This document shows, piece by piece, positions 1 to 64,000 of a DNA stretch of 64,000 nucleotides (its first letter is position 1; the number at the start of each line of letters is the position of its first letter). This DNA comes from Blepharisma japonicum (lineage: Eukaryota > Ciliophora > Heterotrichea > Heterotrichida > Blepharismidae): assembly GCA_949751835.1 (NCBI GenBank), contig CATKHK010000024.1, positions 372,001-436,000 of the forward strand. Reading direction: 5' to 3'. Below the pieces are notes generated by a model. That model saw only the letters and a program-made list of their open reading frames with translations. It ran no database searches and was not told the origin of the DNA. A program made the translations under genes and the position numbers.

Positions 1-880
1 TTGTAATTTGTGTTAAAGTATTTTCAAGCACTTTTATTTTTTCTTTCAAAGCTTTTATAGTTTTTTGCATTTCACTTTGCTTAGCTGCGCATTCTTCCAT
101 TTGATTCTGGACTAATTCCAATTCTCTTTTAAGCTGTTTATTTTCTTCCAAAGTTTTTTTCTTATCTCTTTTAATTTCCTCTACCTCTTTTCTTTGCATA
201 TTCATATCAGCAGCTAAGCTCATGTTTTCATTGTGAACATCTTGCTCTTCTTTTGAAAGCAAGTTTCTTGCTCTGTTAAGAGCGTCAATTTCGAGCTGTC
301 TGATTTCTTCTTGATGTCGGCTCCTTAACTTTTCTTCTTCTTTTCGATAGTGCTGCTCTATTGTATTTTGCTGTAAAGTTAGCTTTCTATATAAATCATC
401 TTTTTCGCGTCTCAGAGTTTCGAGCTCTTCATCTATGAATTGCTTGGCTTCTTTAAATTCTTTAATATTTTTTAATTCTGACTGCAATTCTTGTATTTGG
501 AATTTATAATTATCTTCCTCTGCAGCTCTTGCTTTTTGGATGTCTTAATAAAAATCACAGTTAAGCTGCTCTTTATGCTCTTTCAAAAGAAACTCTCGCT
601 CTTTTTTAGAGTTTTCTTCTATTTTCGCAATTTCTGAGCTTAATGCAATCGTTTCTTCTGTTTTATCTTCAAGCTCTTTTTGCAGGTGATGAGTTATTGA
701 GAACTTTTCTTCCTCTAACTCTTTTATTTTTGTTCTTAAATTATAATTTTCATCTTTCCTGAGTAGTAGTTACATTTGCTCAATCCTTTCTCTCAGCTCT
801 CTAATGGTTTCACGATCTTGGTTTAAATAGTGATCAGGGTTAGGCTCAACTAATATGCGTGGGGGAAGTTTGTCTCCCAT
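1..880 (-). CDS. coiled-coil protein, 3' part outside window
   Basis: The gene runs leftwards off the window edge. The ATG at 880-878 opens a protein beginning MGDKLPPRILVEPNPDHYLN, followed by almost uninterrupted heptad-like, Glu/Lys/Leu-rich sequence typical of a long coiled coil. The frame is kept only if two 15-nt introns are removed: GTAACTACTACTCAG (773-759) and GTGATTTTTATTAAG (558-544). Without them TAA stops interrupt the frame. No catalytic domain is visible in the part present. A structural role at cytoskeleton, basal body or vesicle tether is possible but not shown. It is divergent from VPS15, with 186 bp between the two starts. Confidence 0.8.
544..558 (-). other. 15-nt spliceosomal intron
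   Basis: GTGATTTTTATTAAG on the minus strand. Removal joins ...KEQLN to YIQKARAAEE in one frame. Same length and ends as the other two introns in the window. Confidence 0.8.
759..773 (-). other. 15-nt spliceosomal intron
   Basis: GTAACTACTACTCAG on the minus strand contains an in-frame TAA; removing it restores IEQM/KDEN reading of the coiled-coil gene. Exactly 15 nt with GT..AG ends, as known in heterotrichs. Confidence 0.85.
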
Positions 881-1066
881 TTTATATTCAAATAAGGATG
901 AATTGCAAAAAACTTAAAAATTTGTATGGGAAAATTTAACTGATTACTTATTATATTTTCTAACTTTGATTCAGATACTCAATTATTATTTTAAAGATTT
1001 TTAACCAAAATATTATTTTTAATCCAAAAATTAATTTCAGCCTACACATAAACTTAAAATTCAGAA

Positions 1067-4000
1067 ATGGGAAACCAAGTTCCTTACTCACAGCAGCCAC
1101 AAACGGATGCCCACTCTTTACTTCTCGAACTACCTTCTCTTTCACCTCAAGGCGAGCCCCTTAATTCCTCTCGTCTCTTCAAAAGTATAAAATGTCTCTT
1201 GGAGCAACGAAGCCTAGTCCTTGCCAAAGTATACATAAAACGAGACCCAGAAAACGACGCAGAACTATCAAGATACCAAAATAAAGTCGACTTTCTCTAT
1301 CAGAATATTTTACCTACCTCACATCCCAACATATTGCTGAGCGAAGGCTATGACATGAAAAGGGCAGGAATTTTGGTTAGACAATTCGTTGAGTCAACTT
1401 TACATCAGAAAACAGTCAGACCGCCTAATCTGAATTTAATAGAAAAAAGGTGGATTGCTTTTCAGATGATAAACGCTGTTTTTCAGCTTCACCGTGATGG
1501 GATTTGTCATGGAGATATTAAATCAGACAACTTTTTATTGACAAGTTGGAATTGGGTGTTCCTTTGTGACATCTCATCATATTATAAGCCTACATATTTG
1601 AAAGAAGGAGACTTAACTTCCTATAAATTTTATTTCACAAGCACCAAAAGAGAAAGCTGCTATATGGCACCTGAGCGATTTGTAAAATTGCAGATTCCTG
1701 AAGGGACTTTTACAAAAGAAATGGATATTTTTTCGTTAGGATGCTGCTTGGCTGAACTTTATATGGATGGGAAAAGCTTGTTTTCGTTAACTCAGCTTTT
1801 AGCTTATCAAAGAGGCGAGCTTGACATGGCCAAAATAATAGCTAAAGCTCAAGACACTGAAATAGTTGAATTGCTATCATATATGATTTGCTTAGACCCA
1901 AGCTTAAGAAAATCGGCAGAAAACTGCTTGGAATATTGGAAAGAAAAAATTATTTCTGAAGAAATCTCTGGGTGTATTTATCCAGTCATGTTTCAAATAG
2001 CTTTGGATCAACAATTAAGAACCCCTGATAGCCGTATTTTATCTATTGAAAGAAGATATAAAGACATTGTTGGAATTTTGAGAAATAAAAATGAAATCGA
2101 GATTCTAGTTCCAGTCGTAACTTCTTCGCTTAGAAATGCTTCAAAGCCTTCCATAAGAGTAAAAGCCATTGATCTATTGAATAATTTAGTTCCTTATTTA
2201 TCAGACGACTGCAGATTGCATAGGATTCTCCCTTATATGATTTCATGTCTTACAACGAAAGAAGAGAGAAGCCAAGTAAAAATTGCATGCTTAAAGACTA
2301 TTCTGAAAATTTTAGAAGAAATCAGAGAGCTTTCGACAAGAGATGTATTTTTATTTGAAGAATATGTGTGGCCTGCTATAACTGTGCTGAAAAATGATGA
2401 AAGTGAATGGGTTCAAACAATCCTTGCTGAATCTTTGCCACAATGTGCAAGATTAGGAAGGCTATTTTTAGAGCTCTCAAGATATACAAGAAGTCAGGCA
2501 GGAGCTGAGCTCCAGTCTTTTGAAAAAGAAATAGAAAAATTCAATGAAAAAATTGTTCAGATTTTCAAAGATTTATTATATGCAAAAATAGAAAATTCAG
2601 TCCAAGAAACACTTCTCAGTAATTTTGCAGAACTTGCAGCTTGTTTTGATAAAAAATTCACATTAAATAAGATTGTTTCCTTATTGATACCTTGGCTAAA
2701 CAAAGGAGACAAATATAGAGTACTAATAATGCAACAAATTCCAAAACTAGTTGAAGTTATAGGCTACACAGCTTTTAAAGAAAAAATTTATCCTTGTATA
2801 GAAAATGCATTTAATGGGCACAGTGAAATTGTAGTCTACCACTCAATTCAAGCATTGCGAAAACTCCCATCAATTTCTTATGATTTTTTAATCAAATCTG
2901 CAATATTTCTTTTGCATCCCAACCAATGGATTCGTGGAGAAGTTATAGAGCTCACTAAAACACTGCTTGCAAAGGTAGATCCCACTGATAATTATTGTTT
3001 TATTAGGCCAATTTTGATTCCTTATTTAACTCTAAGGTCGAAATCTGTTTATTTAATTACAAATGCATGCGTAGATGAGCACTTAAAAAAGAGCTTCAGA
3101 AGATCGATATTTGAAAAATTCATTAATAAAATCCCCATTGAAGATTACTTGCCACATGAAGAAGAAGCTAAAAGCAGCTTAGAAATGCTAGCTACACTTA
3201 TAAAAGAAAAACCACAGGCTAGTAAGATCCAAGGCCAGCCTACAATAGCAAAAGAAAAATCATATGAGAATTTAGCTGGTGAAGATGAAAAGGAATTAAG
3301 ACAAAGCATTCGGCCTTCAATGAGAATGTCAGATGTCATGAAAATCCATAACCCTTTTGATAATTTCAGTTTCCAAGGGAAATTTCAAGCTTGCTTTAAC
3401 GAGCATGAAGCTGCTGTGACACATTTGTCAGTTGTAGAACAAAATCAAGCCTTTATCAGTGCATCAAATGACGGCACAGTCAGAATTTGGGACTTAAAGC
3501 AGCTTGAAAATTTCCAGCCTTTGCGGTCTCGATACACCAAAGCAATTGGCCAAAACTTAAAGCTTAAATCATTAGGCGTTTGTGGAGATTTAGTATTTGT
3601 TGGCTCTGAAAAAGGAATTTCTGCTTACAATATAGAGACTTTCGAAGATGTTCAAGCCATATCAAGTTCCAGCATAATTCAAGGCACAGCAATTGATAAT
3701 AACAGCTTAGCATATGTCACTACTGAAGGAATTTTAAATATTCATGATCTAAGGATTAGCCAAAAAGCACAGAGTTATAACTTTGGGTACCAAAGAGGAA
3801 TATTTTCAACTATTTGCGTAGGTCCAGATCCAAAAGTGCTAGGGCTCGGCACATTGTCTGGGTATTTATTATTATATGATCTCAGATTTAATTCTTTGTG
3901 CTGCAGTTATTCACATTCAAAAGAAGAAGGATTTTTAAGCATGCAAGGGTTTATACCAGATCCTAAATGTACATTTAATACTGAAGGGGATGGGACTCCT

Positions 4001-4693
4001 TATATAGCTGCTGCGAATGGGTCTGATATAGTAATGTGGAACATCCAAACAGGAAGGGCATCGTTAATTCTTACACAAGCTTCAGATATCCCTATATGTG
4101 TTCCTTACCTTCAGCCTGAGACTGGCTCAGTTCCAAGTAATTTGGCTTCAAAAGGCTTTAATGAAAAGCCAAAACTCCCTACAAATGATGTTTTCAGACA
4201 AAATTTCATTAATAAGCATAGTGAATACACAGCAAAATCCATCAATTATATTCAAAACTGGGCAAACTTCAGCCACAGACTGAGAAAAGTCTTTGAGAAT
4301 CCACGCACAGTCCGCAAAGTTTTAAGCCCTCAAGGAGGCCCATTCAGCGCTCCATTCTTGCTTTCAGCTGGCCATGACTCAATGATTCGTTTCTGGGACC
4401 TCAGTAATCCTCAAAAGTCCACAATCCTCGGCCAAGACGGCAGCTTTAAAGCAAATTTCTCCTCACAAATGCTTCCAGATATATTGGTGATCCAAGAAGG
4501 GCCGATTTTTTCAAATTCTCATCCATATTCTCCAATTTTTTCATCAATAAAACGACGTGAGTTTGACGATATTCCTCCAAATCGCAAAATTGCTCACACT
4601 GACGCTATCCTTGACATGGCTTTGGTCCTCAAACAAAGGACTCCTCTATTGTTGACGGCTTCAAGAGATGGCACAATTAGAGCTTGGAATTAA
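1067..4693 (+). CDS. VPS15: VPS15 / PIK3R4, PI3-kinase regulatory subunit
   Basis: 1208 aa, intronless. Scaffold of the class III PI 3-kinase complex (with VPS34 and Beclin-1) that makes PI3P on endosomes and autophagosomes. It starts MGNQ, the N-myristoylation signal known for Vps15. Kinase domain at residues about 25-295: K54/K58 in the VAIK-like strand, HGDIKSDN (148-155) as catalytic loop, SWNWVFLCD (160-168) where DFG is replaced by DIS, and CYMAPERF (198-205). These match the family's divergent kinase, which is often considered weak or inactive. Alpha-helical HEAT repeats fill about 330-720. WD40 repeats fill about 780-1208, ending in SRDGTIRAWN. Human and yeast proteins are longer (about 1360-1450 aa). 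The Rab5-like GTPase at 14783 acts in the same pathway elsewhere in eukaryotes. Confidence 0.95.
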   Translation: MGNQVPYSQQPQTDAHSLLLELPSLSPQGEPLNSSRLFKSIKCLLEQRSLVLAKVYIKRDPENDAELSRYQNKVDFLYQNILPTSHPNILLSEGYDMKRAGILVRQFVESTLHQKTVRPPNLNLIEKRWIAFQMINAVFQLHRDGICHGDIKSDNFLLTSWNWVFLCDISSYYKPTYLKEGDLTSYKFYFTSTKRESCYMAPERFVKLQIPEGTFTKEMDIFSLGCCLAELYMDGKSLFSLTQLLAYQRGELDMAKIIAKAQDTEIVELLSYMICLDPSLRKSAENCLEYWKEKIISEEISGCIYPVMFQIALDQQLRTPDSRILSIERRYKDIVGILRNKNEIEILVPVVTSSLRNASKPSIRVKAIDLLNNLVPYLSDDCRLHRILPYMISCLTTKEERSQVKIACLKTILKILEEIRELSTRDVFLFEEYVWPAITVLKNDESEWVQTILAESLPQCARLGRLFLELSRYTRSQAGAELQSFEKEIEKFNEKIVQIFKDLLYAKIENSVQETLLSNFAELAACFDKKFTLNKIVSLLIPWLNKGDKYRVLIMQQIPKLVEVIGYTAFKEKIYPCIENAFNGHSEIVVYHSIQALRKLPSISYDFLIKSAIFLLHPNQWIRGEVIELTKTLLAKVDPTDNYCFIRPILIPYLTLRSKSVYLITNACVDEHLKKSFRRSIFEKFINKIPIEDYLPHEEEAKSSLEMLATLIKEKPQASKIQGQPTIAKEKSYENLAGEDEKELRQSIRPSMRMSDVMKIHNPFDNFSFQGKFQACFNEHEAAVTHLSVVEQNQAFISASNDGTVRIWDLKQLENFQPLRSRYTKAIGQNLKLKSLGVCGDLVFVGSEKGISAYNIETFEDVQAISSSSIIQGTAIDNNSLAYVTTEGILNIHDLRISQKAQSYNFGYQRGIFSTICVGPDPKVLGLGTLSGYLLLYDLRFNSLCCSYSHSKEEGFLSMQGFIPDPKCTFNTEGDGTPYIAAANGSDIVMWNIQTGRASLILTQASDIPICVPYLQPETGSVPSNLASKGFNEKPKLPTNDVFRQNFINKHSEYTAKSINYIQNWANFSHRLRKVFENPRTVRKVLSPQGGPFSAPFLLSAGHDSMIRFWDLSNPQKSTILGQDGSFKANFSSQMLPDILVIQEGPIFSNSHPYSPIFSSIKRREFDDIPPNRKIAHTDAILDMALVLKQRTPLLLTASRDGTIRAWN

Positions 4694-4699
4694 TAAAAA

Positions 4700-5854
4700 A
4701 TGGGAAAACGACTAATTTTAATTTTTATCGTCGCATACACATCAGCTTTGTTTTGTTCACAGATTGATATAGGCTCTGACAATGGAAAAATCGGGGATAT
4801 TGTGTCGTCTGGCGTTATACAGCCAGGGTGGACTTTTCAAAATGCTGCTTATAAATCACCTCCAAGTGAAGCAATTTTTTATTTATATGTGCGTGGGCTA
4901 GAACTTATAAGCCCCGATTTTGAAGCAATTGAATTCCATCATGAAGATGAGCAAAAACCTGATGACCACAAGTGGGTGTGGATGAATGTCACAAAAGACG
5001 AGAAAATTTCAGGTCTATTTAGTGAATACACAGTGTATAAGGTTGAACAGGAATGCCTGAATAGGGAAGGAGGGACAACTCTGCATATGAATGTGACATT
5101 TGGGGCTTCTGGGTGTGATCCAATTACTGTAAATTGGCTAAAAGTTTGTGGCCAGCCAACAGCAACGAGAACTGGTCTATCAATTGGATTTGGGGTGAAC
5201 TCAGCAGAGCTAGCTTATGATGGCGTCCCAACTTTATTATTTGATGGAAATACAAAAGATGATTCCTACACAGTTTCCAGCGATTCTGATGATATTTTGG
5301 TATATCTTTATATGACTGACGAAATTACAAAAACTTTTCTTAACAGTCCTTATATAATTACTGATCATGAAGTGATGTACCCTACACTTAATGGAAGTGC
5401 AATGAGAGGAGGCTGGCTAGATTCAGAGAGAAAAGAGCTACAAATAAATTTTAACTGTCTTGTTGATGACGGGATTAAAGAAGAGCTAGTTTTAGTGATT
5501 GAGATCCCATATTTTCATGATATAGAGCTCCATTTCTTTAAGAAGTGTGGAATGGTGAAGAAAAGCAAAAGTAAAATCGGCTGGGGGACGATTTTCCTTT
5601 TTCTAGGCGCTGGAGGTGCGTTGTGGCTACTATGGTACATGTACAATCAAAAATTGAAAGGAGAAAACATGTGTGAAGGCTCATGTGGAGAGTCATGCGG
5701 AGAAGCTGTCTCAGGGTTTTGGAGCTGGCTTAAAAGTCGTAAACCGCAATCCAGTGTTTTAAAAAAGCCAGCATTAGATAAAGAGCTTGGATCGTACGAA
5801 GGCGATGATGGGAAAGTAGGGTTTAATGTCCACTCTCAATACGGAACTGTTTAA
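4700..5854 (+). CDS. type I membrane protein with luminal Cys-containing domain
   Basis: 384 aa, function not recognised. Residues 1-20 form a signal peptide (MGKRLILIFIVAYTSALFCS). A large luminal/extracellular domain of about 270 residues has scattered Cys and N-glycosylation sequons (NVT, NGS). One membrane segment lies at about 294-315, and a tail of some 70 residues contains a Cys cluster (MCEGSCGESC) that could be palmitoylated or bind metal. The ATG lies only 6 bases after the VPS15 stop. The start is supported by the good signal peptide directly at it, so 5' UTR and promoter must overlap the upstream gene or the two are co-transcribed. Confidence 0.85.
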   Translation: MGKRLILIFIVAYTSALFCSQIDIGSDNGKIGDIVSSGVIQPGWTFQNAAYKSPPSEAIFYLYVRGLELISPDFEAIEFHHEDEQKPDDHKWVWMNVTKDEKISGLFSEYTVYKVEQECLNREGGTTLHMNVTFGASGCDPITVNWLKVCGQPTATRTGLSIGFGVNSAELAYDGVPTLLFDGNTKDDSYTVSSDSDDILVYLYMTDEITKTFLNSPYIITDHEVMYPTLNGSAMRGGWLDSERKELQINFNCLVDDGIKEELVLVIEIPYFHDIELHFFKKCGMVKKSKSKIGWGTIFLFLGAGGALWLLWYMYNQKLKGENMCEGSCGESCGEAVSGFWSWLKSRKPQSSVLKKPALDKELGSYEGDDGKVGFNVHSQYGTV

Positions 5855-5884
5855 TTTCTACTTAATTCTAGGATTTCTAAGATT

Positions 5885-6883
5885 TTATACATTAGTTCTT
5901 AAACTACCTCTAAGGCCGAATAATCCTATTGCAGAGCATGCGTTATTTGCTTTTGAAAGCCTGATCATTTTTGATACTTCCTCAAGTATTTTTTGATCTT
6001 GTGGATTCTTAAGGGTTATTGAAGCTTCTTCTATATCTTTATAAATACTTTTTATTTTATTTTCTAGAGGCTTCCCAATAAGTGCACATTGTGACATATT
6101 TTTTGAATTTTCAAGCAAAACACTCAAGTCAATTTCTTTATTTTTTTCAAAATTATCAACCTCAAATTGAATCATTTTTTGCATTCTTTTAAAAGTTTCA
6201 CAGACTTCATTCATTGCAGGGAGCACTTTTTCCAAGTGGGAAATCATGTCATTCCAGTACCTTGCTGCCTCTTTCCCTTCTGAACCTAAACTATCCGTAT
6301 TAAATTCAATAAAGGGAAATCGGGACAAAAAACTGTAAGCGCAGTCTTTGTTTCTACAGTCTGATAAAATTGCTAGTAAAAGGACGGTCACTGACATTTG
6401 AAAAGTGGGACAACTACATCTGACACAGAAGTACCTGGAAAACTTCATAATTGCATCGTAGGATTGAAGTAGTGATGCTACGTTTTCTTCTAATTCTGAC
6501 ACTTTTGGTAAAATAAGTGAGAGAAGTGAGTCGAAATTAAGAATCCCTGTTTTTTTGATAGAAAAATAGATCATGTTTCGATAGCTTGAAGGCTCTATCT
6601 TTATTTTAAGGACTTCACCTTTAGCAGATCTTGCGGCAGCACGATAAGATTTATCATCAAGTAGTTTTAATTGAAAGCCAACTTTCTCATTGACATAGGT
6701 GATTGAACAGTAGTTGAGAGGATCTGACTGAGGAAGATATTTGCTAGCCTTGCAACTAATCATGGTATCAAGAGATAAAAATGAATCTGGGACTGAGTGC
6801 AAGTGAAATTTATTTTCTCCTGCAATTACTTCAATACTAGATGGATAATTTTCTTGCTTTAATTTTAGACAACTTATACCCAT
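5885..6883 (-). CDS. hypothetical protein with N-terminal dual acylation motif
   Basis: 332 aa, no family recognised. It begins MGISCLKLK: Gly2 fits N-myristoylation and Cys5 fits palmitoylation, suggesting membrane attachment of a cytosolic protein (inference). The first half looks beta-rich. A Cys cluster (FCVRCSC, about 152-158) is followed by a mainly helical C-terminal half with probable coiled coil (about 225-310). It is convergent with the membrane protein at 4700-5854, with 30 bp between the two stops. The stop is TAA. Confidence 0.8.
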   Translation of the reverse strand: MGISCLKLKQENYPSSIEVIAGENKFHLHSVPDSFLSLDTMISCKASKYLPQSDPLNYCSITYVNEKVGFQLKLLDDKSYRAAARSAKGEVLKIKIEPSSYRNMIYFSIKKTGILNFDSLLSLILPKVSELEENVASLLQSYDAIMKFSRYFCVRCSCPTFQMSVTVLLLAILSDCRNKDCAYSFLSRFPFIEFNTDSLGSEGKEAARYWNDMISHLEKVLPAMNEVCETFKRMQKMIQFEVDNFEKNKEIDLSVLLENSKNMSQCALIGKPLENKIKSIYKDIEEASITLKNPQDQKILEEVSKMIRLSKANNACSAIGLFGLRGSLRTNV

Positions 6884-7200
6884 TTATTGTATATAAAAAT
6901 TATTGGGATATTAAACCAAAAATGTATAATAATTATGATAGTAAGAAACGGTTTAATTAATTAATAAAATTATTAAAATTAAATCTCAATTTTATTGCAT
7001 TTTCTTTATCAATCATAGTCAATAATTTGAATTATAATTGAAGCCATTTTATAATGGCATTTCTCTCATTCATGAATTTTTAAATAAATATCATTTATGA
7101 AAAATTTTAGGAAAGATTTAAAACTAATCAAAACTATGATCCGAAATAAAAGAATAAAATTGTTGTAACAGAAATACGTCACCATAAGTCATAAAAAGGA
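6884..7200. other. AT-rich intergenic spacer
   Basis: No open frame or conserved element seen. It holds the upstream side of the minus-strand gene at 5885-6883 and, at 7193-7197 (AAAAA on plus, TTTTT on minus), the Pol III terminator of the tRNA. Confidence 0.6.
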
Positions 7201-7273
7201 TTCCGCATCCGGGACTCGAACCCGGGTCTTCAGGGTGAAGGCCTGATATCCTAACCAGCTAGACAAATGCGGA
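7201..7273 (-). tRNA. tRNA-Glu (anticodon TTC)
   Basis: 73 nt with discriminator A, no intron. Acceptor stem TCCGCAT/ATGCGGA pairs fully, the T arm is CCGGG-TTCGAGT-CCCGG and the anticodon arm is TCAGG-CCTTCAC-CCTGA. The anticodon TTC reads GAA/GAG. A run of five T follows on the minus strand at 7197-7193 as Pol III terminator. CCA is not encoded, as expected for a eukaryote. Odd point: position 33, almost always T, is C here. Confidence 0.93.
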
Positions 7274-7525
7274 GCAAACATTAGTTATTTTTGTGGTATT
7301 AATAGTAGATTCTCAAACAAGTGAAATTGCCTAATGTCCTTGAATTAATTTTGGGTATTCATAATTATCAGATTTCTCAAAGATTAGATAATATTTTTCT
7401 TATTTATTATTAAATGAGTCAATTAGTTATAATTAAAATGAACTCTTGTTTTTAAAGTTTCTATTTTGTACTTATTCATTAAAATATGAAATGAATGCAT
7501 TTTTTGTTTTAGCCTCAAGTAGCTC

Positions 7526-9520
7526 ATGAACAAAATTCCCTCCCCTATTCTTAGTATTATTTTATCAATATCAGGCCCCTTTCCCGACATTCTCAGGCTC
7601 TCGAAAGTTTGTAAAAAGTGAAGAAATTTGATATCCAAGGCTCAGCATTATATATCATTTCAAGGATCGCTTGAACCAAAATTCTTTCCCGGAAGCATAG
7701 ATATAAGAGTAGCCCTTTCAAAGTTTCTTAACGGATGGAAAATCTTTCATTTGGACCTGAAAAATGTATATATTGTAGATGTCGACTTTCTAGCAAAAAT
7801 AATTGTATCACAACCTCAGATGATTTCTCTGGATCTCTCCAACAATAAAATCAATTTAGAAAATGTTTTGCTAGCCATTGAAGAATTAAATGTTGACTTA
7901 TCTTATGAAGAGTCTCTAGCTAAACAAATTTCTATACTAGAGATACTGAAAATTACAAACAACAAAACTAATGATTTGAGGTTTGATTTACTTGTCAAAA
8001 TTTTCCCAAATTTAAAGCAGTTATATGCAGGAAATACAGAAATTTCCCCTTATGACTTAAAAGCTTTGATAGAAAACTCACATAAAATAGAAATTTTAGA
8101 CATCAGCAACTGTCCAAAAATTGATGCACTTGATGAATTCTTTTTTGATTTAAATGTTAAATTAAAAGCTCTTACTCTTAAAAAGCTTTTCATTTCCCCA
8201 ACAAAATCAAATATAAACACAATAGAACTATTAAAAAGTAAAGGATTAACTGTCATTGATACAACAATAGGCAAGTTATTGCACGATTTTAAAACAAATG
8301 ATGATATACAAAGAATTGAAAATATGCTAAATCAAGGTTTAGATGTAAATTTGATGACTGAAAAACATAATGAAGATGTCTGATCATATCCACAAATGGA
8401 AATTATAAGAGAAATCAAAAACCAAGAATTATTGATGGGTCTTTTTAGAGTCATGATAAGATATGGGTTGGATTTAAGCCACCATTCACATTTATTTGAA
8501 AAAACTCTTATAAACTCGTCAATAAATTTTGATCAAAATGAACTATTGAGGATTCTTATTAATAATGGAGCTGATTTGTGCCCTGTTCCCTATGGAGAGC
8601 TACTGGAGATTTTGAGAGGAAGAAATGATCATCATGGCTTCACTTCTAGAGTAGAAATTTCTGATTGATATGAAAAACCAGCAGCCACTTTTGCAGCTCA
8701 CAAAGGAAATTGACAATTTTGTGAGCTTTTTTTTGAATTTGGACTAGAAAAAATTGATTTTTATAAGTCAAAACATTGCAATCCTGTTTGTAGCGCTGCT
8801 GTAGATGGAAACATTGAACTCTTTAGCTACTTAATTATAAATAAATTTCCGTATTACAAATGTCCACAGCACAGAAATTATCTTCTTGAAAACTACTCAA
8901 TTGTTGAAATCGCTATCAGTGAAGATTATTTAAAGTCAGCTGAAATTCCATTGTGAATGACCTATGAAGCTTCACGCTTTTATACAGTTCATCAGCATGA
9001 GTCGCAAGCAATTAGACTGCTAGAATTTATCATCCATTTAGATATAAAAAATCAAGAAACCAAGCTTTTATATTCAGATCGACGCTATAAAATGGTAAAT
9101 ATCTATTGCAAACCTCTCGTGTGCTTGGCTGTTCAGTATAAAAGCTATAAAGTGCTATCCTGGCTGCTAGAATATGGATTTGACATAAATTCTGAAGATG
9201 AATTTGGATGGACGGGATTTATGTTGGCTGCAGATGCTGGGAACTATGAAATTCTCTCTTATTTATATAAACATGGCGCCAATATAAATAAAGTAAACCA
9301 AAGAGGACAGACATCTCTGCATCTTGCAGCTGAAAATGGGCACACAGAAGTTGTCGAAGAACTGATCAGATTGAATGCAGATCTATCTCCGACGTCTAAT
9401 GAGAAAAGTACGCCTTTGGACTTTGCAATGATAAATCAAAGGACTGTTATTAAAGATATGCTTTTAGCACATGGAGCAGTTTATGGGAAAAACGAGAAAA
9501 AGCTATGCGAAATGTTTTAA
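7526..9520 (+). CDS. F-box/LRR/ankyrin repeat protein, copy 1
   Basis: 664 aa when in-frame TGA is read as Trp (for example at 8381-8383 and 8666-8668). N-terminus about 5-45 is F-box-like: PSPILSIILS..., then LSKVCKKWRNLISKAQHY, the VCKxW pattern of F-boxes. Leucine-rich segments follow (about 65-225: LDLKNV, LDLSNN, LEILDISNCPKID). The C-terminal 150 residues carry ankyrin repeats (DEFGWTGFMLAADAGNYEIL, then GQTSLHLAAENGHTEVVEEL). The architecture suggests a substrate receptor of an SCF ubiquitin ligase. It is a tandem duplicate of the gene at 9669. The start was chosen because the paralogue's F-box aligns from this ATG. Confidence 0.85.
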
Positions 9521-9668
9521 ATGCATTTTTCTCAGTAAGCATCAGGCTATTGAATTTAGTGTTAAAATACAAATTTATTTTTAAAAATTGCTATTATTAA
9601 ATAACTACTAAAAGCAATTAAAATATATATTTCATAATCGAAATCGAAAATTTCAAACATTAATATAA

Positions 9669-11639
9669 ATGGAAACAGTTCCAATCCCAATTCTTTCTTT
9701 GATTCTCAGCGCAGTTGGCCCATTTAGCGAGATAATTCAGCTTTCATTGGTGTGCAAAAAGTGAAAGCATGCTCTAGAAATTGCAGATCACTACCTTACA
9801 TTTCAATGCTCAAAAAATCCAAAAAATCAGCCTGGAAACCTCCATGAGCGTGCAGTGGTCCAGCTATTTGATAAAGCTGAAAAACATAAGATTCCTTGAA
9901 AGCTATATTCACTTGATTTGCGCAATATAAATATAAGCGAGATCGAGATATCAAAAATTATTATACTGCAGCCTAGATTGCTAAAACTTAATCTCACAAA
10001 TAGCAATATCAGCTTGGGACAGCTGTGAAGCTCTATATATACTTATAAAACTAATTTGCAGTCCAAATGCTCATCTGAAGAAGTTGAGTTTTTACTTGAG
10101 GAATTGCGATTTTCCAATAACAGGAATGCATTTTTAGGCTATGAAAGCCTAATTAAAACTTTCACCAATTTAAAAAGGCTTTATGCAGGAAACACACATA
10201 CAACACTTCAGAATTTCAAAGATATTCTCAGGTGTCTCAAAAAGCTTGAAATTCTTGATGTGATGTACTGCCCATTGCTTGATCATCTAGACGTAATTTT
10301 TAACGAACTAAAAGAATGCTTATCTGGGACTCAGCTTAAAGTGATTTTCATCACAGATGTGTTGCCAAAAGTAATTGAATTTCTAATGAGCTGTGGAATA
10401 GAAATCGTTGATGCAAGTATAGGAGAAATGCTTTATGAGCTAAAAGAAGAAGCTGATTTACAAAGATTAGAGGAGTGGCTTGACTTTGGAGGGGATGTCG
10501 ATTTAATGTGCAATCCTTCTAACAATTTAGGACAAGATGTGTGGAATTATCCACAGATGCAATTTATTAGGCATAGTACAGATGAAAATTTATTGGTAGA
10601 AACTTTTAGGATTATGATTAGGCATGGCTTGGATTTGAGTTTCCATTCAAATGACTATGAAAAAACTCTGCTAAATGTAACTATTTCTGCAGGGTATACA
10701 GGTCTTGCTGATTTATTATTGAGATGTGGAGCTGATATTTGCCCTGCCATATTATCTGATGATTCAGAAATTCCAGCAACCACTTTTGCAGCATCTAAAG
10801 GGGATATTTCGATTTTTCAGCTATTTTTGGACTATCAATTACAAACAAAAAACTTTTATAATGAAAAGTACTGCAACCCTGTATGCGCAGCTGCGATGAG
10901 CGGCAAAAAGGAAATGTTTAGTTTTCTAATAGAAAACTCAGTTCCTCTATTTAAATGCTCCCACCATCCAAATATCTTGATATCAAGCCCTGAAATTCTT
11001 GATATGGCATTATCTCCAGAATACTCTGAAGTTTTTATGTTTCCAGAAGACTTGATGTATGAAGCTGCACAGTATTATACAATAAAAAAAAGAGAAGATT
11101 TAGTATTACTGATAATCGATCATTTATTACCGAAACGAGTTTTGGATTTGGAGAAGGAAATCTTAGAGCAGGTAATTTCTCAAGGGAAATTTGGCTCGAA
11201 AATTCCAGTCATTGGAAATGAATGCCATAAACCATTAATAGTATTAGCAGCTGAAAGAAATACCCAAAAGCTGCTGAAAAAGCTTGTGGAGTCTGGATTT
11301 GACATAAATTCTGAAGACTATTTTGGATGAACTGCATTAATTTCAGCTTCTTCGTGTGGGCATTCAGGCTTGCTGTCTTATTTGTGTGAGCATGGAGCTC
11401 TTATCAATAAAAGGGATAAATCAGCAAGAACTGCATTGCATCAAGCAGCACATAATGGGCACAAGCAAGTTGCTTCAGAATTAATACATTTTGGAGCAGC
11501 GTTGTCACCTGTTTGCGATGGAGGGTATACGCCGCTCGATTTAGCTGAACTGAATAAACAAACTGAAGTGTTAGAGTTGTTGAAGGAATTTGGAGCAGCA
11601 CATGGGGTTAGGACAAAAAGATTCTGCGAACTGTTTTAA
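9669..11639 (+). CDS. F-box/LRR/ankyrin repeat protein, copy 2
   Basis: 656 aa with four in-frame TGA codons read as Trp (one at 9762-9764 in the F-box VCKKWKHAL, one at 11328-11330 in the ankyrin motif FGWTAL). Order of parts equals copy 1: F-box-like N-terminus (PIPILSLILSAVGPF), LRR segment with LKRLYAGNT and LEILDVMYCPLLDHLD, the shared DVWNYPQM block, then ankyrin repeats ending TKRFCELF (copy 1: KKLCEMF). Copies share both ends and spacing, hence a tandem duplication, but are quite divergent. The gap to copy 1 is only about 150 bp. Confidence 0.85.
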
Positions 11640-12046
11640 GTTTAAATTACGCCTAAAATTAATCATTCTAGATATATCTTGGTTTTTTTTACAAAATTTT
11701 TTAGATATTTATTTTAGAAAGCATTATTTAAATAATTATATAATTTACATGAAGGAGAATGCTATGTGAATTAATTTAGACATGAGGCATAAAAGTTTTA
11801 CTCTAATTAAGCTCTCTGAAGTTTTATCATTTCAATCTCCACTTATGCCAGTTATTTGATTCATTTTATGATACTTTAATGAGAGGATTTTATTTCCCTA
11901 AATCTTCCACGAAAAAGAAGATTTTCACACTTATAGCTTCTATGCTAATTCAACTAAAAAAGAAAAAGCGTTATTTCCTACTAGTTGTTTTAACTGCTTC
12001 ATGGAGGTTTTAATGCAATAAATAATATGGATTAATTATTCCAATA
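11640..12046. other. AT-rich spacer without supported gene
   Basis: Only a 39-codon open frame (about 11784-11900) with no recognisable content. Contains the upstream region of RRP45. Confidence 0.5.
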
Positions 12047-12958
12047 ATGGAAGAATTGTCAACTAATGAAAGGAATTTTATTTTATTAGCAATCAAAGAG
12101 TCAAAGCAGCGTCTTGATGGACGTGGCCTTTATGATTATCGAAAGCTTTCAGTTCAATTCCACAACAAGCGTGGAAACTGTGAAGTTGCTTTAGGAGATA
12201 CCTTGGTTTACGCATGTGTGAATGCTTTTATAGATAAACCATATCAAGATCGCCCACATGAAGGATTTTTTACTTTTACAGTTAATTTCCTGCCAATGGC
12301 CCATCCAAATTTTGAGCAAATTTTAGGATCGACCTTAACAAACAAAAATCGGCGCATCCGTAATGAAATCTCTCAGGAGATCGAACGTTTACTTGAAAAA
12401 ACGCTTAAGCGAGCTAATGCATTAAACGTAGAGTCCTTATGCATTTACTCAGGAAAGTATGCATGAAATATTCAAGTTCACTTGCATATTTTATCACACA
12501 ATGGAAATTTACTAGATGCATGCACTATTGCTGCTTTGCTAAGCCTTTCTCACACACGAATTCCAGAAACTAAAATCCTTCCTGGTGGAGAACTTCAGTT
12601 TTTGCCAAAATACAAACCCCTCAGCTTACACTTTCTCCCTATTTGCATCACTTTTGGCTTTTTATCAGAAGGAATCATAATACTTGATCCTTTGATAAAA
12701 GAAGAATCAGTCCTAGAAGGTCGCTTAATGATAAGTATGAACATTTATGGAGACATTCTGACATTACAAAAAACTGGAGCAGCTTGTGTTGGAGCTTCAT
12801 TGCTAATGGAATGCATTGAAGTCGCGAGGCTCAAAGTAAAGGACATAACCAAAAGTATTAGAACTGCTCTAGAGGCTGCAAAAGATATAGAGCCAGAACA
12901 ATTTGAAATGAATGTGCAAAGGGCTGATAGACTGGTGGAAGACCTAATTAGTAACTAA
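12047..12958 (+). CDS. RRP45: exosome complex subunit RRP45 (EXOSC9)
   Basis: 303 aa; one TGA (12464-12466) encodes the Trp of AWNIQVHLHIL, a conserved position. RNase PH-fold subunit of the RNA exosome ring. Visible family motifs: RLDGRGLYDYRKL (about 22-34), the GNCEVALGDT strand, then HNGNLLDACTIAALLSLSH. Like other RRP45 proteins it is expected to be catalytically inactive and structural. Family members in animals carry longer C-terminal tails; this one is short. The stop is followed after 6 bases by the next ATG. Confidence 0.92.
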
Positions 12959-12964
12959 AATTAA

Positions 12965-13312
12965 ATGGATTTTTCAAGGAGATCGATACAGAGATATTAT
13001 AGAGATGAAAGCATACCGTCTCATATGAAATCATTTTCAGTAGAACTGCCAGAAGCGATTTCTCCAAGATCTTTTAATGCTGGTGTTATGCCTAGCCACA
13101 AAGAAGATGATTTAGAACCTTTAAAGGATTTTATGAAAAAACGAAAAATGATTCAGGCAATGATGTCGCCAGAAGATATTTCGCTGAATCATGGAGAAAT
13201 TAGTCCTATTGATATTCATACAAAAACTTATTTTGAATGTAAAAAGAAAAAGAAAAATATGCATAGGAAAGTAATGAGGTTGAAGCTTCCAACGATAACT
13301 TACTTAAAATAA
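12965..13312 (+). CDS. small hypothetical basic protein
   Basis: 115 aa, no family recognised. Rich in Ser, Pro, Met and Lys, with no hydrophobic segment; probably disordered, with several RRS/SPR/SPED phospho-type sites. C-terminus strongly basic (CKKKKKNMHRKVMRLKL). It starts 6 bp after the RRP45 stop, and the frame is open and coding-like, so it is likely real, but evidence is limited to the open frame and context. Confidence 0.6.
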   Translation: MDFSRRSIQRYYRDESIPSHMKSFSVELPEAISPRSFNAGVMPSHKEDDLEPLKDFMKKRKMIQAMMSPEDISLNHGEISPIDIHTKTYFECKKKKKNMHRKVMRLKLPTITYLK

Positions 13313-13436
13313 TGTGTATTTCTTGAAATTAGTAGGATTTTGATTTACTTCATGTAGAAATAAGAGAAATATATTATAGGTTAAGCTGCGAATGCAGCCA
13401 AACTAAAGATAATTTTAATAGCTATTTAAATTAAGC

Positions 13437-14507
13437 TTAATCATCTCTCCATCCTATAAAGTTTCCTGAATTCTGAGCAGCAACATGGTCAATTTTTGCT
13501 TTTCTAGATACTGAGTTGTTTTCTGCATCTCCTTGCCAAGTAAAGAAATCAGAGGATTTTCTAAATAAATCTTACAAGTGATCAAGTTCTTTGACTTCAG
13601 TCTGGGCCTTCTTCTCAGGATTCCACACTGTCAGCTCTCCATTATCCTGATAAATTGGCTTAGCTTTTCCTTTATGAGTGACATACATTCCATTGCCGAC
13701 TTTATCATATTCTTTTAGCAATAGCTCCTCTTTCATTTTTTCTTTCGTAACTGGTGTCCCTTGGACTACATTTGGGTTGCTCAAGTATCTAAAAGTATTT
13801 GGGTCTTTTTGATTAGGGTTTCCCGCTAACCTTGTAGTAGCTTCATCTTGGTTTAAGGAATTAAATATGCACCTCCCTATTCTTTGGTACCCAACAGATT
13901 TGGTGGTTTCATGCTCTCTTATATCTCTTTCAAGCTCCAAGGTGATAGGAATGTGTTTTTCTGACAAATAATTCATAAATTCAGACCTCTCCATCCCTCC
14001 ACATGAGTAAAGCTTTATTTTGTCTGAAAGTTCATCATAATTTACCTCTCCAATTGAAGATTCTGGATTATTAATTTTTGGCTTTGTAAGTCGCTGGGAG
14101 CCTAAAGTGGTTAAAGAGCTTGAACTATGGAATCTTTGACAGCGAGGATTATCAAAGAACCCTGATTGAGAGGTTTCTTGTGGAGCCCGAACTGTATTGA
14201 GCAGTTCAGTATAAGTGCGATGAGGATTTTCTAAAACTTTGTCGAACTTATTGTTAGGCTTGAACTGTGGGTCTTCACGAATAGCTTGGGTGAACTTGTC
14301 TTTGGTTAACGAGCCGGATTCAAGGCTTTGGTAAAGCTCACGAAACTTGAGAAGTTGATCGCCACAGAGGCTTGTTGTAGAGGAACGGCTGCTGGTAGTG
14401 CTTTCACCTTTGAGCTGTTTTAAGAGGCGACCAAGCGTTAAATTAGAAGAACTCACGCGATCGTTGAATTGGTTGTTGATCTTGTTAGGGTTTGGCTCTG
14501 CTTTCAT
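13437..14507 (-). CDS. EF-hand-like hypothetical protein with C-terminal 15-nt intron
   Basis: 351 aa after removing the intron at 13575-13561 (GTAAGATTTATTTAG). The spliced end reads ...LDHL/KSSDFFTWQGD...GNFIGWRDD. Ser-rich N-terminus (about 15-50). Two helical segments resembling degenerate EF-hands: LTKDKFTQAIREDPQF (about 68-83) and a second around MERSEFMNYLSEKHI; no canonical calcium loop is present. Similar layouts occur in axonemal proteins of ciliates, but I do not recognise a specific family. Convergent with the small gene ending at 13312. Confidence 0.8.
13561..13575 (-). other. 15-nt spliceosomal intron
   Basis: GTAAGATTTATTTAG on minus strand; retains a TAA in frame if unspliced, and the downstream exon of 40 codons has normal coding character up to a TAA. 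Confidence 0.85.
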
Positions 14508-14782
14508 ATTATTCTATCTCCATCAATGGTTATTTTTTTGACTGCTTCTTAATTCAAATTGCTGTGAAAAAGGATATGTAAAAATAAGAAAATTGAATAA
14601 ATGATGGGTAATCTATCTAATGGCATAGGAAAATTCAATTGAGTGTTAATTATGAGACTTGTAACAGAAATAAACAAGTTTCAATTATCGTTAGAATAAT
14701 GCTTGGATTATTTAATTCATTCGTTAGCTTTGGAAAACAATAAAAAATATTTCCATAATGACTTTGGAGTAGAAAAACAATC

Positions 14783-15394
14783 ATGGATGACAATTCAGCT
14801 CAAGCCAAAGTTGTTCTGCTTGGAGAAGCAGGTGTTGGTAAATCTAGCATTGTATTGCGATTTGTAGCAGATACTTATCACAGCGACATCGAACCCACAA
14901 TAGGAGCTTCATTTCTTTCAAAAATCGTGAATCTTAGTGAAGGGACTATAAAATTTGGCATATGAGACACAGCAGGACAAGAGCGATACCATTCCTTAGC
15001 AAGAATGTATTATGCAGAAGCAGTCGCAGCCATCCTAGTCTACGATATCACAAATAGAAAATCTTATGAAGCAATGAAAAATTGGCACAAAGAGTTAGTT
15101 GAGCAAGGACCGAAAAACCTAATTGTTGCAATTGCAGGGAATAAAGAAGATTTAGTTGAAAAAGAGCAAGTCGAAATGGAAGAAGCCAAAAGCTTTGCAG
15201 ACTCTATTGGGGCTGTTTATAAAAAAACAAGTGCAAAAACGAGATATGGGATTGAACAATTATTTAAAGAAATTGCTATTAAAATTCATGATAACAGAAA
15301 TATAGTGACAAGAGAGAAAAGAGGCTCTATTAGAGTTACATCAGCTGTTAGCCAACAGCCTGGAGTTGCAAAAGAAAAAAAATGCTGTTCATAA
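14783..15394 (+). CDS. Rab GTPase, Rab5-like
   Basis: 203 aa. Small GTPase controlling vesicle traffic. P-loop GEAGVGKSS (14-22), switch I PTIGASF with Thr, WDTAGQERYHSL (from 61; the Trp is encoded by TGA at 14963-14965), GNKEDL for guanine specificity, TSAK, and C-terminal KKCCS for double geranylgeranylation. The stretch MYYAEAVAAILVYDITN resembles Rab5/Rab22 members, so an early-endosome role is likely. If so, it would act with VPS15/VPS34. The WDTAGQE motif here is the clearest proof in the window that TGA is Trp. Confidence 0.92.
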
Positions 15395-15546
15395 TTAATA
15401 AGTAGAGTCAAGCTAAATCGTTTTTTGCCGATTTAATATCTACAACCAATTAATTTTATTATGAATATTTATTTTACCATTTTGATCTTTAATTCCCCAA
15501 AAAATATCTTTTCTACATAGCTTAATGTTTATCTATATCTTAATCA

Positions 15547-16152
15547 TTATTTGCAGCACATTGTATCTTTCTTTTGCACAACAGGAGGAGTCCTGACATG
15601 GACTGTTGCAGGTGGCGCATTATTTCCTTGCAAAACCGTAGGATCTTGCCTTACGATCATATCTGACAAAGTATTATAAACCTCAGCAATATTTTTGCCT
15701 GTCTTAGCACTCACCATAAAAAAAGGAATCCCATAAGAATCAGCAAGCTCTTTTCCGTCAGGAAAGGTAGTTTGGTCAATCAAATCCATTTTATTTCCTA
15801 CCAAAATGATTGCAACTTTGGGATCTGCTTTCTGCCTTATCTGCTTCATCCAATTTTCGACATGGTCTAAAGAATTCCTGTCAGTCAAATCAAAAACAAG
15901 TACAATTCCATTTGCGCGGCGGTAAAAAGTGCTTGCAAGTGTGCGGTGGTAGCGCTCCTGTCCTGCAGTGTCCCATACCTGTAACTTGACCTGCTCTCCT
16001 TGGATTTGCACAAGTTTCGTTTTGTATTCAATTCCTATAGTTGGCATCGTTACGGTTGGAAACTCATCTTCTGAAAATCGGAGAAGGATACAAGTTTTGC
16101 CAACACTGGCATCACCTAGTGTAAGAATCTTTAAGGTTGGGATTTCCTCCAT
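15547..16152 (-). CDS. Rab family small GTPase
   Basis: 201 aa. P-loop GDASVGKT (13-20), switch I around T38 (MPTIGIEYKTK), WDTAGQERYHRTL (from 60, Trp by TGG), GNKMDL, VSAKTG, C-terminus MCCK as prenylation signal. The switch region and FYRRANGIVLVFDLTD point to the secretory Rab1/Rab8 branch or a ciliate-specific Rab; the exact subfamily cannot be fixed by eye. Convergent with the Rab5-like gene, 152 bp apart. The two Rabs are not recent duplicates. Confidence 0.92.
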   Translation of the reverse strand: MEEIPTLKILTLGDASVGKTCILLRFSEDEFPTVTMPTIGIEYKTKLVQIQGEQVKLQVWDTAGQERYHRTLASTFYRRANGIVLVFDLTDRNSLDHVENWMKQIRQKADPKVAIILVGNKMDLIDQTTFPDGKELADSYGIPFFMVSAKTGKNIAEVYNTLSDMIVRQDPTVLQGNNAPPATVHVRTPPVVQKKDTMCCK

Positions 16153-16437
16153 TTAATTAGAAATTTGAGATAAAAGAGAATTAAGGGGAAATCAGCAGAA
16201 ATTCACTAAGTTTTGGTATAATCATGTTTTGAGTATAAAATAAAATTATTGGAAATAATTGAGAATTTTAAAAATTACTTGTAGGCTTAATATGCATATA
16301 TAGATACCGCAATTATATTTAAGAATAGATATACTATTATTATGATAGTCTTTCTAATAAAACAAACTTCTTTGCTACTTATAATGCAACACGACATAAA
16401 ATAGAGTTTAAACATTTTAATTACTATTGCAAATAAA

Positions 16438-19400
16438 ATGAATCAGGACCTTGTTTATAAAGTCGCTGATCTTCTTAATAAAACATTCACCCTTACAAAT
16501 AAATCTCAACGTTTATCAGTTGAAGAAGAGCTTGAAACTATTTCTGAAGACCAGGAAAATTACTTGCAAGCTTTAATAGGAATTCTTTCAGCATCCAGCT
16601 CCGACATAAATACACAAATCAAGAATTCAGCAGCAATCCAGATAAATAAGTTCATTAAAAATATAGACATGAATTCTACACCTACACAAACAGTTCTAAG
16701 CTATGTCCATAGCCTCTTTACTGTTCTAACTAGTCCAATTTTGGATATGCAATTAAGAGCTTCGTTAGGATATGCTTTGGCTCCTATTTTCATTGAAGCA
16801 AGTGATGAAATACTTTCATCTATTTTTCCTTATATTTTTGTATCACTTGAAGGGGATATGCCTGCTATTCTTGGAAGTCTAAGAGCTATTCGGTCAATTT
16901 TTAATGGAGAAACTCAAAATGCATCACTAACTAGCCATTTTAAATATGTTGCTGAAAAATTGATAGAAATTGCCAAAAACATTGTGGAAAAATTAACTGT
17001 AGGATCCAATAATATGGATTTAGCTTATATTTTGTCAGAAATCTGTGGTTGCTTTAATACAATGCTCGAGCACTTTGAAGTCGTAAATCGAAATTTTCTA
17101 GGCGATGTTAAAGATATGGCCAACTTAGCTGAAATTTTTGCCGAAATCATTGGATTTAATATTATTGATAATTCTATAAGTGAAAACTGCTTGATTTATG
17201 TTACAGATCTACCTTTTCATATAAAAATAAATAACTCAAAAAATCAGCTCTTGCAAGGACTAAATTTACTTTTATTATATTTATCAGAGAATAAAAATAA
17301 TGAATTTGATAATGCTCCTTCAATGGGTCTTGATATGCCTGATTCTCCATTTATATCTATACTTCAGCAATTAATAGAAAAATTAACAGTCACCTTGCAT
17401 CTTATTATTTCCCAGCCTAATTATGAAGATCTTCTACAAAAAAGCTACGTCTCTGACTACTTTATTGAAATTCTCCTAATTTTATTCAAGTTGTCCTCAG
17501 AAAAGCGATTTGCTTGGCTATTTCTGCAAAGCTTTAAAGGAATAATAATTGAAATCTGTTTTCCTTTAATAAAAGCATTTGGAGAGGATTATGAAAATAT
17601 TAATTCTAACCCTAAAGAATTTGTAAATGCTTCAATAGAAATATGTGAGCGACGAGGGACTGACACATTTAAAACTTGTGCGTCACAATTATTGTTAGCA
17701 ATTTCAGAAAATGTTGACGGTGCACTGAGTTTTATTATGACCTTTACTATACAAACGATCATGCTTGCATTAGCCCATACTCCTGTTGATTCCTTTGTTG
17801 GGTTATCTGAGTTTAAAAATACAAAAATATTCCTTATTTCTGAAGAGCAAAGAATTGAAGTTTTGCTGCTGGCCTCATGTGTTTTATCTGATAATATTTT
17901 ATCTAGAAAAGATTTAATAGGGATGTTTGAACATTTTTTATCAACCCATATAAAATCTTTATTGGACACATCCTCTATTATAATTCATCACAGAATTTGT
18001 ATGATAATTCAATACTTTGCTCTTTATTTATTTCATGAGCTCCCTGATAGTTTTTCTCATTTTATACAAATAATCCTGAACTTCAGTGACCCGCAGACCA
18101 CAAGTCAAGTAGTTTCTTTGCAGGCTTCTAGTGCTTTATATACTATAATTCAAGCTGATAGGCATTTCATAAGACTGCATTCTCTTGTATATTCTGTAGT
18201 AAGCTCACTGGTGAATATAATCCCCCAGCAAAGGTCAGAAAACTTTTTTGAAGTTTTATATCAGATAACTTCTCAAGGTTTTGAAGCGATAAAGCCATAT
18301 TTCCCAGTGCTTATCCCTCATCTTGTAAATAAAATCCAATCAGAGCTTCAAATCCTCTCTACAAGTGAAAGTACAAAAAAGAAGAAAAAAACAAATATGG
18401 TTATCAGTAAGTGCTGAAATATAATAAGATTCATTGCAGAAAGTGAAAATATTACAGTAGAAGAAACCATTGATTTAGAACAAAAATTAATCCCTTTGTT
18501 TGAGTATTTAAAAAACCCTTATGATATTGAGTTTGATGATGATATTGTTTTATTTGAAATTGCTTTGATAAAGAAATCGCAATGCATAAGTGAGGTGTGC
18601 TGGATATTATTTAACCATATAAAATTGATACAAGAAAAAAATGATGGCACTTTTATTCAGATTTTCCCTTTATTGAGTTGCTATATATATTATGGAAAAG
18701 AGGTACTTGCAAAAAATACACAAGCATTACAAGTAATTGCTGAAATGTGCAGCAAATGCTTATTTGCTAAATATAAACAGCGAACCTCAGAAGCTATTAA
18801 TTCTGAAGCTACTCTTATTTACCAGCAAATGCTACACACTTTCCCAGGGTTGCTAGACAGCTTGATTCCTCCAATTCTTTCTGTAACAATAAATCGCATG
18901 ACGTCTAACGTAAAGTATGATTTTTTCATGATTCGGCTTTTAAATGTCGTCTTAGCCTCATTTTCTTATAACTGCCAATTATCTATGTCAATTTTATCCC
19001 AATCACACTGTGATGATGGGGAAAACTGCTTAAATTTTATATTACAAAAAATTACTATCAACTCAAGAAATTTTTCTCACGCTTATGATAAAAAAGTAGC
19101 AGTTCTTGGCCTGGTCTCATTAATATCTCAACCCACATTTCCTGAACAAGTTTCAAATATGCTGACTGTTATTTTTCAAGTCATTATTGATATTTTAAAT
19201 CCTGATGCACAAGTCAATAATAAAGCAAAGGGAAAAGAAAAAAATAAGCTTGAAGTTGTAAAGACAACAAAATCAACAACAATTTCTATTAAAGGAATTT
19301 CAAAGAAAAAAGCTATTAGTGAAGAAGAACAAGGGAATATGGCTCTGAAAGCTTTATTGACACCTATGGACGAAGTTGATGAATGCACATACTTTAAAAA

Positions 19401-19584
19401 TATGATGAAAACTCTGCAAGTGTCTAATGTTGAGGCTATTAAATATTTAGTTGGAAGCTTAAATGCAATACAAGCAGAAATACTGCAAAAGATAATAATG
19501 AGCAAAAGAATCCAGCTGAATAATTTTAATGATACAGAGGTTAGAAGGATTGTTAAGGCTAAATCAAAGCATTCTAATAATTAA
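16438..19584 (+). CDS. importin-beta family karyopherin (importin-7/8-like)
   Basis: 1048 aa across one in-frame TGA (18415-18417). Helical repeat protein throughout. The N-terminus (LSVEEELETISEDQENYLQALIGILS, then IKNSAAIQINKFI) has the importin-beta N-terminal layout that binds Ran-GTP. Later parts are HEAT-like helices, with an acidic/basic linker (GKEKNKLEVVKTTKS, about residue 930) near the C-terminus. It should carry proteins through nuclear pores. Importin-7/8 and importin-9/11 are the nearest architectures, but the subfamily is uncertain. Confidence 0.8.
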
Positions 19585-19988
19585 TTTTATAAGGTTTAAT
19601 AATTTCAAAATTAAAAATTAGTAGCTTGAGCATTTCTGAGATCCATTTTAATTTGGTTTTCATTCTTTACTAGCCTCAGCAAATACATATTAATCTTATA
19701 AGACCATAAAAAAATACACTAAGCTTAATTTTTGACAATAATAAATATATCCACCTATTCCCAGTTTATAAATACCTAAATTCTCATCCTTATACATTAT
19801 TTATATACGAAATCACAAGCCTAAAAGAACCAAATTTATTAAAAAGTATATGAAAGCGCATGATCAAATAATTAATCGATGCAATAAAAACATAAGTCAG
19901 ATCTCTACCTGTCATCAATATCAGTCGCAAATTACCCAGTAGAAACTCATCATGGTATTTTAATAATTATAAGAATATTGATCATATA
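19585..19988. other. intergenic spacer upstream of RPA1
   Basis: AT-rich. It contains only a 29-codon open frame from an ATG at about 19850 ending in TAG; no other signal seen. Confidence 0.5.
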
Positions 19989-21392
19989 ATGGCGCAAATG
20001 CTTAACAAGAGCAATCCAAACTCAAGCAATAGGGCGGCAAATGATTACATGCCAATTAGAGTATTAACCACCATGAGCCAAGACTGAGTCATAAAAGGCC
20101 GTATCACAATGAAATCAGCAGTAAAAAATTTTGGTGGAAATCGCCCGGGAAAAATGTTTTCGATTATTATTATCGACCATGAAGGCACCGAAATAGAAGG
20201 CACGTTTTTTAATGAAGGAGTTGACTTATTTTTTGATACTATTGAACAAGGGAAAACTTACTTGTTTTCAGGAGGATACGTCAAGTTAGCAAGCCAACAA
20301 TACAGAAAAGTAAACAACGATTATCAAATTTCTTTTGATAAAAAATCGGCAATTGTTCAAACCCAAGACAATGGAGATATAGCAACAGTCAAACTAAGCT
20401 TAGTCCCACTATCAGAATTAAAAAACTTGCCAGACAAAAGGACTGTAGACGTATGCGGCGTCATTGTCGATGTTTCTGATGTGACAGAATTCACATCCAA
20501 AAAAGGGGATAACTTAGTCAAAAGAAACATCAAAATTATGGATCAGAGCATGGCAATGGTTGATTTAGCCCTTTGGGGAGATGAAGCTATAAAGCCAGAC
20601 TGAAATGTCATTGATTTAGAGACTTTTCCTGTGTTGATAGCTTCCAAAGTAAGAATTTCTCATTTTGATGGGATTTCCCTTACCACTGATAGAGGAATTT
20701 CTCGTATTTTGATAGATTCAGATGATTATCCTGTAATTGTCAGTGAGTTAAAAGAATGGAAGAGAAATCCTCGGGATTCTGAAATTTTAGCAGAAAATCT
20801 CACAGTAAAAAATGAGAAAAAGTCTTCAAGACAATCAAAGACAATAAAAGAAATCAAAGAATTTTGGGAAAATGCAGATCCTAGCATGAAAGAAGAGCTT
20901 TGCAATGTAAGAGCTTTTGTTGGATTTATTAAAAGAGATGACAGACAAAGCATGACTTATGAATCGTGCATAAATAAAGATAAATGCAAGAAAAAGGCCA
21001 TTTTAGATTCTGATGGGCTTTATCATTGCACTTCCTGCAATAGAGCATTTGAAAAGCCTGTACCAAGATATATCCTGTCTTTAAGGATTCATGACTCCAC
21101 TGAAAGTGCTTATGTCACAGCTTTTGATGACACTGCAACCCAGTTACTGAAAACTTCAGCTGAAGAGTTAATGGAAATGATGGCAAATGATGAAGTTGCT
21201 TTTGATAATGTAATTACCAATGCTTTACAAAAAGAGTGGGCTTTTACAATCAGAGCGCAGTCAAATTCAAATAATAACGGTGGAGGAGCAAGGATGAAAT
21301 TGGTGCTGGCATCAGTTAGAGAAGTTAATAAAATGGAAGCTGCAGATAGGATTTTAGAAGAAATCACCCAAGCAATTCATGGTAATAATTAA
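19989..21392 (+). CDS. RPA1: replication protein A large subunit (RPA1), short form
   Basis: 467 aa with two in-frame TGA Trp codons (one in SQDWVIKGRIT near the start, one at 20601-20603). Single-strand DNA binding subunit for replication and repair. OB folds in order: DBD-A about 20-135 (MPIRVLTTMSQDW, GTFFNEGVDLFF, YQISFD), DBD-B about 145-265 (GVIVDVSDV, IKIMDQS, LALWGDEA), DBD-C about 300-460 with a zinc site at C327, C333, C347, C350 (CINKDKC ... CTSC). Human RPA1 has an extra N-terminal OB fold (DBD-F) and is about 616 aa; here the protein begins directly at DBD-A. Start supported by homology-like sequence from this ATG. Confidence 0.92.
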
Positions 21393-21596
21393 AAATTGGT
21401 TCAATTAATAAGGGAGATTTGATATTTATATCGAAATTTATTGAGGATAAAATAAAATTAAATGGACTTAGCTTTGAAAAACATATATAAATAGAAATGG
21501 AATAGTGTCTATCTATCTAAGCCCAAAAATAATATCATCTTGACTTTGAGTAACCCCAAATATTTTTCTGTTATTTATTATTATTCCAGGGGCCTA

Positions 21597-22505
21597 ATGT
21601 TCGAATATAAGAAAAGAAGCCTCTCGAAAAACTTTAAAGTAAACCTCAAATCCATCCTTCCTTCAATCCCAACTCAATCAGGGAAATTCACAAGATCCAT
21701 AACCCTTGTATATGAATTTCTCCTAGCTCGAGAAATCACTAAATTATCGCGAGTATCCAAACAATGATATTTAGCTTCTCAAGACCATTTCCTATGAAAA
21801 AAGCAATGCCAATACCTTGCTCCACAAGCATTGATCAAAACCTTAGAAGTCGCCGCAAATCTAAGAATAACTAAAGAATGGCCAGAAGAAATCTTAAGGT
21901 CAAAATTCACAGAAACTGTTAAATGAAAACTAGTTTGAATAGAAATTATTTATAAATGCTGCCATGAATGCTTCGATTTATTAAATAAACTTCATTATTT
22001 ACCAATATTACAGTTTACGCTATGCAAGTCTTGTGCAAAATCGCCAAAGTATTCAATGATGTCGGAAGAATCTGCAGAGCTTGATTATAGAATTTCGAGT
22101 GAAGAAATTAAAAAAGCGGGATTCCAGTTTGTAGAGGTGCCTCATAGTCATTGGACTGGAAAAGTAGCGAAAATGTATTATGTGACTGATTTAATTACAC
22201 TTGCAAAAGTTAATAAAGAATTGCCTTTGGTCAAAAGAGAAAATTGTGAAGAAGTTAGGAGGACTGAAATTTTGTATTACCTGAAAGAGAAAGGCTGTAG
22301 GGATTTTGATTTTATTGAGTATGCACTAGAAGTTGAAGGAGGGTGGCCTTGAAATTATATTAGAGGAAAGTCTCAAAGAACAGCACAAAAAGTGGTCAGT
22401 GATATGCTAGGGCAATATAATCAATGATTAAAGAAGATTGAAAGGGAAGGCCAGCCAAAGAAAAGAATTAAGACAGCTGCACAAGAAGTAATTGATTTGG
22501 ATTAA
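21597..22505 (+). CDS. F-box-like protein
   Basis: 302 aa with several TGA Trp codons (21765-21767 and others). Residues about 38-75 fit an F-box: VYEFLLAREITKLSRVSKQW, then DHFLWKKQCQYL. The remainder is helical and unknown, with a basic C-terminus (EREGQPKKRIKTAAQEV). Likely an adaptor binding Skp1 (inference). The frame is open from a TAG upstream near 21490, and 21597 is the first ATG. TTG at 21540 is unlikely as a start. Confidence 0.7.
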
Positions 22506-23267
22506 TATAATTTTAAATTCGAGTACTTAAAACTATAAAGTCAAATTATCTATAATTTTAATCACAATTTTTGACATATCTATGATGATATGATGACTCA
22601 TTTACAGATAAATAAACGAAATTTTTATGAATAAGATTAAAAATAAGAATTTTTAGGCTTCAGAATTGAAAGAGTTCTCAAATTTATTTTGGATTTTCAT
22701 TTTTCTAAAGGAAAGAAGAATAGCCTTCCAAAACTCTTTTTGTTTTTAATATTAAATGGTTTCGTAAAAATTATAATGCATAAAGAATAAATTGTTGAAT
22801 TATGGCTAGAATCATAGAAATTTAAGCTAATTTTATAAAATAAAAGATCTAAATAAGCTCTGTTTTTTAATGTTAAAAATTCGCTAACAAAAGATTTACC
22901 ATTTTTAGGTTGAAAGCCAGTATTGTAGGTATATCAAACAAATTTATATTAAGAAATATTGAATTTAAAAAATAAATCTTTTATTATTGGCATAAATTGA
23001 ATGATAAGCTGGCTTCAGTTATTACATCTAAATACACAATTTATATAAAGCAGCTTAAAATTTCTTAATTGTTATATATTAATTTCTCATATCAATTTCA
23101 TCTGCTTAACCAATTTAAAAATCCACATTATATAATTTTTCCATCACAAATTTTATAGTTATCCCTAAACTCCTCCATATCCCATTTTACAAATGTTAAG
23201 CCCATAAACTTAATCTACAAATGGATAAATTTTATTATCTTATAATCAAATAATTCAGCACTAAAAT
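22506..23267. other. 760-bp AT-rich intergenic region
   Basis: No open frame above 60 codons, no repeat or RNA structure recognised on either strand. Confidence 0.5.
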
Positions 23268-23555
23268 ATGAGAGGTTTTATATTTTGCTGTTTCGCTGGG
23301 AAAAAGTCTTCAAAAACTCGCCATGGCCCAGCCTCCTCTACCAAAGATTTTTCAGAATATTGCCAACCAATAAGCCCTAATGAAGAAATTCACAGAGAAC
23401 TAAGAGCAAACAGTGCTGAATTAGATTTAAATAATCCGAAACAGTCAAACAATTCCCCTAAGGTTGAAAGAAGACTGAGAAAAAGTAGAACAATCAACGA
23501 TGACGATTATCATCCACTAGCGAATTATGTATTTCCAAGAACTCATACTAACTAA
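23268..23555 (+). CDS. small hypothetical protein, possibly lipid-anchored
   Basis: 95 aa. Begins MRGFIFCCFAGKKSSK: a short hydrophobic Cys pair followed by basic residues, as in palmitoylated proteins. The rest is polar, Ser/Asn/Pro-rich and probably disordered, with a basic RRLRKSRT motif (possible kinase site). No family recognised. Coding composition differs from the flanking AT-rich DNA, which supports a real gene. Confidence 0.5.
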   Translation: MRGFIFCCFAGKKSSKTRHGPASSTKDFSEYCQPISPNEEIHRELRANSAELDLNNPKQSNNSPKVERRLRKSRTINDDDYHPLANYVFPRTHTN

Positions 23556-24133
23556 TTAATGTAACATTTTGTGTTTTAATTTGAGTTTTTTCTCCTTTTT
23601 TGAATGAAATGTGTTTTGAGGTAATCATCATAATTCATAAATCATTCATTTCTTTGATAAAATGAATTCAAGTTAAGGCTTTATTCAAAAATTTTGATAA
23701 AATCAGATTTTTAGAGCCATTATTATGCCATTGTGGCTGAACCTTTCAACAATGATGGAAGACAAAATTACAAATAGGAAAAAAGCATAAAAATTCTTAA
23801 TAAGTAATCAAAAAGCAAAATTTTTCAAGCATTCTTATCTTTTTCAAAATTTTATTAAGAGATTTATTTTATTCTAAAAATTAAATTAAAAAAAATCGGC
23901 ATTGCTTTTATATTTGCTTAGATAATTATGGTTTTTATATATTTATCAGTCTATTTTCTTAATAAGTGAATAAATCTTGAAAAAATAATAGGAATTGAAC
24001 AATTATAAAATTCTTTAATCTATGGTGTCTAATTTTTATTACGATTTAATTCCAATTTAAGATCAAAGAATGGTAGCTTATTCAAAAATGAAAGCAATAT
24101 TTTGAATTATTATAGAAAACCAGCAGAAATAAA
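23556..24133. other. AT-rich spacer before the pseudoprotease cluster
   Basis: No gene seen. Directly before the ATG at 24134 is the sequence GCAGAAATAAA, resembling the leader AAATAAA of the paralogues downstream. Confidence 0.5.
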
Positions 24134-25504
24134 ATGGTTACCTTAAGCATTCTGATGATTCTTATAGCTACTTCATTCTCCATGATTAAAATTCCTCTCA
24201 ATTGACTCGATAAAGAAGAATTAGCAACTGCAGAGCCAACTACTCTGCCCACAACCCAACTGATATCAGAATCGTATATAAAAAACTACCTCAACAAGCA
24301 GTACTCAATTCAAATCCATGCTGGCTCTCCTCCTCAGCTATTTAATGTTCAAGTTAGTACAGGATCTCCTTGGCTTTGGATTCCTTCGCTGAAATGCAAG
24401 CTTTCATGCCACCAGGCTACGAATTATTTTGATTCCAATCGTAGCTCAACTTATAAATATATTGGCCGAATTAAAATAAAAAACGAAGGCTATAGCTTTG
24501 TTAAAGGAGATTTAAGTACTGAAACATTTACAATTGGAGAACTTAATGATATGCAAATTAAAAATCAAAATTTTATTTTAGCTAATCAAAATGATGGATT
24601 TGATGGGGCGTTCTTTGATGGAGTTTTGGGCTTGGAGTATAATTTTACAATGGGGTATCTAACGTTTTTTGATCGCTTGCATAGCTCTAAACAAATTTCA
24701 AATAAAATATTTTCAGTTTATTTGAGTGATAACGGATTTCAAGGAAGCAGCTATGATACCTCAGCAATAACATTTGGCGGGTATGACTTGTTTTATGCTC
24801 AAAATAAAGAAATAAAATATGTTAACTTAACTGACAGAGCTGGAAGATGGAGTGTGCCATTATCTGAGGTAAAATTAGACGATTTCATCATATCAACTAA
24901 GCCATCTACAGTATTTTTTGATGTTGGAGCAAGTGTTATTTATGCTCCAAAAACAGAGTTTGATAACATTGTTAGCAAAATTTCTGAATTTGGAAGCTGC
25001 CGCCATGAAAGAGGGCATTTTGTGTGTGATTGCAGCAATTATTCAATTAATAGCTACCCATCTATTAGCTTTTCCTTAGGAATGGGGACTGTTGATAGCT
25101 TTAGCTTGGATCCTCAGAATTATTTTCTCAAGCATGATAGCTATTGCTATCTTCTTCTTGGAGTGGGTGACTATAACTCATGAACATTTGGAAGTGTATT
25201 TTTGAGAAAATACTATACGATTTTTGATGCAGAAAGCGCAAGGATTGGACTTGCTCATGCAAGCCAAGAATTAGGCTACTCTACTATTGAAACTTTAAAA
25301 GCTGATTCAAAGCCGATTGATGCTGATAAAATCCAAAATATTAATATCAAAAATCAAAAAGCACTTGAAGATAAATTTGACAATATTTCATATTGGGCTA
25401 TTGCTGGAATTTTATTTATTTGCATATCGGGATTTGTTTGTCTCTCATCAAAGATAAACAAAGGCTATAATGAAGAAGCCTATTATCAAAAGATTTATGC
25501 TTAG
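24134..25504 (+). CDS. pepsin-family (A1) pseudo-protease 1, membrane-anchored
   Basis: 456 aa, with TGA Trp in IPLNWLD and SWTFGSV (25181-25183). Signal peptide about 1-17, short pro-like segment (IKIPLN), two-lobed aspartic-protease fold, one C-terminal membrane segment (about 420-440) and a short tail ending YYQKIYA. In lobe 1 the DTGS site reads VSTGSPWLWIPS, so the catalytic Asp is Ser75. In lobe 2 the site reads FFDVGAS with Asp263 kept and the usual Thr/Ser as Val. FRKYYTIFDAESARIGLA is the typical C-terminal A1 strand. With one Asp missing, no proteolysis is expected; a binding or receptor role is inferred. First of four tandem paralogues. Stop TAG. Confidence 0.85.
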
Positions 25505-25984
25505 TTAGTATTAACCTTAAATCTTTACCCTAATGTTTTAAATTGAAATTTTAAATATTCCTTGCTAATAATTATGCTGATTAAATAATTTAGAATTTAA
25601 CTGATCCAGTGAAAGAGGAGATCTCTACTAAAACTGATAGTCAAGCTCCTTAATGATTAAGATTTAAGATTGCATTTACAATCCGATTTATCACTTCATT
25701 TTATAATGATGACATAAATAGTTAATAAATAATTTTATTAGACTTTAATTCGCCTAGCTATATTTTGCATGCTTAGTAAATCAAGCAACTTTTTATGGAA
25801 TAATTTTTATAGTTTAAAGTCTTGATGCGTCAAAGGTGAATTAAATACCCTGTAGGTTTTCTCACTAATATTTTAAAGATATTGCTACGAAGTAAAAAAA
25901 TTATCATAGTCAAATAATTGATAATAAAATACTTCCAAAATAATAGATATATTTTTAATAGTGTAGAAATTCACCATAAATAAA
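25505..25984. other. spacer with conserved upstream block of pseudo-protease 2
   Basis: AT-rich. At 25945-25972 lies AGATATATTTTTAATAGTGT followed by AGAAATTC, closely matching 31736-31765 and 27866-27898 ahead of the other copies. No gene. Confidence 0.55.
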
Positions 25985-27382
25985 ATGCTTGCTTTGCATA
26001 TTTTGATTATCCTTTTAGCAACTTCATCTGCAATTATTACAATTCCTCTGAAGAAGGTTTATAAGGAAGAATTGAAAATTAAGGATGAATTGAAAATTGC
26101 AAATTCAACTAATCTAAAAATGACTCAGTTGCTTTCAACTTCTTTCATTCGGAATTACATGAATATGCAGTACTCTGCTCAACTCTACGTGGGATCACCT
26201 GCACAATTATTCAGTGTCCAAGTTGGCTCTGGGTCTGCTTTTCTTTGGATTCCCTCTCAAAAATGTAAAGCTTCTTGCCATGAATCAAGCAATTATTTTG
26301 ACTCTTCTCGAAGCTCATCTTATGGCTATATTAACTCAAATTCCCAAATAACTTATGGTGCTAATTATGTAAAAGGAGATTTGAGCACTGAAAGCTTTTC
26401 AATTGGAGACAAAGAGGTTAAATCAATTAAAGGCCAAACATTTCTGCTAGTTCATGAAGATTCTGGATTTGCCTATGCAGATTATGATGGAATACTCGGA
26501 TTGGAATATGGCTCATCTATGTTTGGGTATCCAACTTTTCTTGATAATTTAAAAATACAAGGACAAATTTCGCAAAAAATGTTTTCTGTGTACCTAGGTA
26601 ACAATAACTTTGAAGGGAATATCTATGATGGTTCAAATATCATATTTGGCGGATATGATTTACAGTATGCGCAGAGTCCAGATATCAAATATGTCAACTT
26701 GAATCTGGACAATGGAAGATGGCAGATTAAGTTATCTAATATAAAAGTAAGCTATTCGCTTATATCATCTAAATCGTATCAAGCATTCTTTGATGTAGGA
26801 ACAAGTCTAATGCGAGCCCCACTAACTGAACTCAATAATATCATCAACAAAATTGCATCGTATGGTGATTGCTGGATTGAAGGCAATTTTATGGTGTGTG
26901 ATTGTGGGAATTATTATACAATGGATAATTATCCATCAATCAGTTTTATGTTAGGGTCTCATACTTTTAGTTTGAATTCTAAAGACTACTTCCTTAAGTC
27001 TGATGCCTATTGTATTTTTCTGTTTCAGATTAATGGCTACTCTGATGAATGGGTTTTTGGGGATGTATTTTTTAGAAAATATTATACAATTTTTGACGCG
27101 GACAATTCAAAGATGGGATTTACTCCAGCTAAAATAAATTATAAAGCTGCTTCTATCGATCTTTTAACTGCTGATCTAAATAAGGAAGACAAGATTGAAA
27201 AAATTAAAAGACATACTGAGGAGCAAAAATCTTTAATAGAAGTGCCTGAGTCTTCTAATAGCATTTACTTTTGGGTGGTTCTCGGTATTTTATTTGCAGG
27301 TCTATTAAGATTTATTTTTAACTTGAACAAGACGAAGAAGATAGATGATGAAGAAATCCATTATCAAAAGATTTATGCTTAA
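25985..27382 (+). CDS. pepsin-family (A1) pseudo-protease 2, membrane-anchored
   Basis: 465 aa. Signal peptide (LALHILIILLATSSA), pro-like IPLKKVYKEEL, A1 fold, membrane helix about 422-442 and tail ending HYQKIYA. Lobe 1 reads VQVGSGSAFLWIPS: Gly81 replaces the catalytic Asp. Lobe 2 keeps Asp270 (FFDVGTSL). The flap Tyr is present (ITYGANYVKGDLS). Disulfide-type Cys pair CKASCHE follows the first site as in pepsins. Closest in sequence to copies 1 and 4. Expressed presumably at the surface or in endosomal/lysosomal membranes (inference from topology). Confidence 0.88.
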   Translation: MLALHILIILLATSSAIITIPLKKVYKEELKIKDELKIANSTNLKMTQLLSTSFIRNYMNMQYSAQLYVGSPAQLFSVQVGSGSAFLWIPSQKCKASCHESSNYFDSSRSSSYGYINSNSQITYGANYVKGDLSTESFSIGDKEVKSIKGQTFLLVHEDSGFAYADYDGILGLEYGSSMFGYPTFLDNLKIQGQISQKMFSVYLGNNNFEGNIYDGSNIIFGGYDLQYAQSPDIKYVNLNLDNGRWQIKLSNIKVSYSLISSKSYQAFFDVGTSLMRAPLTELNNIINKIASYGDCWIEGNFMVCDCGNYYTMDNYPSISFMLGSHTFSLNSKDYFLKSDAYCIFLFQINGYSDEWVFGDVFFRKYYTIFDADNSKMGFTPAKINYKAASIDLLTADLNKEDKIEKIKRHTEEQKSLIEVPESSNSIYFWVVLGILFAGLLRFIFNLNKTKKIDDEEIHYQKIYA

Positions 27383-27955
27383 TCTATTTAAGTAGAATTT
27401 AATAAATCTTAATTTCAATTAGATTTGCTTATTTTTAAAATGGAGGTTTTGATAAAAAGTTTATAGCCAAGACGCTTTCTTATGCATCTTCAATGATTTT
27501 TTACTTTACAATTTTAACTAACGAAAAGCAGTAATATGCATTTTTGCTATGTATTAATTTTAATTTTCTGTTGAATTTTATATTTAATATTAAGCGATTA
27601 AAGTTAGCTTTAATTTATAATCGAAAATCTTTAATAAAATTGTGAGCTTATAAATTTGAAAGAAAATAGCAATATTAAATAGCTAAAGAAGCTTCCTATT
27701 GCATAAGCTGTAATTCAAAAAAGAAAATTTAATAACTTTGATGCTATCATCATATTTTGGAGCTATTTATGCCTCCTTATTTTAATATAATTTTATTAAG
27801 CAATGGCTTTTTCATTGCAATAAAAGAACAGAAGAAATTCTCATAATAAATTTTTTTATAATTATAGACATTTTTTAAAAATATGTAGGAATTTGATAAA
27901 ATTGTTTAGTTAGAGAAGACATTTTTATGAATATATATAAATTATCATAAATAAA
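27383..27955. other. AT-rich spacer with displaced upstream block
   Basis: The block AGACATTTTTTAAAAATATG plus TAGGAATTTGATA (27866-27898) matches the upstream blocks of copies 2 and 4, but lies about 58 bp from the ATG rather than 10-13 bp. The CATAAATAAA leader is kept directly before the ATG, so about 45 bp seem inserted between them. Confidence 0.5.
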
Positions 27956-29338
27956 ATGCGATCCTTAACTATTTTAGTGCTATTTATATGGCTATCGTCT
28001 GCTTTTGTAAAAATTCCACTGAAGAGATTTTATAAGGAGCAATTGGTAGCCTCAAATTCAACGATTCCGTATGTGACTGAATTTTGGTCTACGTCATATC
28101 TCAAAAATTTATATAATTTTGCCTACTCAGCAGAAATATATGCTGGTTCCCCTCCAAAATTATTTACTGTTCATGTTGGCACATCAGCCAACGAATTTTG
28201 GATTCCTTCTAAAAGGTGCCAAAATGTATGCCACGAAGCTTCTAATTATTTTGACCCTTATAGCAGCTCAACTTACAAAAACCTTGGCAAACAAAATAAA
28301 ATAATCTATGGAGATTCAAGTTTTGCTCAAGGAGATTTAAGCAAGGAAACATTTTCAATTGGTGATAGCAATGCTTTAACTGTTAAAGACCAACTATTCA
28401 CTTTAGTTCATCAAGATAGTGGAATATCATTAGGCACTGATGGATTTTTAGGTTTAACTTTTGGAGGAGCATCAGGATATCCAACATTTCTTGACAACTT
28501 AAAAATTCAAGGGCAAATTTCACAGAAAATATTTTCTGTCTATTTATATGATAATGATTTTGTTGAGAGCTATTATGACAGCTCTTCAATCATATTTGGA
28601 GGCTATGATCTTGCAAGCTATGCACAAACCACAGAAGTAAAATATGTTGATATATTTCAGAATGATGGATTTTGGAATCTCCAGGTCTCCAATCTCAAAG
28701 CAAATAACATTCTAATCCCAACCCGCGCTTCTTACGCATATTTTGACATTGGAACATCTGTTTCACTTGTTCCAAGAGTTGCATTTGATGGCTTATATAA
28801 TCAACTTTCAATAGCTGGGAGTTGTGGAATAGAAAATCATTTAATTGTATGTGACTGCTATAATTACGCATTAGGCAATTATCCATCGATCAGCTTTGTA
28901 TTTGGAGGGAAATATACATTTAGTTTGGAGCCTGAGCATTATTTCTATAAAGTTGGGAAATCTTGTACTCTTCTTTTTTATAGTATAAATGATTATTGGC
29001 TAATTGGACAGCCTTTTTTTAGGAAATATTATACGATTTTTGATGCTGAATATCTTCAGATAGGATTTGCACTTGCTAAAAATAGAAAAACAACTAAATT
29101 TATTGACTTTTTAGGGTCAGAGTCAAACCTAAATAATGAAGGGAAAATGAAAAATATTAAAGAAGAAGTTCAAGCCGAGGAAAAAGTTATGAACGACAGG
29201 TCTCAAAGTTCTACTACTGCTTTTTATTGGGCACTCTCTGTCATCTTGTTTGGTTTCTTATCAGGATTTCTCTATCACTCATACAAGCAAAAGAAAGAAA
29301 ATCCTCAAGAAATTTATTACCAAAAGATTCAAGCTTAA
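27956..29338 (+). CDS. pepsin-family (A1) pseudo-protease 3, membrane-anchored
   Basis: 460 aa. Signal peptide, IPLKRFYKEQL pro-like motif, A1 fold, membrane helix about 416-437, tail ending YYQKIQA. Lobe 1 site reads VHVGTSANEFWIPS: Gly75 in place of Asp, and the following TG also altered to TS, the most eroded of the four. Lobe 2 reads YFDIGTSVSLVP with Asp264. Flap YGDSSFAQGDLS. The general fold, Cys positions (CQNVCHE, CDCYNY) and FFRKYYTIFDAE strand are kept, so selection for folding rather than catalysis is likely. Confidence 0.87.
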   Translation: MRSLTILVLFIWLSSAFVKIPLKRFYKEQLVASNSTIPYVTEFWSTSYLKNLYNFAYSAEIYAGSPPKLFTVHVGTSANEFWIPSKRCQNVCHEASNYFDPYSSSTYKNLGKQNKIIYGDSSFAQGDLSKETFSIGDSNALTVKDQLFTLVHQDSGISLGTDGFLGLTFGGASGYPTFLDNLKIQGQISQKIFSVYLYDNDFVESYYDSSSIIFGGYDLASYAQTTEVKYVDIFQNDGFWNLQVSNLKANNILIPTRASYAYFDIGTSVSLVPRVAFDGLYNQLSIAGSCGIENHLIVCDCYNYALGNYPSISFVFGGKYTFSLEPEHYFYKVGKSCTLLFYSINDYWLIGQPFFRKYYTIFDAEYLQIGFALAKNRKTTKFIDFLGSESNLNNEGKMKNIKEEVQAEEKVMNDRSQSSTTAFYWALSVILFGFLSGFLYHSYKQKKENPQEIYYQKIQA

Positions 29339-29766
29339 TAATAAGTTAAAATCTTGAAAAAGTAATTTTATGTTTATATTATAAATAATTATAAATTGTG
29401 TAGGCAAAGAAATAATAGGCAAGCAAAAAATTAATATAGCCTGCTGTTTAATATAAAATTTTTAATCAGTTTGAGCTTATCAAGAAAAAAATTTACTTTT
29501 TTGCTAGACCATTTTATGAAGAATTAAAGAGTAAATATACTATTAACACTTTTACGAATATTAATCCAGATATCGAAAATGCATATACGACTATGAATAA
29601 CTGCTTATTTCTAATGAATGAAATACTATAAAGACTCTAAGTTTATCTAGTCCATTATATTTTAAGATTTAGATAGCAGGCAGCTTTGAAATATATAAAA
29701 AAATTAAAATACAAAACAAAGAGCATAAAACTTATCTTTTCATTTGCTTAAGGAAGACGATTAAAA
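29339..29766. other. AT-rich spacer
   Basis: No gene or conserved element seen between pseudo-protease 3 and the CCAAAAG repeat. Confidence 0.45.
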
Positions 29767-29905
29767 ACCCACCAAAAGATTTCAAAAAATCCCCCAAAGA
29801 CCCACTAAAGACCTTCCAAAGACCTACCAAAAGACCAACTAAAAGGCATGCTAAAACCCACCAAAAGACCTTCCAAAAGATACACCAAAAGACAAACCAA
29901 AAGAT
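29767..29905 (+). repeat. degenerate CCAAAAG short tandem repeat
   Basis: Irregular repeats of a 10-14 nt unit around ACCxxCCAAAAGA (for example ACCCACCAAAAGACC, ACCTTCCAAAAGA, ACACCAAAAGACAAACCAAA). In one frame it reads KTHQKTFQKIHQKTNQK-like, but a TAG follows at once. Composition (A/C-rich, almost no T) is unlike the surroundings. Confidence 0.7.
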
Positions 29906-30407
29906 TTATGAGAAGACTTACTGAAGCTAGGAGGCTAAACTAGAGCCAGCAAAAGAAACTGGACAAAGGGAAAAGCTAGAAAAATAAAGAACAAAAAATG
30001 AAAAAAATAAATTGAAAAAATGAAGAGAGTGTAAAAGATAAGGAAGATGGAGAATATGATGAAAATAAATAAAATGAAACAGAAGAGGTTAAAGAGTAAA
30101 TGGAAAGAAAGGAAACTGAGGAAGAAATTGAGGATTTAGGATTAATATTTACTTAATTTTGGTCACCGGAGCCTTAAGAATTTTTTTCTGATCTGCAGTT
30201 AATGAAATAATGATTGAAAAATTATGGTTCAAATCTGTCTTAACTTTAATCACTTTCTCAAACTCTCTGTAGTTATAAAAATATCCTTAAACAAGCTGTA
30301 GAAGAAATAGACTCTGATTCGACAAAAATTAGAAGTTATGTCAAAAAGCTATCTCCAGCACAAAAAAATTTAAGCTAGAGAAAGACCCAATCTTAAATTT
30401 ATTAGCT
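29906..30407 (+). pseudogene. decayed low-complexity / TPR-leader sequence
   Basis: Purine-rich, GAA/AAA-rich sequence with several TAA/TAG in all frames (30001-30140), then at about 30290-30375 a short open piece (QAVEEIDSDSTKIRSYVKKL) that ends in TAG before the TPR locus. Best read as eroded coding DNA; no function. Confidence 0.35.
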
Positions 30408-30701
30408 TTGCAATCAAATGAAGCTGTTGAAAAAACTAAAATTATTCTTAAAGCAAGAGAAAATAATAATATCAAGTTATTTCTCAGAGTGGGGAGCCTA
30501 ACTGATGCAATTATAAAGGGCTCTAATGACCAAGAGTCCAAAATTACCTCAAGTGAAAAGCAGTTTGGACTAAAAAATCTCCAGCTGGAGAAAGATGAAA
30601 ATCTACAGCCAGAGCTAGACAATTATAAAAAAGTTATCAAAATTGACGGAAATAATAAGAAAGAGTCTAAAGTTGATTCAATAAGAAGGGATATAGATTA
30701 A
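30408..30701 (+). pseudogene. 5' fragment of TPR-type gene, out of frame with 30740-31330
   Basis: 97 codons from an ATG to TAA. Its end repeats the beginning of the next frame: DENLQPELDNYKKVIKIDGN here and ENMQPVLNNFKQIFKIDPNN at 30738, so the two belong to one internally repeated protein. A single-base shift near 30690-30705 separates the frames (RLKSLFLDEDEEEEN continues in the second frame). No 15-nt intron fits the junction. Confidence 0.45.
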
Positions 30702-30739
30702 AAAGCCTGTTCTTAGATGAGGATGAAGAGGAAGAAAAT

Positions 30740-31330
30740 ATGCAGCCAGTGCTAAACAATTTTAAGCAAATTTTCAAAATTGACCCAAATAATAAGCAAG
30801 AGTCTAAAGTTGCTCCAAATAATATTCGCCCAAGATTTAAAAGATTTTCTTTATTTGAGGAGGATGAGGAGGAAAATATGCATACAGCGTTAAACTATTA
30901 TGAAGAAGTTATCAGAATTGATCCAGATCAAGCTAACGCATATGATAGCAAAGGCTTGACCTTCTATAATGAAAAGAGTTACGAAGAAGCATTAGAATGT
31001 TACGAAGAAGCATTAAAATATTACAATGACGCAATAAGAATCAACCCAACTATAGCTATCTATTATACAAATAAAGGAAATGCTCTTAAAGAGCTAGGCA
31101 GAAAAGAAGAAGCTATAGATTGCTATAAAGAAGCTATCAAAATTGATCCAAAACAAGATAAAGCATGCAATGGAATAGGAAATATCTTCTATGATGAAAA
31201 GATATATGAAGAAGCAATAAATTGTTATAAAGATGCAATTAGAATCAATCCATTATCAATTTATTCCAAAAATAAGAAAAAAGCTCTTAAAGCGTTAGGC
31301 AAAAAAGAAGGAAAGTGTGGAATATTTTAA
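30740..31330 (+). CDS. TPR protein with possible CaaX box
   Basis: 196 aa. Three to four canonical TPR units in the C-terminal two thirds (AYDSKGLTFYNEKSYEEALE, YYTNKGNALKELGRKEEAID, ACNGIGNIFYDEKIYEEAIN), preceded by copies of an acidic LFEEDEEEN segment. Ends GKCGIF, a C-x-x-x end that could be prenylated. The repeats resemble those of the 18-TPR gene at 57138. The 5' end may be missing because the frame upstream is shifted; it is either a shortened gene or part of a pseudogene. Confidence 0.5.
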   Translation: MQPVLNNFKQIFKIDPNNKQESKVAPNNIRPRFKRFSLFEEDEEENMHTALNYYEEVIRIDPDQANAYDSKGLTFYNEKSYEEALECYEEALKYYNDAIRINPTIAIYYTNKGNALKELGRKEEAIDCYKEAIKIDPKQDKACNGIGNIFYDEKIYEEAINCYKDAIRINPLSIYSKNKKKALKALGKKEGKCGIF

Positions 31331-31775
31331 CGCTTAAACTAAGATAGAAATAGCAAATTTCTTATCAATCAGGAGATCGTGAAATAATTTTTATTGATAT
31401 ATTTATTAAAAAATAGCTAAACAAAATTTATTACTTATTTCGTATAAGTTTATACTGCATTATTGATTATTTCTGCTTCAATTCTGCCATATATTTAACA
31501 AATGAATTAGATTCTTTTACAGAATTAGCTTTTAAGGGTATCTACTTATATTTAATTATAAATTTCTCGGCATAGCAAATATTGTAACGGTAAAGTCAGC
31601 TCTAAAGCAGGAGTCTCTTCTTTAGGCATAGTAATAAATCATTCAGTTTGAAAAAGTCAAAACTTAAATAAAAATATTTTTTCTCGCTTATTACGATAAA
31701 ATTGCGGAAAAGTAATAAATAAATTAAAAAGTTGTAGATATATTTATTAAATATGTAGAAATTTAATAAAAATAA
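31331..31775. other. AT-rich spacer with upstream block of pseudo-protease 4
   Basis: At 31736-31765: AGATATATTTATTAAATATG followed by TAGAAATTTA, nearly identical to the block before pseudo-protease 2, ending 10 bp before the ATG. Otherwise nothing seen. Confidence 0.55.
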
Positions 31776-33155
31776 ATGTTTGCCTCAAGGATTTTGATGC
31801 TACTTGTAGCTGTATCGCTTGCCTATTTTAAAATTCCATTAAAGAAACTTAATAAAGAAAAATTGGCAAATGCAACCTCCGCTGATTTGCCGACAATTCA
31901 ATCAATTTCAAGTTCTTATCTGTATAATTATTACAATCTGGAGTATATAGCTGATATCTACGCAGGCTCAACCCTCCAATGGTTCAGTGTTCTAGTCAGC
32001 ACTACTTCTCCTTGGCTTTGGATCCCTTCTATATCATGCATCGATTGCCATTATTCTTTTAGTTATTTTAATGCTTCCAAGAGTTCTACTTATAAATATA
32101 TTGGATCAAACTATATAGCAGACTATGGCTTTGGCTATGCTAAAGGAGATTTAAGCTCTGACATTTTTGGGCTTGGAGATGATAGTTTCATATATGTTAA
32201 TGACCATAAGTTTATTCTAGCTAATTATGATTTAGGTTTCAGCTCGGCATTTTTTGATGGGGTTTTGGGATTAGAATATGGATATTTGAATTTTGGATAT
32301 CCAACTTTTCTAGATAAATTAAAATCGCAGGGGCAAATTTCACGAAAATTATTTTCTATTTACTTAAATGACAACTATTTTCTGAGCAGTTCGTATGATG
32401 GTTCTGCAATCACCTTCGGAGGTTATGACTTAGCAAGTTATTCGTCAAGCACATCAATAAAATATGTTTATTTAAATCAGAATAATGGAAAGTGGCAGCT
32501 GAAACTATCAAAATTAAAAGTAGAAGGCTGGGGTATATCATCTAGCACTTTTATAGCAAATTTTGATGTTGGGAATGGGTTGATAGTTGCTCCTCCAACT
32601 GAGTATTACAATATTGCAAATGAAATAGCTTTATATGGAGATTGCTGGAGAAGTGGTGAATTCTTTGATTGCGACTGTGGAATTTATTATTCAATTTATA
32701 ATTATCCATCTATAAGCTTTATGCTAGGATCATATTATACATTTTACTTGGATCCTTGGGATTATTTTATTCAATCCGATTCGACAACATGCACTTTACT
32801 GTTTACAATGGGCCCTTATAGTACCGTTTGGACTTTTGGAGATGTATTTTTCAGAAAATATTATACCATTTTTGATGCAGACTATGCAATGATGGGATTT
32901 GCAGATGCATATAGATATTCAGCAACCGCCTTGGCAGCTAATTCAAGCTTTGTCAATAAAATTAAAACTATTGATAGAGAAGCTCTCATTCAAAAGGAAA
33001 AAAGTGTCAAAAATGAAGCTGAAAATTCTATCAGCATTTACTACTGGGCTATTTCCGGCATCTTGCTTGTATGCCTTTCAGGATTTATCTATCTATCGTA
33101 CAAGATAAAGAAGGCAAGCAATCAAGGAATTCCCTATCACAAGATTTCTGCTTAA
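31776..33155 (+). CDS. pepsin-family (A1) pseudo-protease 4, membrane-anchored
   Basis: 459 aa. Signal peptide (ASRILMLLVAVSLAYF), IPLKKLNKEKL pro-like motif, A1 fold, membrane helix about 415-436, tail ending PYHKISA. Lobe 1 reads VLVSTTSPWLWIPS: Ser75 for Asp and Thr for the motif Gly. Lobe 2 reads NFDVGNGLIVAP with Asp264 but the T/S after Gly also lost. Flap YGFGYAKGDLS. Unusually rich in Tyr and Ser. Separated from the other three by the TPR locus, so the tandem array was later invaded or rearranged. Confidence 0.87.
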   Translation: MFASRILMLLVAVSLAYFKIPLKKLNKEKLANATSADLPTIQSISSSYLYNYYNLEYIADIYAGSTLQWFSVLVSTTSPWLWIPSISCIDCHYSFSYFNASKSSTYKYIGSNYIADYGFGYAKGDLSSDIFGLGDDSFIYVNDHKFILANYDLGFSSAFFDGVLGLEYGYLNFGYPTFLDKLKSQGQISRKLFSIYLNDNYFLSSSYDGSAITFGGYDLASYSSSTSIKYVYLNQNNGKWQLKLSKLKVEGWGISSSTFIANFDVGNGLIVAPPTEYYNIANEIALYGDCWRSGEFFDCDCGIYYSIYNYPSISFMLGSYYTFYLDPWDYFIQSDSTTCTLLFTMGPYSTVWTFGDVFFRKYYTIFDADYAMMGFADAYRYSATALAANSSFVNKIKTIDREALIQKEKSVKNEAENSISIYYWAISGILLVCLSGFIYLSYKIKKASNQGIPYHKISA

Positions 33156-33199
33156 TAATTTAAGTAAAATCTTTTAATAAATATTGTTTTGTAAAAGGC

Positions 33200-33910
33200 A
33201 CCTAAAATTGCATTTTATAACTTAAAGAATGGCGCCTTTGAGATCCAGTAAAAATTCTTGATGCTCTTGAAGGAGGAGTTATATAAATATATTCCTTTTT
33301 CATAACTTGTTTTTGCATCATTATACCTTGTTGTCTCATATATAAATTTCCAAGCAGCAAGTGAACTTCTGCTTTTGAAATTCAATAATTAAAGAATCTT
33401 GCATTATAAACCTCTTCACAATATTTTAAAAGTTTTTCTGCTTTAAAATAGTTTTCATTTTTATTTGATTTAATATGGATTTCGGAAATTTTTATTACTC
33501 CTTAGGATGTGCAAACAAAACGGAAATATACTATACATTTCTTTGAGGATCTTCTTTTATATTTAATATATTTTCTGCTTTTTGCATGCATAGATCTGCC
33601 TCTGCTATTTTATTTTGAGCTTGGCTTAATTTTACTTTAAGGATAAGAAAATGAGCCAAGGTAGATTTTTCATAGAGATAATGTTTTAGCAATTTGATTA
33701 CATTAGATAAAACTATTTCACATTTCTTATATTCAGATTTGATATAGAAATATTGAAAAATATATGCAAAGGGGTTTAGATTAGCATCTAGATAGCAGTA
33801 AACATAATAATCAATCAGTTTAAGCGCTTGATTGAAATGATTAAAGGAAGTTCTCCTATAAATGCATTTATAATAAACAAAAAGTTTTTATCTGCTTTAG
33901 TCAAAGATAA
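33200..33910 (-). pseudogene. B-box-like/TPR family, copy A, 3' remnant
   Basis: On the minus strand, pieces such as FYIKSEYKKCEIVLSN, ADLCMQKAENILNIKEDPQR and NYFKAEKLLKYCEEVYNARF match the C-terminal third of the intact copy at 45179 and of copy B. They lie in more than one frame with TAA/TAG between them. No start or N-terminal module is left. Confidence 0.65.
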
Positions 33911-34400
33911 TAAATTATATCTATTTGGAAATGAAGGTTCAGGTAAGTATTATATAACTTGGATTATCAACTAAATTCTCTGATAAGAAATTGGAGTTTC
34001 TGCCTTGAGTTTATGCTAAGTTGAAAGCTGCCTACATGTCTATACTAAATTGCAGAAAGCACTTTTAAAAGAAGAGCATAAATGTCTATCTTTTAACTTA
34101 ATCTTCAAATTTCTTATAATCAGAATTATTGAAAATACATATAAAAGGGACTCATTCGGTGAATCACAATAATAAAAAAATAATCGTCAAAATGAAATAA
34201 TTTCATAAGCAAAACATTGAGATTATTTTTCCAAATGATCTTATTATTTTGAGCTTTATAAATAAATCTTTCTCTTTTGCATCCTCTTCACTGATTTCAT
34301 TTGAGTTGAGTAGTAAATTTTTCTCATTTATGAAATATTCCAATTCTTTATAAAATTTGGCAAATGAGAATGGCAGTCTTAACTTAGCTTAATTAAGATG
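33911..34400. other. decayed coding-like DNA, no intact gene
   Basis: Minus-strand pieces (for example FAKFYKELEYFINEKNLLLN at about 34290-34360) look like former protein sequence but belong to no frame longer than 60 codons. Family not recognised. Confidence 0.3.
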
Positions 34401-34810
34401 ATGAGGGAAGTCTGGTATACTCGATGTACTATCTCTATTCTTACTTCATTTGACTTCCTGCCATCTGCAAATGGAAACCGCTAGGCAGCTGGTTAACCGT
34501 GCCTCTGATCCTTTCCAGAAAATGAGGGAAAAACATGTGGTTGGGTTCTCTTCAAGCCCCAACGTAACTCCTGTAACTCCTGGTATCGCACTATGAAAGA
34601 TCCTGCAGACCTTGCTGGAAGTCTGTTTTCGAACTACAACAGACGAATTTCCTTAGAGTTAAAACCGAAAGCATACGGCTAATTCCGACTTTACGATCTA
34701 CCAAATTAACCAAAAACTAGCCAGATATATATACCGAACGCTTTTTTCCCTTCCACAAAGTTCTCGAGTAGTTCCAGGTACAGCTGCTAAGAGAACGGGC
34801 TAGCCATGCC
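34400..34810. other. GC-richer island of unknown origin
   Basis: About 410 bp with clearly higher GC than the AT-rich flanks. The plus strand has one open stretch of roughly 90 codons (about 34406-34680, containing METARQLVNRASDPFQKM and GFSSSPNVTPVTPG) without upstream ATG in context, and an overlapping short frame (MKDPADLAGSLFSNYNRRIS). Could be a fragment of a transposed gene or a structured RNA; not recognised. Confidence 0.35.
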
Positions 34811-35693
34811 ATTTATTTATATGTATCTAGATTGAGCAAGTCAAATTGAATATTTAACTTCTCGCAGGTTACTCCCAAAACAGTAAGGTTTGATTGTTTT
34901 AAAATGCTCTATTGAATCTCGATATCAACCTTTGTTTAAATAGTAGGATCCAATTGATTTATAAATAATTTTGATTTGTATATTACTGAATGACAAATTC
35001 CAAACATTTTTCGAATTTGTGTGAAGTTTTCTAATGGACGCACTTGATAATAGAGCAAAATTCTTTGCTTATTTTCTAATTTAATTTTTAAATTCTTCCT
35101 CTCTAATTAAGTTTGTGATAGTTTAATAATATCTATCACTTTTAAATGTTCTAGAAGACTTATTGATCTTCAAAATATTGCATAGCTTATCAAAATCATT
35201 TAAAAGCATATCTTCTCACAAAATTGGAATTTGTTATCAAAAGAGTTCTGATTATTTTCAATAATTTCAGCTAAATTTTTCACTTTCTCAATTTGCATTA
35301 ATCATAAGAATTACGTATTATTGATCAAGACTTTCTTGAGGTAAGCGTTTTCTGAAGCAATATCGACTCTTTAAGATATTTTTTTGCAGCCTTTAATTTT
35401 CCTCAGTGAAATACACTCTATAAAATTGCTTTATTATTGGACTTAAATGCAGAAGAAGTACTCTCTTTAAGAAAATTAATGATAAAGCAGTATAAAATTT
35501 ATATTTATTTTAAATATAATTTTGCTTTGGGATACTCATTTATGGAAATTATTATTATTCAAGTCTCCAAATATTACTTTTGTTTAATTAGTTTGTATCT
35601 ATAATTCAAAATCTTAATTATTAAATTTTTTATTGTCTAATTTTAATGATTTTGAAACTATAAAAAATAATTGTATCGCTATCTTCTAAATTT
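34811..35693. other. AT-rich, gene-free interval
   Basis: No frame over 60 codons and no clear homology to the TPR family in what can be read; possibly an older decayed copy. Confidence 0.35.
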
Positions 35694-38056
35694 TTAAATA
35701 TTTAAAGGATCTTTTATATAATATTCAATTTCAGCTATGCGTTCGCATAATTTGTTGTTTACTTCTTTATCATTAAGATATGTCTTATACAAATCTAATG
35801 ATTTTTTATAGTATTCTCTAGAATCATAGTATCTGCACTGTTTAAAATATAAATTTCCAAGTTGCAAATCCACATCTGCTTGCAATCGCCAAATATTCAA
35901 GAGTCTTATATTGGAAATCTTTTCGCAATATTTTAAAATTTTTTCTGCTTTTGAATAATTTGTGTTTTTATTTAAATCAATATAAATTTTCGCAATTTCA
36001 ATACAGCTTTGAATTTCATTTCAGCCAGGGAATTTTATATTTCTTTGAGGATTTAATAAAATTTCTTGGATGCTCAATATTTCTTCTGCTTCATTTAAAC
36101 AGAGCTCTACTTCTGATATATCATTTTGAATCATAAATAGCTTTGCACGCAAGATTAGAAATAATACCAAATAAGACCTTTTGTAAATATTAGTTTTTAG
36201 TAGCCTAAATGCCTTAGATACAATGAGCTCACACTTTTTAAATTCATATCTGTCAAAGAAATAACTGAAAACTAACTCAAAAGAAGTTAGATTACCATCG
36301 AGACGACTATAATTATAAAACTTGACAAGTTTAAATGTTTCCCCAAAATAATTATAAGCGTTTTCTATGTTATCATTGCGATTGTATAATTCACCAATGT
36401 GAGAATATACAATTAAGAGGAAATTTTTATCAACTTCAGTCAATGACAATAAAAAATTTTTTATCTCACTAAATATTTCTAATGCTTTATCGTTATTTCA
36501 TTCCTCAAAATAAATCTTTCCAATAAAATACATAATTTCTTGCAATTTAATGCCATAGCTGTAGTTTCTAGCAATATTATAGCACTCTAAAGCATTTTGA
36601 TAATTCTGTGACATATAATAAAAGTTTGCAAATGCACAATATATTTCTCGATAGCCATTATCTCACAATGATACAATACTAGAGCAAGATTTTGCATTCG
36701 ATATCATTTTTCATGCTTTTTCCATATCATTTTTTTTCATATAAGCTTGGCTTAAATAGTAATATAAAAATGGCAATTTTAATCTGTTTTTGGTATTTTT
36801 TATAGATTTTCATAAGCATACAATTGATTTATCAAAATGACTGATCATGAAATACAATACACCAATAATTCCATAAAATTCAGTTTTGTCACTATATAAA
36901 GGTTCCATACTTTCAATAGTTTGAACTATTTTCATCTGTCGCTTTTCATTACCCAACTTATAATATATTTTTGCTAGCTCACAATAACATATAATTAGTA
37001 ATCCTATATTATTTTCTTCTAATTTTCTTAATATTTTAATCGATTTCTTATGGCAGGTTATGGCTTGTTTATATTCTCCATTGGTGTAATACAAATTTCC
37101 TAAATCATGCCTGATTATTGCTACATCTAGTTTATAACCCATTTGCCAATTTATTGCTTCTAATTTCCTAAGGCAATAATATGCCAAAACAGGATTTTTG
37201 ATATTTTGAAATATAATAGAAAATATATCATAAATTAAAAATAGAATCCAGCATTCGCTTTGAGAAAATAAATTTCTAGTTCAGTTAATTTTTCTTGTAA
37301 TCAAAGATAATTTTTTTCACTTGCTAATTTATAGATGATATTAGCTAATATCCTAAAACAATTTACACTTTCAATATCCATTTGACAAAATTCTTGGATG
37401 CTCAACATATTTTCAAGCAATTCCAGTGCCATTTCATATTCAAATGTCCTAATAAATGCTAATAGTGTTTGCCTATATAAGAAAGAAAGATCATTTATAT
37501 CAAAACTCAGCTGATAATTTCAGCCATGAATATATCTTTTGTCTTCAAATTTGAAATAATTAAAATAAATCAAAAAATTGTAAATTTTTGAGTGTCAAAA
37601 CTCAGAAAAATCTTCTGGTGCTTTCTCTGGTAGTTCAAAGTAGCTAACAAAATTTTCGACTTTATCTGGAGGCTGAATCAAAAATCACTTTAAAGGGGTA
37701 TAGAAAAGTTCCATAGAAATGAATTGTTTCGTTATTAAAAATAAAAGAATCCTATCAAAAAAATCAAAAATATCGCCAAAAAAACTCAATCGTAAAGTGT
37801 ATTCTTCATTCAATTCTTTTCGGCAAAATACTTGAAGGTATTGATTAGCATAAACTACACATTTCTTCTTAATGGTGATTATTAATTTCATTAAGACTTG
37901 TCTTGATTCATTGTTTACTGAAATTTTAACTCGCTCAATATTGTGTTGAGGAAATTCTTCGCTATGTGAAAAAGCGTGCTTCGGGCATAGATAAAACCCA
38001 CAAATGCATTTGAATATTGCATCAAAAGAATCAAAGCAGCAGCAAGGCTTTTCCAT
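35694..38056 (-). CDS. B-box-like/TPR family, copy B, one homopolymer frameshift
   Basis: About 785 aa if read as one protein with TGA as Trp. N-terminal Cys/His module MEKPCCCFDSFDAIFKCICG ... CPKHAFSHSEEFPQH (1-40), the shared IxVNNESRQ block, QPPDKVENF, the FNYFKFEDKRYIHG block, then about ten TPR-like helices to the TAA at 35694. The only break is a one-base deficit at the A7 run (plus strand T7, 37311-37317): with eight A the frame passes from ...YKLASEKK to LSLITRKINW and on without stop; as given it ends at a TAA at 37237-37235. Either a real young mutation or a sequence error. Function unknown; a TPR scaffold with a zinc-binding end is inferred. Confidence 0.65.
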
Positions 38057-38565
38057 GATTGTTTTAATTTTATGATAAAATTAAATAATCACCTTCAGAG
38101 ATTTTTTATACTAATTAAGTCTTTTCATTCCCTAGAAATCAATTTTGCGCTTTTAACTTCATAGTTTAACTCAAAATTATTATAAAAATAAACTGAGAAA
38201 TCCCAAACATAAACGAAGAAGAATTTACAAGAAGGCAGCTTATAAGGGAACTCCTATTATACCTGCTAATCCTCATTATTTGTCAAACCTGTCACAACAA
38301 GTAGGATTCACGATTATTTTGAAGAGATCCTTAATTTGCTTTAGTCCTGATATCAGGAGTCGGGATTTGTATCAATGGGCTACTTAATGCCATTATATAC
38401 GGATGCACAGAAAACTAAAAAGCTCGCTGTAACTAGTTTGTGGAGAGGCAATGGCAAAATAAGATCGATCTGAGTTAGTTGGGTTTTTTACGAAAGCAAT
38501 AAGATGAATGAACTTAATACATTTTTTAATTGCGATTTTAAAAGATTTATAAAGCAAGCCTTTTA
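38057..38565. other. intergenic region with GC-richer coding-like fragment
   Basis: On the plus strand about 38165-38372 an open stretch without ATG reads NKLRNPKHKRRRIYKKAAYK, then GTPIIPANPHYLSNLSQQVG, and ends in TAA. Basic and coding-like, but not recognised. The rest is AT-rich. Confidence 0.35.
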
Positions 38566-40239
38566 TTATTTATGCTTAAGCTCCATTTCTTTCTGTTGCT
38601 CAAGTCTCATTACGTATTTCATGATCTTCCCTGAAACCGTTAATGGGAATGCATCGACCACCTTAACGATTTTCGGGACTTTAAATTGAGCGATTTTTCC
38701 TCTGCAAAACTGCGCAATGGTCTCGTGATTAAGAGGTGTCCTTTCTGGCTTCATTCTGATCCAGGCGCACACTTGTTCTCCGAATTTCTCATCAGGGATT
38801 CCAATGACTGCTACATCTTCAATATCTGGGTGGGTTTGCAAAAAGTTTTCGACTTCAGCTGGATAAATATTTTCCCCTCCTCTAATAATCATATCTTTGC
38901 TTCTTCCGACGATTTTCACATACCCATGCTCGTCCATGGATCCTAGATCTCCTGTATGCATTCACCTGTCAGCGTCAATAGCTTCATTTGTAGCTTTCTG
39001 GTCTTCCCAGTAATATTTCATGACAAAATAGCCTCTTGTGCAGATTTCACCGACTTCTCCTCTTTCGACGATTTGTCCATTATGGTCAATAATTTTTGCT
39101 TCACCATGTGGGTGAACTTCTCCCACTGTAGAAATTCTTTTTTCGAAATCTGAATTTGGACGCAGCTGGAAAGAAACTGGGCTGGTTTCAGTCATTCCAT
39201 AGCAGTTGGTGATATTTGGAAGATGCAGTTGGTCAACCATTCTCTTCATCAGCTCTGCAGTGCAAACAGCTCCTGCAACAATGCCAGTTCTTAATGATTC
39301 AATATGCCGCTTCTTCCTTTCTTGCTCTTTCAAATAGGCAATAAACATAGTTGGGACACCATAAATTGAAGTGATTTTTTCGTTTTCTACAGCATCCATG
39401 CTTGCGACTGCGTTAAATCCTGCATCAGGATATACCATAGTCGATCCGTGGCTAATACAAGCTATGTTTCCAAGAATCATACCCACACAGTGATAAAGTG
39501 GTACTGAAATGCAGACTTTGTCGTGGTGGGTGTACTTTAAGGTGTCTCCAACATAATAGCCATTATTCAGCACATTATGATGAGATAATGTAGCTGCTTT
39601 AGGCTTTCCAGTTGTTCCAGACGTAAATTGAATACTACAAGGATCTTCAAAATTAATACTTTGGGTTCTAGTTAAATATTCGTCACTTTTAAGATTGTAA
39701 AGTTCATCAAAATTCATCATTCCTTTATGATGCTTATTGTCAGTCAAAATGACTCGTCTTAAGTGAGGTAATTTGGCTGAATTGAGTTCTCCTATTTTTG
39801 AATCGTGGATTTCAGGGGCAAGTGCTTCAACCATCCCGATGTAATTGTTGTGCTTGAAATGGGATGGCATGATTAGTGTATCTACTTGAACTTTATTTAA
39901 TGAGTATTCTAGTTCCGTTACCTGGGAAGAAGGGCTAACATTGACTAGAATTAAATCGGCCATCGCTGCTGCAAATTGAGTCAGTGTCCAATCTTTACAG
40001 TTTGGAGCAAATATTCCTATTCTTGATTGTCTTGGGAGACCAAGAGCAACAAGACCTTCTGCTATAGCTTCTGATCGATCAAGCAATTCTTTATAAGTCC
40101 ATCTAGTGTGTTCGTGAACACTTACAAGGGCATCAACTTTTGGGTGCTTGTGAGCTGTTTCCCTTAGCATTGCTCCTACGGTTTTTCCTAGTAATCCTTT
40201 GCCGCCGCAAGAGACATAACTTAAATGCTTGACTCTCAT
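38566..40239 (-). CDS. acyl-CoA synthetase, ACSF2-like (AMP-binding)
   Basis: 557 aa with one TGA Trp (38964-38962, ADRWMHTGDLG). ATP-dependent activation of a medium-chain fatty acid or other carboxylate to acyl-CoA. Motifs in order: FTSGTTGKPKAATLSH (P-loop, A3), VPLYHCVGMILGN, GVPTMFIAYL, CYGMTETSPV (A5), HTGDLG (A7), GRSKDMIIRGGENIYPAEVE (A8), and TVSGKIMKYVM with the A10 lysine. GENIYPAE and the layout match ACSF2/FadD-type enzymes, often mitochondrial. Start placed at 40239 (MRVKHLSY); an in-frame ATG at 40302 adds 21 AT-rich codons that look like UTR. A single intact gene flanked by decayed repeats. Confidence 0.93.
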
Positions 40240-40302
40240 ATTTATAACCACAATATTATTTTTGTATATAAAGATAAAACCTAAAAAACGGATTTCATCC
40301 AT

Positions 40303-40830
40303 TTTTGAGACAATTATAATTATTCATCAGATTTAATATTTTATTATTAAATTAAATATAACAAATTGAATGAGAAAGATGATAGGTAAATCAGAGCTTT
40401 TTTATAGCTGTTTTGAAAAGATGTATAAGCTAAAAATGGAGAGTATATTCAATTAGCTGCTTTTTGTAATTGTTTGATTTATGCATAGATAGTTGCAGCT
40501 AGTTGCATCCTAATAGGCCGACTACTAGTGAGATGCAGAAATAATGAATAAAATTTAATTTACCAGAGATATTGAAATTTTCATCGACCTCTGACTCTTC
40601 TATTTTCTTCATCTATCTATATTCCCCTTATTTTATTATTCTTTCTATTTAATAGCATATGTTTAGTCCCACTTTCTTCGCTCGGCAATATTCTGATATT
40701 TATAAAGTCATTTAATTTTCTGAATATATAAGGAATTAAAAAATTATTATTTGATCCTGTGTAATAATCTTATGGAGTTTAAAGAAGTTCACTTTTCAGA
40801 TACCAAATAATCTGCTTTATTCTTGCAGGA
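40303..40830. other. AT-rich spacer upstream of the acyl-CoA synthetase
   Basis: No gene or repeat seen. Confidence 0.45.
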
Positions 40831-41310
40831 ATGCCAATAACAAATTCAGAAATTCGTTCTGACAGTGAACACCCTGATCTTGCTGACTATGAAGTAAAAT
40901 ATCTCGAGCTCTTCGCCAAACTCATAAATGGCAGCATTATTGATGCCAACGAAACATGCGCACGACTTCGCTTTACACCAAAGGATAATTACAAATAATT
41001 AAACTTTAGACCTAATTGAGAATTACTATGAAATCGAGAGAGGTCTTGGCTATTTTATTGATGAATTTTGGATTTTGCTATCCTCGGCAAGAATAATCTA
41101 AATATAAATTTAATTGCGGTCTCAAATTAAATGATAATATTGGGGTTGATATAATCCAATATGTACAGAATCGTTAATGAAAAAGTTTGGGCTTGAAGAG
41201 ATTGATATAAAAATTTTGTCAAGACGAAGCAATGGGAAATTAAATTTGAAGGAGGCTCTGATCAAAAGTATATTTCAGATATTAATTTAGTAGGCCAGGA
41301 AAATCAAAAG
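40831..41310 (+). pseudogene. fragment of an unidentified gene
   Basis: An ATG at 40831 opens 55 codons to TAA at 40996-40998 with strongly coding-like content (SDSEHPDLADYEVKYLELFA, KLINGSIIDANETCARL). Further coding-like pieces follow in shifted frames with stops between (LDLIENYYEIERGLGYFIDE; LMKKFGLEEIDIKILSRRSN). Best explained as a decayed gene, family not recognised. Confidence 0.4.
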
Positions 41311-42328
41311 AGTAAGAGGTGTCGCTTATACAAGCAAAACTAATGCGCAATTTGGAAAACGAGCAGAATATGCAGCCAAAGGGCATTTACACAGTTTTTG
41401 GCCTTATATGTGAATAAGCACAGCCCATCATAAATCAGACAAATCATTGCTAGGAATCGTCCAAGTTGCTGAAACAAATATAGGAACGTTGCCCCATGCG
41501 AATACATGAGAGGAGAAGAAAGCATAATTGAATTTTAGAGACAAAAGTCCCTAAAGATTTAGGAATCCTTGCAGTTTATCAGCTGTGAGACAAAATTTTT
41601 ATGGGGATACGTTGATATATCTAATTAACTTGTCCTTTTATTGATGGCTTTATCTACTTCTAAATCTTTTCTTAGGCTTAGAAGACTTTCAAAGTCTGCA
41701 ATCGAAGTATTGAAACTGATTAAAAATATGCTTCGAGTCACTTTAAACTTCAAGACAAAGAAAACTCTGGGAAAGATGATATAAAAGAAGAGGAAGAAGG
41801 AAGCGAATAAGAGGAGGAAGATGAAGAAAATTATCAGGAAATTGAGCTATAAAATCCTTTAGTTGAGAACTTGCCTAGAAATATAATTACTACGTGTGTT
41901 GAGATTGGGTATCAAGATATGGCAAGTATTGGGTTTAAGTTTATTTTTTAGTCTATTATTAATTGTGTTCTTTAAATCTGATGCCTAATTATATGAATGA
42001 ATTTTTTGTGTTATTCTCTTAATAATTGCAAGTGCAATTCTCTTTACTTCAGATTTTATTGATTCTATTTAAGATTTTTCAAATCTTGAAATATTTCACA
42101 AATCATTCATATCTCAAGCATCAAAAAACACAAATATAGATAAATTATCATATCCACTAAATTGCATATGAATCTCAAGTAAAAGAATAATTCCAGCCGA
42201 AAATTTTTTTGAAGTAATTAATAATACATATAATCATCAACATAAAATGCTCATAATTAAAATATGAAGCTGCTCAAATTTTCTGATCTCCTGATAACGT
42301 GCATTTTTAATTATGAGGCTTGCTTTAA
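41311..42328. other. AT-rich region with eroded acidic coding DNA
   Basis: At 41740-41850 a Lys/Glu-rich run (KEEEEGSE- and EEEDEENYQ-like) interrupted by TAA and TAG. No frame above 60 codons that resembles a gene. Confidence 0.35.
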
Positions 42329-42673
42329 ACTGGTAAATTTATCCTGCATACTTCAGGAAAAAGAGCTGAGTGTTTTTCTTATTGGATTCCTGACCCTAGA
42401 ATTGAATTTTCCAGAATTTTACAACTACTCCAGGCGGTAAAGAATCAAAATCAAGGTCAATGTGGCCGTACTTTGATGGGTCAAATAAAAGCACAAATTC
42501 GCGTCAGAGTTGTTGTAGAGGCACCTGGAAGTAGCATTAAACGGAATGAATTATTTATTAACACAATACTTCAAGGTCTTCTGGAAGATTATCTTGAAGC
42601 TTTAGCTCATTACCCTTTTCTTTGCTGAACGAGTAAATTCTTTCCCTCAATAGAGAAGCTAGATTGTTTTTAA
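42329..42673 (+). pseudogene. orphan open frame, 5' end missing
   Basis: 114 codons open between TAA stops, one TGA (42626-42628) read as Trp, no ATG until 42476. Composition is coding-like and GC-richer than the flanks (GRTLMGQIKAQIRVRVVVEA, ILQGLLEDYLEALAHYPFLC). Family not recognised; probably an imported gene fragment. A second overlapping frame from an ATG near 42264 runs 58 codons but is less convincing. Confidence 0.35.
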
Positions 42674-44569
42674 ATTTGTAAATATTTTTTAAATTGCAAA
42701 TTAATTTATTAAATTTATCTTAGAAAGTATACATCTAGAAATTGTTAGAATTTTAATTAGAACAACATTCTATCCAAGAATTAAAAAAAATTTTTTTGTT
42801 TGCTTCAGAAAGTTTAATTCCCAAATAAAAGAATTTTTATGCTGTTCAAGTGTAAAGCTTGCATATTTCGACGCTTTCTCCAGTGGCTAAATTAAATAGT
42901 ATTCATAGTGAGAATAGATGAACTTCATTGATACAAACCTATTCAAAGCAATGATATTGTAATTCTATTGTAATCAGTGAATGATCATAAATGCTACCAA
43001 TGTTTTTAAAGCTCAATTATATTAATTGAGAAGCATATGAAATAAATTTGCGCTTAAGAGAAAATATAAAATTAGCAAGATTCTTCTTGACCCATAATAT
43101 AGTTCTTCATAATTTTTTTCGTGCCATTATCTCTCTTTTCATTATTTCTTTTTGCAAATTGAAACTTTCTGTTTAACCTTAGTGTGTTGTCGCTTTTTTT
43201 ATAATGTTTTGAATTTTGCCTATATGAATGCTCAAGATTTCTTTTTCATTAAATATCTTACTTGACTTATCTTTCTATTTCTTCTCCCATATAATTTTCT
43301 AAGACTTGTTTGGCATTCTCATTATCGGTTTTTTATATCTATAGAAATAGGATCAACTATGTTAGCAGATATACTATCGATTGCATTTTAATTGTAAAAA
43401 ATTAATAATATGTCATATCTCTAATGTATGTTATTATAAAGTTTAACTTTTAAAAAATTAAAATTTTGTTTTTCGAAATAAAAATGTTTGATGCGCTAGC
43501 GATAGGAATAGAGTATGCATAATATTACCTAATAAGCTTGATATTGCATTAGAATAACGCTAAATCGAATGTAGGAAATATAAATTCTAATAATCAATCC
43601 ATTGGTTTTTTCTTATGAAATAGACCTTATTTGGTAATAAAATTTTTAATCTTACGCCATATGAGCAATAAATGATTAAGTTTTATAAAATAAAATTACT
43701 CTATCCATATATCAAAGTGCTAAAATGAAGTATAAGTTTAATAAGACTTTGCAATAATTTGGCATAATATAGAAAAGTGAAATCTTTGAAAACAATTAAT
43801 TTTATTCTAATAAATTGCCTTTGGGTGGAGGAATAATTTACTCTGTGAATTAACTCTCATTCAAATATTTTGATTATCATAGGGTGGCTTTTAAACATGC
43901 AATTTAAGCCCATGGAGGCAATCCGAAACTTTCACGTTCCATAAGAGGCCAGAAAACCTCAGAGGAAGTGCAGCATCGCTCTATAATCCACAAGAGGTGA
44001 GTTCAATTAATAAATATTATATTTAACTCTGAAAGTTCCATTCTTTTGTGTAGCTGTTTTATGGCTAATGTTTTTAGATTGATATTTTAAATCTTGCAAA
44101 AGTATAAAAGCCACTGAGTGAAAGAGGCGAAGCCTAATATTGTTTTAGAACTCTATAGGAAGTATTTTCTTATAAAGTTATATGTTAAGGCTTTATGCCT
44201 AAAGTATAACTAATTCAAAGAGCGATTTATCATAATAGATCAAGCAGATGATTTTATTTTTTTGATATTCAAGAATTTCAATTAATTCTAATAAATTTTC
44301 TTTGAGGCATAATTAAATAATCTTCCTTAAAGCTGATTATTACTGTGACCACAATCATCGATATAATTTAATAAAATTAAAGAAATAATCATAGGCATAC
44401 ATACTGATAAAGACATTCCTTAAATAATAGATGAAGGGGAATTATAACAATGAATTTGAAGAATATTGATATTACTTAACTTATTTTTTAATTTTATAAT
44501 CGTATTCAATGCTCATTACTTTTAGAAAATTTGTAGAGATGCAAAGAAATGAAATAAAATAACAGCCAG
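42674..44569. other. 1.9-kb AT-rich gene-free interval
   Basis: Nothing supported except a short GC-richer patch at about 43905-44010, where one plus-strand frame reads GGNPKLSRSIRGQKTSEEVQ without a start. Otherwise long A/T runs with stops in all frames. Confidence 0.4.
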
Positions 44570-44965
44570 ATACCTTTTGATGCAGTTCACGCATCTATTT
44601 TCCCAAACAAACCTATGCATAAAAAATAGTTTTCTCACTCAAATGAATTTCCTAATTCAAAATAGAATATATAAAATTACAGCAGACGATGAGCCAAGAG
44701 AAATTTTAATAAAATTTATAATCTTTGTAGAGTCATTTATTTTATACTCTTTTCAATTCATCGAATTCTCTTAGATAATTAGATGTACTTAATGTTTTTA
44801 AGACCAAAAAAAATTCATTTCCTTAATTCAGCCACCAAACAAAGCTTTAAAATATGAAAACGATCTTAAAGTTCCTAAAAACCAGAAAATGTCTAAGCTG
44901 GAGACTCAATAATCTTAATCTCTCAATAAATTAATATAACAAACTATCAGGCGTTTAAATAGGAC
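44570..44965 (+). pseudogene. B-box-like/TPR family, copy C, N-terminal remnant
   Basis: Pieces in different frames: PFDAVHASIFPNKPMHKK (compare DAIFxSS...CxKH), then DDEPREILIKFIIFVE (compare NNESREILI), then FISLIQPPNKALKYENDLKVP (compare FLTQPPNKALKFATELRLP of copy E). Order and spacing equal the family's first 170 residues. It lies just upstream of the intact copy D in the same orientation, so it is an old tandem copy. Confidence 0.7.
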
Positions 44966-45178
44966 AATGTGCTAAATAAAAAATTTATTATTAATTTTGG
45001 GCAGGTTAGAGCATTTGTTTTCTTTCGATTATTCTACAAAAGTATATTCATGGATAGCTATTTAAAATAGACTATAATAATTGCTATTTTTGAGTGATTT
45101 TCTTCAGCTATTTCTAGGTAGTAAAATTCAGAAGCATTGCACAAATTTTATTTTAAGATATAAACTAAAATATCAAGT

Positions 45179-47569
45179 ATGGCAAAAGAATTCTGCTCTT
45201 GTTGCCTTTTAGACGCAATCTTTACGTCCAGTGATAGTCAGTTTAAAGCATGCCCAAAGCATTATTTTTCAGGTCAAACCCAAGGGTATAAGCTAGAGCG
45301 TAGAAAAATCCCAATCAACAATGAATCCAAAGTAATTTTACTTCTTTTTATAGTCACATTAAAGTGAAAATTTAAGGCCTGAACCGATAAATTAATTGAA
45401 GAAAGCTCCGAAAATGATAAATTAGAGTGATTAAATGAGGCTTTTAATTACTGCGATAGAATCACCTTATCTTTGGAGAGAAGGGAATTTGTTTGAGCTA
45501 AGCTCATTTTAAGCCCTTTTGAATACTTCTTAACTCAGCCAAAAGAAAAAACTCAGCAATATATAGAACAAAATTGAAATCGTGTGGATTTATTAGAATT
45601 TCGTCAGTCAGTTAAAGCACATGTGTTTGATTTCAACTATTTTAGATTTGAGGATAAAAAATATATTCATGGGTGGGCTTATAAGTCCAGCTACAACCAG
45701 GACCGTCTATCAGATTTTTGCCATATATTGTTTTTTGAGTTTATTAAAATATCTGAATACGAAATGGCATATGAATTATGTCAAAATCTCTTAAGCTATT
45801 TAGAATTTTATGATCATCCTTCAATTAAAAAATTCAAAAATATGTCTGACTTATTTGGCGATATCCTCCAAAAAATTATAAAGAAAGAAGGCTATTCTCA
45901 GCAATATGAGCAATGAAAAACAATGGCTTATAATGATTTTCAAAAACTAACTAATGATTGCTTACATATTGTCCCTGGATCTGTTTCAATCGAGGAGCCA
46001 ACTGCTGACTCATCTCAAAATTTATATATTTTGTCATATGTTATTCTGGATCGAGTGATTTATATGATGTCGATGAATAGCAATATATCTGAATATTACT
46101 TCAATAGTCTCCGTTATGTTGAATGCCTCAATAAGTATTATTCTAAAAATGTTGCAAATAGAATTAGCCATGAACTAGGATTACTCTATTATGTCAAGAA
46201 AAGCTATGATGAAGCGAAGGAATGTATTATAAAATCGAGTATTTATCATAAAGAGCGTGTCCAAGACCACTCTTCATGACAGAGTAAGGTAGGTCTCTGA
46301 GATGGCTCCTTAGAATATTTAATTGAGGATTATCGTTGCTTGGCAAAAGTATATGGTGCTCAAAAAAATTATGATATGATTAAAGTAGTTCTTAATGCAA
46401 TTGAATTAAACTGCTCCTCAACTAAAGATAAATTTTTATATTATGCAGCTATTGGAGAGATGCATTATCTTTTTAATGATTTTGATGAAGCTTTTAAGAA
46501 TATATGAAAGTGCACTAAAATGTCTAAGCAACAAAATTTTGTTATTTCTTACGAACTATCAAATTTATGGCTTTATTTAGCAGATATTCATGTCTGAAAA
46601 TGCGATTTTAAAAAAGCACACCAATTTCTTTATTATGCCAATTCTTTGCTTAGCATTTTGCCTAAAGAAGATCCAAATCAGCAAGAAATTTATAAGGCAT
46701 TTGGAGTATTTTATCTAAACAGCCAACGATATGAAGAGGCAGTGAAATACTTTGAACTCATAACAAATAGATGGTCTGATCATGAGCTGCTATTTGCTCA
46801 GCTTTCTATGGGAATTGCTTATTTTTGAATGCTAAATATTGAAAAAGCGTGGAAATTTCTAACTGAAGCCAAAAAACTAATGTCTGGCTTTCCTGAAAGT
46901 TATAAAAATCAATTATTTATTGTTAATGCATACATTGGAGAATTATATTATCTTGACGGTAATTTAAAAGAAGCAGATGAATATTTTAATCAGGCTTTTG
47001 ACCTTATAGACCATTACGATATTTTTAAAATTGATATTTTTTTGAAATCTTCAAGTTTTGTTTTTAGTTATTTTTATGGGAAATCTAGCTATAAAAAATG
47101 TGAAATTATTTTACTGAGAATAAATAAAATATTAAAAAATAGAAACCATCTGAAGTTTAGAATGCCTTATTACTTTATTCTGAAAGCAGAGCTGCATATA
47201 GCTTTAAATAAAGCGAATGAAGCAGAAAGATACTTGAGTAAAGCTGAAAAACTATTGAATGGATGTGAAATTTTATGGTCTTCTCAAAAAAAATTAAAAA
47301 TCAATGACTTAGATTGTATAAGTGACCATATTGAGCTTGCCAAAATTTATATTAATTTATTTAATATTTCTGATGGAAGATACCAAAAGGCAGAGAAATA
47401 TTTAAAATATGCTAAAGAGATTGTTAAAGAAAAGAGGCGCAATGATCATTTTTCGAAACTAGCTACATATTACTGGCTTGGGGTTTTATACCTTAAAGAG
47501 CTAAGAGAGAAAAAGTCAAGACATTACCTCCAGCGAACTCTTTGATTTGCTTCAGAATTTAAAAAATAA
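45179..47569 (+). CDS. B-box-like/TPR family, copy D, intact
   Basis: 796 aa, one continuous frame with about a dozen TGA codons read as Trp and stop TAA at 47567-47569. N-terminal module (1-45): CSCCLLDAIFTSSDSQFKAC, then PKH, a weaker zinc ligand set than in copies B and E. Then IPINNESKVILL (about 45-56), QPKEKTQQYIEQNW, FNYFRFEDKKYIHGW (about 150-165), EYEMAYELCQNLL and, from about 270 to the end, serial TPR-like helix pairs (LGLLYYVKKSYDEAKECIIK, AFGVFYLNSQRYEEAVKYFE, YIGELYYLDGNLKEADEYFN, YYWLGVLYLKELREKKSRHY). Probably a cytosolic scaffold; no enzyme motif. It serves as the reference for all broken copies in the window. Confidence 0.85.
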
Positions 47570-48715
47570 GAATCATATGTAGTGAGAGTCTAATCAAAAA
47601 TTAACTGGCATTGATGAAATTGAATTAATAATAATTCTTTCTTCATAATCGTTTTAATTTATGATGATAAAGGGAAAATATATACTAAGATGTAATTGAA
47701 AATTCATTTATAGCAAGTTTTATTTTAAGATGAAATAGGAGGTGTGATATATCATGAAGCTGACTAGAGTGAAGAAAATTATTAGCACACCATACATCTA
47801 TACAAATTATTTTCAAAATGTAAGTATTGTGTAATTAGAGCTTGTGATTAATTTGTCTTCAGAAAAATGATACAATTATTTAAGCTGCAATAAACATATA
47901 TTAAAATTAAGATTATTTCAAAATTTTTTGAGTCCAATTAATTAATATCTTATAAAAAATATATTATTAATATATAATGAAACTTTTTGGATAACAAAAA
48001 CTGATTTATTGCTTAAAATTCCATATAATTTTTTTCTAAGGATGATACTAAATAATGCATATTATTTGACTTCGTTCATATAATCCAGACCAGAAACTAT
48101 AGGTAAAGTATGCTTCTCTATCACGATAGCATTATATCAAGTGCAATGAACAGACGCAGATACGAAGATATTTCCAAATATAATTCATTTATCATCTTCT
48201 GTATTATCCCAAACTCCAGAGGATTATCTAAATTATATACAGTTGCCGAAATCTCGTACCAAAATTGCTTAAGAAGTTATGAGCTAAGAAAAAACGCAAT
48301 CGATGAAAGCATAATAAAATTCAAAGGATGTCATTTTTAACAAGCAAAAATCAGAAATAACTGATCGGTGAGAAAAAATATAATTGGGTTACCAACGTTT
48401 GGAGTAAATAAGTCGAATTCACTGGAGTTTCATTTCAGTAATCCTTGTTATTTTGCTTGTTTGATAAGAGGGCAGTCTTTCTTCTATCTAATATTGAATC
48501 TACTTTTTCAAGAAATAGCATTTCTAATGCTGGTGATATAGTTGGAAGAAAGTCAAATAAATGATAAAATTGGATAGTAAGAATCATACCTTTAAAAGGT
48601 TTATTTGGTATGATGCATCTATTAATTTTTATTAAATAGGTACGTTAACAACATATGATGAAATTATAATAATTCAAAATATAATATAATTAAAGATAAG
48701 TGATATAATTTTAAT
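47570..48715. other. AT-rich spacer between copies D and E
   Basis: An open frame of 76 codons on plus (48110-48340, containing SAMNRRRYEDISKY) is the only longer one; no family recognised and it is surrounded by stops. Otherwise nothing seen. Confidence 0.4.
48110..48340 (+). CDS. doubtful small ORF
   Basis: 76 codons from ATG to TAA. Moderately coding-like (IPNSRGLSKLYTVAEISYQN), but no signal peptide, motif or neighbour supports it. May be a decayed fragment. Confidence 0.2.
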   Translation: MLLYHDSIISSAMNRRRYEDISKYNSFIIFCIIPNSRGLSKLYTVAEISYQNCLRSYELRKNAIDESIIKFKGCHF

Positions 48716-51245
48716 TTATATTTCTTTCACAGGGCATTCTCCTATAATGTTATCAATCTCTTCAATTTTGTCTAATGCGTTATTTAGTTCACAATCTTCT
48801 ATTAAACAAAGTCTAAACTGCTTATCCATTGATAGCAATTTTTCAAAATATATTTTGGACTCAGCTAATCGTTTTTGGCTATAATATAATTCTCCAAGCA
48901 AAATATATAAATTTATTACTCAGCTATCATCAGAACGATTATCATCTTTAAACTTCTCACAGCGCTTCAAAATTTTTTCTGCCTTCAATAAATTTGTTTC
49001 TGATGCAGAAAATTTTAATTGAACATAAATATCAGCAATATCTAAATATCGGTAATTTTCATCTTTACTTATCCTTTTTTGAGGGCATCTTAATAATCCT
49101 TCTATATTTAAATTCTTTTCTATTTTATATAGTCACTGTCCAGCTTCATCGTTTTTATTTTGATATATGCATAGTTTTGTCCAACAAATATAGAAATTAT
49201 TTAATCTTCATTCCAAAAATGAATTTTCTTTAATTATTTTCATTGATCTTTGCAAAATAATTTCACATTTTTCATAATCACGTTGTTCCAAAAAATAATA
49301 AAAAAGTTGTTCTGGCAAACTTACATAAAAATCTAAATTATCATGTCTATAAAAATTTATAAGTTTAAATGCCTCAATGAAAAAATAAGCTTGCTCAGCA
49401 TTACCTATATCATTTAATGTCAGTCCTATAAAAAAATTAATAATAAACAAGCGGGTTTTTTGAACTTCAGGCAAAGCGTATCAAGCTTCCTTTACCTCAG
49501 TTAACAGCTCCAATGCTTTATCATCATTTGGGATGAATATATAGCAAATTCCCATGCATAATTTTATATACTGCAATTCATATCCACAGCAGTGGCTTTT
49601 TATTTTTTCATAATACATTAAAGCGTCCTGTCAGTAACTTCGAATCATATAAAAACATCCAATTTGTTTGAAAACTTCTATAATAGCAGGATTACCATAA
49701 GATAAAATACCAATGCAAGATTTCGCATTAGTAAACATTTTATGTGCTTTTTCAAAATCTCTCTTGCGTGTATAAGCCTGACCTAAAAAAAGATATAAAT
49801 ATATCATTTCATAAGAATGATTCATTTTTTCTCTTTTTTTGCAGTTTTTTATATTCTTTCATAAAATTGAGATTGATTCAGCAAATTTATTTGCTTCGCA
49901 ATAAAATCAACAAACAACACGTCAAAAATCAATTTCATTTTCATAAGATGGCTTCATTCTTTCTAAAATTTGAATAATTTTATTTATTTTTTTCTTTTTA
50001 CCCAAATCTGTATATACTCTTCCTAAGCCATGATATGAACTCATCAGCGAATTAAAACTGTCATTATCAGAAAATTTTCTAAGAAATCTAATAGATTTCT
50101 TAAAAGAAGATTTTGCTCCTTCATAATTCTCATTATTTAAATATATGTATCCGAGACTCATATTAACCTTAGCTGCTTCATTTTCATTAACTTTACTCAG
50201 AATCATTTCTAATTTCTTGTAGCAATAGTAAACTAATTCATTTTTATTAATCTTTAAAAATACAGTTGAAAATATCCTATAAAATAACTCTTGAAGATTT
50301 TCAATGTTAAGATTTAAATAACTTTTTTCTAATTCTTTTCATGTTTTTAGCAACAGACCAGTGTTTCCCTCCATAAGCAAAAGCACAATCTTAATAAAAG
50401 AATTTCAAGTAAAGTCTAGATAACGATTAACTCCTCATTTAATATCAATAAAGCTTTAAAAAATTCATCAACAGCAAATTTTTGATTTAAATGTAATATA
50501 TATATTAAAAGGCTTAATATAAGAATTTTATTGTATTAATATAAATAAATTACTTTTGATTATTGAGGATAAGAGTAAAAAATTCTTTAATGTTTAATAC
50601 ATTTTGAAGATATTCAAATGCCATTTCAAATTCAGACTCATTAATGCAATCTCGTAGCCAAGTCCCAATTACAGGTAAGAGATCAGGCTCATTATGTGTA
50701 CGATTATAATCTAAGCCATGACAGTATTTTTTGTCTTCAAATTTAAAATAATTAAAATAAATCAAATAAGTATTGATTTTATCAAAGAATTCTACAATAT
50801 TTTCTGGGATAACTTCTGGTAGCCGAAGTTCCGTTGCGAATTTTAATGCTTTGTTTGGTGGCTGAGTTAAAAAATATTGAAAAGGATGAAGATAGAGTCC
50901 CATAGAAATCGATTTTTTTTTCTGTAAATACATTAAGATTTTAATGAAGTTAGAATGATAATGCTTTAATTTCTTTAAAAAATCGATATAAAATTCAGAG
51001 TTTTTTTCAGAATATTTCTCTAATAATTGATCGACATATAAGCTGAATTTTTGCTTTATAGTGATCATGAGAAGAATTAAAATTTGCCTTGATTCGTTGT
51101 TTATAGGGATTTGAATACGCCATAGTTGATGACCAGGGTATTTTTTTAGATGAGAAAGATTATGCTTTGAGCAGATTTTTATTTTACAGGAGCAGCAGAC
51201 AAATATTGCGTCGAATGCATCAATATAACAACTTGGCTTTTCCAT
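48716..51245 (-). pseudogene. B-box-like/TPR family, copy E, interrupted
   Basis: Starts MEKPSCYIDAFDAIFVCCSC ... CSKHNLSHLKKYPGH, the best-preserved Cys/His module of the family, then IPINNESRQ, TQPPNKAL, FNYFKFEDKKYCHG. The frame runs to a TAA at 50552-50550. A second long frame (about 50450 to TAA at 48716, TGA as Trp) holds the entire TPR part (GQAYTRKRDFEKAHKMFTNA, LGELYYSQKRLAESKIYFEK). Between them lies a 119-bp segment bounded by the 10-bp direct repeat TAAAAAATTC (50457-50466 and 50576-50585). Removing it joins KEFF to KALLILNEE; one further single-base shift near 50435 is then needed. Confidence 0.75.
50457..50575. mobile_element. IES-like insertion, 119 bp, TA-containing 10-bp direct repeats
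   Basis: One of two TAAAAAATTC repeats plus 109 bp of very AT-rich DNA, inside pseudogene copy E. The repeat begins with TA, as required for TA-bounded ciliate internal eliminated sequences. Removal down to one repeat copy restores sequence matching the family on both sides. Call is inference. Confidence 0.45.
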
Positions 51246-51840
51246 AATGATTTATATTTTAGCTTTCTATAAAATTTTAATCTATTAAATTAAAGCTAAT
51301 CTAGATACAATTATATATGATTCGGCTAAATGAGCCAGATTTATTATTAATTTTTCCACACTAAGCTCTTAAACATCTTAGCAAGGTAATGCTGCTGTAA
51401 ATTAAGCCGCTATCATAAATAAATTTTTTTATTCTCAATCTTGAAAAAAACTTACAGAACTTTCTAGAATTTCTAGATTTAAATACCAAAAGTTTATACT
51501 AGATAAGAATATGGTTGGCGATTTATGAAATCAAAAAGAAAAATCTAAGAGAGCTGAAAGACGATTATCAAACCATATTTATAGTTATATTGTTTTCTGA
51601 TTCACCCAAGTATATCTAATAAAATGTTCAGTATTTTTAGTTGCAAAGAAATAAATAGTGGTGAATACTGACTATATGCAGACCTTGGAATTCGATGTTG
51701 AGACTATAATCATTTGTTTTATGCACTTTTATTTGAATTACCTACAATAAATATTTGAGTAATTACAATTCCTACACTCTGTCTTATCAATTAGTAAAAA
51801 ATAGAGCAAAGCTAGAAGATATATCAGTTATATTGAGATT
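51246..51840. other. AT-rich spacer
   Basis: No gene seen; upstream side of copy E. Confidence 0.4.
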
Positions 51841-52370
51841 TGGATTTTTATTTAATGGCTAAGACTCAAAGCATTATTACTGGGAGTTCTTAATTTTATA
51901 TTGAAAAGTTATTTTGATTACACTGTCGGTTTTTTCTCAAATATTTCAACAAATATCCAGCACTTACGGTTGCTCTCATGATTGCGCTATTTCTACATTT
52001 TCAAGCTAAAAATAAGCCTTATCGTGAAACTCTGATCAATAAAGTAGAAATATTTTCTATAGTAGCTGCTCTTATAACAATTATAGCTGATCTACTTCCA
52101 ACTAACTCTAATCAATTTAATAGATAGCATTTTAAATATAAATTTTACTATTTTTGCCCATTGATTACACAAATTTTAAGATTTTTTAAATTTAAAACTT
52201 AATGCTATTAGAGAGCTAGATTATAAAAATATTCACGATTACGAAAACAAGTTCATATCAACAATTTTAGACCTTTCAAGATTTGACGATTTATCTGAAA
52301 TAAGAGACGATGAAATGATTTCCATAGAATTAGATCCTTTTTCTTCAAAGAACTCATAGCTATGAGATAG
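51841..52370 (+). pseudogene. C-terminal remnant of a ciliate polytopic membrane protein
   Basis: Plus strand reads YYWEFLILYWKVILITLSVF, then after a one-base shift at a T6 run (about 51932) KYFNKYPALTVALMIALFLH, FQAKNKPYRETLINKVEIFS and IVAALITIIADLLP to a TAG. A last piece (KNIHDYENKFISTILDLSRF) follows near 52235. The YWEF...KPY...N.xE.S pattern with hydrophobic helices is that of the large cysteine-rich transmembrane proteins abundant in ciliates. The extracellular part is absent or unrecognisable. Confidence 0.5.
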
Positions 52371-53451
52371 AAGCATTATAGTAAAAGCTATATTTTTATA
52401 TTAAAAACAACGCTTTATTCATCACTAAAATAGTTCAAGTGATTTTTATCATGATAAGTTAGTATTTAACGTTATTTAAATATTAAAACTAATTGAAAAT
52501 AAAAAAGCTGTAATTATTAAATTTTTTTGAATATTTCTTGCTTCATTTTTGCTATGATATGTATTTTTTTCTTATAGCTAGCCACTACATTAATTGTGCA
52601 GTTTTTCTAGCATTGGGTGAAGGATATTTCATCAATTAAACTCTAGAAAATTATAAATTCAATTTGAATGCCAATTGCAAGGGAATTCGAACTGCTGAAT
52701 GTCTATTTTCAAGGTGTATTACCAAATTTTACAACATAAGAGCAATATTTAAAGAGCGATATGATAAAATTTATTACATTCAGCTTTTTATGCAGATAAA
52801 TTTATAAAGGGACAGGTATCATTTTAATTATCGACTTTGATTTAATAGCATCTACAGATTCAGCCTAAAAGCAAAGCCTAAATTCCTTATATGGCATTTG
52901 GTTGCAGTCATAGCTAGCATTAAAAGTTTAGCACATATGTCTTTTCAAATGCTATTAAGAAATTACTTCTGTGAGCATTGATCTCAAAAATTCCTAATAT
53001 TTAAGAAGCAATCGAAGGTGTGCTGATAAAAATAGAAAATCTTAATATACTAGTAGACAGAAATTATTCGATCATATTTACATTTAGCTCAAAATACTTC
53101 AGTAAGCAATTGATATCCTTTCTTTCTATTCTTAGGAGAAGTTTAAATTCAAAAAAATAAATCTTTGTATCTACCATTTAAGGATATAGATCTCTCAGCT
53201 TATAAGCTAAAAGCTGACTTTTTACATATTTAAATCAGACTATCTCTTGAACTTTTTGATTGTCAGCTATTGAGGTTTTAAATATTGACTTAAAGCAGCT
53301 TCCTCTAACTTTTCTTTCAAGACAGCTGACAGGTGGCATTTTGATGCTAAGCTTAAAGTAGACCTATGAAAAAGGTAAAAATTTCGTAATTACTTTTAAG
53401 AAGACTCTATATATTATTCAAATTAATTCCTTTTTAACTTTTAGCTTAAAC
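52371..53451. other. AT-rich region with scattered coding-like scraps
   Basis: Short pieces (for example IAREFELLNVYFQGVLPNFT at about 52670-52730, and IDLKQLPLTFLSRQLTGGIL at about 53285-53345) suggest more decay of the neighbouring membrane protein gene, but no frame exceeds 60 codons. Confidence 0.35.
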
Positions 53452-54630
53452 TTAAGCAAATGCCATAAAAGCCAAAGCTGAAAGGCTATAGAAAGTTGCT
53501 GAACTATCATAAGAATCTTTGGCAGCTTCATAGCTTGGAATCCATATTGAAAGAACGCAATCTTCAGCACCCTGAGATTGCGCATAGTAAGCTACCTTAT
53601 AACTCCAATACATGAAAGCTTCCCGGTTGTTAGAATCCCAATGAGCCTCCTGGCAGCCAAAACCAAATCTTCCTATAGTGTTGCAATTTTTAATTGCTGA
53701 GCTTGAATACCATTTTGATAAGTATTTTATATATGATTGGTATTCGCTGTCACCTGGAAAAAGGTAACAGTAAGATGAAGCATCTTTATTGTAAGCGCAT
53801 TCACATCTAGAATTATAAGATTTTCCTGTAATAGAGTCTTCTGTAGAAAGACAACTATTAGTATCGTTAACACCTGGATTATCGCATTCTTGTGGAGTTT
53901 TTTTCAAAGACTTGACAGCATCAACGCATTGATAATGTCCTTTCAACTTTGACTTCACACAGGCTCCTGAGGTGCATAACCAGTGAGAATTACCATCGCA
54001 GGATCCAATATATTCACCTGGCTTGATAGAGAATAACTCAGCACAAACTCCAACTCCAGTAGTAGTAATATTGCAGGCTGCATTGTAAGAGCACTGAAAA
54101 TTATTCGTACAAGTGCCTCCAAGATCTAAGAACGGCACACATTTTCCTGTTATTATTCCTCCAATTTTAGTTGTTTGACAGTATTGACCTGCTGGACACC
54201 ATAGGTTTCCCATATCTCCTGTTCCTACTGCACAGTTAGCACCTGATACATATGCAGAGACACAAGAATTGTCCTTGCAAGATGTTGAATAAGGAGGACT
54301 GCAATCAGAGTCTTTTGAGCAATAGTCTCCAATAAATCCAATCTTAGTTTTTGGTTGAATAGGATTGCAGGTGTAGTTATATGGTTCCTCTTTATCTTCA
54401 ACAATTTGGCAGATATAGCCTTCAGCGCATGGCCTTGCGTAATAAGTGGATCTTTCATCGTCATAATACGCACATGTATCATTTTGAAACTTTTGTTCAG
54501 GAGTCTTACATGTATACTGGTAGTCGCAAGTTTCTTGACTCTCAACATCTAACTTAATGAGTTCAAAATTGCCTGAAACTGAAACTAAGATTAGAAATAT
54601 CAGTATCAATTGATTAGCAATATCAACCAT
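53452..54630 (-). CDS. secreted/GPI-type cysteine-rich surface protein
   Basis: 392 aa with 30 cysteines. Signal peptide at 1-20 (LILIFLILVSVSG), then Cys-rich segments with the GDYCSKDSDC, GTCTNNFQCSYNAAC and CTSGACVKS spacing seen in Dickkopf/EGF-like ciliate surface proteins. Several N-glycosylation sequons. The C-terminus is hydrophobic (FYSLSALAFMAFA) after a small-residue stretch (DSYDSSAT), fitting a GPI-anchor signal. Probably exposed on the cell surface or in secreted material; the ligand is unknown. Complete, single-exon, stop TAA. Confidence 0.82.
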   Translation of the reverse strand: MVDIANQLILIFLILVSVSGNFELIKLDVESQETCDYQYTCKTPEQKFQNDTCAYYDDERSTYYARPCAEGYICQIVEDKEEPYNYTCNPIQPKTKIGFIGDYCSKDSDCSPPYSTSCKDNSCVSAYVSGANCAVGTGDMGNLWCPAGQYCQTTKIGGIITGKCVPFLDLGGTCTNNFQCSYNAACNITTTGVGVCAELFSIKPGEYIGSCDGNSHWLCTSGACVKSKLKGHYQCVDAVKSLKKTPQECDNPGVNDTNSCLSTEDSITGKSYNSRCECAYNKDASSYCYLFPGDSEYQSYIKYLSKWYSSSAIKNCNTIGRFGFGCQEAHWDSNNREAFMYWSYKVAYYAQSQGAEDCVLSIWIPSYEAAKDSYDSSATFYSLSALAFMAFA

Positions 54631-54760
54631 TTAATTATTATATATAATTATCGATTTCTACATTTTTTATAAAATTAAAAGGGATTCTATAAATTTTTTG
54701 CTTATAAAGACTGTTAAAATAATAGAGATAATAATCATATCTTCTTAAGTATTTGACTTA
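54631..54760. promoter_or_regulatory. upstream region of the Cys-rich gene
   Basis: 130 bp of AT-rich DNA directly upstream of the ATG; no defined element recognised. Confidence 0.25.
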
Positions 54761-55985
54761 TTTATCTGTTTCTTATTCTGATAAATCACCAGCTTCTGAT
54801 TTTCAAGTCAGAAATTTCTCCAAATCAATATAAAAATTGATAATTTCTAAATAATCATTATTTGAACGTTACTATGTTTTAAAATTTTGAAAGAAATTTA
54901 AACTTTCTTCTATGTTTAAGAATTTTTCAGCTTTAGATAGGGATTCTTCTGCTTCTTCTATTTTATTCTGAGCCATATAAAGATTTGTGCATTGAATTCA
55001 GTAATCAGGCAATCTAATCCTAAGATATTCATCCATTTCAATGAATTTGTTTTAGCTTCTAAAAAATCATTTTGCTTTTTTTGTAGTTAGATATTTTAAG
55101 AAAATGATGAAAAAGATAGGTACGAGAATTGAGAAAATAATCATATTCAAAAAATGTCATAGTAATCTATAATTTCAAACGCTTAAGTAAAATTTAGACT
55201 TGCATTTCTAGAGAGCCATTAAAACTTCCAAAATAAGTATTTAATATGAATAACTTTTTTTTTATATTTTCAGGTGTACGTAACATCAGCTCTTTTACTT
55301 CAGTCAATAATTTTAAAGATTTATCATTATCCAGCATTGAAAAATAAAAAACATCCAATAGAAAATTTAACAAATAATAGCTAATCTCCATAATAATATT
55401 CCTTTGTTGTTTCAAAATGATTCAAGGCATCTTGATTATAATGTCTATTTAGATAAAATGCGCCTAATTCTTTATAAATTTCTTTAACAAGTGGATTACT
55501 CAAAGGCAAAATGACAGATAGAGATTTAGCATTATAAAGCATTTGATGGGCTTTCTTAAACTGACTTTTTTTGCGTAAATTTTTACCAAAAGAAGGTAAA
55601 TATTTAGCAATCAGAGATTAAACTTTTTAAAGGTATTATTTTTAGACATTTTTATGAACTTAATTAAGTAATGAATTGCGATATCTAGGTCATAAATAAA
55701 ATAATAAATTTTTCCAAGAGCCACATAGTATTTAAATTTATTTTCAGAATGTCAAGTTTGGCCTTTAATAGCTTTAATTATTTTTCATAATTTTTTTTCC
55801 ATGGCCTCATTACGATTGCCAAGCAAAGATAAGAATCCATTAAGGGCCCTGAATAATCATTATTCTTAAAAATATTTATTGCTCTCCTAAAGTATTTTTT
55901 GCTATCTTGTAGCGTCCATTAAAGTAAGACAGCCATCCTAATTTTTGATAAATTTTTTAAGCAAACGCCAAGCTATCGATTTCCT
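54761..55985 (-). pseudogene. B-box-like/TPR family, copy F, heavily decayed
   Basis: Minus-strand segments match the C-terminal two thirds of the family: LLTEVKELMLRTPENIKKKL and FILNTYFGSFNGSL (in the 73-codon frame 55415-55194), plus shorter pieces further down (AEESLSKAEKFL-like near 54910-54960). Many stops and shifts; no N-terminal module found. Confidence 0.65.
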
Positions 55986-55994
55986 TGATAATAA

Positions 55995-57065
55995 ATGAGA
56001 ACATTAAGAACTTTTAAAGGACTTGAAAATGTAAAAGTACCAATAAAACAAAAAACAGATAGCCAGGGAAGCTTGCTTAATTTTCAAATAAGCACCGTTG
56101 CTAATGACTACAATAATAAACTCCACGATAGTGCTTTAAACACTATAGATAGCTTAAGAAATAAAACAGCTGAAATTTTGAGTAGCCCAAAAAATCCAGA
56201 GTTAGAGCTAGATTTCAGAGCAACTTTTTCAGCATATCAAAGCAATTCTCATCCTTTTGATCCATCACTATTGCAAGCTTACCAAGTTTATCTTACTGCT
56301 TACCAACAAAAGACATCTCTTTATAGTGTTTGGGAAAATGATGACGACATGACTATATTAATTGTTTATAACACTGAAACTGAAACCAAAGAAATCAAAA
56401 TCATGCAAGCTCCAGAACTATTAAACCATGGCACTTGTATAGCTCAGCTTCCAAATGGCAAGCTATTCTGTTTTGGTAAATATCCACCTTCTGGAATTAC
56501 AATACTAATTAATCTGAATGATATATTAGAAGTGCTGCCATCTGGAACTTCTTGCTATGACTCATCATGCATCTATTTTAACAATAGCATCTATTGTTTT
56601 GGAGGAAAAAATGAAGATGATGAAAGTTTAACTCTGTCTAGTAGATTTGATTTGTATCAAAATCGATCAATTCAATTAACTCCATTGCCACAAATTGACA
56701 GCTTGTGCAATAGTATAATATTTAATGGGAATATTCTAATTTCTGGATTTAGCAATAGAAATATTTTGTTATACTCAATTGATATTAACTCTTTCTCGAC
56801 AATTCCTTATGAGTTCGCAGCAGAGAAAAGAAAGATCTTGATAAATGCAGAGAGACTGTACTTGATTGAATGTGATAAGGGGTCAATATATGAAAGCGAA
56901 ATTGGAAGTGACACAAATTGGAGACGAATAGGAGATTCAAATATAAATTATAATCCTTGTCAAGCGTATTGTTCATATAATAAAGGAGGATTATATATTG
57001 TGATAGATGGAGATGATTACTTTAAGTTTGATTTGAATCAAAAGAGATTGACTAAATTAAAATAG
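55995..57065 (+). CDS. Kelch-like beta-propeller protein
   Basis: 356 aa, stop TAG. N-terminal 110 residues helical with KSLRN/DSLRNKTAEI and an F-x-A-Y-x-S segment. Residues about 120-350 form repeated beta-strand blades with Kelch-type cores: IAQLPNGKLFCFGKYP, SSCIYFNNSIYCFGGKNEDD, NSIIFNGNILISGFSN, ending DDYFKFDLNQKRL. Only four to six blades are visible. Such proteins usually bind partners (cytoskeleton or ubiquitin ligases); the specific role is unknown. It begins 10 bp after the remains of copy F and is convergent with the 18-TPR gene (72 bp). Confidence 0.78.
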   Translation: MRTLRTFKGLENVKVPIKQKTDSQGSLLNFQISTVANDYNNKLHDSALNTIDSLRNKTAEILSSPKNPELELDFRATFSAYQSNSHPFDPSLLQAYQVYLTAYQQKTSLYSVWENDDDMTILIVYNTETETKEIKIMQAPELLNHGTCIAQLPNGKLFCFGKYPPSGITILINLNDILEVLPSGTSCYDSSCIYFNNSIYCFGGKNEDDESLTLSSRFDLYQNRSIQLTPLPQIDSLCNSIIFNGNILISGFSNRNILLYSIDINSFSTIPYEFAAEKRKILINAERLYLIECDKGSIYESEIGSDTNWRRIGDSNINYNPCQAYCSYNKGGLYIVIDGDDYFKFDLNQKRLTKLK

Positions 57066-57137
57066 TCATAAAATAATTATTCAAATTTTAATAATGCTAC
57101 TTCATTATTCAAATTATTTTAAATAAATTGTGTTAAA

Positions 57138-59036
57138 CTACTGCTTTCTGTGATTTAGCACAAGTTCCCTTAGTTCAGAATTATTAGGATTGAATTTGAG
57201 TCCTTCGATATAGCACTCAAATTCTTCTTGATCTCTGCCTAATTTTCTAAGAACAGAACCTTTATTATAGTAAGCTTCAATATAATCAGGCTTGATTCTA
57301 ATTAATTTGCTATAAATTTCTATTGCATCAGCATATTTTTCTAAAACTATAAGAGTAGCAGCTTTATGATAATAAGCTTTTGCAAAATAAGGGTTTATTT
57401 TGATTGCATAGCTATAGCATTCAATAGCTTCAGAATATTCGCTTAAATTATAAAGCGAATTTCCTTTATTAAAGTAAGCATCAGCATCATCAGACTCTAG
57501 CTTAATTACTTCGTTATAACATTCTATCGCATCAAAATTTCTACCTAAATTTTCAAGTGCAAAACCTTTATTATGAAATGCATCTGTATAGTCAGGATTA
57601 ATCTCAATTGCTTTATTATAGCATTCTATTGCCTCAAGATACCTACCTAAGTCGTCAAGAGCATATCCTTTATTAAAATATGCAGAAGCATCATCAGGTA
57701 TGAGCTTTATTGCTTCGTCATAACATTCTATAGCTTCAAGATTTCTTCCTAATTCATTAAGAGCTGCACCTTTATTCATGAAAGCTATTGCATAATTAGG
57801 TTTGAGTGCAATTGCTTTGCTATAGCAGTCGATTGCTTCAATATTTATATCTAAATTTCTAAGAGCAACACCTTTATTATAATAAGCTTCCGCAAAATTA
57901 GGTTTAAGTTTGATTGCTTCATCAAAGCAGTCTATTGCCTCAAGATATCTGCCTATATCATTAAGTGTAAATCCTTTATTATAATAAGCATCAGGATAAT
58001 CAGGCTTGAGCTCGATAGCTTCGTCATAGCATTCGATTGCTTCATAATATCTACCTAAATTCCCAAGAGTGTGTCCTTTATTAAAGTAAGCGTCAGCATA
58101 ATCAGGTTTTAGCTCTATAGCCTTGTCAAAACATTCTTGTGCTTCTAAATTTTCACCTAAATTCTTAAAAGCTCGGCCTTTGTTATAGTATGCTTCAGCA
58201 AAATCTGGCTCGAGTTTGATTACTTCGTTGTAGCATTCGAGGGCTTCATAATTTCTACCTAGGTCGCCAAGGGCAGCACCTTTATTATAGTAAGCATCCG
58301 TACAGTCAGGCTTGAGTTCGATTGCTTTGTTGTAGTATTTTATTGCTTCAAGATATCTGCCTAAACTATCAAGTGCATATCCTTTATTTAAGTAAGCGCC
58401 AGCATAATCAGGTTCGAGTCTGCTTACTTCGTCATAGCATTCAATAGCTTCAAGTATTTTTCCTAAATTTTCAAGAGCATTTCCTTTATTATCATAAGGA
58501 TCAGCATAATCAGGGTCGATTTTAATAGCTTTGTTATAGCAATCAATTGCTTCTAAATTTCTACCTAAATTTTTAAGAGCATTTCCTTTAAAATTGTAAG
58601 CATTAGTATAATTAGGGTCGATTTTGATGGCTTCATCATAGCATTCTATTGCTTCTAAATTTCTGCCTAAACTTTTAAAAGAATTTCCTTTATTAAAATG
58701 AGCAGAAGCATCGTCTAATTTGTACTTAATTGCTTCGTTGTAGCATTCTACTGATTCAAGAGTTCTTCCTAAAGCTTTGAGAGCGTTTCCTTTGTTATTG
58801 TAAGCGTGAGCATAATCTGGCTTGTACTTGATTGCTTCGTCATAGAATTCTATTGCATCAAGATATCTACCTAAATTTTTGAGAGCGTTGGCTTTATTAA
58901 AATAAATATCAGCGTCAGGTTTGAGCTTGAGTGCTTCATTGTAATAGTCTATTGCTCTAAAGTTTCTGCCTAAATTATAAAAATGATTGCCTTCATTAAA
59001 TAAACTTATATGGTCTCTGGAATGAATTAGACCCAT
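57138..59036 (-). CDS. protein of 18 tandem TPR repeats
   Basis: 632 aa made of 18 consecutive 34-residue TPR units of the type AYYNKGxALxNLGRxLEAIECYDEAIKLKPD, with almost no other sequence. N-terminus MGLIHSRDH could be myristoylated (Gly2). DNA repeats every 102 bp. The units are close to one another, so repeat number can change by unequal exchange, yet the frame is perfect, indicating selection. Related to the TPR units at 30740 but not to the B-box-like family. Similar repeats occur in O-GlcNAc-transferase-type TPR domains, but no catalytic domain is present here. Probable scaffold. Stop TAG. Confidence 0.88.
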   Translation of the reverse strand: MGLIHSRDHISLFNEGNHFYNLGRNFRAIDYYNEALKLKPDADIYFNKANALKNLGRYLDAIEFYDEAIKYKPDYAHAYNNKGNALKALGRTLESVECYNEAIKYKLDDASAHFNKGNSFKSLGRNLEAIECYDEAIKIDPNYTNAYNFKGNALKNLGRNLEAIDCYNKAIKIDPDYADPYDNKGNALENLGKILEAIECYDEVSRLEPDYAGAYLNKGYALDSLGRYLEAIKYYNKAIELKPDCTDAYYNKGAALGDLGRNYEALECYNEVIKLEPDFAEAYYNKGRAFKNLGENLEAQECFDKAIELKPDYADAYFNKGHTLGNLGRYYEAIECYDEAIELKPDYPDAYYNKGFTLNDIGRYLEAIDCFDEAIKLKPNFAEAYYNKGVALRNLDINIEAIDCYSKAIALKPNYAIAFMNKGAALNELGRNLEAIECYDEAIKLIPDDASAYFNKGYALDDLGRYLEAIECYNKAIEINPDYTDAFHNKGFALENLGRNFDAIECYNEVIKLESDDADAYFNKGNSLYNLSEYSEAIECYSYAIKINPYFAKAYYHKAATLIVLEKYADAIEIYSKLIRIKPDYIEAYYNKGSVLRKLGRDQEEFECYIEGLKFNPNNSELRELVLNHRKQ

Positions 59037-59857
59037 GCTGTATTAGCTATAATTATTATATTTTCATAAAACTGAGGGTTGATTATGGATAGACCTACAT
59101 TTCCCCTCATTTTCTATTAACTGATTTTTAGTAATAAATTGATATTGAAAACCATTTTTTCATTTTGTCTATATTTGAGTATCTACTAAAGTCAGGCGTG
59201 CAGACAGCTATACCTAATATTTGCAAATTTTTATCAAATAAAGGTTAGATTAGAATAAAATTAACGAAATAGAAACAAAATAAATAATCAAATAAATAAA
59301 TAAAATATGAAGTTGCCTAATATAAAAATTAACTGTATCAGTTATAGTTTTTATGGAATAAAAACTATAATAAGGAGTTGCTAATTATGGTTTTGGCTCA
59401 AGAATTCTATAATAGCAATTTATTTTCCTTATTTGTAAGAAGATAAATTTCTTCATAAACTTTTGGTATATTAATAATCTTTGCATTAAGCACTGATAAT
59501 ATTTTAAAGTGAGCATAAATCGGATATAAATTTGAGAAAAGAGAATTTAATTAAAGGTATTATTTTATAATTAAAAATTTGTAATTTTTTAATTTTTTTC
59601 TGATAAATCGTTATGTTTCATGTAAAGAAATTAATACTCTTTTTTAATTCAGGATTAGTTATATTAAGTTCTAGCTGAATATAATATATAGAAACTGATT
59701 CCTTGCTAGGCATTTAGCCAAAAAGTAACTTTTTTGAAGCAAATATCTGGCAGGGAAAAGTTTAGTGAATAACATCAAGAAAATCCTATTCGGGGGGTTA
59801 TTCCACAAAACGACTGTTATTTATAATATTCATTTATGCTAAGCTACTTAGAGATTT
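59037..59857. other. 820-bp AT-rich intergenic region
   Basis: No gene or RNA recognised. A small hairpin-prone AAATCCTATTCGGGGGGTTATT patch lies at about 59785. Confidence 0.4.
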
Positions 59858-60123
59858 AAACATAAAATTCCAACATTTCATCAATATCGCTTTAGAACCG
59901 ACTAAGGGTTTCCTCACAAATGAGTTATGATTAATCTTCTTAAGAATGTCTAATGACAGCTGATAATAATTTTTTGACTCTTTTCATCTTTGCTGTTCAG
60001 AGTATAGCTTCTCAAGTCAGCAATATATAGCTAATTTTGAAATTAAATCATTGCGTAGCTTTGTGCTAACGATTTCTTCAGAATATTTTAGTATTTTTTC
60101 TGCTTTTATATAGTTTTCCTCAA

Positions 60124-60186
60124 TAAAAATTTAATTTGGCCTTTAGGCCGTCAAAAACAATTTAATTCTGATGATTCCTTGGGTCT
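60124..60186. mobile_element. IES-like insertion, 63 bp, TA-flanked
   Basis: Lies between TA (60124-60125) and TA (60187-60188) in copy G. Removal leaving one TA gives, on the minus strand, KYS-IEENYIKAEKILKY in frame and in agreement with NYSKAEKILKY of copy B. The insert contains a 12-bp palindrome GGCCTTTAGGCC-like hairpin (60138-60149) and an in-frame TAA. TA boundaries and length fit ciliate internal eliminated sequences (inference). Confidence 0.5.
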
Positions 60187-61220
60187 TAGAATATTTGATT
60201 AAATTAATATAAATTTTGGCAAGTTCTATATAATCACCAATGCAATCTAATTCGTTAAATTTTATATGTCTTTGTGAAGGGTGCACAATTACGCTCATAT
60301 TTAATAATTTTTCAGCTTTGCCCAAATATCTTTCTACTTGTTTGGTATCACCTAAGGCAATACAAAGCTCTGAATAAAGAATTATGAAATAAGGTTTTCT
60401 AAATTTTAGATGCTCATAATTTTGCAGTATTTTATTTATTCTTCGCAAAATACTTCGACATTTTTCATAATCAGAAATCTCATAAAAATAACTAAAAGTG
60501 TAACTAGATGAATTCATAAAAAAATCAACTCTGCAGATATCATAAGAATCGATAAATCCAATTGCTTCAGAAAAACAATTATGAGCATATTTTATTCGAC
60601 CTTTAAGCTTATGTATTTCTCCAATGTAAGTATTCACAATAAATAATTGATTTTTATAAACTCCAGAAAATTCACGCATTTTTTTTTTACGTCAGTTAGA
60701 GCTTCTCGTGCCTTAGAAGTTTTGAGCCTATAAAAATAAGCAATTCCAATACAAAATTTCACAAATAACAGTTCATGCCCTGAGCAGAAATTTTTTATGC
60801 TTTTAAAATATTTTGAAGCATCTTTGTAGCATTTTCGATTTAAATAAAATAATCCAATCGCTTTATAGATTTCTTTGATTTTTGGATCAGACAGGAATCA
60901 ATTGCCACACAAAGCTTTTGCATTATGAAGATACTGGTGTGCTTTTATAAAATCACCTTTTCATATATAAATTTCTACTAAATGTAAATACGATCTTGAT
61001 TGGTCATAATAATTTTTCACCTTTTTTGTTGTCAAAATCCTTATATAATTTCAGAGTTTTCTTAAAGAATTATCAAAATCATTTAAAAGGAAATAAATCT
61101 CTCCAATAATCCCAGAAAATTTTCATTTCTCTTGATTTGAAATATTTTCAATCGATTTAATTATTTTCTTTAATCCATTTTTATTTCCCAGCTCATGATA
61201 TGTTTTCGCCAAGCACCTAT

Positions 61221-61388
61221 AAGCTTCAGTTAATTCAATTAAAGTCTGCTACCAGGTTGCTTCCTGCAGTTGCCCCCAAAATAACACTAGGGTATTTATG
61301 CTATTTCCTCCAGTCTTCCAAAGTGTGGCTACCTTGGCTTTGCTCACAATGAGGGCACTAGTCTTGAATTTTGGACTCAGAAGACCTA
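61221..61388. mobile_element. 168-bp GC-richer insertion with 8-bp direct repeats
   Basis: AAGCTTCA occurs at 61221-61228 and 61389-61396. Deleting one repeat plus the interior gives, on the minus strand, LELLIE-AYRCLAK in frame, matching LEYLIEDYRCLAK of copy D. The interior is clearly richer in G+C than the gene and carries TAG in the frame. Not similar to anything else I can see in the window. Confidence 0.55.
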
Positions 61389-62409
61389 AAGCTTCAATCA
61401 ACAATTCTAGCGAATTTGGATATTGAAATTTCTTGTGAAAATAAATTGATTTCATAAACCATCTCTTTGCTTCTTTATATATTTTATTTTGACAGCACAA
61501 TAATCCCAGTTCTTGGTTAATTCTAATTGCATTATCTCAATTACCAAGTTTTCGGCTAGATTGTTCTGCATTACGAAGTTTGGCTAATTTATCTTTAAGA
61601 TGAATCTTCTCTCCAGAAATTTTTAGATTCATTTCTTGAAAATATATATTAAGGTATTCATGCTTAAAATCAGTCTCGAGTAAATACTTACTAAGATTAA
61701 TTCAGTCAATTAGAGAAAGGTTTGATTTCTTATTGATTAGATTTTCAATTTTAAGATTTAGGATTCTGTTATCAGTAAGGTGGTAAAATTCTTGATAACT
61801 CAGGAAATTTTGCGCGATTTCGCGTGCTATTTCTAATTCTTTTGATTCAAGTAAATTTAAAAGAAATGGGCCTATAAGTTTTGATAGAGGACATTGGTCG
61901 AAATAAGATTCATAAGGCAAGCATGAAATATATTTTTGGTCTTCAAAAACGAAATAATTGAAATTAAATAGATATGTTTTGAAATAATAGTAAAAACTTC
62001 GAAAATTTTCTTCTGAGAATTTGAAATTCTTTATATATTCCTCTACTTTATCTGGAGGTTGGATTAAAAAATACTCAGGAACTCCAAAAATAAATTTCAT
62101 GGAAACATATTTCTTTTTCATCAAATATATCAAATATCCATTGCACAAATCATGGCTTTCATGTAATCTGTCTAAATCAGAATTTTGATTAACCAATTCA
62201 TCAAAATATTTGCACAATCACCGTTTTATTGAAACTATAAAATTGCGCAACATTTCTTTTGATTTTTCGTTGATTGGAATAATTATTCGCTCTAATTCAA
62301 TTCTATCCTTTTTATAATGATAAAAATGTTTAATGCAAGCCTTAATCGTACCACAGCTGGAAGTGAAAATTGCATCATAAGAATCTAAAGAACAGCTAAT
62401 CCTTTCCAT

Positions 62410-63019
62410 TGCTCTATATTTAATTTTATTCCCTATTTTTACTAAATATAATTTTGCACATCTGAGATCTCTATTTTGATTATCACTAGAATATTGAATT
62501 AAGCAATAAATAATTTCTGATTTTGGCAAAATTATTTTCTTACATTTTATTTGCTGCCAGTAATTAGCTCTTAAAATTTTATAGCTTTATTAAGTTTAGA
62601 TAAATATTTTTTTCCTTTTTGGATCTAATTTTAAAAAATTTCCATTTTTAATTGGATTCTACATTTTAGCTACTCTCCCTCCAAAAACTACTAAGAATAA
62701 ATAGTTTATAACTAAGCTAATTATTAGAATGGACTTATTTTATATGATTAATTTATAATCCATTGTATGTGAATTTAATTTCTATCATAATTATGAGCTC
62801 AAGTATCTGGTATTTTATTATTGATACGCATGACAGATAGCCTTGCATGAATATGAAATACTGTATAGTTTACTATTGATGTGCTGTATTGGAAAATGCA
62901 TTCAATATTTGGGGCTCTGATAAAATTTGAGGAAATCATACGCTGCATAATGCATTCTTAATATAGATAAAGTAAGGAGGAAATTAAAAAGGCATCTAGT
63001 CATATTTTCATTTCCAAAT
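62410..63019. other. AT-rich spacer upstream of copy G
   Basis: In-frame extension of copy G to an ATG at 62529 exists but lacks similarity to the other copies. Nothing else seen. Confidence 0.4.
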
Positions 63020-63847
63020 ATTGCTTAAAGTATTCTACCCAAGGAATTTTTTAATATTAATTCATTTGTTTGTGATGATTTAATATGTAATCGTTTTCAT
63101 TCTTTTAAGAGTTTGCCAGAATCCTCTTTCTCAATAAACTTTTTCAGAATATTACTAAACTCTTCACAAATATATAAGATTTCTTGAATTAAAGGATGAT
63201 AATAAAATTCTTTATAGCTCAGCAAACTTTGAATTAATTCATAGCCATCTCATATTCAGAAATTTGTATAAAATTGCAAAATAATATATAGCAAAAACTT
63301 GATAGATGAGACTCATTGTAGCTTGTTTTGTATTCCCCCTCATGAATGTATCTTTGATCCTCGAATATAAAATAATTGAAATCAAAGACATATGTTCTAA
63401 AAGTTTTATAAAAAGAGATCAAATCTTCTGGAGATCTAAAATTTTTTACATATTCTTCTGCTTTAAACTCGGACTCAATTAAAAAATTATCAAAAGGACT
63501 GAAAATTAATTTTGTAGAAATGAATTGTTTTCTTTCAAAAACATTAAGATTCAGTCACAGTAGTGATAGGCATCACTTATTGTATCTAATCTAGAACTGT
63601 ATTCTGCTGAATTACCATGAGAGCTTGGATTGATTAAATTACTAGCATAATAGTTAAATTTCTGCTTTATTGCGAGTATAAAATTGATCAAAATTGCTTT
63701 TGATTCATTATTGACTGGGATTTTTATTCGCTCTAGGCTGTAACCTTGATTTTTGTAATAAAAATAATGCTTTGAGCAAGCAAAGTGACCGCAGCTCGAT
63801 ACGAAGATTGCATCAAAACAATAAAGAAAGCGCCTCTCCTTTTTCAT
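63020..63847 (-). pseudogene. B-box-like/TPR family, copy H, truncated
   Basis: MKKERRFLYCFDAIFVSSCG, then HFACSKHYFYY, the IPVNNESKAILI block, FNYFIFEDQRYIH and YELIQSLLSYKEFYYHP are all present, but in three frames. One-base losses lie near 63535 (T5 run; MFLKE for expected ERKQF) and near 63240 (EMAMN* for expected EMAYEL). It ends in TAA near 63055 without any TPR part, so only the first 270 residues remain. Confidence 0.7.
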
Positions 63848-63939
63848 TATTTATATTTTTATTTATATATTACGCCTTATAGATATTTGTTTTAAATAAT
63901 AATATTTTAAAGTTAAACAATTTTATCTTTTCCTTAGAG

Positions 63940-64000
63940 ATTTAGCCATACATTTCCAATATTTCATCAATATCTCTTAAGTACCGACTAAGGTTTTCCT
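63940..64000 (-). pseudogene. B-box-like/TPR family, copy I, 3' end at window edge
   Basis: Minus strand reads NLSRYLRDIDEILEMYG then TAA (about 63955-63943), nearly the same as the eroded C-terminus of copy G at 59858-59905. The gene body lies beyond the window; whether it is intact cannot be told. Confidence 0.55.

Follow-up and report, generated by a model that had tools for sequence, protein, structure and literature searches.

The window analysed here is a 64,000-nucleotide stretch of contig C24 (C24:372001-436000) from a genome assembly of 224 contigs totalling 45.2 Mb. It covers the left part of a tandem gene array, for which at least 22 loci were modelled across 82 kb of C24 (about 405.3 to 487.4 kb) using a frameshift- and splice-aware model trained on 15 open copies, and about 51 kb more of the array lies past the window edge. 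The encoded proteins are laid out as an N-terminal Cys/His module, followed by an NxES[R/K] linker and then a C-terminal TPR region. The window contains seven copies, together with the 3' end of an eighth (K) and two remnants (Table 1).

Table 1 Members of the array family and their parts within the window
Feature	Position in window	Strand	Evidence or remark
Copy A, decayed C-terminal (TPR) fragment	33295..33875	-	HMM E 1.1e-19 and 4e-10; one frameshift
Remnant, HMM positions 464-518	34835..34999	-	HMM E 1.6e-14
Copy B, full length; a single frameshift near 37272	35697..38056	-	Full set of eight predicted zinc ligands
Copy B Cys/His module, about 46 codons	37919..38056	-	Alignments
Remnant of N-terminal module, upstream of copy D	44601..44765	+	HMM E 5.7e-4
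Copy D, open 796-aa ORF	45179..47569	+	Retains predicted site I, has lost site II
Copy E, full length; one frameshift, two stops at about 50570-50456	48719..51245	-	Eight predicted ligands kept
Copy F, decayed TPR fragment	54893..55802	-	Model: five frameshifts, three stops
Copy H, broken; one frameshift, three stops	59876..62409	-	Pairs with K, outside the window
Copy H stretch over the stop-bearing insertion	61240..61385	-	Genome DNA matches: H and K alone (90%)
Copy J, truncated duplicate of L; two frameshifts, one stop	62929..63847	-	Model, DNA match
Copy K, 3' end	63951..64000	-	Extends past the window (C24:435951-438429)

A preliminary description of this DNA had proposed an expanded family combining a Cys/His module with a long TPR region, and the array on C24 together with copies on more contigs confirms this. 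The family HMM recovered copies A, B, D, E, F, H and J and both remnants, so that the eight or nine copies first counted in the window were about right when the seven copies and two remnants are taken together. The placement of copies on both strands stood for copy D and one remnant, which are on the plus strand, but not for the rest of the window, nor for the array as a whole, where 21 of the 22 modelled loci are on the minus strand (strands from tblastn). The HMM also matched an ordinary TPR ORF at 30920-31270 (E 5e-5), which was left out of the copy count, and the ORF at 57138-59036 encodes a separate protein with canonical 34-residue TPRs.

Motifs said to be common to the copies were compared with 30 dinucleotide shuffles over positions 33200-64000 in six frames with TGA read as Trp, and all six exceeded the shuffle maxima. 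These were FNYFxFED (5 observed, maximum 0), [EF]YEMA (3, maximum 0), NNES[RK] and QPPxK (4 each, maximum 1 each), DAIF (5, maximum 3) and CxKH (12, maximum 7). Reading TGA as Trp was accepted because copy D, which has 12 TGA and 6 TGG Trp codons and a TAA stop, stays open under it and because a Rab ORF in the window has TGA at the Trp codon of its WDTAGQE. Ciliate code table 6 was rejected, as it would put 12 in-frame stops in copy D. As far as the part of the published account consulted goes, the Blepharisma macronuclear genome (PMC9942806) has TGA as Trp and the telomere repeat CCCTAACA, both in agreement with the findings here, and the DNA is on this ground very probably from the genus Blepharisma.

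Copy D had been singled out as the only intact copy in the window and it remains so, with an open reading frame of 796 codons when TGA is Trp. The description of the family as mostly pseudogenised applied to the window, where one of seven copies was free of lesions, but not to the family at large. Eight of the 22 loci on C24 were lesion-free and full length (D, L, N, O, T, V, W and X), while the other 14 were broken or truncated, including copy R which has no lesions yet is truncated. Mapping of the copies across the genome, as the preliminary description had suggested, placed further members on C90, C155, C167 and C211, of which six were open and full length (one on C90, two on C211 and three on C167) and the C155 copy was cut off by the contig end. 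The copy counts are lower bounds, since additional N-terminal pieces were found in the genome.

Tiny introns (14-18 nt, GT..AG) were considered as the cause of the breaks and rejected, as the splice-aware model kept the lesions in A, B, E, F, H and J. The same model predicted a 16-nt intron in copy A. Lone frameshifts such as those in copies B and M may have arisen in the assembly, and the remnant at 34835-34999 may be the upstream part of copy A.

Duplicated DNA blocks were present in the array for the pairs H-K (92% identity), V-W (88%, taking in intergenic DNA), Q1-R (91%) and Q2-T (86%), and for J-L (94.5%, or 94.9% when taken over 877 bp), in which J is truncated. Copies H and K have a stop-bearing insertion in common, indicating that a copy already broken was probably duplicated. 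A mobile element as the source of this insertion was not supported, as the genome DNA search, which passes over very common words, gave two matches only, H itself and K. Near neighbours in the array grouped together in a tree of 26 rows, in which 14 of 23 inner branches were well supported and C5, C180, T, U, E and B had long branches. Birth and death of copies had been suggested for the family, and tandem duplication, truncation and decay were indeed seen in the DNA blocks, the locus models and the tree.

Five close intact pairs had omega values of 0.56-0.76 and a pooled pN/pS of 0.68 (z 4.9), where the pairs C167a-b and C167b-c have one copy in common. Taken singly these pairs gave z of 1.5 to 3.1, and three of the five (z 1.5, 1.6 and 1.8) were not separately different from an omega of 1. 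Omega was 0.36-0.80 for more distant pairs. In the broken pair H-K values of 0.98 for the first ORF part and 0.72 for the other part were obtained, neither different from 1, nor was the 0.83 of J-L or the 1.07 of the V-W linker region (z -0.2). The intact pairs evolve under weak purifying selection, and the pooled ratio is no indication of strong diversifying selection.

The N-terminal module follows the pattern C-x2-[C/D] ... C-x(1-2)-C ... C-x2-H-x3-H ... H in alignments, giving eight Cys/His positions. Positions 1, 2, 5 and 6 were assigned to site I and 3, 4, 7 and 8 to site II, an assignment that follows known cross-brace fingers. The two predicted sites had different fates in a clade of 12 copies that includes copy D and has 100/100 support in the tree. 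Site I was complete in 11 of the 12, the exception being pseudogene J, and site II was complete in none. In each copy of the clade site II is short of one Cys and one His or more; all four ligands are gone in D, O, P and C90, and the losses differ from copy to copy. Among 16 N-termini outside the clade a script found site I in 15, the one miss (C180) being a landmark error as this copy has CSYC, and site II was complete in 15, C168 being the exception; this ligand count includes C167e and C168, both absent from the tree. The decay of one site while the other is kept fits two separate sites, as a two-zinc cross-brace would allow, and the module probably binds zinc. The array offers a natural experiment in which a clade with one predicted zinc site decaying stands beside copies keeping both. 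The intact copy of the window, D, is one of those that lost all four ligands of one predicted site.

The module had been called B-box-like, and this description held for the ligand order and for a fitting predicted topology, while the cut-off of the B-box model (zf-B_box, PF00643) was not reached. The array module has the same eight-ligand order as PF00643 but differs in that the second ligand is often Asp, C-x-C often replaces C-x2-C and the sixth ligand is His. The secondary structure modelled for copy B (strands 14-17 and 22-23, helix 25-34 and strand 40-43, with block pLDDT of 40-81) agrees with the strand-strand-helix-strand of a B-box at low model confidence. PF00643 had 83 matches in the genome, 71 of them above the cut-off, and array copies were not among the 83. 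When 13 modules (11 TPR-type and two Kelch-type, the latter described below) were scanned, zf-B_box matched one (E 0.042), CEBP_ZZ one (9e-4), AN1 three (best 0.017) and zf-RING_5 one (E 0.011). All of these matches are weak, and Pfam does not assign the module to a family.

A TPR-type profile aligned with 20 of the 24 best genomic B-boxes at an hhalign score of 20.7, which was reached by none of 200 column shuffles and by one of 200 with Cys/His fixed, and the hhalign probability was 11-43%, varying with the leading row. The score of a Kelch-type profile against B-boxes was no better than shuffles (reached by 22 of 150 and 56 of 150). A profile search of the PDB placed PML (E 0.3) behind a GntR regulator (E 0.025), which is chance level, and no B-box appeared in a second such search. 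Foldseek with the copy B model returned no match at E <= 0.001 and named no B-box among the 50 matches listed. The ligand order and the site-wise decay fit a B-box, and ZZ, AN1 and other cross-brace fingers fit equally. Kinship of the module with the B-box is no more than suggestive.

The long C-terminal TPR array described earlier was substantiated by domain models and by structure prediction. TPR_12 was above its cut-off in six of eight full-length proteins (D, N, T, C180, C5 and C168) and under it in W (30.0 against 30.1) and C129 (22.0). An AlphaFold model of copy D (11 window sequences) formed a solenoid of about 11 hairpins from about residue 323, the first two at low confidence, with block pLDDT of 45-70 up to about residue 400, below 50 for residues 225-307, and over 80 in most blocks from about residue 411 onward. 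It had 240 PDB fold matches at E <= 0.001, the top one being APPBP2, a cullin-2 ligase receptor, and the 50 listed were, by their titles, TPR or other helical-repeat proteins that included IFIT1, an IFIT3 complex and IFIT5. The best 60 of 144 profile matches included a designed TPR, kinesin light chain, ZMYND12, TTC29, IFT88 and GPSM2. On these models the C-terminus is a TPR solenoid. Array proteins resemble APPBP2 and kinesin-light-chain-like proteins in having such a solenoid, and the likeness is confined to this part and general to TPR proteins; as the matches are TPR proteins in general, they do not indicate a ligand.

Animal TRIM (RBCC) proteins have a RING first, then a cross-brace zinc module, a helical linker and an exchangeable C-terminal binding domain, and TRIM genes form clusters with turnover. 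The array proteins are similar in joining a probable zinc module, a predicted helical linker and a binding end, and their clusters also turn over. The linker would correspond to a helical hairpin predicted after the module (helices 48-75 and 79-101 in copy D and 49-79 and 84-109 in copy B). In contrast to TRIM proteins, the array proteins are without a RING, the open copies starting at the module, so that ligase activity is not implied and true membership of the TRIM family was rejected. They also differ in that the C-terminus is a TPR solenoid, the module is not placed by zf-B_box and the family is known here from one genome.

We give about even chances to the reading that the array genes encode intracellular TRIM-like adaptors undergoing birth-and-death evolution under weak purifying selection. 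The module would fold as a two-zinc cross-brace and serve as an oligomerisation or docking head, one clade managing with a single zinc site. The predicted hairpin (about residues 48-101 in copy D) could act like the TRIM coiled coil, and the TPR solenoid would select the target, with copies differing chiefly in target choice. An adaptor is supported by the anatomy, in which a small and probably zinc-binding head is followed by a predicted helical hairpin and by a protein-binding end of a kind that varies by family. The claim that no described family has this combination was upheld, as none was found in Pfam, in PDB sequences or in an abstract-level search of the literature. Comparison of copy D with prokaryote genomes (13 pattern matches) and viral contigs (three) confirmed no relative, in a search that detects close relatives. 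The array family was also unmentioned in the portions consulted of PMC9942806 and PMC9942856.

Several other explanations were weighed against the adaptor reading. It seems rather unlikely that the genes serve as housekeeping adaptors in proteostasis, transport or cilia, dosage driving their number. The best fold match to a ligase receptor and the profile matches to kinesin light chain, ZMYND12, TTC29 and IFT88 (best 60 of 144) would be in keeping with such a role, but these resemblances are those of generic TPRs, and turnover as fast as that of the array is unusual among housekeeping genes. Intracellular defence, with TPR ends that bind what parasites, symbionts or mobile elements produce, is also unlikely. 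Vertebrate TRIM and IFIT proteins recognise such products, and the TRIM-like layout, the birth and loss of copies and the presence of IFIT entries in the copy D list of 50 fold matches would accord with this, although those entries are ordinary TPR matches, the TPR fold matches are unspecific and selection is weakly purifying rather than positive.

We hold it equally improbable that the array is a mostly neutral repeat family, in which unequal exchange creates and breaks copies to little effect. The 14 broken or truncated loci of the 22 on C24, the insertion with a stop that was probably duplicated within a broken copy (H and K), and the three of five intact pairs not separately different from an omega of 1 are what such a process would leave. 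Against it stand the eight lesion-free full-length copies on C24 and the six elsewhere, the pooled pN/pS with its z of 4.9, and the retention of one zinc site where the other decays. A self/non-self or mating-type repertoire, with strain-variable copies setting compatibility, is very unlikely, since the tandem array with its quick turnover, broken copies and several clades and the omega of 1.07 in the V-W linker are set against copies that open with the module and by eye have no signal peptide or membrane segment, a pooled pN/pS of 0.68 and a V-W value that is not different from 1.

The module is found beyond the TPR-type genes. Two genes near the C90 copy bear a similar module, and one of them used as a query gave at least 150 genome matches at E <= 0.01, 150 of 327 candidates having been scored and all 150 passing. 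The eight positions were visible by eye in the alignments of all 19 matches retrieved. Fifteen of these Kelch-type modules were aligned (14 of the 19 and the C90 query), with seven positions invariant and the eighth nearly so, and none of the 15 was matched by Pfam zinc models, zf-B_box among them; a Pfam entry for the Kelch-type family was not found. TPR-type and Kelch-type profiles of the module and linker matched at an hhalign probability of 97.5% and a score of 59.8, compared with maxima of 18.4 in 150 column shuffles and 28.1 in 150 shuffles with the Cys/His columns fixed. Judged by this comparison, the module and linker are homologous between the two families.

Kelch-type proteins, such as those at C90:47329 and C167:34525 in this genome, share the module and linker with the array family but often end in Kelch and seldom in TPR. 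Among 12 module proteins scanned, Kelch matches (E < 0.05) were present in seven and TPR in one, and the four without a named C-terminal domain are explained in part by several analysed stretches ending early. It is conceivable, and on balance doubtful, that an undescribed zinc domain founds a genome-wide combinatorial repertoire in heterotrich ciliates, TRIM-like but of independent origin and with tandem birth and death still going on, in which well over 150 genes join one oligomerising head to Kelch, TPR or other target-binding ends, maybe for intracellular defence or recognition. If the adaptor reading is right, a unicellular eukaryote would have evolved a large TRIM-like repertoire of its own, in which Kelch- and TPR-ended proteins have one type of zinc head in common.

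Kelch-type matches were frequent near contig starts, with 36 of 150 within 15 kb versus at most 7.4% expected. A subtelomeric family was rejected as a reading of the array, as assembly breaks at repeats explain this enrichment as well: telomere repeats (CCCTAACA) were present at two of 20 sampled contig starts (C99 and C108), and C14 and C24 begin with an identical 48 bases. C167 also has Kelch genes sitting between TPR copies, and the one scanned has an N-terminal WW domain.

A Kelch-like gene lies within the array of zinc-module TPR genes on contig C24 of the Blepharisma genome (Table). At least 12 stretches resembling the Kelch-like gene of the window are intermingled with TPR copies on contig C167, and the single ORF scanned for domains there (C167:5409-6740) encodes a WW domain followed by the Kelch part. 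Genes with the Kelch-type Cys/His module form a very large family with at least 150 matches in this genome, some of them arranged as tandem arrays. Pfam zinc models gave no matches to any of the 15 modules scanned.

Features at and around the TPR-type copies and sites of the Kelch-type family
Feature	Location	Remarks
Aspartyl-protease-like ORFs, four in a row	window 24134-33155	small TPR ORF in between
Kelch-like gene	window 55995-57065	inside TPR-type array
Canonical 34-residue TPR protein	window 57138-59036
Acidic ORF, 210 aa	C24:454077-454727	at split point of copy P, an array locus outside the window
Four similar ORFs	L016 (C155) 3664-9513	one on +, three on -; adjoin array copy cut by contig end
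Kelch-type module family sites	C77:162-208 kb; C50:5-25 kb; many contig ends

Within the aspartyl-protease-like group, the ORF at 31776-33155 matched Pfam Asp (E 4.4e-45) while the other three were assigned by eye. The one ORF scanned of the four on C155 was identified as a Methyltransf_7-like carboxyl methyltransferase (E 1.6e-40).

An ORF at C24:490256-491839, within which the contig ends, was judged by eye to be similar to the canonical TPR protein of the window, and this similarity may be the reason that the assembly stops there. Small clusters of more distant TPR-type copies or pieces were also located on C156, C5 (527-544 kb) and C56 (298-314 kb).
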